Both the position numbers and the translations under genes were made by a program. Of a DNA stretch of 32,520 bases, positions 1 to 32,520 are shown in pieces (within the stretch, counting starts at the first letter, position 1; every line of letters starts with the position of its first letter). The notes below the pieces were generated by a model. The model worked only from the letters and a program-made list of their open reading frames with translations. It was not told the DNA's origin and did no database searches. This DNA is from a virus: positions 1-32,520 of the IMG/VR virus record IMGVR_UViG_3300036800_000542, one strand, 5' to 3'.

Positions 1-633
1 ATGATCGAGGCGGTGATCTGGGATTTTGGCGGCGTGCTCACGACGTCGCCGTTCGAGGCGTTTGCGCGGTTCGAGACCGAACGCGGCCTGCCCACCGATA
101 TCATCCGCCGCACCAACGCAAACAATCACTGGGAAAACGCCTGGGCGAAATTCGAGCGTGCCGAGTTGGACCTTGAGGCCTTCGACCAACTGTTCGCGAC
201 GGAGTCGCGGGCGCTTGGCGCGGAGGTACGAGGCAAGGACGTGCTGCCGTTGCTGTCAGGCGACCTTCGGCCCGAGATGATCGAGGCGCTCCGGCGTGTG
301 AAGGCAAAATTCAAGACCGGCTGCATCACCAACAACCTGCCGGCCAACAGCATCGGCAGCAAGGGCGGCCGGTCGCTCTATGTCGCCGAGGTGATGGCGC
401 TGTTCGATCACGTCATCGAGTCCGCCAAGATCGGCCTGCGTAAACCCGATCCGCGCATCTACCGGATGATGACCGAGGCACTCGCCGTCGATCCCGGCTA
501 CTGCGTCTATCTCGACGATCTCGGCGTCAATTTGAAGCCCGCGCGCGAGATGGGCATGACAACGATCAAGGTGCTCAACGCGGCGCAAGCGATCGCGGAA
601 CTCGAAGCGGCGACGGGATTATCACTTCGGTAA
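1..633 (+). CDS. HAD-IA family hydrolase (phosphatase-like)
   Basis: A 210-aa haloacid dehalogenase superfamily protein, probably a cytoplasmic phosphatase acting on a small phosphorylated metabolite. Visible motifs are DFGGV near residues 8-12 (motif I, nucleophile Asp), ITNN near residue 110 (motif II Thr), KIGLRKPDPRIY (motif III Lys) and LDDLGVN near residue 170 (motif IV acidic pair). The DFGGV form, with Gly where many phosphatases have a second Asp, resembles the epoxide-hydrolase N-terminal phosphatase/ACAD10-like group. The length fits a complete HAD-IA protein with a helical cap inserted after motif I. The ATG is the first base of the window, so an upstream start cannot be excluded. 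It is convergent with the phage-like genes and is probably host chromosome flanking the prophage. The substrate cannot be told from the sequence. Confidence 0.9.
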   Translation: MIEAVIWDFGGVLTTSPFEAFARFETERGLPTDIIRRTNANNHWENAWAKFERAELDLEAFDQLFATESRALGAEVRGKDVLPLLSGDLRPEMIEALRRVKAKFKTGCITNNLPANSIGSKGGRSLYVAEVMALFDHVIESAKIGLRKPDPRIYRMMTEALAVDPGYCVYLDDLGVNLKPAREMGMTTIKVLNAAQAIAELEAATGLSLR

Positions 634-672
634 ACTGCCGGCCGCCGTGAGGACCAGGGTGCAAGGCTTTCC

Positions 673-933
673 TCAGGGGCGGCGGGATTCTTCCCGACGG
701 TCGGCGTCGTCACTGGCCAATTCCAGATATTGCGCACACCGACATGACGGCGCTCGCGCGATCAGGAGGTTGCGGATCACGCCAATGGGCACGCCGGGAT
801 TTTGCCCTGCCACGGCCTCGGCCCTGGCATCGACGATGGCGTCGATGTCGGCGCGGATCTGCTTGATGCGCTCTTCAAGAGGCGGCGTGCGGGTCACGTT
901 CATGGGCTTCGACTTTCTCGCGTTTCGCGTCAT
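673..933 (-). CDS. Small conserved hypothetical protein, end of the phage operon
   Basis: An 86-aa protein, or 76 aa from the internal ATG at 903. It has an acidic/basic helical N-terminal half (PLEERIKQIRADIDAIV) and a short Cys pair in APSCRCAQYLELA. No domain was recognised. It overlaps the 3' end of the upstream 175-aa gene by 59 nt (29 nt from the second start), and with the next two genes it forms the tail of the minus-strand operon. The reading frame keeps typical alpha-helix patterning, and the opposite-strand frames look like shadows. It could be a small regulatory or lysis-accessory protein, but nothing seen supports either. Confidence 0.6.
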   Translation of the reverse strand: MTRNARKSKPMNVTRTPPLEERIKQIRADIDAIVDARAEAVAGQNPGVPIGVIRNLLIARAPSCRCAQYLELASDDADRREESRRP

Positions 934-1402
934 CTGTTACTTCGCCTGATTTTTGTCGGCATGCCGCCAGTTGCTGCCTTGCGCTCGCGGCCTCATTCTG
1001 CGCGCGGCGGATGGCCTTTTCGCGCTGCGCTTCGTGCGCCGTGACATAAACCTGCAGATCGTATGGCAGGCTCTTGAAGCGCAGCTTGCGATCGCCCGGC
1101 CAGGAACGTGGCGGGGTGATGCGCGCGACGGTATCGACGGCGTCGGCCACGGTCCCGCCGAGCGTCGGATCGGCGAGACCGAGGTCAACATGCATTTTCG
1201 ATATTTCCTGCACCGCCGGCCACAGCCGCTCGATGCCGAGCGCGGCGCAATCGGACACAAACCTTGCAACCGCGGCAGGTGCTGCCGGACAGGCCGAAAG
1301 CCCGTTGAGCTCGCACCATTTGGAGAACATCGGCGCGGCACGACGCCGCGCTTGCGCCAGCGCGGCCAACAACGGGCTGGTCGCAGCCATCGGGTCGATC
1401 AT
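875..1402 (-). CDS. Protein resembling a tyrosine-recombinase core-binding (SAM-like) domain
   Basis: A 175-aa protein. Residues 25-110 look like the N-terminal DNA-binding domain of tyrosine recombinases: FSKWCELNGLSACPA, then a PAAVARFVSD helix, an EISKMH helix and GLADPTLGGTVADAV, which resembles the H...GL.DPT segment that precedes the catalytic domain in integrases. No catalytic R...HxxR...Y domain follows. The C-terminus is instead a charged, Ala/Gln-rich helix (QREKAIRRAQNEAASARQQL) that is probably a coiled coil. The ATG overlaps the stop of the upstream 90-aa gene by 4 nt (ATGA), which supports the start. This is either a repurposed DNA-binding domain or a structural protein with chance likeness. 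No function is assigned. Confidence 0.7.
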   Translation of the reverse strand: MIDPMAATSPLLAALAQARRRAAPMFSKWCELNGLSACPAAPAAVARFVSDCAALGIERLWPAVQEISKMHVDLGLADPTLGGTVADAVDTVARITPPRSWPGDRKLRFKSLPYDLQVYVTAHEAQREKAIRRAQNEAASARQQLAACRQKSGEVTDDAKREKVEAHERDPHAAS

Positions 1403-1671
1403 CGCCTGGCTTTGCGCAGCGCGTCATGAACACCGCCCATCTTCCTGCGTAGCGACATCAGTTGCACGCGCCGCCGCAGGCTGTGCGGACCTGAATCGAT
1501 CTCGCCACGCAGTTCGCGGTCCAATCTTTCCAGAGCGATCGTGCGTTTCTTCAGTCCATGAAGCGCAAAATCCTGTGTCATCTCGTCGGCGGACATCGAA
1601 CTGCCGAATTGCTTCTCGGCGATGGAATCCGCGCGTTCTAAAAAGTCGCGGTCGTCGTCTGTCATGGACAT
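1399..1671 (-). CDS. Small charged hypothetical phage protein
   Basis: A 90-aa, strongly charged and probably all-helical protein. The start at 1671 is chosen because AGGAG lies just upstream of the ATG and the protein then begins with the acidic MSMTDDDRDF. A longer reading to 1854 would run into the next gene's terminal coding sequence. The C-terminus is basic (SLRRRVQLMSLRRKMGGVHD). It overlaps the 175-aa gene by 4 nt, so the two are translationally coupled. No family was recognised. Confidence 0.65.
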   Translation of the reverse strand: MSMTDDDRDFLERADSIAEKQFGSSMSADEMTQDFALHGLKKRTIALERLDRELRGEIDSGPHSLRRRVQLMSLRRKMGGVHDALRKARR

Positions 1672-1735
1672 TTCTCCTGGAGATCGGATGTCGTTATTCC
1701 GAAAAACGTAGAGCTGAAACCACTCGATGCCATGT

Positions 1736-2350
1736 CTAGGGCGAACCAAAGAAGAGCGGTACCCTTTGGCCGACCGGCGGGTTGACGGAAGTCCCAAGCC
1801 CGCCTTGCTGCGGTTGCGGCAGATTCGTAGGGTCAACACCTGATGGAGAGCCAACCGCGCTCATCGCATCGGCTGGATAGGCCGTCCACGAATGGGGATC
1901 GAGTTCCGAGCGAATTCCCCGATCGACGGACTCCCAAACATAGGGGCTTGCCTCTTCGTTAATGGTAGGGAAAATGCCATTACCCTCGCCGCGCGTGGCG
2001 GCGTATAGATCGTCCCCTTCCTGAAGGATCGACCGAGACGCTTTCCCGGGGTGAAGAAGGTGCCCCGGCTCTGTCTCGTTCACGATCGTCAGATGATCTG
2101 GATCAACGTGCTGACGAACCGGGCCCAAAACAGGAATATCTATTATGCCGCCGTCGACGCTGGGCTTGCCTTCCTGAAACGGGGTTGCATGCCTTGACAG
2201 GGATTCGAATGCCTGTTGCGGCGTATTTCCCTGAGAAATACTTCCGACCCATGTTTTGCTATCATAATGATGAGGGCCACTTGTAACCAAACCGATCGGC
2301 GGCAATATTGGCACGGACCAGCCGTTGGCCGACCGCATAGTCGTATCCAT
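1736..2350 (-). CDS. Candidate class I toxin-like protein
   Basis: A 204-aa protein with a very good ribosome-binding site (AAGGAG, 6 nt before the ATG). Residues 75-150 form a compact domain with a DPDHLTIVNETEPGHLLHPG stretch, then RGEGNG and a NEEASPYVWESVDRGIR helix. The last 50 residues are low-complexity Pro/Gly/Gln (LPQPQQGGLG), like the disordered tails of the other toxin-like genes here. It lies 52 nt downstream of a membrane-protein gene with an SOS box further upstream, the same SOS-immunity-toxin order as the pairs at 30 kb and 20 kb. I do not know the family. Toxin function is inferred from context; a virion-associated or secreted effector without toxicity is also possible. Confidence 0.6.
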   Translation of the reverse strand: MDTTMRSANGWSVPILPPIGLVTSGPHHYDSKTWVGSISQGNTPQQAFESLSRHATPFQEGKPSVDGGIIDIPVLGPVRQHVDPDHLTIVNETEPGHLLHPGKASRSILQEGDDLYAATRGEGNGIFPTINEEASPYVWESVDRGIRSELDPHSWTAYPADAMSAVGSPSGVDPTNLPQPQQGGLGTSVNPPVGQRVPLFFGSP

Positions 2351-2402
2351 AACTTCTCCTTGTCAGACTCAGTTTGGATGAGCGCCGCAACTCCGGCGAA
2401 AG

Positions 2403-2834
2403 CTAGTCGTTGACGCCAGCGTCAACGCTCTTGGCTCCGAACGATCGCCTGATGCGATTTTCCAGACAGCCGAATGCCGCCGAAATACAAATCGGCAGAA
2501 TATTTATGATGACCACAGCCAAAATAAGTGAAAAAGGAGTGATGGGCCCATCGGCCAGCATCTCCAGCAAGATCATAATTCCGACGAACAGAATGTTGCC
2601 GAACACGATCACGAACGGAAATTCTTCGTCCTGGGATAAACTGACCGCAGCCAAGGCACCACGGGCGAGCAACAAACAAGTAAAATTCAGTATCGACCAA
2701 CCAATCGCGATATAGAAAAACATGATGATAGGCGCGGCGCCCAAAGTAATAGCGCTTAGCAGATAGCAACATCCGGACTTTATGAGGAGGTCCAGGATTA
2801 TGCTCAACAGCCATTGGTATGGGGAGAATTTCAC
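2403..2834 (-). CDS. Integral membrane protein, putative immunity
   Basis: A 143-aa hydrophobic protein with about four membrane segments, near residues 8-40, 40-62, 72-94 and 100-122. A short basic tail (CLENRIRRSFGAKS) should be cytoplasmic. The start is GTG at 2834, preceded by AGGGA. It is followed 52 nt later by the candidate toxin at 1736-2350, and a GAAC-N7-GAAC box lies about 220 nt upstream. Four-helix inner-membrane proteins are typical immunity partners of membrane-acting bacteriocins, so immunity is the favoured role. No family name was recognised. The base composition is more AT-rich than the surrounding phage core, which suggests separate acquisition. Confidence 0.65.
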   Translation of the reverse strand: MKFSPYQWLLSIILDLLIKSGCCYLLSAITLGAAPIIMFFYIAIGWSILNFTCLLLARGALAAVSLSQDEEFPFVIVFGNILFVGIMILLEMLADGPITPFSLILAVVIINILPICISAAFGCLENRIRRSFGAKSVDAGVND

Positions 2835-2918
2835 CTGGTTGTCCCTGAGTGCAACAAACTGGATCCACGTTCAGTGATGATTAGCGGTATTGGCTATGCC
2901 ACAGCGCAATATTCCTTT

Positions 2919-2996
2919 TTAACTCCAGATCAACAGGAGCAGCGCGGCGCCTTTTGCGTATGCTGACAACGAGAGCTTCCTCATTCCGCGCGTCAT
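2919..2996 (-). CDS. 25-codon signal-peptide-like ORF behind an SOS box
   Basis: The frame encodes MTRGMRKLSL, then a hydrophobic run ending ALLLLIWS, and stops. It looks like a truncated export signal. It begins about 50 nt after the putative -10 of the SOS promoter, the same distance as the secreted protein gene at 30815. It may be the remnant of a periplasmic immunity gene whose body was lost, or a leader peptide. No strong ribosome-binding site is visible. Confidence 0.25.
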   Translation of the reverse strand: MTRGMRKLSLSAYAKGAALLLLIWS

Positions 2997-3046
2997 GACA
3001 CACTCAACCTGAAAGAGCACCCGCCTAACGAACGAGCCTATCTTCC

Positions 3047-3075
3047 TCTTAAGAACAAATCAAGAACAATATTCC
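3047..3075 (-). promoter_or_regulatory. LexA (SOS) box with weak promoter elements
   Basis: On the plus strand the site reads GAAC (3053-3056), seven bases, GAAC (3064-3067), the direct-repeat SOS box of alphaproteobacteria. A possible -10 on the minus strand is TTAAGA (3052-3047). The hexamer 17 bp upstream is a poor -35 (GGAATA). It faces the 25-codon ORF and the membrane-protein gene at 2834. Confidence 0.65.
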
Positions 3076-3092
3076 GTCTTGCATTCGCTCGA

Positions 3093-4301
3093 TCACCGCC
3101 GGCCGGACTTCCTAGCATGATAAAGCGCCACCGCGTCCTTGATGTCGCCCGAGCTCGATAGCCTGGAGCTGAGGGTGCGCAAATCCGCGTGCTCGCGCTC
3201 GGCCGCCGTGCGGGCCATGCCGGGTCGCTGCACCGGCGGCACTGGTCTGGCCGCGACGGCGTCTTTCGCCTTCATCATCAGGCGATATTTTCCGGCATCG
3301 TACATCATGCGCTGGAACACTGCGTTGCGCATCAAAGGCTCGCTGTTGAACAGCCGGAACATCTCAGGCTCGTCGATGCCGCTCGCTTTGGCGGACGCCA
3401 TGATCTCGGCCAAAACCGCCCGCTGGATCTCCGGCGGCTCACCTTTCATCATGGTCTCAAGGCGCGCATCTTCCGCTTTGGCGTAGCCGCGAAAGTTTTC
3501 CCGCGCCGTCCCATCGCGGCGAAGGCTCTCCTGCTGCTGCTGGGCGAATAGCTGCTCCGTGGTCGCGATCATCGCCTGCACGCGGGCGAATTTCGCCGGA
3601 TCCTGCCGAGACAACTGCTCGAGCGCGCCAGGCAGGTTATCCGGCGCGGTGCCGGCGAGCTCCGGAAACTGACTGAGAAAACTGACTTGCGCGATCCGCG
3701 TCGCAGCCGCGAGGCCATCGAGATAACCCTGCCGGGTCTGCTCGGCTTCGCTGATCCGCTGTTCGATCGCCTGGCGCACCTGCGGATGGTTTAATGCCTT
3801 ATCCAGTTCCGGGTCGAGCGTTGCTGCAAGGCCATCGTCTTTTCCCCGCAGCTCCGTCGCCGCCTTTTCCATCTCAGGTTTGCCGGAGGCCTCGTCGGCT
3901 TTGATATCCGGCGGCTCAAAACCGTAAAACTCGGCGGCATCGGGATCCCTGGCCAGGGCATCAGCGCGCAACGCATCGATGCGCGCGGCCAATTCCGCCG
4001 ATGTTTCGCCTTCCGCGGCGGCCTTGTCGGCCGCGATCCCGCGGGCATAGTCGCGCCCGGCGCGCTCGACCGAGACCGCCTCATTCGCCGCGGCCGGTTT
4101 ACCGCCCGGGCCGACATATCCCCGCACGGTGATTTCACCCCGCGGATCGGATCGCCGCTCCGCCGCCTCGCGCAAGGAGGCATGGTCGCTGCCGATCGTC
4201 TCCTCATCCTGCTTTTCGTTCGGGTCCGGCATCGGCTTGTAGCCGGCCTGCGCCAGATCGAACGCAGCACCGGTCAGCGCCACGTCTTGTTCGTCGGCCA
4301 T
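3093..4301 (-). CDS. Scaffold-like or internal virion protein
   Basis: A 402-aa, highly charged, Ala/Glu/Gln-rich, largely helical protein. The N-terminal 150 residues are disordered and acidic. The middle (residues 170-300) is predicted coiled coil, with IEQRISEAEQTRQGYLDGLA and a Gln-rich AQQQQES patch. The C-terminus contains RPVPPVQRPGMARTAAERE and then a short helix, SGDIKDAVALYHARKS. This composition and the VPPVQRPG tail are like scaffolding or minor head proteins of podoviruses. Its position, after the tail fibre rather than next to the capsid, would be unusual for a scaffold, so an ejection or internal head protein is an alternative. It lies between a DUF4279-type immunity gene and an SOS box, so cassettes flank it on both sides. 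Confidence 0.6.
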   Translation of the reverse strand: MADEQDVALTGAAFDLAQAGYKPMPDPNEKQDEETIGSDHASLREAAERRSDPRGEITVRGYVGPGGKPAAANEAVSVERAGRDYARGIAADKAAAEGETSAELAARIDALRADALARDPDAAEFYGFEPPDIKADEASGKPEMEKAATELRGKDDGLAATLDPELDKALNHPQVRQAIEQRISEAEQTRQGYLDGLAAATRIAQVSFLSQFPELAGTAPDNLPGALEQLSRQDPAKFARVQAMIATTEQLFAQQQQESLRRDGTARENFRGYAKAEDARLETMMKGEPPEIQRAVLAEIMASAKASGIDEPEMFRLFNSEPLMRNAVFQRMMYDAGKYRLMMKAKDAVAARPVPPVQRPGMARTAAEREHADLRTLSSRLSSSGDIKDAVALYHARKSGRR

Positions 4302-4414
4302 TGTTGAATGCTCCAGTGAAGAAAAACAGTATCTGCTGGGTCAAGGTTGTTGACAGTCACAAGGTCATCGCCGAATGGCGCGCAGGACCTCGGGAATCCG
4401 GCAGCTTAGTGGCG

Positions 4415-4870
4415 CTAGTTGAATTCCGGAAACACCTCGATGCCCAGATCTATTCGCAATGCGCTGAGGCGCGCCATGTCATGCCACCGAAAGCTGTCAC
4501 CAATGTTGACGTCGCCAGGTAAATTGACAATCAGGTCGATCGTGCCGCCATCGTCGACGATCTCGCTCAGGAAATCCTTATGTAATTCGAGCCTGTCGAT
4601 AATCTTAACGACATCCAGAAAAAACAGACGATTTCTTTCAACCCGAAACCAGTGGCTCCACTCGCTTTCTTTGTACGTACTAAGAAGAGACTTTCCGGCT
4701 GGCGTTATTCGGCGGCTGCCCGCTACGCCGGAAATATTCGGCTTGATCTGTAGTTTTTCCGTTATCCTCGCGGGATCGATGTTCGGATGTTTGATCATGA
4801 GCCTAATATTATATCTTAAAGACTGCTTTATTTCCTCATCCCATTCGTCTCTCTCATCGTTTAACGCCAT
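4415..4870 (-). CDS. DUF4279-like immunity protein
   Basis: A 151-aa soluble protein. The pattern IDPARITEKLQIKPNISGVA, then GSRRITPAG and a SEWSHWFRV segment near residue 70, is the signature layout of DUF4279 proteins (a D..EIT..LGI.P..G start followed by an aromatic-rich strand). These are frequently encoded beside polymorphic toxins. The ATG overlaps the end of the toxin gene by 10 nt, so the pair is translationally coupled and is the clearest toxin/immunity pair in the window. It probably neutralises the cytoplasmic toxin encoded just upstream. The C-terminal half (VNLPGDVNIGDSFRWHDM) fits a continuation of the same fold. Confidence 0.7.
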   Translation of the reverse strand: MALNDERDEWDEEIKQSLRYNIRLMIKHPNIDPARITEKLQIKPNISGVAGSRRITPAGKSLLSTYKESEWSHWFRVERNRLFFLDVVKIIDRLELHKDFLSEIVDDGGTIDLIVNLPGDVNIGDSFRWHDMARLSALRIDLGIEVFPEFN

Positions 4871-5604
4871 CGATCACGATCCTTTCCTTGCCGTCCGCTC
4901 GGCCTGCCTGAGCCTGTGAAGGTATCCGCAGGTCCGTGGTTTTCCCAGCTTTCATCAGGTTTTTGTGCCCAGACATCACCTGTCGGGGAAATTCTGACGT
5001 CATCCGCCGCCTTGGCGCCCACAGCCTCTTTGATCTCCGTGTGGTCGCCTGACCAGGGCGTCTTATCTATTCCGCGAGACCCAGCAGGCGGTCGGCTCCC
5101 ATTATCGTTATTTAGGACATTTCCAATAGCATTTCCAATCGTACGGACGGCCCCGATCGTTGAATGAACGAAGGCGTCGTTTTCGGGAGTACCCGGCACA
5201 AACAGCGGCGGCAGCGGAATGCCAACCGGCGACCTCGGCAGAGAATATTGCGCCAGCATCGTATTTTGTGCCGGAGCCTGGGAAGTCGAACCTGGCGCGT
5301 TCTCTCCGGTCCCGGAGTTTCCGGTCGAGACTGTCCCGTACTGCGTGCCGGGCATCGGTGACGGCGCCGCATAGGGAGCGCCCGGGTTTGCTGACGTCGA
5401 TTGCCGATAGGCTTGTAACTGTCCGGACAAAAGCGGTGCCAGCTTGGATGCCGGTGACGACGCATGCGGAGCAGCCGCGGCCTGATTGAAGCTCGCATTC
5501 TGCTGATATTGATCCGGGAATTGCTGCAGTGCCAGCAGCCGTCCCAACAAGCCGCCGCCACTGTTGAACTGCTGCGGATCAAAATAGCCGTCGAACAGCC
5601 CCAT
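4861..5604 (-). CDS. Class II polymorphic toxin coupled to the tail-fibre gene
   Basis: A 247-aa protein with three parts. The N-terminal leader (residues 1-40) contains GGGLLGRLLALQQF, related to the GGLLGRLLALHAEQ segment of the 8.7 kb toxin. Residues 40-170 are a Pro/Ser/Gln-rich linker. The compact C-terminal domain (about 75 residues) contains TPWSGDHTEIKEAVG, an RISPTGDVW strand and the basic tail GSGRPSGRQGKDRDRWR. Small C-terminal domains with a WSG-H motif and a basic tail are typical of toxin tips, possibly nucleases, but the family is not named with certainty. The start codon is fused to the tail-fibre stop as TGATG. The DUF4279-like gene follows with a 10-nt overlap. Trafficking by the leader to the particle is inference. 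Confidence 0.7.
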   Translation of the reverse strand: MGLFDGYFDPQQFNSGGGLLGRLLALQQFPDQYQQNASFNQAAAAPHASSPASKLAPLLSGQLQAYRQSTSANPGAPYAAPSPMPGTQYGTVSTGNSGTGENAPGSTSQAPAQNTMLAQYSLPRSPVGIPLPPLFVPGTPENDAFVHSTIGAVRTIGNAIGNVLNNDNGSRPPAGSRGIDKTPWSGDHTEIKEAVGAKAADDVRISPTGDVWAQKPDESWENHGPADTFTGSGRPSGRQGKDRDRWR

Positions 5605-6735
5605 CAGCGGGCCTCGTGGATTCGCCGCGATGCCTCGGTCGCGGCGCGATAATCCACCGCCTTGTATCCGTTGATCTCGATCACCGCGGCGGGTGTGGTT
5701 TTTTCCACGTCCTGCGCCATCAGGCCGATGTGATAGGCCGGCGCGCCCTTGTAGCGATAACCATAGACCGGTGTGCCATCGAACAACGTGCCGACTTGTT
5801 CAATATCCTCCTTCAGCCGGCGATCCGACCAGTTCAATAGACCAAGAAGACCACTCCCGCCTGTTTTAGCGCCACCAGCGCCGATTCCGGTCGCTGAACC
5901 GAGAAGGTTGCCGATGCCACCAGCGAGCGTTGCAAACTGCTGCGCGCCAGACATCTGCTGGGTGCTCTGAGAGTTATTGGTCGACTGCTGTCCAAGCTGC
6001 GCAATCGGCACCCCGATCTGCGCCAGCAGGCTGAGATTTTGCGCCGGGATCTGCTGCGCCAAGTTGCGCCAGCGCCAGTTGCTGTTGTGGGGTGTAGTTC
6101 TGCGCGTTGAGCGCATCCTGCGACGAGGTGACGCCCTGCAATTGATTGGCGAGGCCCTGCTGTGTTAGCCCCGACAACAAGCCGCTGGTCGAGTTCTGCG
6201 CGCCGTAAAGCGCATTCGCCGCGCTCAACTGGTTGGCGACATCCTGGTTATATTGCCCGGCGATCACCGGCGCCTCGCCCTGCGCGATGCCCCGCGCCAA
6301 TGTCTGCTGATTCATGCCCGAACCGTCACGGCCCGCGGCGGCGAATTGCGAATTGACCTGGTTGGTGGTGTCGGTCGCGATCTGGTTGAGCTGCGCCTGC
6401 AGCGCCGGGTTGTTGCCAATCATCGAGCCGTTGGCATAAGGCGTGAGCTGGCTCTGCAACGTCGAGAGGCCGCTTTGCAGGTTGGGGGCCTGCGCGGTGG
6501 CGCCGCCGCCGTTCAGGAGATTGCTGGCAAGGCCGCTGATTTGCGAGGCATAGGGATTGCCCTGCGCGGCATTCTGCGAGAGCTGATTGATCGCGCCACT
6601 TTCGGTCGAGTTCAGCCCGCTGTTCTGGATCAGCGGACTGAGCTGCCCCAAAATGCCCTGCAACATCGGCTGCGCCGCTGTCCACGGCGCGGTTTGCGAC
6701 TGCTGCGTCTGTGTCGATGACGATTGACCGCCCAT
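5604..6735 (-). pseudogene. Tail fibre with S74 intramolecular chaperone, frameshifted
   Basis: Two frames read together give a 376-aa tail protein. The first (6735 to about 6060) is a Gln/Asn/Ser-rich fibre-like region (GILGQLSPLIQNSGLN, AAGRDGSGMNQQ). The second (about 6060 to 5604) ends in a peptidase S74/intramolecular chaperone domain with SDRRLKEDIEQVG, a PVYGYRYKG strand and HIGLMAQDVE. One extra base at 6059-6062 shifts LALAQL into a frame that ends after 27 more codons. Removing it restores LALAQLAQQIPAQ and an open frame to the end. S74 domains fold and then cleave themselves off phage fibres. As written the chaperone is not made, so the fibre would be non-functional unless this is a sequencing error. 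Confidence 0.8.
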
Positions 6736-6868
6736 CAGTTTTGTCCTTTTTTCGTGATGATCTTGGTTTTAAAATTCCCCGCAGCGCGGGTGAAAGCAGT
6801 CCGGTCCGGCGAGCGATCGAATACACCCTCGGAAGGCTCTCACCCTCTTTACTTTCCGGAAAAGCTTT
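6736..6868 (-). pseudogene. C-terminal remnant of an 8.7 kb-type toxin
   Basis: Between the tail-fibre start and the plus-strand membrane gene, the minus strand encodes KAFPESKEGESLPRVYSIAR with no start of its own. It matches the frame-corrected end of the toxin at 7609-8752, which reads EEAFPKAKPG and then TLQKAYPIARR. It is therefore a second, truncated copy of the same toxin C-terminus, left directly upstream of the tail fibre. The rest of the roughly 300-bp stretch 6736-7040 shows no convincing gene. Confidence 0.6.
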
Positions 6869-7040
6869 TCTCCTAGGCGCCGCTTCGTTAACGTCACTAA
6901 ATTGGGATTCTCTGCGTCTTCGACTTGGAGCGCGACATGACATTTGCCAGGACCCCTTATGACCCTCTTGACCGCCGCGTTACTCGTCCCCATCGTCTTG
7001 AGCAGCGAGATCATTCTCAAAACGGCAGCGAGCACGTTCC

Positions 7041-7583
7041 GTGTCAATCGAGCCATCAGTTCAGGCCATAAAGCAGACGCCGCAAAGCTCTAGGAGGCGA
7101 TATCCGCTCCTAAGCATAGCCGAGGTTGCCATATATTTTTGCTGGCCGGTCGCGACGTACTTCGCGATGCGATCTCTGAGCAATCTGGGTGCGTTAGAAT
7201 ACGGACTACTCGCGGCGAGCGCGCTATTGTGGTGGGTATCGGCTATTCAGACGACAGTTCTTCTATTCGAGACAGCGATCGCGCTGTGGCCTGTGCGGCT
7301 CAACACAGCCGCAGTAGCGTGGCTGCTGGGGTGGCCGTTACTCGTGATTGCCGCTATTGCGTTTCAATATTCGAGTGGTCATCCCGATTGGCTTATGTCT
7401 TCTTTTCTTTGGTACGACCTCTATCTCGGCGTCCCTGGAACGATATTATGGTGGGGAGCATGTCGCCGCGTCTACGACGCTCTGTTCACAGCCATGGAGA
7501 CGCGCTGGCCGGGTACCAAAGGGATCAGGGAACTCGTAAGCGGCCTCCTTCGAAGCTTGCTCCACCACCACCATTCCTCTTGA
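7041..7583 (+). CDS. Membrane protein convergent with a toxin gene, putative immunity
   Basis: A 180-aa protein on the opposite strand to the phage operon, with about four hydrophobic segments: IAEVAIYFCWPVATYFAM, YGLLAASALLWWVSAI, AVAWLLGWPLLVIAAIAF and YLGVPGTILWWGA. It begins with GTG; no strong ribosome-binding site is seen, so the start is uncertain. It ends 26 bp from the end of the convergent, frame-corrected toxin (7609-8752). In pore-forming colicins the membrane immunity gene is also encoded tail-to-tail with the toxin, and this layout is the main reason to propose immunity. Aromatic and Trp residues at segment ends support true membrane helices. No family was recognised. Confidence 0.55.
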   Translation: MSIEPSVQAIKQTPQSSRRRYPLLSIAEVAIYFCWPVATYFAMRSLSNLGALEYGLLAASALLWWVSAIQTTVLLFETAIALWPVRLNTAAVAWLLGWPLLVIAAIAFQYSSGHPDWLMSSFLWYDLYLGVPGTILWWGACRRVYDALFTAMETRWPGTKGIRELVSGLLRSLLHHHHSS

Positions 7584-7608
7584 GCGAGGCTAAATAGACA
7601 TCTCTGGA

Positions 7609-8752
7609 TCAATATGGGGCGATCCGCTTGGCGAGATAGCGCGTTGCTGCGGGCACGTATGGAGTAGCGCGACGCGCGATCGGATACGCTTTCTGAAGGG
7701 TCTTCCCGGCTTTGCTTTCGGAAACGCTTCCTCCAGGGTTTGAACTGCGGCGCCGGAGCAACTGCGTGCTTCAGCAAAGTCCCTGGAAGTTGGCGTAGCG
7801 ATGCAACGCCTCCGCCGACCGCCATTGGCAGCATTTCGCCGATCGTCTCTGCGTATCGTCCGGCTCTGCTCTTGGGTTGATAAAATTCACCCCAGTGGCT
7901 CTCAATCCCATGCCGAATTGCGCTGGAAGTAAACATATCGAGGTTACCGGGTTGGCCATGGGGTAAGTCCGGATACCCAAGTTTCTCCCTGACTAGGTTC
8001 TCGACTAAATGCCTTGGAAAATAGCCAAATCCTGTCAACGCATCCGCTGGCAGTCCAACGCTATTGACCAAGCCATTGGCGGCGCCGATAGCCAACGATT
8101 TGCCAATATCGATTGGATCCATGACAGCCGAACTGGAAGGGCTGATCTTTCCTAGCGGCATCGATTGCGGCGGTTGCATTGGTGTGCTCACCTGCGGCGA
8201 GGATGCCCCTCCGTCATCGCGCGGAATCGGTTGATACCGACTCTGTTCCGATCGCAAACCAACCAGCCCGCCAGGTAAACCACCCTGAGCGCTACTGGTC
8301 CCGGAACCGGAGGGAGAGGTGCTCGACGGATCGATCGCCTCTTCTCTTTCAGGCTCCGTTACCGCATCATGATCTGTAGGCGCATAAATATATATACGCC
8401 GCAACGGCGCTTGATGACCCGACGCCGAGGTATCGTCGAACGCCGGGCCTTGCGATGGATTTGGTGATTGCGGAGCGAATGGCGATTGTCCGTTACCAGC
8501 CGGGCTCGGCTGATACTGACTCTGCTCCGCGTGCAACGCCAGCAACCTGCCGAGCAGGCCGCCCTGCGGACTATCATCATCTCCGGAGCCGTATCCTGGC
8601 CCGCCGGTTGGAATTGAGCCTGCGCCAACACCCGGCTGCAACACGCCCTGCCCTTGCATCGCCCGCCACAACATGCCGGGCAGCCCACCGCCATTGCCGC
8701 TATAATCGTCGGGATCAAATCCATGCGTGTCGCGAAAATTCGCTCCAGTCAT
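7609..8752 (-). pseudogene. Class II toxin-like gene, GNAT-linked copy 2, two frameshifts
   Basis: The leader TGANFRDTHGFDPDDYSG, a GGLPGMLWRAMQ helix and a GGLLGRLLALHAEQ segment match the 10.9 kb toxin and the 5.6 kb toxin. A Pro/Ser linker follows. From about residue 215 comes a conserved region with DPIDIGKSLAIGAANGLVNS, FGYFPRHLVENLV and EFYQPKSRAGRYAETIGEML, of a type known as a linker in rhizobial phage and toxin proteins. After about 7765 two single-base deletions break the frame; reading across them gives VQTLEEAFPKAKPG, then KTLQKAYPIARR and a stop at 7609. As written, a nonsense tail runs on to 7472. The true start is ATG at 8752 in TGATG, on the stop of a copied GNAT end. The toxic tip seems lost or very short. 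Confidence 0.65.
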
Positions 8753-8862
8753 CAACGCAATTCCTTGTCCATAATGATGTGCTTCGCCTCGTAACTGTCG
8801 AGCGTACGCAGCCTTCCCCTGCGCCCGAAAATCCGGACGCGCGCAGCCTTCGGCTAGTTACG
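8752..8862 (-). repeat. Duplicated 3' end of the GNAT-like phage gene
   Basis: The 110 bp upstream of the toxin at 8752 closely match 10935-11030, the 3' end of the GNAT-like gene. Reading frame and stop (KELR then TGA) are preserved and overlap the toxin ATG as TGATG. Together with the shared toxin leader, the copied block spans about 240 bp (roughly 8625-8862 against 10800-11030). It marks an older cassette displaced from the GNAT junction. Confidence 0.85.
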
Positions 8863-8910
8863 AGGATCGCATGTTGCGAAAAATTTTAGGTCGCCCCTAC
8901 GTGAAGGCGC

Positions 8911-9185
8911 TCACATGACGGGCGGATCTGGGTCATCTCTTGGAGGATGCCCAATGTATCCTTCCTTAAACGGCCAATGTCCTTCCCTTTGGCCATAGAC
9001 GACGGAAATCTTGTCGCAGCAACTCAGACTGCTCGTGGAGAATGGAATGTTGTCCACTTCCACAATAGCTTCAAAAGGAGGAAGAGCCTTCACGAACTTT
9101 GCCCAAAGGCCCTCGGAGCTCGCGCCATCCCATGAGTCGTTCTCTACCGGGCAGCTAATTTAATGAAGTCCTCGGGAATATCCAT
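8911..9185 (-). pseudogene. Small immunity-like gene with a one-base deletion
   Basis: ATG at 9185, preceded by a purine-rich GGGGTGA, begins MDIPEDFIKLAAR and stops at once. In the next frame the protein continues VENDSWDGASSEGLWAKF, KALPPFEAIVEVDN and a GYIGHPPRDDPDPPV end. One missing base near 9150 explains the break; the restored product is about 92 aa and soluble. It follows the TPR-like gene by 34 nt in the same SOS-driven transcript. Its size and setting suggest a cytoplasmic immunity protein, with no family recognised. Confidence 0.45.
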
Positions 9186-9219
9186 TCTCAGACTTCACCC
9201 CTTTCCAGGACTACCGGCG

Positions 9220-9876
9220 TCATTCCTCATCATCCGGATGCTCCCATTCCGGAGGTTCGTCTGCATCGGTGTCACTCGCCCGCTTTGGACGGAATTGATT
9301 ATAGCGCGCGAGAACATCTTCTGAAATTAGTCCCGGCGGCGCCCGGTCGACGAAGTCACGCTCGCGCCCGATATCTGGAATGTCCTTATCTATCCTCAAC
9401 GCCATGATTTCCTCGAGCACCTGCGACAAGTCTTCGCCTCGCCGAAGCTTGAGCAGTATTCGCGCCTTTACGCCCAGCGCTTCTCTTCGAAAAAAACCGG
9501 TACGATAGGCTCGCTGCAGACCCAGATCGATGCATCGCAAGGCTTCTTCCAGATCATCGAGAAAATAGAGATATTGTGTCGCTTTGCTAATCTGAGGCCG
9601 GACGTCGTCCGGGTCCCGTTCGCTTATCTCGTCCAGCAATTGCAACGCTTCGCGATCACGCTCGGCCATCAATAGAAAGTGTACAAGTTCACTCTCCAGC
9701 GAGCGTCGATCTTCGCCGTCCGCAGTCCGAACACGAACAGATATGTCGTCGATGATATCGACGATCGGGCGACCGTCACGGAACTGAACGATCCATTGCC
9801 TTCTCAATAAATCTATTGGATCGACGGCAACCTTTTTATCGCTCGATGGTGGGACTTCCTTTGGGCTGAATGACAC
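9220..9876 (-). CDS. TPR-like soluble protein under an SOS promoter, putative immunity
   Basis: A 218-aa acidic protein starting at GTG 9876, with AGGAG 8 nt upstream. Residues 60-160 form helical repeats with TPR character: ELVHFLLMAERDREALQLLD, then SKATQYLYFLDDLEEALRCI and a third pair around RREALGVKARILLKL. The C-terminus is acidic (EPPEWEHPDDEE). It lies 25 nt from a near-consensus promoter containing a LexA box, and downstream of the Cys-containing toxin 10047-10934. Repeat proteins of this sort bind partner proteins, so it may sequester a toxin, most likely that upstream one. A regulatory or chaperone role is also possible. No signal peptide is present, so it acts in the cytoplasm. 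Confidence 0.65.
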   Translation of the reverse strand: MSFSPKEVPPSSDKKVAVDPIDLLRRQWIVQFRDGRPIVDIIDDISVRVRTADGEDRRSLESELVHFLLMAERDREALQLLDEISERDPDDVRPQISKATQYLYFLDDLEEALRCIDLGLQRAYRTGFFRREALGVKARILLKLRRGEDLSQVLEEIMALRIDKDIPDIGRERDFVDRAPPGLISEDVLARYNQFRPKRASDTDADEPPEWEHPDDEE

Positions 9877-9901
9877 GCCAGACTCCTAACCAACCTTGCT
9901 G

Positions 9902-9930
9902 ACTATAGAACAAAATAGGAACATGGTCAA
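9902..9930 (-). promoter_or_regulatory. SOS promoter: LexA box in the spacer of a sigma-70 promoter
   Basis: On the minus strand, TTGACC (9930-9925) and TATAGT (9907-9902) are separated by exactly 17 bp. The spacer contains the direct repeat GAAC-N7-GAAC (9908-9922 on the plus strand). LexA bound here would block RNA polymerase, so the gene starting at 9876 should be induced by DNA damage. This is the best promoter of the six sites. Confidence 0.85.
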
Positions 9931-10046
9931 CCTGCGGTTTTTAGTCTGGATGTCTTAGATGACGAACTTACACTGCTGCGCTCGGTCCAAGATCAAACCA
10001 AGCGCCACCCGTAGCTTGATGAGACATCCAAACCTAATATTGGAGC

Positions 10047-10934
10047 TTATCGACCTGCTGGGTCATTAGGTATGTCGTGCCACCCGTATTCGTCAGGTTC
10101 GTTCGGATCAGGCTTACCTCCGTTCCGATGGCAAAGCCGAAGTCGATATTGCGCCCTCGCCTCACAGGCATCCCGCCAGCGGTTCGTATTACGCAGTTTG
10201 AACATGCCGCACCGTGCCTCCTCTCCTAGCCATCGATTGACGCATTGATTTTTGTCATCTTCTTCGTCGCGATCCTTGTCATCTCCTCGGCCGCCGCCGA
10301 TGCCAGAAGAAATTCTCGCGTACGTTTGCAAAAGCTTCCAAGCTGTCTTCCATGAATCCGGAATGTCCGGCAAAGAGATCGGTGGTTGGGACACTGGCGG
10401 CACCGGCCACGGCAGCGGAAGACGACCTGGAATCACTACCTGAGCCATCTTCGTCGGCGCATCTCCGGCGGAAGATGACCCCGACTGATCACCGTAGACA
10501 CCGGCCGAGTCACCAGGCTGTGGTGCCCGCGCTGGGTAAGGTGAGCCGATCCCGGTCGATTCACTGGCTGGCGCCCCGCCGCCCTGAAAAGAACCGCCCG
10601 ACGATCCCGCTCGGTTATCAGAAGGATCCGTCGCGGACCGAGCAGGAAGAGTCACACGCACAAGCCGCCTGAAGTTCGGGTCTTGCGGTTCGGGCGGCGC
10701 CTCTGCGTTATTGCCGGCTGGCGGCTGTTGCTGGCCCTGCAGCGCTAGAAGCCCACCAAGCAAGGCGCCTGGAATGTTGTAAACACCTGGCTGGCTTGAG
10801 CCGGCAGCAACACCCGGCTGCAACACGCCCTGCTGTTGCATCGCCCGCCACAGCATGCCGGGCAAGCCTCCACCACTTCCGTTATAATCGTCGGGATCAA
10901 ATCCGTATGTGTCGCGAAAATTCATTCCAGCCAT
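10047..10934 (-). CDS. Class II toxin-like protein coupled to the GNAT gene
   Basis: A 295-aa protein from ATG 10934, which overlaps the GNAT stop as TGATG. The leader MNFRDTYGFDPDDYNGSG followed by GGLPGMLWRAMQQQ is nearly identical to the 8.7 kb gene. Residues 50-205 are a Pro/Gly/Ser linker ending in SQPPISLPDIPDSW. The C-terminal 70-80 residues form a compact domain with a very acidic run (DDKDRDEEDDKN), paired cysteines in CVNRWLGEEARCGMF and ACEARAQYRLRLCHRNGG, and an EPDEYGWHDIPNDP end. The layout is that of a polymorphic toxin with a small Cys-containing tip. The family and biochemical activity are unknown. The likely antidote is one of the two genes that follow. Confidence 0.65.
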   Translation of the reverse strand: MAGMNFRDTYGFDPDDYNGSGGGLPGMLWRAMQQQGVLQPGVAAGSSQPGVYNIPGALLGGLLALQGQQQPPAGNNAEAPPEPQDPNFRRLVRVTLPARSATDPSDNRAGSSGGSFQGGGAPASESTGIGSPYPARAPQPGDSAGVYGDQSGSSSAGDAPTKMAQVVIPGRLPLPWPVPPVSQPPISLPDIPDSWKTAWKLLQTYARISSGIGGGRGDDKDRDEEDDKNQCVNRWLGEEARCGMFKLRNTNRWRDACEARAQYRLRLCHRNGGKPDPNEPDEYGWHDIPNDPAGR

Positions 10935-11347
10935 CAACGCAATTCCTTATCCATAATGATGTGCTTTGCCTCGTAACCGTCGAGCGCACGCAGCCAGCCC
11001 TGGCGCCCGAAAATGCGGACGCGTGCGCAGCCTTCGTCTCTTGCGTAATTTTCGATTTGGTTGATCAGCCCCAGCCAGCGCTTCAACTCGCTGCCGCCGC
11101 ACACCGTGATGATGCAGACCTTGCCGATCTCGGAATTGATCAGGATGGTCGCCGCGGCGGCCTCGATGGTTCGGCCGTTCCATGCGAGCCACAGCAGGCT
11201 GCGGCCGGAGAGAACGTCGGCTTCGATATCCGCGAATGCATTCAGTTCAGTGCGGCGGCAAGCGGCTTTCAGCAGAGAGCTGACATGCGGCCAAAATTCA
11301 TCAACCCGTTTTGGGTCGACGCAAACGAGCTCAGCCGATGAGCGCAT
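10934..11347 (-). CDS. GNAT-like phage protein
   Basis: About 137 aa from the ATG at 11347 (an upstream start at 11383 would overlap the previous gene more deeply). The order of elements is GNAT-like: an N-terminal helix pair (VDEFWPHVSSLLKAACRR), LSGRSLLWLAWNGRTIEAAA as the central strands, IGKVCIITVCGG, then LGLINQIENYARDEGCARVR and a C-terminal GYEAKHIIMDKEL strand. Proteins of this kind occur in podovirus structural operons near the gp10-like gene; their acetyl acceptor is unknown. It overlaps the 104-aa gene by 17 nt. Its stop is fused to the start of a toxin gene, and its 3' end is duplicated at 8752-8862. Confidence 0.65.
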   Translation of the reverse strand: MRSSAELVCVDPKRVDEFWPHVSSLLKAACRRTELNAFADIEADVLSGRSLLWLAWNGRTIEAAAATILINSEIGKVCIITVCGGSELKRWLGLINQIENYARDEGCARVRIFGRQGWLRALDGYEAKHIIMDKELR

Positions 11348-11645
11348 ACAGGAAAGTGCGCCCCGACGTCGCCGAGTTGGCATGCGTGATGGTGAACGAT
11401 CCGTCCCTCACCGCGCTGATGAACAGGGTCCCGTTGCCAACTTCCGCCGCGGCGCTCGCCGTCATCGGCACCGTGATGGGCACCGAACCGGCAGCGCAAT
11501 TGTTGTCCATCACCACCGTCGACGCGGCGCCGGTCGCAAGCGTTACGGTGCCGACCGCGTTCGACCGTCCCGCCGCGAGCTGCTGGATCGCGAGCACGAT
11601 CTTTTTCGGATCGGTCTCGGTGATTCCGGGAACGTAAGCCGTCAT
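11331..11645 (-). CDS. Small virion-associated hypothetical protein
   Basis: A 104-aa protein with an N-terminal helix (ITETDPKKIVLAIQQLA) and a beta-rich remainder (VGTVTLATGAASTVVMDN, GSFTITHANSATSGRTF). The composition is that of a small capsid or tail accessory protein. The ATG overlaps the stop of the gp10-like gene by 4 nt, which puts it in the head-completion block. No named family was recognised; co-conservation with the two neighbours is likely. Confidence 0.65.
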   Translation of the reverse strand: MTAYVPGITETDPKKIVLAIQQLAAGRSNAVGTVTLATGAASTVVMDNNCAAGSVPITVPMTASAAAEVGNGTLFISAVRDGSFTITHANSATSGRTFLYALIG

Positions 11646-13114
11646 TGGGTGCCGTTGGTCGTAAGATCAGCCTCAACGCCGGCCGCGAAGGTCCATGCGG
11701 TGCCGGCGGGAATCCTGATCTTGAAGCGCGTGTATCTTGTATCCCGCATCATGTCGCAGCGGCCGGTACGCTGGCTGACCGGGACTTCCGTTCCGGCCGT
11801 TGCCGGCACGAGCTGGGTGTCGCGCCAGGAGGCGGAGCCGAACAGCGATGGCGCATCGGTGATCGGACGGAAACCCTTGACCGTCAGTCGATTGCCGTCA
11901 GCGCCCTGCTCGGCGCTTTCAATCGTCGCCTCAAGATTGGTCCCGCGAAAAAATCCGAGCGTGCCCAAGCCGTCGAACTGCGCGATCTCCGGCTGCACGG
12001 CGGTGGCATAGGCGTCCAGGCTGAGTGTCAGCGCATCGATCGACGATGAGATACTGTCGAGATTTTCGAGGGTCAGGCCGGTCTGTGAAATGCCCAAGAG
12101 ATACTGGCCCGTTACCGATACCGGGAAGAAGCGATCGAGCAGGAAGTCGTAGCCGAGCAGTTTGTCGTAAGTCCCGACTGCTCCGGAGATGGATTTGTAG
12201 GCCCAATAGATCCGCGTGCTGCGCGGATCGGCTGCGCCCATGAAGAACTGCAGATTGCCCTTGTCGAGATCGGTGAGGAAGGTGCGGTCGACCTTTTCGC
12301 GGCCGATTTGCTCGGGAAGGCCGCCGGGTTCGATCTTGTGAAAGCCCTGCCCTGCATAGAAGAAGATCTGCTCGCCGGCCCGGATGATCGAATAGGGCGC
12401 ATATAGTCCCTTGTCCTGGGTGATACGATCAATCTGGAAAATGATTGGCGAACCCGGCACATAGGACGTCCGCCGGATCGCCTGGTCCTGAAAGATAATC
12501 CCGGCCTCGCCGCCGGCCACGCCGCGAACGATGCCGCCGTCGGGAAAATCCTGGAAGTCCGACGAGTTGATGCCGCTGGTCCAGCTATCGGAGCCGTTGT
12601 AACTATCCAGCCCCGACCACTGGATCCGATACGGTGTCGACAGCAATCCGGACAGCACCAGGAAACGCCCTACGACGCTGATATAGGCGGCCTGTGGCGG
12701 TGAGCCCAACGCGTCGGAAAATGCCGTGGCCGAGGAGAGGTCGAACACCTGCAGCACGGCATTGGCTTGAGTGGCAAACACCAGATTGCCGGTTTGCGCG
12801 AACTGCCATTGCGCGGTCGAGGACAGCGCCGAATAGCTCGACGCACCCTTTGAAACATCCGTCCAGGTGAAATCCGTATTGTTGAGTTTATAGAGCTTGG
12901 TCGAGGTGCCGGCGAAGGTCACAACCGTGCCGTCGGACTTCAGGGCGTAGAACGCGCCTCGGCACGCCGCGGGAAGCGCCGACGTGTACGCCGAAAAATC
13001 CGGAAACGGCCCGTAGCCGTCGCCGCGCGGAATCACGTTCAGGATGTTGCGCGTGGCCTGGCCTTCATAGTCGCTGACGTCGGGGCGATAATCGCCGTAG
13101 GCAAGAAGCGGCAT
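11642..13114 (-). CDS. P22 gp10-like head completion (packaged-DNA stabilisation) protein
   Basis: A 490-aa protein starting at ATG 13114, which overlaps the previous stop as TAATG; the longer frame to 13159 is not used. It is rich in repeated beta blades: GAFYALKSDGTVVTFAGT, KLYKLNNTDFTWTDVS, VVGRFLVLSGL, DGGIVRGVAGGEAGIIF and IRAGEQIFFYAGQGFHKI. The pattern matches the large family of gp10-like proteins of P22-type phages, which close the portal channel after packaging. The N-terminal PLLAYGDYRPDVSDYEG and PRGDGYGPFPDFS are typical of this family. It sits in the expected place, downstream of capsid and adaptor. The frame is intact, unlike several neighbours. Confidence 0.7.
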   Translation of the reverse strand: MPLLAYGDYRPDVSDYEGQATRNILNVIPRGDGYGPFPDFSAYTSALPAACRGAFYALKSDGTVVTFAGTSTKLYKLNNTDFTWTDVSKGASSYSALSSTAQWQFAQTGNLVFATQANAVLQVFDLSSATAFSDALGSPPQAAYISVVGRFLVLSGLLSTPYRIQWSGLDSYNGSDSWTSGINSSDFQDFPDGGIVRGVAGGEAGIIFQDQAIRRTSYVPGSPIIFQIDRITQDKGLYAPYSIIRAGEQIFFYAGQGFHKIEPGGLPEQIGREKVDRTFLTDLDKGNLQFFMGAADPRSTRIYWAYKSISGAVGTYDKLLGYDFLLDRFFPVSVTGQYLLGISQTGLTLENLDSISSSIDALTLSLDAYATAVQPEIAQFDGLGTLGFFRGTNLEATIESAEQGADGNRLTVKGFRPITDAPSLFGSASWRDTQLVPATAGTEVPVSQRTGRCDMMRDTRYTRFKIRIPAGTAWTFAAGVEADLTTNGTQ

Positions 13115-13725
13115 TATTCGGCGCTCCAGTTTTCGGGTTGCGTGATGGCTGGCGTCCAAGACTCAGCGTGCGTTGGCTCAGCCGTCCATGTCGCAGGCAG
13201 TGCGGTTTGGTTGGTCCAGCTTTCGGTCTCGCTCGTTTCCGCCGCCCAGGCGTGGTTATCGAACGGCCGTGGAAACCACGCCTCGAAGTCGCGCGTAAAT
13301 GTCGAGGGATAGCCGGTGACGACATAGCAGCCGGCGCCGGAAACAAGCGCAACGTCGAGCGGCGCAGCCTTCCCGGTGACGGCGCATGCCCCAGCGGACG
13401 AGGAGAACCTCGCGGCAAACAACGCGGCATGGCCGGCAACCGAGTAGCTGCCGGTAATAGCCGAACCCGAAACCCGAAATGCCGCCGCAACGCGCGTCAT
13501 CGCATAAGCGGTGGCGGAGCCGGTAAATCTGACGTTCAATGCGGTGGCGTTGGCTGTCACCGCGAAACTTGCCGCGTTGGACAGCAAGGCGACATCGAAG
13601 GCCGCGCCCTGCCCCACAACCGCATAGGAGCCCGTAGCGGCGGCGAGAACAGTGTTGGTCAGTCCAATACTGGACAGTTGCCCGAGCGCAAGGCGCCCGA
13701 GCGCATCAAAACCGAGGAGCGACAT
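13114..13725 (-). CDS. Virion protein with internal beta repeats
   Basis: A 203-aa protein. Residues 25-140 hold about six imperfect repeats of 18-20 residues built on G-S-Y-A-V-x-G-x-A-A-x-F, for example GSYAVVGQGAAFDVALLS, GSYSVAGHAALFAARFSS and GAGCYVVTGYPSTF. The last 60 residues hold four short Trp-centred repeats (ESWTNQ, ATWTAE, ESWTPA, ENWSAE). The start follows the fibre stop with no gap. Its position between the collar fibre and the gp10-like gene suggests a tail or head-surface protein. No named family was recognised. Confidence 0.65.
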   Translation of the reverse strand: MSLLGFDALGRLALGQLSSIGLTNTVLAAATGSYAVVGQGAAFDVALLSNAASFAVTANATALNVRFTGSATAYAMTRVAAAFRVSGSAITGSYSVAGHAALFAARFSSSAGACAVTGKAAPLDVALVSGAGCYVVTGYPSTFTRDFEAWFPRPFDNHAWAAETSETESWTNQTALPATWTAEPTHAESWTPAITQPENWSAE

Positions 13726-14838
13726 TTAAGCTGAATACCTGATGGTTGCCATCAGCGAGATGTTGCGCGGGCGGGTTTCGGCCGCGGTGCGCGGCGAGCC
13801 GTTTGTACCGTCGTTTACCGGCCCGTCCGTATTCGGCGCCCCGTAAGCGCCCTGGGCTGCAGGCATGATGGGATTGTAGCTTCCCGATGCACCACCAGCG
13901 CTTTGTTCCCTGTATTGACTCATTCCGTGGACGTGCCCCTGAAATGCATCCAGTTGCGTATCGCCGATAGTGCGGTTCGGATCGACGCCAGCGCTGTTGT
14001 CCCAGGCACGAACGAAATTGCCGTTGAGGTTAGGCACCGTGAAGGTGGTCGAGCCGTCGCCGTCGCCACACGGCGCGTTGACCCATGTGTGGGTGCCGCT
14101 GCCGGCTGAGCCCGCTGATATCGCCGAACCACCCATCGTCGCCGACAACGTGACATCGTTGGCGTCAATCACGGAAGCAACGAAATAGTTGGTGCCTGAT
14201 GTCGGCAGGCCATGTGTTCCGGCGCTGAAATTGGTCGGCAGCGTCCCCGTCGTGAATAGCTTGATCGGATCGCCGACGCTCAGACCATGCGACATCATAC
14301 CGACGCTGGAAGATCCGCTGGTGAAGGTCGCGGTTCCCGACCGGACCAGGTACGCGAACAAGATCGGATACGTGGCGCGCGAAAGGTTTTGACCATTGGC
14401 CTTGAGACGACCCGGCTGCAAAACGGTTGTCGGCCAGAACTCGATCTTGCCGATCTCGGTAGACATGCCGAGGTTGCTTCGCGCCTGCGTCTGCTGGGTC
14501 GCCGTAAAACTGTTGGCCTCCTCGACCGAGATCAAGTCTTCCTTCAGCGCCACGATCGCGACTTGCGGCGTGGTCGAGAAGTTGATCGGCGATGTCGTGC
14601 CGGACGAATTGTACAATATGGTGGTGCGCGCCAGCACGCCGGTTGCGGTGTTGTAGGCGCCTTCACCGAACTCCCATTGGCTGAGATCGGCGCTTTCGGC
14701 CCGGTATTTGTAGAGCCGGCCGCTGACGACATTGGCCGCGGCTGGGCTCTGATAGCCGGTCACGGCCGATGAATAGGTCCAGTTGCCGGTACCGCCGGCG
14801 GCCGGATTGAACCGGCATCCATCCAAAAAAGCTGCCAT
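13726..14838 (-). CDS. Tail fibre with phage tail collar domain
   Basis: A 370-aa protein. The N-terminal part (residues 1-120) is beta-rich. A short helical linker, ANSFTATQQTQARSNLGMST, leads into a tail-collar type region starting IGKIEFWPTTVLQPGRLKAN, and GDGDGSTTFTVPNLNGNFVR is the classic collar motif (P.L.G.F.R). The C-terminal part holds AFQGHVHGMSQY and ends RPRNISLMATIRYS, also typical of collar and fibre tips. It would form a receptor-binding or baseplate-proximal fibre. It is intact and lies in the structural operon 1 nt after the 143-aa gene. Confidence 0.8.
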   Translation of the reverse strand: MAAFLDGCRFNPAAGGTGNWTYSSAVTGYQSPAAANVVSGRLYKYRAESADLSQWEFGEGAYNTATGVLARTTILYNSSGTTSPINFSTTPQVAIVALKEDLISVEEANSFTATQQTQARSNLGMSTEIGKIEFWPTTVLQPGRLKANGQNLSRATYPILFAYLVRSGTATFTSGSSSVGMMSHGLSVGDPIKLFTTGTLPTNFSAGTHGLPTSGTNYFVASVIDANDVTLSATMGGSAISAGSAGSGTHTWVNAPCGDGDGSTTFTVPNLNGNFVRAWDNSAGVDPNRTIGDTQLDAFQGHVHGMSQYREQSAGGASGSYNPIMPAAQGAYGAPNTDGPVNDGTNGSPRTAAETRPRNISLMATIRYSA

Positions 14839-14839
14839 C

Positions 14840-15271
14840 TCAGGTAATCGTCAGGATGCCGTTGGTCTGGTCGATGTCGACCGTAAACGTATTGCCGTTG
14901 GTCAGCGTGATCGCTGTGCCGTAGTCCCACCAGCCGATCAGCGGCTTGGTCGACGAGGTCGAATTGTAGAGCACGGCGTATTGGAACGGTCCGATCGATC
15001 CGCCCGCGGCGGTCCATGCCGGATCGGTGCCGCCGATGAACTTGAAGGTGCCTGAGGCCTGCGCGCCGGTGATGGTACCGATGCTGTTGCCGCCGGCGGT
15101 ATAGCCATTCGCGGTCGCAAGATCGGCCGGCGTGTTGTAGACCGTGTTGGTCACGACCGGCGCCGTGCTGGTGAGATAGATCTTGTAGACCTGCGCGGTG
15201 CCGGTCAGCATGTCATGCAGCGCGTGCGCTACGTCCTGCACAAAACAATTGAATTTGTTGAAGGAGGCCAT
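14840..15271 (-). CDS. Small conserved phage structural protein
   Basis: A 143-aa protein from ATG 15271 (MASFNKFNCFVQD); the upstream frame to 15337 lacks support. It has a short helical start and then beta-rich sequence: VYKIYLTSTAPVVTNTVY, GNSIGTITGAQASGTF and GPFQYAVLYNSTSSTKPLIG, ending in TLTNGNTFTVDI. Such proteins recur beside tail-fibre genes of podoviruses and are thought to be virion components. The next gene starts 1 nt after its stop. Confidence 0.65.
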   Translation of the reverse strand: MASFNKFNCFVQDVAHALHDMLTGTAQVYKIYLTSTAPVVTNTVYNTPADLATANGYTAGGNSIGTITGAQASGTFKFIGGTDPAWTAAGGSIGPFQYAVLYNSTSSTKPLIGWWDYGTAITLTNGNTFTVDIDQTNGILTIT

Positions 15272-15385
15272 TGATGTGATTTTCCCATCGCGCTTTCGGA
15301 CGAGCCGGATGCCGGCTCGCATGAGAAAGCGCATCAAAAATGGAGATGAAGTTTCGGCTCCGATACAGTCGGAACGGACAGGGCT

Positions 15386-16034
15386 CTAGAAAACCTGTCC
15401 CGAGACGCGGACCGTCATCGGTCCGGCGTTGAATGTCGATGTCAGCCCGAGATTGTTGAGATCGTTGAGCGCGCCGGTGAAGCCGAGGCCCCAGGTCTGG
15501 ATCCGGCCATCCTCCTTGATGTAGGGCGCGGATTCCAGCAGCGCGCCGTACAGATACAAATCCGGCGCCATCGCCAGCAGCCAGTTGCTGGCGTTCGATG
15601 CCAGCGGCGGAATGGTCGCGCGGTAAACCATTTCGATACCGTAATCGGCGTCAGGCGTCGGCGCCAATTCGATCTCGTCACCGAACACCGTAAAGTACAT
15701 CGGCTGTGCGGCGACATCGCAGATGCGCGAACGATACTCATCCATCTGCGTGCCGGACCTGAATTCCAGGCAGGGCTTTCCTGTCACGCTCGATAAGCGG
15801 ATCCGGCGCATTGACTGGAAGTCCGCCGGCAGTGAGATGAATTCCGGCTCGCTCGACGTCACATCGACCAAAGCGGTCGAGCGCTGCTCCATCTGGCGAA
15901 CGAATAATTGCCGGTTGAACTTCGCTTCCGAGCTGGATGAAGGTCGGAATGCGGGCGATCAGCGTCGCGTCCTGGTCTCTCGCCAGATATTCGGTCACTG
16001 CCGTCTGCAGCGAGGTGTAATCGACGATTTGCAT
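15386..16034 (-). pseudogene. Head-tail adaptor protein, frameshifted
   Basis: Two frames form one 215-aa protein. The N-terminal frame starts at ATG 16034 (MQIVDYTSLQTAVTEYLAR; TGATG overlap with the previous stop) and reaches TFIQLG. The second frame holds KFNRQLFVRQMEQRSTAL, SSEPEFISLPADFQSMRRIR and DEIELAPTPDADYGIEMVY, typical of phage adaptor proteins that join portal and tail. One extra base at 15926-15927 (GGAAGCG where GGAGCG is expected) breaks it. Without the shift it would be normal in length. As written only about 95 unrelated residues follow the break, so virions could not be completed unless this is a sequencing error. Confidence 0.75.
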
Positions 16035-16366
16035 CAGGATAACCCCGCTGACCAGCCGGATTGCAGTTTCGGGCGGTCGGTTCGCAAATAGGCCCATTCG
16101 GGATCGGCGAGCCTTTTCTGCACGATCACATCGAATTCGGGCGTGAACATCCGCAACGCCGTGTTGCCCCTGGCGTGCTCTTCATCGAGCCATTTGACGT
16201 AAATGACGTTCGGGATGCGCGCGACATGGCGTCCCCAATCGCCATGTTGTTCGTCACGGCGTGACTCCTTGTTCGATCGCAGGATCGGCTCGACGTCCTG
16301 GACGTGCTCGATCGCAAGGTCCTTGCCGTTGCTGTCGAGATGGAAGCAGAGCTCGAGGCCATCCAT
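16034..16366 (-). CDS. Small conserved phage head protein
   Basis: A 110-aa mixed alpha/beta protein. Conserved-looking segments are GRHVARIPNVIYVKWLDEEH and KRLADPEWAYLRTDRPKLQS, both characteristic of a small family found between capsid and adaptor genes in podoviruses. The ATG starts 1 nt after the previous stop, and its own stop overlaps the adaptor start (TGATG). The molecular role is unknown; the location suggests head completion. Confidence 0.65.
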   Translation of the reverse strand: MDGLELCFHLDSNGKDLAIEHVQDVEPILRSNKESRRDEQHGDWGRHVARIPNVIYVKWLDEEHARGNTALRMFTPEFDVIVQKRLADPEWAYLRTDRPKLQSGWSAGLS

Positions 16367-16367
16367 C

Positions 16368-16691
16368 TCAGTTCATCTCCGCAACCCAAAGCGTGCCAGC
16401 CGTCGCCGTGACCAGGCCGTTGGTCGCGGCCTGGATGACGGAGAGCTTCTGGCCCGGGTTGACGATGATGTATTCCACAGCGTTCGCCGGCAGAAACGAA
16501 GCATTCGTAGCCGTAGCGGCGACGACGTTCGCGGCTTCCGAGACGAGATAGTGGCAGGCGGCATTGGCGCTGAGCCGGACCTGATAGGTTTCCGTTCCGA
16601 ATGCGTTGCCGATGGTGGCCGCGGTGCCGGTGAAGGCGACCGCCTGGACGGTGCCTTGCCGGGACGCAGGCTGTTTTGGGAAAAATGACAT
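16368..16691 (-). CDS. Small beta-rich capsid accessory protein
   Basis: A 107-aa, almost charge-free beta protein: VQAVAFTGTAATIGNAF, TYQVRLSANAACHYLVS, AVEYIIVNPGQKLSVIQA. The composition and position two genes after the major capsid gene suggest a decoration or head-surface protein. It ends 1 nt before the 110-aa gene and begins 2 nt after the 124-aa gene, in a tight operon. No family was named. Confidence 0.6.
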   Translation of the reverse strand: MSFFPKQPASRQGTVQAVAFTGTAATIGNAFGTETYQVRLSANAACHYLVSEAANVVAATATNASFLPANAVEYIIVNPGQKLSVIQAATNGLVTATAGTLWVAEMN

Positions 16692-16693
16692 GG

Positions 16694-17068
16694 TTACTGC
16701 ACCACCATCAGGGCTGAGAAGAACATCGGGATCGATGCGCCGGTCGCACCGGACGGCGTGAACGCCAGCACGTCATTTTCGTTCACCTGGGCGACCGCGT
16801 TGCTGTTGGGCGCGCCGGCCTGAAACTGACCCGCGGCGGAGCCCGCCTGGGTAACGGTAAAGCTGCCAACCGTGGTGCCCTGCGTCACATTGATGACGGT
16901 GACCGTACCGTTGGCGGTGGTGATAGCGCCGCCGAGAATGCCGGAAAACTTCAGGATGATACCACGCGCCGGCGCGGCCACGTAGGCAGCGACGGGCGTT
17001 GTGCCGACTGATGGCGTGTAGGCTGACAGCGGGATCGAATCGAACGTGTAATTATCGGGATAGGGCAT
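16694..17068 (-). CDS. Putative capsid decoration protein
   Basis: A 124-aa beta-rich protein with a good ribosome-binding site (GGAGG before the ATG). It has PARGIILKFSGILGGAITT, NGTVTVINVTQGTTVGSF and a hydrophobic end (GASIPMFFSALMVVQ). It directly follows the major capsid gene, where small decoration or stabilisation proteins usually lie. The role is inferred from position and composition. Confidence 0.6.
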   Translation of the reverse strand: MPYPDNYTFDSIPLSAYTPSVGTTPVAAYVAAPARGIILKFSGILGGAITTANGTVTVINVTQGTTVGSFTVTQAGSAAGQFQAGAPNSNAVAQVNENDVLAFTPSGATGASIPMFFSALMVVQ

Positions 17069-17182
17069 CGTGCCTCCGATCGGAAATGAGAGAAAGAGGC
17101 GCCGGCGGCGCCCCTGTTAAAGTTGTTGACTCGTTTTTGTTTGACGCGTTTTCTTACTTCGCTCGAAAACGCTGCATGATGC

Positions 17183-18148
17183 TTACGACGTGGTGTTGTC
17201 GAACACGCCGCCGCTGGCCTTCTCGTTGCGGGCAACCAGCGCATATTCCGCCAGGAACTCGCGGCGATCGGAATCTCCGGTTTTGGCCAGCGGGATCGAG
17301 ATCATGTTGCGTCCGCTGAGATAGGCCACCGCCCATTTGTCGATCTCCAGCACCAGCACATCGCGCGGGCGCTGGAAGCGGTTGGCGACCACCTTGAGCT
17401 TGCCGAAATCGGATTCGTAGGCATCGACCGATGCCACGATCTTCTTCGACTTGGCCTCCTCGATTGCGGTGGAGCGGCCGGTGAAGGTGGAGAACACCTG
17501 CTTGTTGAAGGCGCCGGTCATGATGGTGCCGGGCTTGCCGCCATTGGTCCAGATCGAGGACAGCACGCTCTTCAGGCGCGCTTCGGTGAACCCGATCTGC
17601 GAGCTCGCGTCGGTGCGTGCGCTGGTGCCGTCGATCGGCGAAGGATCGGCGGGCGAGCCGGCGGTGCCCTTCGACGTGTTGGACGAGATCCACGCCAGGA
17701 TCGAGGCGGTCTTGCGCGGCGTGGTGGTGTTGCCCGTCACCTTGGCCTGGTTGCTGCCGACCAGGATGGTTTCGATATCGCGCTTCAACTCGAGGCCCTT
17801 CAGCATTTCCTGATAAGCCAGTTCGTTGTCGCGGCCGGCGTGATCGACTGCCTGCTGGGTGCCGGAAACCTGCGCCACCTTGTAGGAGATCTGGCAGAGA
17901 TTGCCGAGCCGCACCGTCGGCGTGGTCGTCGTGGTGGTGGGATCGTCGCCTTCGAGCTGGGCGTTGGCGCTGGAGGCCGCGGCCAGTGCCTGGGTCTGCC
18001 ATTCGTGATTGACGGCAGTTGCCTTTTCCTTGTCGACGCTGCTCATGAAGGGCGTATCGGTGGGATCGATGCGATAGATCATATCGCTGAGGTCTTCGCG
18101 GTTGCCAACCGCCTGGTAGGTGGCAAAGGTGGAAGTCGGTAAAGCCAT
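17183..18148 (-). CDS. Major capsid protein (DUF5309/SU10-like, HK97 fold)
   Basis: A 321-aa protein, intact, with AAGGAAA upstream of the ATG. The start ALPTSTFATYQAVGNREDLS followed by IYRIDPTDTPFMSSV is typical of the DUF5309 (SU10-type) major capsid family, which has the HK97 fold. Other family-like parts are NEWQTQ-type strands (VNHEWQTQALAAASS), QISYKVAQVSGTQQAVDHAG, ELAYQEMLKGLELKRDIET and GKPGTIMTGAFNKQVFSTF. The protein assembles the icosahedral shell around the scaffold and portal. No scaffold gene lies directly upstream; a class I cassette occupies that junction instead. Confidence 0.85.
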   Translation of the reverse strand: MALPTSTFATYQAVGNREDLSDMIYRIDPTDTPFMSSVDKEKATAVNHEWQTQALAAASSANAQLEGDDPTTTTTTPTVRLGNLCQISYKVAQVSGTQQAVDHAGRDNELAYQEMLKGLELKRDIETILVGSNQAKVTGNTTTPRKTASILAWISSNTSKGTAGSPADPSPIDGTSARTDASSQIGFTEARLKSVLSSIWTNGGKPGTIMTGAFNKQVFSTFTGRSTAIEEAKSKKIVASVDAYESDFGKLKVVANRFQRPRDVLVLEIDKWAVAYLSGRNMISIPLAKTGDSDRREFLAEYALVARNEKASGGVFDNTTS

Positions 18149-18524
18149 ATCGATGGTTTCCTTGAAGAAGTGATGCCCGTCGCGAGTGCCGTTTCATGGG
18201 CAAGCGATGCACCGCGCGCTTTGTGCAAGCGTTCGCGTCGCGGGAGCCTGGATGATTTGGAAGTGCTTCAAGACCTCGGTCGCACGATGGCGCGGAAGCT
18301 TGGCTTCCGGTTCGGCTTTCCGTCGTCTGTTTCGCCGGGCGCCCGCGCATTGCGCGCAGGGTCAGCGTTGGCATGGCGACAATCCGATTGCCATCCAATT
18401 AAGAATGCCCGCAACCATTTTTATGGTACGGGCTCAAATTTCTTGATGGTGGATATATGCCGGTGATTTGCCCGGCGTGTCAACCTCGGCAAGCGCCTGC
18501 GCAATCGATCGGTTGCGATTGCGA
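18149..18524. other. Non-coding stretch upstream of the capsid gene
   Basis: About 375 bp between the class I cassette and the capsid gene. No convincing gene is seen on either strand; open frames here lack start signals and continue as shadows of the capsid gene. It should contain the capsid 5' leader and possibly a promoter, but no clear -35/-10 pair stood out. Confidence 0.5.
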
Positions 18525-19073
18525 TCAGTTGCCGTACGTCTGGTTCAGGTAGCGGATGTAATCGTCAAGAACGGGAATCCCCGTTCCCTGCGAGTTCGGC
18601 GATTGAGACGTATCGTCGGAATCGCTTCCGTCGCGAGATGATCCGGAACGATCCGGGAAATCGAAGATCGAGGGACGAACGGGCCATTGCGGCATCGGCA
18701 TGCCGCTGACGAGCCCGAGCGGCCTGTCCGGCGGTGCAGCGCTGGCCACAAACGGAACGGCCGGCGCGGTCGTGTCGAACACGGATTGCATCTTGCCATT
18801 GACGACACGCGCCAGGTACCGACGATCGTCCGCGGCAATGGAAGGCAGCGACCCATTTGCAACCGCCGTGGAGGGCGCCGCCGGGGCGTCTGGAAGGGAT
18901 GATCTCTTGAGTTCCTGCAGCCTCCGCAACAGCGGAGAAGAAGCATCACTGGAATTGCCCGCGAGAGAAGAAGCCCAGCTACCGAAACGATCGTCGAACG
19001 ATCCAGCACGATCGGGAGAGTCCGATCGGTTCGATGGGCTAATGATCCCTGCCGGAGAGTTGCTCGCGCCCAA
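18525..19073 (-). pseudogene. C-terminal SFDDRFG-type half of the Gly-rich class I protein
   Basis: The frame is the same as that of the 141-aa gene just upstream, separated only by one TAA and four codons. The first possible start is TTG 19073, without a good ribosome-binding site. The product contains DRAGSFDDRFGSWASSLAGN near residue 25, the same motif as DRPASFDDRFGNWSFSPGG in the M23 protein at 29 kb, where it follows the toxin domain in one chain. A Pro/Ser-rich region and the helix VLDDYIRYLNQTYGN follow. The likely original protein therefore ran from 19511 to 18525 and carried the conserved domain at its C-terminus. The TAA would be a nonsense mutation. Confidence 0.6.
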
Positions 19074-19085
19074 GTCTTGGGCTGG

Positions 19086-19511
19086 TTAACCGGCCTGTTC
19101 GGCATTTGATTGCGGATAGTCGTATTCCCATACGTTATTTCGGCTCGGTACTCCCGCCGCGGCCGCCGAGCCGCGGACAAGTCGCGCTATCCATGGATGC
19201 GAATAATCCGTCGAAAACCCGAAGGGACCGAATCCATCCGTTACGCCAATTCCTGGCGTTCCGATGCCAACTCCAAGGGCTGATGCATTTCCGCCGACGT
19301 TAGACCGGACCGCTCCAACTCCTGGACTCGCCGAAATTGACGGCCCCGTTAAAAGCCCCTCCAGATCGGGCGTGTACCCTGCTGAAAGACTGAGGCGGGG
19401 GCTACCACCGTAAAGTTGAGGATAGGCCCTTCCATGATTATCAATAAACAGGCCAAAACCGAGCCCCCCAGGAAACCCAAAGGTTCCTCCGCCGTAAGTA
19501 CCCTTGGTCAT
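19086..19511 (-). CDS. Gly-rich toxin-like domain of a class I module
   Basis: A 141-aa Gly/Ser-rich beta protein: GTYGGGTFGFPGGLGFGL, IDNHGRAYPQLYGGSPRL, PGVGAVRSNVGGNASALGVG and DGFGPFGFSTDYSHPW. Such Gly-rich beta domains occur at the ends of RHS and other polymorphic toxins and may act on membranes. A related Gly-rich protein is at 27061-27786. The ATG overlaps the stop of the membrane gene before it by 4 nt (ATGA), so the two are translationally coupled. Its membrane-protein partner fits a membrane-acting toxin. The frame continues after a single TAA into the SFDDRFG-type region. The toxic activity is inferred. Confidence 0.55.
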   Translation of the reverse strand: MTKGTYGGGTFGFPGGLGFGLFIDNHGRAYPQLYGGSPRLSLSAGYTPDLEGLLTGPSISASPGVGAVRSNVGGNASALGVGIGTPGIGVTDGFGPFGFSTDYSHPWIARLVRGSAAAAGVPSRNNVWEYDYPQSNAEQAG

Positions 19512-19888
19512 AACACTTCCTTATTGCCCCGGGCCTGCGCCCGATCGCAATTCTCCTTATAAGTTTTCCGGGATTTGATCGTTGACCAAACCTGCGCAAA
19601 GAGAGCGATCAAGATGAGACAGCCGATGATCAATTGGTGGATAGAAAAAAAGGCCAGCGAGATACATAGAAACACCACGCAACCGCCGATCTGGGAGCTG
19701 ACGTACTCCGCTTGCAACGACAGCGGCGTCGTATGACTAAGCGCCAGCACCGAGAATGCATAGCGCGAGGCCAGAGGGTCCTGGAATTGCGGGGGAAATG
19801 AATCGACTATCGAATTATAGACTATCTGCGATTTGATGCCTGACCAGATTCCGGCGAGCCCGGCTAAAACGACGAAAACAGCAACCAT
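19508..19888 (-). CDS. Two-TM membrane protein, putative immunity of a class I module
   Basis: A 126-aa protein with a hydrophobic N-terminal segment (VAVFVVLAGLAGIWSGI), an outer loop with SIVDSFPPQFQDPLASRYAF, and a second long segment (CVVFLCISLAFFSIHQLIIG, extended by CLILIALFAQVW) that may be a hairpin. The C-terminal tail is charged (KSRKTYKENCDRAQARGNKE). It precedes and overlaps the Gly-rich gene, and a near-consensus SOS promoter lies about 180 nt upstream. The placement and topology suggest that it protects the inner membrane against the Gly-rich partner. No named family was recognised. Confidence 0.65.
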   Translation of the reverse strand: MVAVFVVLAGLAGIWSGIKSQIVYNSIVDSFPPQFQDPLASRYAFSVLALSHTTPLSLQAEYVSSQIGGCVVFLCISLAFFSIHQLIIGCLILIALFAQVWSTIKSRKTYKENCDRAQARGNKEVL

Positions 19889-20019
19889 GTTTGTTTCACT
19901 CTAATGCCGGGATTAGGAACGTCGCGTTGTTGTATCGAGGCAGGCAAAATCATATTCACCAAAAGGACATTGGTGGCGCAGCGGCGCGGAGCCATGACCC
20001 TGTTGGCTTTGCCAGCGTC

Positions 20020-20061
20020 GAACCCACTTACCAACAACACGAACCCACTTACCAACAACAC
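20020..20061. repeat. Tandem 21-bp repeat just downstream of the SOS promoter
   Basis: Two exact head-to-tail copies of a 21-bp unit beginning GAACCCACTTACC and ending CAACAACAC (20020-20040 and 20041-20061). They lie within the first bases of the predicted transcript from the promoter at 20064-20092. Each copy starts with GAAC, but the spacing is not that of a LexA box. Slipped-strand duplication is the simplest origin. Confidence 0.9.
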
Positions 20062-20063
20062 CC

Positions 20064-20092
20064 TGCATAGAACAAAACAGGAACAACGTCAA
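20064..20092 (-). promoter_or_regulatory. SOS promoter: LexA box in a 17-bp spacer
   Basis: On the minus strand, TTGACG (20092-20087) and TATGCA (20069-20064) are separated by exactly 17 bp, and the spacer holds GAAC-N7-GAAC (20070-20084 on the plus strand). It drives the membrane protein and Gly-rich genes at 19888-18525 after a leader of about 180 nt that includes the tandem repeat. Confidence 0.8.
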
Positions 20093-20131
20093 CCGCGCGC
20101 CCTCGCGCTGTGTGTCGAATACCTCGCCGCG

Positions 20132-20428
20132 TCAGACGATCCCGAACCGCTTGCGCCGCTCGGCGGTCTGCGCCAGCTCTTTCAATTCGGCCTGCGCCAG
20201 TTTGCCGTTGGTGACCATTGATGTGAGATGATCGCGCACCTTGCTGACGATATTGATCGCGAGAAATAGCTTTTCGCGACCGCTCACATCATCGATCGTG
20301 GTGGCCCGCCACGCTGCGCCGTAACTATCCTCGAGCCCTTTGAAGGCCTCGACCAGCAGCTCATTGTCTAGCAAGTCCTGCGCGCGCATGGCCTTCGCCA
20401 CGGCTTCGCCGAGCTGGGTTTCGCTCAT
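20132..20428 (-). CDS. Small conserved phage protein between portal and capsid
   Basis: A 98-aa all-helical protein: LGEAVAKAMRAQDLLDNELL, LEDSYGAAWRATTIDDVSG, INIVSKVRDHLTSM and ELAQTAERRKRFG. The start at 20428 has AAGGA 8-9 nt upstream; the ATG 9 nt earlier is too close to it. Proteins like this recur between portal and capsid genes of podoviruses. The function is unknown. It marks the end of the portal-side toxin array and the return to core genes. Confidence 0.7.
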   Translation of the reverse strand: MSETQLGEAVAKAMRAQDLLDNELLVEAFKGLEDSYGAAWRATTIDDVSGREKLFLAINIVSKVRDHLTSMVTNGKLAQAELKELAQTAERRKRFGIV

Positions 20429-20556
20429 CGAACACATTCCTTCAGCGGGAGGTCGGATAGATATTGTTCAGTCCTGTTCGTGTCGGCGGTCACGGCGATA
20501 CGGACATCACCAATGAGGCAGTATTTGCGCCGCGATTGATCGCGCCAACTGCACGA

Positions 20557-21063
20557 TCAGGACGGCGCTTCGTCGCCCCTGACCAACGAGCCATTGTTCA
20601 AGACAAAGATGCCTGGGTCCCCGAACTTTTTAAGCGACCAGAGACTCGATTTTGGTTCGGTTGGAAATATCGATTTGCCCAGACGGATGGTCGCTCCCAG
20701 ATCAAATTCCAGGATGGTGTCAGCCGCATCGAAGCGAACCGATGATACTCTTTGCCCATCCAGGTCCTGCAATACTTCCCGGACCGTGGCTTCGCTGGAA
20801 TCGAGGCTGACCGTCTCATCCGTCACGGAAATCGACCATCGCGAGTCTTCAATAAACAGGGAAAAGTCGCCCCGGATCGATACGCGCCTGCGCGCCATAT
20901 GCCGCACGACCCGTGACATCGTCGATTTGCTTTTTATCGGCTCCCGTACGACCAGATGTGGGGCGCCGAACTCCAAAAATATAACTGTACCGTGCCCTCT
21001 CGTGCCTCCCCAAACCAACTCACCGACGATCTGCCGCAGCAGCTCCCGAATTTCCTTATCCAT
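20557..21063 (-). CDS. Putative immunity protein for the 21.1-21.6 kb toxin
   Basis: A 168-aa soluble protein with alternating strands and charged turns: ELLRQIVGELVWGGTRGHGT, FLEFGAPHLVVREPIKS, RRVSIRGDFSLFIEDSRW and LQDLDGQRVSSVRF, followed by LEFDLGATIRLG. It resembles a rhizobial family of small proteins found beside toxin genes and having a VRGxW-type strand and an LDGQ turn. It follows the toxin gene by 30 nt. No signal peptide is present, so it should act in the cytoplasm. The base composition is less GC-rich than the core genes. Immunity is inferred from context. Confidence 0.6.
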   Translation of the reverse strand: MDKEIRELLRQIVGELVWGGTRGHGTVIFLEFGAPHLVVREPIKSKSTMSRVVRHMARRRVSIRGDFSLFIEDSRWSISVTDETVSLDSSEATVREVLQDLDGQRVSSVRFDAADTILEFDLGATIRLGKSIFPTEPKSSLWSLKKFGDPGIFVLNNGSLVRGDEAPS

Positions 21064-21093
21064 TTCCGGTTTCCATGACTGGCGTCATCATCT

Positions 21094-21573
21094 TCACTTT
21101 CCGAACATGTCGATCGCGATTTGGCGTATCTCATGATACCCATACCCTTGGCCGCTGATTTCCTGGTGCAGCCGGTCTCGCTGAGCATCGCTTAGGCCGA
21201 ATTCTACCTGAATTGCCCGAACCTGGGCATTCTGTGCCTGATTATTTCCAGGCATACCATCGTTCGCGGCCACCTGGGTATCGGAAGCGGGAGGAAACGA
21301 AGAGACACCGGAATCACCGGCCACGCCAGGCGGCCCATTTTTCGCCGGCACGCCAGCGTCAGGCTGGCCGGCTCCCGCCGCCAGCCACGCCGGCTGACTT
21401 TGCATTTGGACCTGCGTCGACTGAAGTGGCGTTGGTGGAGTCTGTGTCTGCGCTTGAACTTGCGCCGGTTGCGTTGTGGCGTCCGCGGCGAACGGATCAT
21501 GGTCGACCGGCACGAGCGAGATGTCGTCAAAGTCCGGCTGATGATCGACCGGCATCAGAGAAAAATCATTCAT
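21094..21573 (-). CDS. Class II toxin of the portal-linked array
   Basis: A 159-aa protein. The leader NDFSLMPVDHQPDFDDISLV shares the pattern SL.PV..QPDF...SLVP with the toxin at 23834, which starts on the stop of the intact portal 3' end. Residues 30-110 are a Gln/Pro/Ala-rich linker. The C-terminal 40 residues, VEFGLSDAQRDRLHQEISGQ followed by GYGYHEIRQIA, form a short helical tip of a kind found at the ends of polymorphic toxins. Its activity is unknown. The start lies 2 nt after the stop of a copied portal 3' end (21576), mimicking the original portal-toxin junction. The immunity-like gene at 21063 follows. Confidence 0.65.
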   Translation of the reverse strand: MNDFSLMPVDHQPDFDDISLVPVDHDPFAADATTQPAQVQAQTQTPPTPLQSTQVQMQSQPAWLAAGAGQPDAGVPAKNGPPGVAGDSGVSSFPPASDTQVAANDGMPGNNQAQNAQVRAIQVEFGLSDAQRDRLHQEISGQGYGYHEIRQIAIDMFGK

Positions 21574-21575
21574 GA

Positions 21576-21825
21576 TTAAGGACCATTAGAAGTCTGCTGG
21601 GGCCGATCGGGGAAAGATGGATCGTTCTGCGCCTGCTGCCGTTCGATCTGCGCCTTGTGCGCGGCCATCATCTGGTCGGTCTGCGCCCTCGCCTGCGCGG
21701 CCAGCAGTTTCGGGTCAGGCGGCGGCGTGGGTGGCGCCAGCGGCGGATTCATCAATTGCCCGGTCTGCGGGTTGATCGCGGTGGGATCTTATGACCGATG
21801 ATCCGCGGCGGCTCGGCCGCGGTAT
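21576..21825 (-). pseudogene. Duplicated portal 3' end, copy 1
   Basis: The minus strand reads NTAAEPPRIIGHK, then DPTAINPQTGQL and PDPKLLAAQARAQTDQMMA, closely matching the portal C-terminus. At DNA level 21630-21790 aligns almost base for base with 24067-24222. It has no start, misses a few codons (NPDQFF), and ends in an unrelated short tail with TAA at 21576, just before the toxin ATG. It is a displaced portal end that once carried a class II toxin junction. Confidence 0.85.
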
Positions 21826-21847
21826 TCATGCCGCGTTTGGAGTCGAT

Positions 21848-22332
21848 TTACCCTAGCGTCCAGCGTTCTTCTTCCGTCAGCCTCTCTTGCGGCTCTTTCA
21901 GCACGATAGCTATGAGTGCTTTAGGATCTCCCCGAACGTATCGTCGGACGTCCACGGAGATTGGAAATACATCATCAACGTGCAGACCGAGGAATCGAGC
22001 AAGCGCCTCTGGACCTCGATCCGTAAAGTCGACATCGTGATACCGCGCGAGGTGAAACCACTCGCCACCGCGTTCAATCGAGAGAGTCAGAAAGTGTTGA
22101 GTGTCCCGCGGATTTGTGACGTTGTAATTTCCGATCAATGCCATACCAGTGAACCGTCCCCTAAGCGAACCTGGGCACCTACTAATCTTTTGGCAAGGCT
22201 CTCAACCGGAAGCTCTTCGACCGGCTGCATGATCATCTCACCAATTTCGTCATCGATCAGCCACTCCCATACAGGACGCGTCTGAAAGTCCGCCACCGTC
22301 AGCGCTTCAACCGACTTGATCTTTTCGCTCAT
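21848..22332 (-). pseudogene. Immunity-like gene, paralogue C, frameshifted
   Basis: Two frames (22332-22135 and 22144-21848) together match the intact 163-aa paralogue at 22616-23107 over its whole length: VEALTVADFQTRPVWEW / VESLTVSDFQAHPLWEF, HFLTLSIERGGEWFHLARYH and ARFLGLHVDDVFPISVDVR. One base is missing near 22133, between VW and IGNYNV. The second frame opens with ATG inside the overlap (ATGGCATTGA), so re-initiation producing two chains is conceivable. It has its own LexA box 32 nt upstream, but no toxin directly beside it. It probably once formed a module now lost. Confidence 0.7.
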
Positions 22333-22357
22333 GGCGCATCCGTTTTAAAGCATGCAT

Positions 22358-22386
22358 CACATAGAACAAAATAAGAACACTTCTAT
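22358..22386 (-). promoter_or_regulatory. LexA (SOS) box upstream of the paralogue C immunity gene
   Basis: GAAC-N7-GAAC lies at 22364-22378 on the plus strand, with a TATGTG -10 (22363-22358) on the minus strand. The hexamer 17 bp upstream (ATAGAA) is a poor -35; a TTGACT lies 28 bp away, suggesting an 11-bp insertion that pushed the original -35 out of place. Confidence 0.65.
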
Positions 22387-22451
22387 GATCGAGTCAACCT
22401 TTGGTTTTAAGAGGTCTGCGGAGGCAATTGTCGTGGAGAACCGGTCGGCGT

Positions 22452-22604
22452 CTATCGAAGATCGCCCGGCAAGTTCTGCGCCAATAATCCAGGACCGGCC
22501 GGCGCCAGCGGATGCAGCAATTGTCCGATCCGCGGAATAATCACGGCAAGCTCGTAAGAACCGGCTTGCGTTCTTATGCGTGTGATCCGCGCCAGCTCGG
22601 CGAG
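22452..22604 (-). pseudogene. Duplicated portal 3' end, copy 2, heavily decayed
   Basis: The minus strand reads AELARITRIRTQAGSYELA, then IGQLLHPLAPAGPGLLAQN. Against the portal C-terminus (AELTRIMGHKNPDQFF, then TGQLLHPPPAPPTPPPDPKLLAAQ) it is clearly related but eroded. It lies right after the paralogue B immunity gene, where a copied portal end is expected if modules stack. No toxin remains after it. Confidence 0.65.
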
Positions 22605-22615
22605 ACGCTCGATTA

Positions 22616-23107
22616 CTATCGCGAGCTTAGCTCAATGAGTTCTGAGCGCGTCAGCTTCTCTTGCGGCTCTTTCAGCACTATGGCTGTGAGTGCCTTAGGA
22701 TCACCGCGAACGTATGGCCGAACGTCCACGGTAATTGGGAATACATCGTCAACGTGCAGGCCCAGGAACCGGGCAAGCGCCTCTGGACCTTCATCCGGAA
22801 AGCCGACGTCGTGATAGCGCGCAAGGTGAAACCACTCGCCATTGCGTTCAATCGACAGAGTCAGGAAGTGCTGAGTGGAGCGTGGATCTGTGACGTCGAA
22901 ATTTCCGACAGATCCCCATACCCATGAACCGTTCCCGAGGCGAACGTCCAAGCCTAGTATCTCGTCCTCGAGGCTCTCAACCGGAAGCTTCTCGACCGGC
23001 CGAACCATTGTTTCGCCAATTTCGTCATCGTACAGGAACTCCCACAGAGGATGAGCCTGGAAGTCTGACACCGTCAGCGATTCAACCGGCTTGATGTTTT
23101 CAATCAT
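22616..23107 (-). CDS. Immunity-like protein, paralogue B (intact)
   Basis: A 163-aa soluble protein: VESLTVSDFQAHPLWEF, a DDEIGETMVRPVEKLPVESL segment, LDVRLGNGSWVWG, STQHFLTLSIERNGEWFHLA and ARFLGLHVDDVFPITVDVRP, ending KEPQEKLTRSE. The repeated strand-turn pattern and neighbour context suggest an immunity protein; I do not know a family name. The ATG overlaps by 4 nt the stop of a toxin remnant (ATGA), the coupling expected of a toxin/immunity pair. With its toxin gone it may be an orphan immunity gene. Confidence 0.65.
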   Translation of the reverse strand: MIENIKPVESLTVSDFQAHPLWEFLYDDEIGETMVRPVEKLPVESLEDEILGLDVRLGNGSWVWGSVGNFDVTDPRSTQHFLTLSIERNGEWFHLARYHDVGFPDEGPEALARFLGLHVDDVFPITVDVRPYVRGDPKALTAIVLKEPQEKLTRSELIELSSR

Positions 23108-23289
23108 GGCGTGGGAAATCCGCTTTTGAGCAATGCATCATAAAGCTTCGTGCTGTTGTCTGCATCGAATTCTTTCGTATGCGCTGCGAGTTCTTGTAGT
23201 GCCTCCTGCCTCTTTGCCGGGCTAAGGCTTCGGTCGTACGAGTGCAGCACCGGCTGCCGGATTTCTTTCCTACTAAAATGATTGCTGAA
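23104..23289 (-). pseudogene. C-terminal toxin remnant without start
   Basis: An open stretch of 61 codons directly after the stop of the 72-aa gene reads RKEIRQPVLHSYDRSLSPAK, then RQEALQELAAHTKEFDADN and KLYDALLKSGFPTP. It has no start codon, and its TGA overlaps the paralogue B ATG by 4 nt. Its helical pattern and coupling to an immunity gene mark it as the surviving C-terminal tip of a toxin whose leader and linker were deleted. Confidence 0.6.
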
Positions 23290-23292
23290 TTA

Positions 23293-23511
23293 TCACGGCT
23301 GCTTTCCGAACTTACGAAGCTCTGGATGGTCGCCATAAATCGATTCATGCAGCAAGCCATCGATGCGTGCGATAATTTCTCCCACCAACTTTGCAACAGC
23401 TAGCAACTCCTCCCTTGAACTCATATCGCGTACAAGATGCAATGTGGAATTTAGCTCTTTTATTGCTTCTTCGGCGTGTATCTGGAATCGTTTGGCTGTT
23501 AGAATATCCAT
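23293..23511 (-). CDS. Small helical immunity-like protein A
   Basis: A 72-aa helical protein (MDILTAKRFQIHAEEAIKEL, MSSREELLAVAKLVGEIIAR, YGDHPELRKFG). The start at 23511 overlaps the toxin stop as TAATG, so the two are coupled. Small all-helical proteins are common cytoplasmic immunity partners. The amphipathic central helix with LLAVAKLVGEI may pack against the toxin. No family was recognised. Confidence 0.6.
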   Translation of the reverse strand: MDILTAKRFQIHAEEAIKELNSTLHLVRDMSSREELLAVAKLVGEIIARIDGLLHESIYGDHPELRKFGKQP

Positions 23512-23834
23512 TAGAGACGTCCCATGCATTGGGCCACGCACAACCGAAATTCTGAAGACTGTAAATCACCGCTTGGTGACGACAGCAAGTGTAAACACTT
23601 GTCCACGCACCTACTATAGGCAGCATGACTGGCCATACTATATTGTTGGCCTGACCCTGCTTGGGAAGGCCCTAGCGAGTCAGGTCCGTCAGTCACCGAC
23701 AGCCCGTTCGGATCAGCGCTCGGCGACGGCGCCAACGGTGGCTGTTGGATCATGTCATTCGTACCAAACGGAACGAGCGACGCGTTTTCGAAATCCGGCT
23801 GATAGTTGACCGGGACCAGCGAATAATCAGCCAT
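23511..23834 (-). CDS. Class II toxin A, coupled to the portal stop
   Basis: A 107-aa protein that begins within the portal 3' end (8-nt overlap, ATGGCTGA). The leader MADYSLVPVNYQPDFENASL is shared with the 21.5 kb toxin. A Pro/Ser-rich linker follows. The tip YSRCVDKCLHLLSSPSG plus EFRLCVAQCMGRL has four cysteines arranged C-x3-C...C-x3-C, which could form two disulphides or bind a metal. The activity is unknown. The 72-aa gene follows as putative immunity. This is the most recent module of the portal-linked array, since its portal 3' end is intact. Confidence 0.65.
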   Translation of the reverse strand: MADYSLVPVNYQPDFENASLVPFGTNDMIQQPPLAPSPSADPNGLSVTDGPDSLGPSQAGSGQQYSMASHAAYSRCVDKCLHLLSSPSGDLQSSEFRLCVAQCMGRL

Positions 23835-25482
23835 GATGAACGACCCTCAGGAATTTGCCCGACCGCTGCGGGTCCGAAACGTAATGATGACCGTCTCGCG
23901 CTTTGCGCGATCCAGGCGGATACGAGCGCGGCGCCTTGCCTGCGCCGGTCGCCGCTTTCAGATGCGCATCGAGCACCGACAGCCGCGCATCGAGATCGGC
24001 CTTCAGCTTGGCGAGCTCAGCTTCGGTTTGCGCCTTGACCTGCAGATGGATCGCAGCGTTCTGCGCCTGCTGCTGCTCGATCTGCGCCTTATGGCCGGCC
24101 ATCATCTGGTCGGTCTGCGCCCTCGCCTGCGCGGCCAGCAGCTTTGGATCCGGCGGCGGCGTGGGCGGCGCCGGCGGCGGATGCAGCAACTGCCCGGTCT
24201 GCGGGTTGATCGCGGTGGGATCGTTGAAGAACTGGTCCGGGTTCTTGTGACCCATGATCCGCGTCAGCTCGGCCGCGGTGTTGTAGAGCTGGACGTCGCC
24301 GACCAGGTTGGTCTTGCCGCCGGACAACAGCTCCTTCTGCACATTTGCAATCGCCATGGTCTGAGCGAATTGCTGGGCCTTGCCGCCGGCGCCGAGACCG
24401 ACATTGATCGTCATGTCGTCGCGGGTTTTCCAGCCGCGCGGATCGATATTGGTCCAGGCATTGCGCAGCCGCACGGTCTGCTGCTGCTGGCCATGCTTGC
24501 GGATGGTGCCGTGCAGCAGCGCGAAGATATCGCGGACGCCCTCCGCCATGATGCGGGCGATCAGCTTCATCCGCATCTGCGAGGCCGAGAAGGTCTGCGC
24601 CACCGCAGTCGCCGACTGGTTCTGCAGCGCGTCGGCATCGAGGCCCTGGGTCTGCTTGGCAAGCCCCGTGCGCGTCTCCAGTTCGGCGTCGAGATATTGC
24701 ATCATCGGATAGATCGACGAGGTGATATCCGGCACCACCTGCCAGTTCAGCCCGCCCGGCTGCTTGGTGCGGACCACGCCGCCGGGGCGCGACACCAGCA
24801 GGTCATCCAGCGTGTTGGGGCCGGCCATGCCCTCGGCGACTTCGACGCGCGGATTGTTGTGCAGATAGAGATTGTCGAGCGCGCCGCGCTTGAGCGCGGT
24901 CTTCTCGCGCTGCACCGGCATCACGAGATCGGCGATCGAGCGGCCGAAGAAGCGATGCGTCACCGGCACCGGCGTGGTCGCCGCGAACGGGATCGCGTCG
25001 AACGGCGTGATGCAGTCCTTGCCGTCCTTGCGCAGGATCTCGCTTTGGTCGCCGCCAGTGATGACCTGGTAGAGGCAGGCGCGGCCCTCGCCTTCATAGT
25101 CCATCCGCACATAATGTTCGGTGATGCGCACCAGCCGCGCCGCCGAATTCACCCCGCCCGCATTGGTGCTGTAGTGCTCGCCCACGGTGTCGCGCGCCAG
25201 CGTTTCGATCTCGGTATTGCCGGTATAATCGCCGAGCGACTTGATCTGCGCCTCATCAAAGCCTTCCGCGATCAACTGGCTTTCGGTTTTGGTGACGACC
25301 TCGTGGAAGCAGTAATTGCAATCGCGGATGCTGCGCGCGCCGCGCTCGATGCCGAATTCCTCCGGCGGCACGCCGAGCACCCGCGCCTGGGCAAGCTTGC
25401 GCGTGGTGACGATGGTGACGTCATGGGTGACGGGAGAAGCCGGCAGCGACGGCGGCGGCGGAGATAGAAAAGGGACAGCCAT
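23827..25482 (-). pseudogene. Portal protein, C-terminal portion
   Basis: A 551-aa frame from ATG 25482. After a short new leader (AVPFLSPPPPSLPASP) it reads as the continuation of the portal: PVTHDVTIVTTRKLAQARVL, ERGARSIRDCNYCFHEVVTK, TPVPVTHRFFGRSIADLVMP, REKTALKRGALDNLYLHNNP and TGLAKQTQGLDADALQNQSA. These are typical of P22-type portal proteins that form the dodecameric DNA gate. The Gln/Ala-rich C-terminus (QQAQNAAIHLQVKAQTEAEL) is the barrel-like helix. The N-terminal portion is 2.9 kb away at 28399-28986. Expression of two separate chains is possible but unlikely to give a working portal. Confidence 0.8.
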
Positions 25483-25618
25483 GATGATGAGCTTGTGCCT
25501 CCAGACATGAAGGGAGATCCTCCGCTCGCGCGAACCGCGAGACGGCTGAAAATTCGGAGTTATGTGGAATTGATCGAGGTAGCGCGCGCCGGATACGCCG
25601 GGGCGTGCCGTGGGCCGC

Positions 25619-25894
25619 TCAACCTGCGTTGAGGCGCCGGAGAAATTCGAGATAGGCGTCGTTGAGCGAAAGTGATCCGTCAGGCGATGCGGGCGCATGC
25701 GACGGCTGCAAGAATGGCGAGCCTTGCGATGGATCGTAAGCGCGGCCCATCAGAAACCGCGTCGGGCCGCTGTCGGTCGAAGCCGGTGTCGCATCGGGTT
25801 GCAAAGGCGGCGCATCCTGCAAGGCCAGTGGTCCCGATGGCGGTGGATTCGCAGATGAGGTCGGATCAATTCCAGCAAAATTTCCTGTGCTCAT
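25619..25894 (-). CDS. Short Pro-rich protein of a class I module
   Basis: A 91-aa Pro/Ser-rich, mostly disordered protein with SGPTRFLMGRAYDPSQGSPF and a C-terminal helix SLSLNDAYLEFLRRLNAG. The C-terminal helix resembles VLDDYIRYLNQTYGN at the end of the Gly-rich class I protein, so it may be a shared C-terminal signal. The start overlaps the stop of an upstream fragment as TGATG. It is probably a truncated toxin or the surviving tail of one. Confidence 0.45.
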   Translation of the reverse strand: MSTGNFAGIDPTSSANPPPSGPLALQDAPPLQPDATPASTDSGPTRFLMGRAYDPSQGSPFLQPSHAPASPDGSLSLNDAYLEFLRRLNAG

Positions 25895-26169
25895 CAGATA
25901 AGAGAAAAGCGACGCCGGCGCATTGGAGCTGTCATGGGCGGCAAACGCCGTTGGGGCGCGCCGCCACCAGGAGCGGCCGATCTCCCGCCGCCTTGCGACG
26001 CCGGATTGTTTGGGACGCTTTGCGGCTCAACAGGATTCGTTGCGCGGTCCGGAATCGTCTGCGGAGTGAGAGGAGTATAAGAAGGCGCCACACTCCCGAA
26101 CGGCTGCTGCGCTGCAATCGTGCCGTCAATATAGCGAGCTGTCGGGAGACCATCTGGAGGAGTCGGCGT
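25894..26169 (-). pseudogene. 3' fragment of a protein-coding gene without start
   Basis: Directly after an in-frame TGA, an open frame reads TPTPPDGLPTARYIDGTIAA, QQPFGSVAPSYTPLTPQTIP and a basic end (PPMTAPMRRRRFSLI). The only possible start is GTG at 26091. The sequence looks like the end of a larger structural or toxin protein. It follows the secreted protein gene at 26342 and precedes, in TGATG fashion, the 91-aa gene. Either one is the relic of the toxin that the secreted protein once neutralised. Confidence 0.4.
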
Positions 26170-26341
26170 TCAGTGGACCACGTAGCATCAGCGAAATAGC
26201 AGCAGCTAAGGTCTCCAGGCTGGCAGCTAAAGTAGCTTGAGTGATGGGCCTATTCGGTAAAACGATAGCGATGGCACGCGTTAGAGGCGACGCTGCCAGC
26301 TATCTCTCAACGAAAATAGTACGAACAGCGCCTTTCGTTCG

Positions 26342-26809
26342 TCATATTGGTTCTTCCGAGCCCCTTCTATCATCCCAGTGATCTGGCGACAGAAGACGGA
26401 ACTTGAGATAGAGCGAGCCCACGCGCTCCTTTCCAACACTCATCCCATCCCCCGCCGATACGCCTTTGAAAATAGGAAGTTGATGCAATGCTACGCCCCG
26501 TAGATCAATGGCCATCTCATCGCGTCCATTTTCAAAATGGCAGCAGCCGAGACTCCAACCATGCAAGCGCAGCCTCACAACCCGAGGCATTGCGCGACGC
26601 AAATCAATGTCGAGTTTCAGCCCTAGCTCTTTTAATTCCCCGTGACACGGGTGATCAAACCAGCAAATCAGAAAGCTGCCATCTGCTCCTGATTGGGTAT
26701 CAGCGCCGATCTTGATCGCGTAATCGCCTGCGCGCGCAGCGCCGCCCGACAACAGTGAGCCGGCGATGGCGAGCATAAGGACGAATTGGGTTCGGATGCT
26801 TGTTCTCAT
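26342..26809 (-). CDS. Secreted protein with signal peptide under an SOS box, putative immunity
   Basis: A 155-aa protein from ATG 26809. Residues 1-28 are a standard signal peptide (RTQFVLMLAIAGSLLSGGAA, cleavage expected after ARA). The mature part has four cysteines in CWFDHPCHG and LGCCHF, which could form disulphides in the periplasm, and beta strands such as PRVVRLRLHGWSLG and GSLYLKFRLLSPDHW. A LexA box lies 80 nt upstream. With the secreted protein at 30228 it makes two periplasmic proteins under SOS control. This fits immunity against a toxin acting in the periplasm or on the cell wall. No toxin domain survives beside it. Confidence 0.65.
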   Translation of the reverse strand: MRTSIRTQFVLMLAIAGSLLSGGAARAGDYAIKIGADTQSGADGSFLICWFDHPCHGELKELGLKLDIDLRRAMPRVVRLRLHGWSLGCCHFENGRDEMAIDLRGVALHQLPIFKGVSAGDGMSVGKERVGSLYLKFRLLSPDHWDDRRGSEEPI

Positions 26810-26886
26810 CACTTCACATTGATCGTTTCACTGGCTTGCGCGGTGTCGCGAGACCTGAATCATGCAACCTCAGGGCGCTTCCTCGC

Positions 26887-26917
26887 GCACTAGAACAAAA
26901 TGTGAACAACAAATCAA
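26887..26917 (-). promoter_or_regulatory. LexA (SOS) box with promoter
   Basis: GAAC-N7-GAAC lies at 26893-26907 on the plus strand. The minus strand shows TAGTGC (26892-26887) as -10 and TTGATT (26917-26912) as -35, with a long 19-bp spacer. It drives the secreted protein at 26809. Confidence 0.65.
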
Positions 26918-26936
26918 TTCCTCCTTCGCCGTGACT

Positions 26937-27060
26937 TCAACTCGTCGCCGACGATTTTTCCGAACCGTTTTCCAGTTCGTCCAGCGCATTATGCACAGTG
27001 TGCGCCACGATCTTCATGGCACCGCCGGATTCCATCACGGCCTGAGCTAGCAGTGGATAG
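26937..27060 (-). repeat. Copy of an internal portal segment
   Basis: About 120 bp matching 28399-28520, the end of the portal N-terminal portion. Translation gives LLAQAVMESGGAMKIVAHTV, then NALDELENGSEKSSATS and TGA, against LLAQAVMQSGGAMKIVAHSV, ALDDLESGPEKSEATS and TGA. The same stop codon follows in both. The left edge coincides with the end of the Gly-rich gene, so the copy flanks that cassette as a long direct repeat. Confidence 0.85.
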
Positions 27061-27786
27061 TCAAGTATCCGTCTCGCTATTGGTGAGACGATGCCGGTTA
27101 CGGATTGGAGTTGTTGCGCAAATGATCGAGCAACATCCGAGTAGCCCGCCCGGCTCATCTGGCGATGGTGCTGACGGCGCCGGCTGCTGCGAATTGAAGT
27201 CGCTGGTGGACGCCTGCCAGCCGTCCATTCCGTCGCCGAGCGGATTCTGATAGCGAGAACTCACGAACCTTATCGGTGGATCACTGTTCGGCCCAACGGC
27301 TGAAAAACCGCTTTGCAAGGTCCGATCGAAGGGCGAGAGTTCGTCTTCCGGACCCATCGCCGGCCTGGTGTAATGCAACAGATTGCCGATCCCGGCGGCA
27401 AGCTGCTGAGGAGTCCACGTATAGGTGCCAGCGATATCAGGCAAGGCGAGCCCCGTTTCGACCGAGGACACTCGCGCGTTCCATGGCTGGGGAATGCCGT
27501 TCTGATCAGGAATGCTGGCATTCACGGTCGCGGACGGCAGGATCGTCGACACGGTCCCGCTCGCGCCATACCCAAGGGTATCGCCCGAGGTCATTCCCTT
27601 TCGCAAAAAGGCACCTTGAACCCCTCCCCCGCCCAGGCCCAGACTACCCGTCAAGGTTACCGCAGGGGCCGTGAGCGAGCCGGGATTCCAATAATAGGTG
27701 CCGCCTACGCCGAGGGGAGTAGGATAAAGAGGGACAGCTACAGAGATTCCATCCGGCCGGGGATTTCCATTTTTATTTTCCGACAT
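27061..27786 (-). CDS. Gly-rich toxin-like protein inserted in the portal gene
   Basis: A 241-aa protein with GAGGA before the ATG. The first 150 residues form Gly-rich beta sequence (PLGVGGTYYWNPGSLTAPAV, LTGSLGLGGGGVQGAFLRKG, TLGYGASGTVSTILPSA), followed by DIAGTYTWTPQQLAAGIGNL. It is similar in style to the Gly-rich class I protein at 19086. A Pro-rich stretch (SQQPAPSAPSPDEPGGLLG) leads to a short Cys-containing end that may result from a frameshift, because the next frame reads SDVARSFAQQLQSVTGIVS. A plus-strand membrane gene starts 60 nt upstream and is the best immunity candidate. The toxic activity is inferred. Confidence 0.5.
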   Translation of the reverse strand: MSENKNGNPRPDGISVAVPLYPTPLGVGGTYYWNPGSLTAPAVTLTGSLGLGGGGVQGAFLRKGMTSGDTLGYGASGTVSTILPSATVNASIPDQNGIPQPWNARVSSVETGLALPDIAGTYTWTPQQLAAGIGNLLHYTRPAMGPEDELSPFDRTLQSGFSAVGPNSDPPIRFVSSRYQNPLGDGMDGWQASTSDFNSQQPAPSAPSPDEPGGLLGCCSIICATTPIRNRHRLTNSETDT

Positions 27787-27845
27787 GGAAGTATATCCTC
27801 ACGCGGGAATTGTGGCGGCTCGGGCCCACGAATGAGCGTTTTAAA

Positions 27846-28247
27846 ATGAATCACGCTGTCGCTGTTATCGCGATTGTCTGGACCGCCGGGTTGCTTGTTT
27901 TCGCCGGACGATTCATGAATTTCATCCGGCTGCTCTACAACAACCTCGATCCAACTAAGGATTTTTCCAGGACACGCCTGTTTCGACCTTATTATCTTTT
28001 CTTCAGAAGGACTGACGCACGGGCGATCTACCCCGAAAATCTCACCGAGCTTGGCAGGCGATATCAACAGCAAGCGATCCAGAATGAACGGATGGCCATC
28101 GCCTGGGGCATCAGTGGCTTCGTATTGTTGACAATCATACTTGCGCCATCCGAAGACGCCCTTCTCGTCGGCATCCTTGCTGCCGCTCTTGGGGGATTTT
28201 ATTTTTGGGGACTCCGCCTTCTCCCTCAAGAGAAGGGCCCGTATTGA
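27846..28247 (+). CDS. Divergent three-TM membrane protein, putative immunity
   Basis: A 133-aa protein on the plus strand, divergent from the Gly-rich toxin-like gene. Hydrophobic segments are AVAVIAIVWTAGLLVFAG, AIAWGISGFVLLTIILA and LLVGILAAALGGFYFWGL. Between the first two lies a basic loop with SRTRLFRPYYLFFRR. The inner-membrane location and its pairing with a Gly-rich protein parallel the 19.5-19.9 kb pair. The ribosome-binding site is poor and the start is uncertain. It sits inside the block that interrupts the portal gene, so it arrived with that insertion. Confidence 0.55.
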   Translation: MNHAVAVIAIVWTAGLLVFAGRFMNFIRLLYNNLDPTKDFSRTRLFRPYYLFFRRTDARAIYPENLTELGRRYQQQAIQNERMAIAWGISGFVLLTIILAPSEDALLVGILAAALGGFYFWGLRLLPQEKGPY

Positions 28248-28351
28248 AAAAATCCTGCCCGCGCGCTGAAGTCTTGATGTTCGTACTCCCGCGAAGTGCA
28301 GCCGTGGCGCTTCATAACCATCATTGCAACGCCGCGCGGACGCTATCGACA

Positions 28352-28440
28352 TCAACTCGTTGCCTTTGATTTTTCCGGGCCGTCCCGCATTGAGCTGATC
28401 AACTCGTTGCTTCCGATTTCTCCGGGCCGCTTTCCAGGTC
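28352..28440. repeat. Short direct repeat at the portal break
   Basis: Two neighbouring copies of about 35 bp, ATCAACTCGTTGC-(2)-TTTTCCGGGCCG-like, lie at 28352-28384 and 28399-28434. A third, more diverged copy is at 26937-26970. Each copy spans the codons EKSEATS and the TGA. They mark the recombination points at which material was inserted into the portal gene. Confidence 0.7.
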
Positions 28441-28986
28441 GTCCAACGCGCTATGCACGGAGTGCGCCACGATCTTCATGGCGCCGCCGGATTGCATCAC
28501 GGCTTGCGCCAGCAGCGTGAACTGGTCGTCGGTGAGGTCGTAATAGGTCTCGCGCTGTTCTTCCTCGCGCTCTTCCCACCAAACCTTCACGATGCCGACC
28601 TTTGAAAGCAGCGCATCCTTGATGAAGGAATACAGCACCATGAAGCCGGGGTTTTGCTGCATGAAGACGTGATTGACGTAATCGGTCTCCTGGGCTGCGG
28701 CAGCCTCGTCCTCGGGACCGACCGGCTCGAAGCGCACGACCTCGTCGGAGCCGGCGAAAATATCCATCAGGCTCGGCATCAGGCCTTCGATGGTATCGGA
28801 GACATCGGTCGAGACCGCGCGCGAGCGCCCGTCCTGCGCCGGCATGTCCTTGCGCATATCGCCAAGATAATAATCCATTGCATCGCCGCGCTCTTCCATC
28901 AGCTTGGCCGCCGAGATCGCCGCCAGCGCGTCAGCCTTCTCTGAAGCAAGCATCGCCTTGAGATCGAGCGAGGTCATTTTGGGCAT
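28399..28986 (-). pseudogene. Portal protein, N-terminal portion
   Basis: A 195-aa frame from ATG 28986: MTSLDLKAMLASEKADALAA, MEERGDAMDYYLGDMRKDMP, VSTDVSDTIEGLMPSLMDIF and VLYSFIKDALLSKVGIVKVW, then EEREEEQRETYYDL. These are the clip and wing-type parts of a P22-like portal. It ends SALDDLESGPEKSEATS-TGA. In an intact portal the next segment would be the PVTHDVTIVTT found at the start of the 25482 frame, so a 2.9-kb block lies in between. The full portal would be about 730 aa. Confidence 0.8.
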
Positions 28987-29066
28987 GAATGTTTCTTTCA
29001 GATCGGTTTGGCGCGTCGGCCGTGATGGCGCCCCGGCGGAGCAATCCAGGCGACGCAGGAATCGCG

Positions 29067-29994
29067 CTAGCGTCGCCGCGGGAACCACGGCTGCGACGGA
29101 TCATCGCGATAGAAGCCGCGCAGTTGGTCGGCGAGCGGCGGCGGAGCAGGCTGGTTCGGACTATCCGGATCGACACCTGCCGCTGCCATCAGCCGGGCCA
29201 GCAGGCCGCCGACGGGCGGATTTGGATTGGCGGCTGGCGCAAGCGGCGCTGCCGGCGCGACGGATGACGGCATCGGTGCTTGCGGCGGTAAGGACATATT
29301 TGGATTGCGCGAGCTGATCCCGCCAGGAGAAAAACTCCAGTTTCCAAAGCGGTCGTCGAAGGAAGCCGGACGATCGGTAGAGATAGCGTCATCGCCCGGC
29401 GTTTGCGGTCGTCCGGCAATGCGGCTGCTCAGGCGTCGATAATTACTGTCATCTGCTTGACTGCCAGGTCCATTTTCCGAGTTGGCGCCGGTGTCTTGCA
29501 AATATTGCTGATACTGCGGAAGGTAGGCCGGCCGGCTTGGATTAGGATCGATCGGCCCCTGTTGATCCCAATAAGCAGTGGGGTTCACTACGTTGCCGGC
29601 GGGGTCCTTCAATTGATAATGGACATGCTGATCTTTTGTCCCGGTATTGCCCATCGTGCCGATCAGCTGCCCCGCAACAACCGGATCACCGATGGAGATA
29701 TGCCGAGCTTGAGTATGCAGTATCTCGTGGGAAAATCCGTTCGCGTCCCTGATGGCTATTTTGCCAACTGCCTTGCCCGGCGTTCGTCACAATGCCGGTC
29801 ACGGGCGAGCGCAACGCCGGATGCATTTTATTGAGGACCGCCACTTTCCCGCCAAGGTAATTGAAATCGACACCACCATGTGGAATCGATGCAGGAGGGT
29901 TCCTTCCCTCTACCGCTCCAAAGGGACTGGTGATGTGAGGGGACACGCCGTTGATCGGCGGTAGCACTCGATTCATTATATCTTGCCAGGACAT
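29067..29994 (-). pseudogene. M23 peptidase toxin-like protein, class I, frameshifted
   Basis: Reading across one frameshift gives a 308-aa protein. ATG 29994 (GGAGAG upstream) starts MSWQDIMNRVLPPINGV. The M23/LytM metallopeptidase domain follows: ITSPFGAVEG, SIPHGGVDFNYLGG (zinc ligands H and D), SPVTGIVTNAGQGS, then in the second frame GFSHEILHTQARHISIGDPV and QHVHYQLKDPAGNVVNP (HxH zinc ligand). M23 enzymes cut peptidoglycan cross-bridges. Residues 150-308 are a linker with DRPASFDDRFGNWSFSPGG and a Pro-rich end, GGLLARLMAAAGVD. The break is at 29766-29767 (one extra base, or two missing). The secreted protein just upstream is its expected periplasmic immunity partner. Confidence 0.75.
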
Positions 29995-30190
29995 GTCTAC
30001 TCTCCCGTCAGGCGTGATCGCTGTGCGAACGCAAGATCCAGCAGCCCGTCCGCAGGGCACCGGAAAAGATGATTTGGGACATTGGTAGACATAAGGCCGC
30101 CGCCCGTTTGCTGGCTGACCGACCTCAGTGGCCTAGTTCGATCCCGGGTCGCGTGAGCTACGCCATAGGGAGGAACATCTGTCGTGGACT

Positions 30191-30226
30191 ATGACCGCCG
30201 CCGAGTGACAACTCGGTGGCGGTCAT
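30191..30226 (-). terminator. Strong hairpin after the secreted protein gene
   Basis: Two 16-bp arms (30191-30206 and 30211-30226) pair with a single G-T wobble around a 4-base loop, starting 1-2 nt after the stop of the 195-aa gene. No run of T follows on the minus strand, so it is a weak intrinsic terminator at best. It may lower downstream expression relative to the immunity gene or protect the mRNA end. Confidence 0.6.
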
Positions 30227-30227
30227 A

Positions 30228-30815
30228 TCAATCACCTTGGCGCATCGTGGCGTTGATCTGGTCAAGATACTTGATTGCGAGATCGATGTTGCTCTTGTAC
30301 TTGACCGGCGGCATCGCGAACTGAAGCGCGCCATTGAGATCGGTAATCGCCTCGTTCTTGTCGGCAGTGGACCTTTTCTTGTCAGCATGGATTCTGGCGA
30401 TCCGCAATTTTATCAAGGCGTCGCGGCCAACATAAGTTTTGGTTACAGAATCATAGCCTCCGAGCGCCAAAGAAACATTTTCCTCGACGTTGAGATATTC
30501 GGCGTAGCTTGCGAGGCCGCTCCGCCGTGCAACGCCGTCAAGTTTCACGATGGTCTCCAGCTTCAGCTTGTCGATATCTTCCGGCGCATTATCCGTGATG
30601 GCGTCGATGTCCTTGCTGGCGGCAAGCATGCCTTTGATTTGCTTTTCAGTCAGCGCCACCTGTTTAATGGCGGAAACCGGCCGTTGCGCGGTTTGGGCCG
30701 GCGCTGTCTGTTCCTCGGCTTGCGCCAACGTATCGCTACTGGACAGGATGACTATCGACGCCGCGAGGCAGGCGATACTCCACGCGGCGATAGTCATGCG
30801 AACGAACGCGGACAT
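30228..30815 (-). CDS. Periplasmic protein under an SOS promoter, putative immunity to the M23 toxin
   Basis: A 195-aa protein from ATG 30815. Residues 1-32 are a signal peptide (VRMTIAAWSIACLAASIVIL, cleavage near LAQA). The mature protein is mainly helical: VALTEKQIKGMLAASKDIDA, PEDIDKLKLETIVKLDGVA, SYAEYLNVEENVSLALGG and IDLAIKYLDQINATMRQG. A helical periplasmic protein beside a peptidoglycan endopeptidase gene suggests an inhibitor that protects the producer's wall, as is known for other cell-wall bacteriocins. A near-consensus promoter with a LexA box lies 52 nt upstream. The hairpin at 30191-30226 separates it from the toxin gene. The family is unknown. Confidence 0.7.
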   Translation of the reverse strand: MSAFVRMTIAAWSIACLAASIVILSSSDTLAQAEEQTAPAQTAQRPVSAIKQVALTEKQIKGMLAASKDIDAITDNAPEDIDKLKLETIVKLDGVARRSGLASYAEYLNVEENVSLALGGYDSVTKTYVGRDALIKLRIARIHADKKRSTADKNEAITDLNGALQFAMPPVKYKSNIDLAIKYLDQINATMRQGD

Positions 30816-30867
30816 GAAGGTATCTTCACTTTCGGGCCACCGGAATTCCGGGGCTGCTCGGAAATCT

Positions 30868-30896
30868 TCACTAGAACAAATAAAGAACATTGTCAA
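30868..30896 (-). promoter_or_regulatory. SOS promoter: LexA box in a 17-bp spacer, consensus -35
   Basis: The minus strand reads TTGACA (30896-30891), exactly 17 bp, then TAGTGA (30873-30868). The spacer holds GAAC-N7-GAAC (30874-30888 on the plus strand). It drives the secreted protein at 30815 and probably, past the hairpin, the M23 gene. Confidence 0.85.
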
Positions 30897-30970
30897 TTTG
30901 GAGGGAGCCGTCGAAACCCCTCATCACGGCGAATGCGTTACATTGAACTCTGCAAAGCAGGAGAACAAAA

Positions 30971-31195
30971 ATGGCCGTCGCCACATGCATCAAATGCAGC
31001 AGCCACAGCTTTGAACTCTCGCTCCTGACACCTTTGGCCGAGAGCAAGAAGCTCACGATCGTTCAATGCTCGCAATGCGGCACGCCGGTCGGCGCGCTCG
31101 ACCCGGCGCTGGCACCACAGATCGAGGCGCTGAAGCACCAGGTCGCAGCGATCGACGAACGCCTCAACCGGATCGCCAAGGCGCTGCAGGAGTAA
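30971..31195 (+). CDS. Small zinc-ribbon protein
   Basis: A 74-aa protein with AGGAG 9 nt before the ATG. Two CxxC knuckles (CIKC near residue 6 and CSQC near residue 33) form a probable zinc ribbon. A C-terminal helix (EALKHQVAAIDERLNRIAKA) is probably a short coiled coil that dimerises it. It is on the plus strand, convergent with the terminase gene and divergent from the SOS promoter at 30868. No regulatory target can be told from the sequence. Confidence 0.7.
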   Translation: MAVATCIKCSSHSFELSLLTPLAESKKLTIVQCSQCGTPVGALDPALAPQIEALKHQVAAIDERLNRIAKALQE

Positions 31196-31233
31196 GGGTG
31201 ACTTGGGACTGAGACGTAGTTGGATGAAACCCC

Positions 31234-32520
31234 TCACCGCCACCCCTGATCCCCGTACCGGATCGGCCGGTTAAAACTTCCCGCCCGGCCCGGCTGCTCG
31301 TAGCAAATGGCCATCAGCCCCAGCGCGTCGGCCGCATGGGATGACCAATCATGCTCCGGTCCCAGCCCGACATTGCGAACGTCGTCTTTCTGCTCGTGGT
31401 AAAATCCGATCGCGTCGCGGCCGGGCTCGGTGGTGGCCTCGTTCCACCAGATCTGCGGCCCGAGCCGACGCAGCGCCTCAATGCGCATCATGGCGGCGCC
31501 CTTGCCCTGGTTCTTCACCGGCGGCTCGACGGTGAAGCCGGCGTCACGCAGATGATCTTCGTAACGCCGGCCGGTGATATTGTTGGCGGCGACGCCGTCA
31601 TGCGGCAGATGCAGGATCGCCTGCGCATAGCCATTGCTGCGCAGCCAGTTGACGTGAAACGCCAGCACCTGGCCGACCGCCTCGTAATAATCCAGCACGC
31701 GGATCTCATTGCCAACCCATTGCACGATCCAGATCGTAAAGGCGTCAGCCCTCGCGCCCGAGCCGCCGATATCGATGAAGGCGCGCAGCGGCAGCAATGG
31801 ATCGGCGGCGACTTTGCCGATCCGCCCCTGCGCCCGCGCCTCAAGCAGCATCTGTGCGAAATAGGCGCCCTCGAAGGCGCGGGCGTAGTCACCTTCCCAT
31901 ACGTGCTCGTAGCGTTCCGGGTATTGCGCGAGGTCGAGCTTGCGTTCGTCCTCGAGCACCAATGGGAACCAGGGATTGTCGCGCCAGCTTGCCTTGACCA
32001 CCAGCGCGCCGGCGGGTTTTCTCGTTCGAAAGAAATCATCGATCGCATCCGACTTGCGGCGCGGATTCCAGCTCGCCCACAGTTCGGAATGCGCGGCGCG
32101 GATGGTCGGGCGCAGCAATGACAGGCTGCGCCCGCTCAAGGTCTGCGCCTCGTCGATCCAGGCGATGCGAAAGCCCTCCAGCGATTTGATCGATTCCGAA
32201 GTATGGTCCTGCATGCCGCGAAAAATGACAATACCGTCGCCGGGCGTCTCGATCTTGTCGCTGAACACCTTGAACTGATGACCAAGGCCGAGTGCGGCGA
32301 TCTTGCCCTCGATCAGCCGCTTGGAGGATTGCGCCAGCGTGCGCTGCGCCTCCCGGATGCAGACCGCGAGCGTGCCGCGCTCGGCCTGGCAGGTCTCGAC
32401 CAATAACTCGCCGAAGAAATGCGATTTGCCGGAGCCGCGGCCGCCATACAGGCCCTTGTAGCGGGCGGGCGCCAGCAGCGGCTCAAAGATCTTGGCTGTC
32501 GGGATTTTCAGGATGGACAT
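31234..32520 (-). CDS. Phage terminase large subunit
   Basis: A 428-aa protein starting at the window edge (MSILKIPTAKIFEPLL), so the start is plausible but not tested. The ATPase domain has Walker A YGGRGSGKSHFFGEL near residue 27 and Walker B RIAWIDEAQTL near residue 120, and SWNPRRKSDAIDDFF is the coupling motif. The nuclease domain starts at FIDIGGSGARADAFTIWIV (first acidic residue of the RNase H-like site), with HDGVAANNITGRRYEDHLRD and a late SSHAADALGLM acidic/His patch. It matches the Terminase_3/P22-type large terminases, which pump DNA into the procapsid through the portal. It is intact. Confidence 0.9.
   Translation of the reverse strand: MSILKIPTAKIFEPLLAPARYKGLYGGRGSGKSHFFGELLVETCQAERGTLAVCIREAQRTLAQSSKRLIEGKIAALGLGHQFKVFSDKIETPGDGIVIFRGMQDHTSESIKSLEGFRIAWIDEAQTLSGRSLSLLRPTIRAAHSELWASWNPRRKSDAIDDFFRTRKPAGALVVKASWRDNPWFPLVLEDERKLDLAQYPERYEHVWEGDYARAFEGAYFAQMLLEARAQGRIGKVAADPLLPLRAFIDIGGSGARADAFTIWIVQWVGNEIRVLDYYEAVGQVLAFHVNWLRSNGYAQAILHLPHDGVAANNITGRRYEDHLRDAGFTVEPPVKNQGKGAAMMRIEALRRLGPQIWWNEATTEPGRDAIGFYHEQKDDVRNVGLGPEHDWSSHAADALGLMAICYEQPGRAGSFNRPIRYGDQGWR

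What the first reader, a model, noticed from the sequence alone, without database searches (positions are those of the whole stretch)
1736..30896. Toxin/immunity-like cassettes at almost every junction of one phage structural operon
Between the core virion genes, and once inside the portal gene, about eight blocks hold a toxin-like gene next to a small immunity-like gene. Sites are terminase/portal, inside portal, after portal, before capsid, after GNAT, after tail fibre and after the scaffold-like gene. The putative antidotes differ in compartment (periplasmic, inner-membrane, cytoplasmic), as expected for toxins with different targets. Together this looks like a prophage-based polymorphic toxin array, possibly loaded into or released with the particle. 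Coding content, order and overlaps are visible; toxicity and delivery are inferred.
Basis: partly seen in the sequence, partly recalled or inferred. Interest (0 to 1): 0.95.

Follow-up and report, generated by a model that had tools for sequence, protein, structure and literature searches.

The report
Domesticated phage loaded with bacterial toxins
Some Bradyrhizobium soil bacteria carry, at one fixed chromosomal place, the genes of a tamed virus particle whose gene junctions are filled with exchangeable antibacterial toxin and antidote genes; the toxins carry short end-tags, one of them resembling the start of a protein that related viruses probably inject, so the particle may be a toxin-delivery weapon.

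Summary
The window is one copy of a P22-like phage-derived element that sits at an orthologous chromosomal site in Bradyrhizobium (10 of 10 genomes examined, on at least one side). An integrase lies near it in 0 of 10; most structural genes are under purifying selection (median dN/dS 0.1-0.2); it tracks host phylogeny. Seven window junctions hold toxin/partner cassettes; capsid-to-fibre junctions hold almost none. The portal is not interrupted: this lineage mostly encodes it as two ORFs, with cassettes between them (up to 8 kb). Related cassettes carry known toxin domains (M23, WHH, colicin-DNase, NucA) and antidotes (SUKH, ComJ, Ivy, DUF6881); most effectors match no family. Several junctions have a characteristic terminal tag, and the same toxin domain occurs with different tags at different junctions. 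One tag matches the N-terminus of a putative ejection protein of related phages (E=1.9e-6 for the window gene). Partner compartment depends on junction. Partial core-gene copies mark displaced modules. Loading into, and delivery by, the particle are inferred, not shown. Against it: tagged toxin genes also stand alone in genomes without the particle, and some copies, the window's included, are damaged.

The parts
31234..32520 (-). terminase large subunit (core)
   Evidence: PHROG terminase, E 6.8e-46
30228..30815 (-). partner of the TerL/portN cassette, signal-like N-terminus (candidate periplasmic immunity)
   Evidence: matches in 6 fetched loci; ORF
29686..30060 (-). N-terminal part of an M23-peptidase effector (frameshifted in the window)
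   Evidence: 58% to L055 4436-4726; L055:4445-5416 is Pfam M23, E 2e-10
29067..29654 (-). C-terminal part of the same effector with the tag SFDDRFGNW
   Evidence: 38% to L040 7107-7787, inside L040:6765-7793, which aligns with M23 proteins; tag
28399..28986 (-). portal, N-terminal polypeptide (core)
   Evidence: phrog_1216 positions 11-171; median dN/dS 0.12
27846..28247 (+). membrane-like partner on the opposite strand
   Evidence: matches in 27 fetched loci, opposite strand in the seven hits printed
27061..27786 (-). effector of the TYYWNPGS family with (degraded) GGLLG C-terminal tag, portN/portC junction
   Evidence: matches in 36 fetched loci; alignment of nine
26940..27059 (-). partial copy of the portN 3' end (mark of a displaced module)
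   Evidence: portN residues 156-195 at 78%
26342..26812 (-). partner with signal-like N-terminus (candidate periplasmic immunity)
   Evidence: 69% to L018 7025-7480
25619..25894 (-). effector remnant ending in LNDAYLEFLRRLNAG
   Evidence: by eye much like the C-terminus of L018:8206-8844
23827..25461 (-). portal, C-terminal polypeptide (core)
   Evidence: phrog_1216 positions 197-675; median dN/dS 0.18
23511..23834 (-). effector 1 with N-terminal SLVPV tag, overlaps the portC stop
22616..23107 (-). soluble partner (candidate immunity)
   Evidence: 78% to L037 10661-11149; 8 fetched loci
21848..22332 (-). second, broken copy of the same partner (two ORFs)
21576..21826 (-). portC fragment (residues 394-468) running up to a second tagged effector (displaced module)
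21094..21573 (-). effector 2 with N-terminal SLVPV tag
   Evidence: 62% to L044 10634-11104
20557..21063 (-). partner of effector 2
   Evidence: 68% to L044 11134-11634, next to the effector homologue
20132..20437 (-). core gene c98
   Evidence: found in all 10 genome composites
19508..19888 (-). membrane-like partner of the glycine-rich effector
   Evidence: matches in 32 fetched loci
19086..19511 (-). glycine-rich effector; here and in L060 at c98/capsid, in the six other aligned relatives at portN/portC
   Evidence: 34 fetched loci; alignment
18525..19073 (-). tag region (SFDDRFGSW, PIFDFP) of the c98/capsid cassette, apart from the effector ORF
17183..18148 (-). major capsid protein (core)
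   Evidence: phrog_1328, E 1.1e-102; median dN/dS 0.11
11642..13114 (-). virion structural protein (core)
   Evidence: phrog_3287, E 2.7e-61; median dN/dS 0.10
10047..10937 (-). effector with N-terminal FDPDDY..GG tag, GNAT/ejection junction
   Evidence: missed by my gene caller, so not in the HMM test
9220..9876 (-). TPR-like partner
   Evidence: weak TPR, below cut-off; 51% to L075 19994-20632
8755..8847 (-). GNAT 3' fragment (84%) in front of a second tagged effector (displaced module)
7472..8755 (-). second FDPDDY-tagged effector
   Evidence: 35% to L119 12700-13566
5974..6735 (-). ejection protein 1, frameshifted into 5604-6116
   Evidence: phrog_4287 DNA ejection protein, E 0.0021; one match in pachy, two frames in the window
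4861..5604 (-). effector whose N-terminus matches the N-terminus of phage ejection protein 2
   Evidence: HMM E 1.9e-6; rest of the protein without relatives
4415..4870 (-). DUF4279-like partner (below the Pfam cut-off)
   Evidence: E 1.1e-4, 22.9 bits, cut-off 25
3093..4301 (-). scaffold-like protein (core)
   Evidence: phrog_3927, E 1.7e-4
2403..2834 (-). membrane-like partner
   Evidence: ORF; one weak relative
1736..2350 (-). effector at the scaffold/end junction; relative L017:15193-16062 sits at c98/capsid with another C-terminus
673..1665 (-). three small conserved end genes (e1399, e875, e673)
1..633 (+). host HAD-like gene (chromosome; name by eye)
   Evidence: relative in 28 of 30 genomes, 5.4 Mb from the element in BTAi1

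Best explanation
The element is a domesticated, vertically inherited P22-like phage (in its way of life like a gene transfer agent or PBSX) whose particle has been turned into a carrier of polymorphic antibacterial toxins. Shown by sequence: a conserved, selected structural core with host-like phylogeny and no integrase nearby; toxin/partner cassettes at fixed junctions; characteristic tags at the toxin end that faces the core gene (N-terminal after portC, GNAT and ejection protein 1; C-terminal before portN, portC, capsid and e1399); exchange of toxin plus partner; displaced modules with partial core copies. Inferred: the tags are docking segments by which toxins are built into the particle. 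One class matches the N-terminus of a putative ejection protein that the element no longer encodes in full. On cell lysis, particles bind other bacteria and eject toxins into envelope or cytoplasm, and kin are spared by the immunity genes. Junction goes with compartment: nucleases with soluble antidotes carry the post-portal tag (so does an ADP-ribosyltransferase at a stand-alone locus); peptidoglycan hydrolases with membrane or exported antidotes carry the C-terminal tags.
For: Core conservation and selection; orthologous site and deletion scars; an integrase near the element in 0 of 10 genomes, while the temperate relative has one about 17 kb from its terminase; Mantel r 0.84 with a distant chromosomal gene. 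Toxin and immunity families by junction; partners with signal or membrane segment 1 of 21 against 42 of 94, p 3.5e-4. Tags: SLVPV 28 of 94 proteins at portC/c98, 0 of 754 core, 0 at the other junction classes printed; GGLLG 38 of 116 at portN/portC, 0 of 754 core, 0 of 99 c98/capsid, 3 of 65 TerL/portN, 1 of 2 TerL/portC; both also in 5 and 3 of 396 flank or unplaced proteins; shuffles 1 and 1 of 7,875. Same domain with different ends. The ejection-protein-2 N-terminus HMM hits the window effector at 1.9e-6 and none of 875 core proteins below 0.1. Bodies of ejection proteins 2 and 3 and of the virion lysozyme are missing from the 9 composites that hold ejection protein 1 and from the window, except a 110-residue piece of protein 3 in Tv2a2. 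8 of 8 partial portC 3' copies lie in front of an SLVPV start, 7 of them within 4 bp.
Against: No experiment shows particles, toxicity or loading. SLVPV-tagged toxin genes stand alone in 12 genomes, and 11 of 27 tag-positive genomes have no portC match; their ORFs are open, so the tag may serve something else too. C-terminal tags show no significant likeness to the virion lysozyme tail. The FDPxxY tags at GNAT/eject themselves score only E 0.4 to 1.1 with the ejection HMM, and tags of that kind also turn up at TerL/portN (L023) and portN/portC (L045), so tags are not strictly junction-bound. Most effectors have no known family. Some copies are degraded: the window's ejection gene, L016 without capsid and L017 cut off in the capsid gene, G230 without a capsid match. 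BTAi1 and others have no SLVPV gene.
Confidence: 0.65

Rival explanations
1. The toxins are made with the late operon and set free by lysis like colicins, without being part of the particle. The tags are only constant recombination anchors that allow cassette exchange beside core genes.
For: The tag faces the core gene, as an exchange anchor would (by eye). Partial core copies with tag in front of displaced modules show that this stretch takes part in exchange. Tagged toxins occur where no particle genes are found.
Against: Stand-alone toxins keep the tag far from any core gene. One tag class matches a phage protein N-terminus. Tag and partner compartment vary together by junction. No receptor-binding part was recognised in the effectors, though none was searched for as such.
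Confidence: 0.17
2. The tags serve another delivery apparatus that is widespread in Bradyrhizobium. The phage locus is just one of several places where tagged toxins are kept.
For: 11 of 27 tag-positive genomes have no portC match; stand-alone locus at one conserved slot in 12 readable loci.
Against: Several different tags, mostly tied to phage junctions; selection on the structural genes; four of the particle-less genomes carry in-place deletion scars of the element, so their stand-alone genes may be leftovers.
Confidence: 0.09
3. The peptidoglycan hydrolases are ordinary virion-associated entry enzymes and the other genes are phage accessory genes; no warfare.
For: M23 is the commonest family (14 of 123 long representatives), and compact phages carry a virion-type lysozyme.
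Against: Nuclease families and SUKH, ComJ, DUF6881 and Ivy partners; several different cassettes per locus; contents vary between related strains.
Confidence: 0.05
4. The cassettes are toxin-antitoxin or anti-phage genes that protect the element or host from loss or infection.
For: HicA/HicB and TacA-like hits in single cassettes.
Against: Such hits are single; exported and membrane partners, peptidoglycan hydrolases and terminal tags do not fit intracellular toxin-antitoxin pairs. The anti-phage library PADLOC was not searched.
Confidence: 0.04

Closest known systems
MuF polymorphic toxins of temperate phages (PMC5576092; Bxa in PMC11699363; passages of both read)
   Same: variable toxin domain plus immunity gene in the head module beside the portal gene; capsid targeting proposed
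   Different: no MuF family among the Pfam hits listed; here several junctions with short tags, toxin domain at either end, arrays with displaced modules, and a vertically inherited element without integrase nearby
Gene transfer agents, RcGTA and BaGTA (PMC9662315, PMC3610622; passages read)
   Same: phage-derived, vertically inherited, fixed chromosomal site, structural genes, co-diversification with host
   Different: P22-like core; polymorphic toxin cassettes inside the structural operon; DNA transfer not tested. BaGTA lies near secretion-system and toxin genes but, in the passages read, not with tagged toxins in its structural operon
PBSX-like killer phages, R-tailocins and extracellular contractile injection systems (recalled; PMC8213781 seen in a search listing only)
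   Same: domesticated phage particles used against other cells, some with toxin cargo
   Different: unlike tailocins and injection systems, head, portal and packaging genes are kept
CDI/Rhs polymorphic toxins with orphan modules (recalled)
   Same: exchange of toxin and immunity by recombination, displaced modules keep part of the upstream sequence
   Different: the trafficking part is a short tag beside a phage structural gene and can be C-terminal
Bradyrhizobium phage ppBeUSDA76-2 (record OP596614; study of Bradyrhizobium phages PMC10127595, passages read)
   Same: same core genes and two-ORF portal
   Different: integrase, recombination genes, complete ejection proteins and lysozyme; no cassettes seen

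Membership tests
Polymorphic toxin system | constant trafficking part joined to variable toxin domains | tested here: met
   tags by junction; same domain with different ends; that the constant part directs traffic is not shown
Polymorphic toxin system | immunity gene next to the toxin | tested here: met
   known immunity families in cassettes; most partners unassigned
Polymorphic toxin system | displaced (orphan) modules | tested here: met
   8 of 8 partial portC 3' copies in front of a tag start, 7 within 4 bp, G016 13 bp by match ends
Polymorphic toxin system | toxicity neutralised by the partner | not testable with these tools
   needs bench work
MuF polymorphic toxins | MuF domain at the N-terminus | tested here: not met
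   no MuF family listed for 123 long and 125 short cassette representatives; the short-set list was full at 25 families
Gene transfer agent | vertical inheritance and co-diversification with host | tested here: met
   orthologous site; Mantel r 0.84, 18 genomes; one marker gene only
Gene transfer agent | no mobility genes of its own | tested here: met
   PF00589 near the element in 0 of 10 genomes; other recombinases and replication genes not searched
Gene transfer agent | particle cannot hold its own genome; packages host DNA | not testable with these tools
   needs particle DNA
Gene transfer agent | delivers DNA to other cells | not testable with these tools
   needs bench work
Active temperate prophage | integrase with the element and variable insertion site | tested here: not met
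   for the window copy itself, beside HAD, neither can be read
R-tailocin or contractile injection system | headless tail | tested here: not met
   terminase, portal and capsid present and under selection

The most novel reading that the evidence does not exclude
Bradyrhizobium makes a domesticated, full-headed phage particle that acts as a multi-warhead toxin injector. Toxins ride on short portable ejection or docking tags, with separate tags for cargo meant for the envelope and for the cytoplasm, and some tagged toxins are loaded in trans from a stand-alone chromosomal locus. The boundary of the split portal gene is one of the places where cargo is exchanged.
Probability: 0.45. Interest if true: 0.96.

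Novelty: new variant of a known kind. Interest (0 to 1): 0.9.

Why it matters
It would join two fields that are usually kept apart, gene transfer agents and polymorphic toxins, and suggests why bacteria keep a phage particle for so long: as a weapon. The tags make an open question testable, namely how phages choose which proteins to load into the head and eject. A short tag that sends a foreign protein into a target bacterium's envelope or cytoplasm would be of direct interest for cell biology and for the ecology of a major group of soil and legume symbionts.

Tried and rejected
Portal interrupted by an insertion or intron: rejected, because it is two ORFs in compact relatives too. Likeness of C-terminal tags to the virion lysozyme tail, which looked likely by eye: no hit below E 0.1, so not claimed. 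AlphaFold2 of effector 27061-27786 with nine sequences gave mean pLDDT 43.5 and was not used for a fold search. PDB sequence search of 21094-21573 found nothing up to E 1. Pfam on ten window effectors gave nothing, and on ten partners only hits below the curated cut-offs. The window's HAD neighbour was not found beside the element in BTAi1.

Literature: searches for Bradyrhizobium with prophage and polymorphic toxin (2 papers), MuF (15), Bradyrhizobium with gene transfer agent, prophage and domesticated (0), gene transfer agent with polymorphic toxin (7), domesticated prophage with toxin, capsid, interbacterial and cargo (28, of which 15 listed), BaGTA with toxin (11), ejection protein with polymorphic toxin (4), Bradyrhizobium with defective phage and bacteriocin (1) and split portal (0) listed no title or abstract start that describes this system; only open-licence papers are held.

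Limits: gene calls are from a script of mine, which missed some genes (for example 10047-10937). Tag patterns were read from the same data that they are counted in. The compact class was mine and partly rests on gaps. Signal and membrane prediction and the split into tagged and partner proteins are crude patterns. Only 80 of 282 viral matches were kept by the tool. Near-identical loci were removed by hand before the counts, but some pairs remain (L002/L047, L083/L084, L077/L078); one search is not de-duplicated, and the loci counts include places fetched twice. Compact loci were dropped. For one search I gave 78 of 116 representatives, leaving out mostly short ones. dN/dS used pairs with dS above 0.1.

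Full report
WHAT THE WINDOW IS. The window is a virus record of 32,520 bases without a host genome on hand. Nearly all likely genes lie on the minus strand. PHROG matches give terminase, two portal pieces, capsid, a virion structural protein, tail fibre, an ejection protein (weak, E 0.0021) and a scaffold-like protein. A scan of genomes with the C-terminal portal piece gave 31 loci, nearly all Bradyrhizobium. A scan of viral contigs gave 282 matches, of which the tool kept 80. In a genus survey 43 of 265 genomes matched at E 1e-20 or better, 34 of them over 450 or more residues at 50% identity or more; this is a minority of the genus and includes compact phages.

THE CORE IS CONSTANT, THE JUNCTIONS VARY. 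In 10 genome composites the core genes found appear in the same order, with losses: aesch (L017) is cut off within the capsid gene, and another locus, L016, lacks the capsid. Gaps over 300 bp fall at certain junctions: TerL/portN 37 of 43, portN/portC 59 of 72, portC/c98 30 of 74, c98/capsid 52 of 54, GNAT/eject 9 of 10, scaff/e1399 5 of 6, c104/GNAT 7 of 18, fibre/c203 6 of 20, eject/scaff 2 of 10, c203/tail 2 of 18, c107/c110 1 of 36. Capsid/c124, c124/c107, c110/c168, c168/c165, c165/fibre, tail/c104 and the last two end junctions never show one. In the window the occupied junctions are TerL/portN, portN/portC, portC/c98, c98/capsid, GNAT/eject, eject/scaff and scaff/e1399.

THE PORTAL IS SPLIT, NOT INTERRUPTED. 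Among 97 loci with both portal parts, 95 have two ORFs and two are fused in frame (one from a Kaistia genome, L027, and one Bradyrhizobium MAG, L014); the distance between matches runs from 7 bp (fused) and 30 bp (split) to 7,985 bp. Phage ppBeUSDA76-2, which has an integrase, also has two portal ORFs, whereas two further relatives have one ORF of 719 and 737 residues (L183, L185). Both halves are under purifying selection (median dN/dS 0.12 and 0.18). So the cassettes use a natural gene boundary. A portal gene in two ORFs is itself unusual as far as I recall; one paper search found nothing on it.

A DOMESTICATED ELEMENT. Flanking chromosomal gene families are shared on at least one side in all 10 composites, and upstream in G245, G142, G230, G042 and G049; for Tv2a2 the far side was not reached, B21 shares little of its upstream flank, and downstream there are two variants. 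Between the core and the chromosome lie what look like small terminase, tail fibre, lysozyme and holin genes (names mostly by eye). Integrase family PF00589 was found in every genome but near the element in 0 of 10 (nearest on the same contig more than 200 kb away, in BTAi1), while the temperate relative has one about 17 kb from its terminase. Four genomes (G080, G165, G189, G244) show the same site with only a 5' piece of TerL left, joined to the last genes of the element: deletion in place. Portal distances follow those of a chromosomal gene elsewhere in the genome (Mantel r 0.84, 18 genomes, p 0.0005 with 2,000 permutations). Median dN/dS is 0.10 to 0.19 for 14 core genes at median dS of 0.6 to 1.5; scaffold, GNAT and e875 reach about 0.25, e673 0.32, tail fibre and c203 about 0.41. 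The window copy is beside a HAD-like gene that lies 5.4 Mb from the element in BTAi1, so it has moved or the record is rearranged; in trees of portal and HAD the window falls near the same group of species, with weak support.

TOXINS AND ANTIDOTES. Ten window effectors match no Pfam family, but related cassettes do. Of 123 long representatives, M23 is found in 14, WHH nuclease in 3, colicin-DNase in 2, Ivy in 2, and NucA/NucB, CHAP, DUF6973 and others in one each; most have no family. Of 125 short ones, single hits fall to SUKH families, ComJ, DUF6881, DUF4265, Ivy, TacA, HicA and others. By junction: portC/c98 together with ten proteins of three stand-alone loci (57 proteins) gave WHH, colicin-DNase, NucA/NucB, SUKH, ComJ, DUF6881, DUF4265 and, from a stand-alone locus, Tox-ART-HYD1, and no M23; TerL/portN with portN/portC (78 of 116 representatives) gave M23 in 8 and Ivy in 2; c98/capsid (59) gave M23 in 6 and a HicA/HicB pair's families. 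M23 is thus in 0 of 57 against 14 of 137 (p 0.012), and partners with a signal or membrane segment number 1 of 21 against 42 of 94 (p 3.5e-4). Individual hits were checked for ten proteins, nine with a family.

TAGS. Several junctions have a characteristic constant end. SLVPV, doubled, at the N-terminus: 28 of 94 proteins at portC/c98, 0 at the other junction classes printed, 0 of 754 core proteins. GGLLG at the C-terminus: 38 of 116 at portN/portC, 3 of 65 at TerL/portN, 1 of 2 at TerL/portC, 0 of 99 at c98/capsid, 0 of 754 core. Both also occur in 5 and 3 of 396 flank or unplaced proteins; shuffled sequences give 1 and 1 of 7,875. Weaker patterns among representatives of 150 residues or more, anywhere in the protein: FDDRFG 6 of 21 at TerL/portN and 2 of 45 at c98/capsid; RRL/RYL 15 of 45 at c98/capsid, but also 8 of 21 at TerL/portN, 4 of 48 at portN/portC and 1 of 31 at portC/c98; IFFPF 1 of 4 at scaff/e1399. 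By eye, not counted, the constant end faces the core gene and the partner lies on the other side. The same domain occurs with different ends: M23 at three junctions; the glycine-rich effector at portN/portC and, in L060 and the window, at c98/capsid; a third family in two genera with at least three kinds of end; the window's 1736-2350 and L017.

WHERE A TAG COMES FROM. In six compact relatives a protein of 393 to 537 residues follows ejection protein 1; in ppBeUSDA76-2 its neighbours on both sides match DNA ejection PHROGs, while it matches none itself. An HMM of its first 45 residues from these six hits window 4861-5604 at E 1.9e-6, L083 at 7.5e-5, L025 at 1.6e-4, L023 at 0.0026, pachy at 0.004 and L045 at 0.013, searched against 2,197 protein ends (875 core, 738 flank or unplaced, 584 cassette). 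No core protein scores below 0.1 (best 0.15). Of the 738, five do: L083 and L025 (unplaced tag proteins), two phage homologues (one of them a training sequence) and one SLVPV protein at 0.012. Tags at GNAT/eject score only 0.4 to 1.1. L023 and L045 lie at TerL/portN and portN/portC, so this tag is not bound to one junction. The bodies of proteins 2 and 3 and of the virion lysozyme are absent from the stretch fetched in 9 composites that hold ejection protein 1 and from the window, apart from a 110-residue piece of protein 3 in a cassette region of Tv2a2; the rest of those genomes was not searched for them. So some toxins sit where ejection proteins sit in relatives and wear the end of one of them. 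The C-terminal tags have no such known source: an HMM of the virion lysozyme tail found nothing. Another genus of the family (G384) has its own array, with three effectors, one of them M23, sharing another C-terminal end.

DISPLACED MODULES. Eight partial copies of the portC 3' end were found in the genus (G002, G003, G006, G016, G022, G023, G142, G245). All eight lie directly in front of an SLVPV start, seven within 4 bp and G016 13 bp by match ends. The window has a portC fragment at 21576-21826 that runs up to the second SLVPV effector, a GNAT fragment at 8755-8847 and a portN copy at 26940-27059. This is what exchange by recombination would leave behind.

AGAINST AND UNEXPLAINED. SLVPV genes occur in 27 of 265 genomes, 11 of which have no portC match. 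Twelve loci of thirteen fetched could be read, and all twelve lie at one chromosomal slot without phage genes; two further genomes (G154, G232) were not fetched for this. In 11 particle-less genomes no capsid match was found, and TerL only as fragments in five. The stand-alone toxins have open ORFs with dN/dS of 0.27 and 0.35, weaker constraint than a neighbour's 0.10. They may be trans cargo, leftovers after loss of the particle, or signs of another route. G230 has terminase and portal but no capsid match. None of the delivery steps has been tested.

MECHANISM AND CONFIDENCE. Domestication and selection: about 0.93. Toxin/immunity nature of most cassettes: about 0.88. Loading by tags and delivery by the particle: about 0.65; on checking I lowered the overall figure by 0.01 because one tag is less junction-bound than first written. 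Nearest known things are MuF toxins (PMC5576092, PMC11699363) and gene transfer agents (PMC9662315, PMC3610622), of which passages were read; the element meets the vertical-inheritance mark of the latter and lacks the MuF mark of the former among the hits listed. I rate it a new variant of a known kind that may deserve more if loading is shown.

Noticed in passing
L146-L157, e.g. L146:10222-16606: SLVPV-tagged toxin/immunity genes at a stand-alone chromosomal slot between a 499-residue gene and a 170-218-residue gene, also in genomes without the particle.
   Followed up: partly
L185-L186 (G384, another genus of the family): An independent array between ejection protein 1 and tail fibre: three effectors including an M23 share the C-terminus ELLKLR..GSRGLFPIQ.
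   Followed up: partly
window 1-633 and 673-903: The element ends next to a HAD-like gene here, not next to the tail fibre and lysis-like genes seen at the usual site; moved element or rearranged record.
   Followed up: partly
window 5604-6735: Ejection protein 1 lies in two frames in the window but gives one match in relatives such as pachy; real decay or a sequencing error.
   Followed up: no
window 3093-4301: The scaffold-like gene lies after the ejection gene here but before the capsid gene in compact relatives.
   Followed up: no
window 27846-28247: This partner gene lies on the opposite strand from the operon in the window and in the hits printed for relatives, which may allow its own expression.
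   Followed up: no
L040:17968-19059: A c98/capsid block that probably holds the HicA/HicB-like hits (member not named by the tool).
   Followed up: no
window 13114-14838: Tail fibre and its neighbour evolve faster than other core genes (median dN/dS about 0.41), as expected for receptor binding.
   Followed up: no
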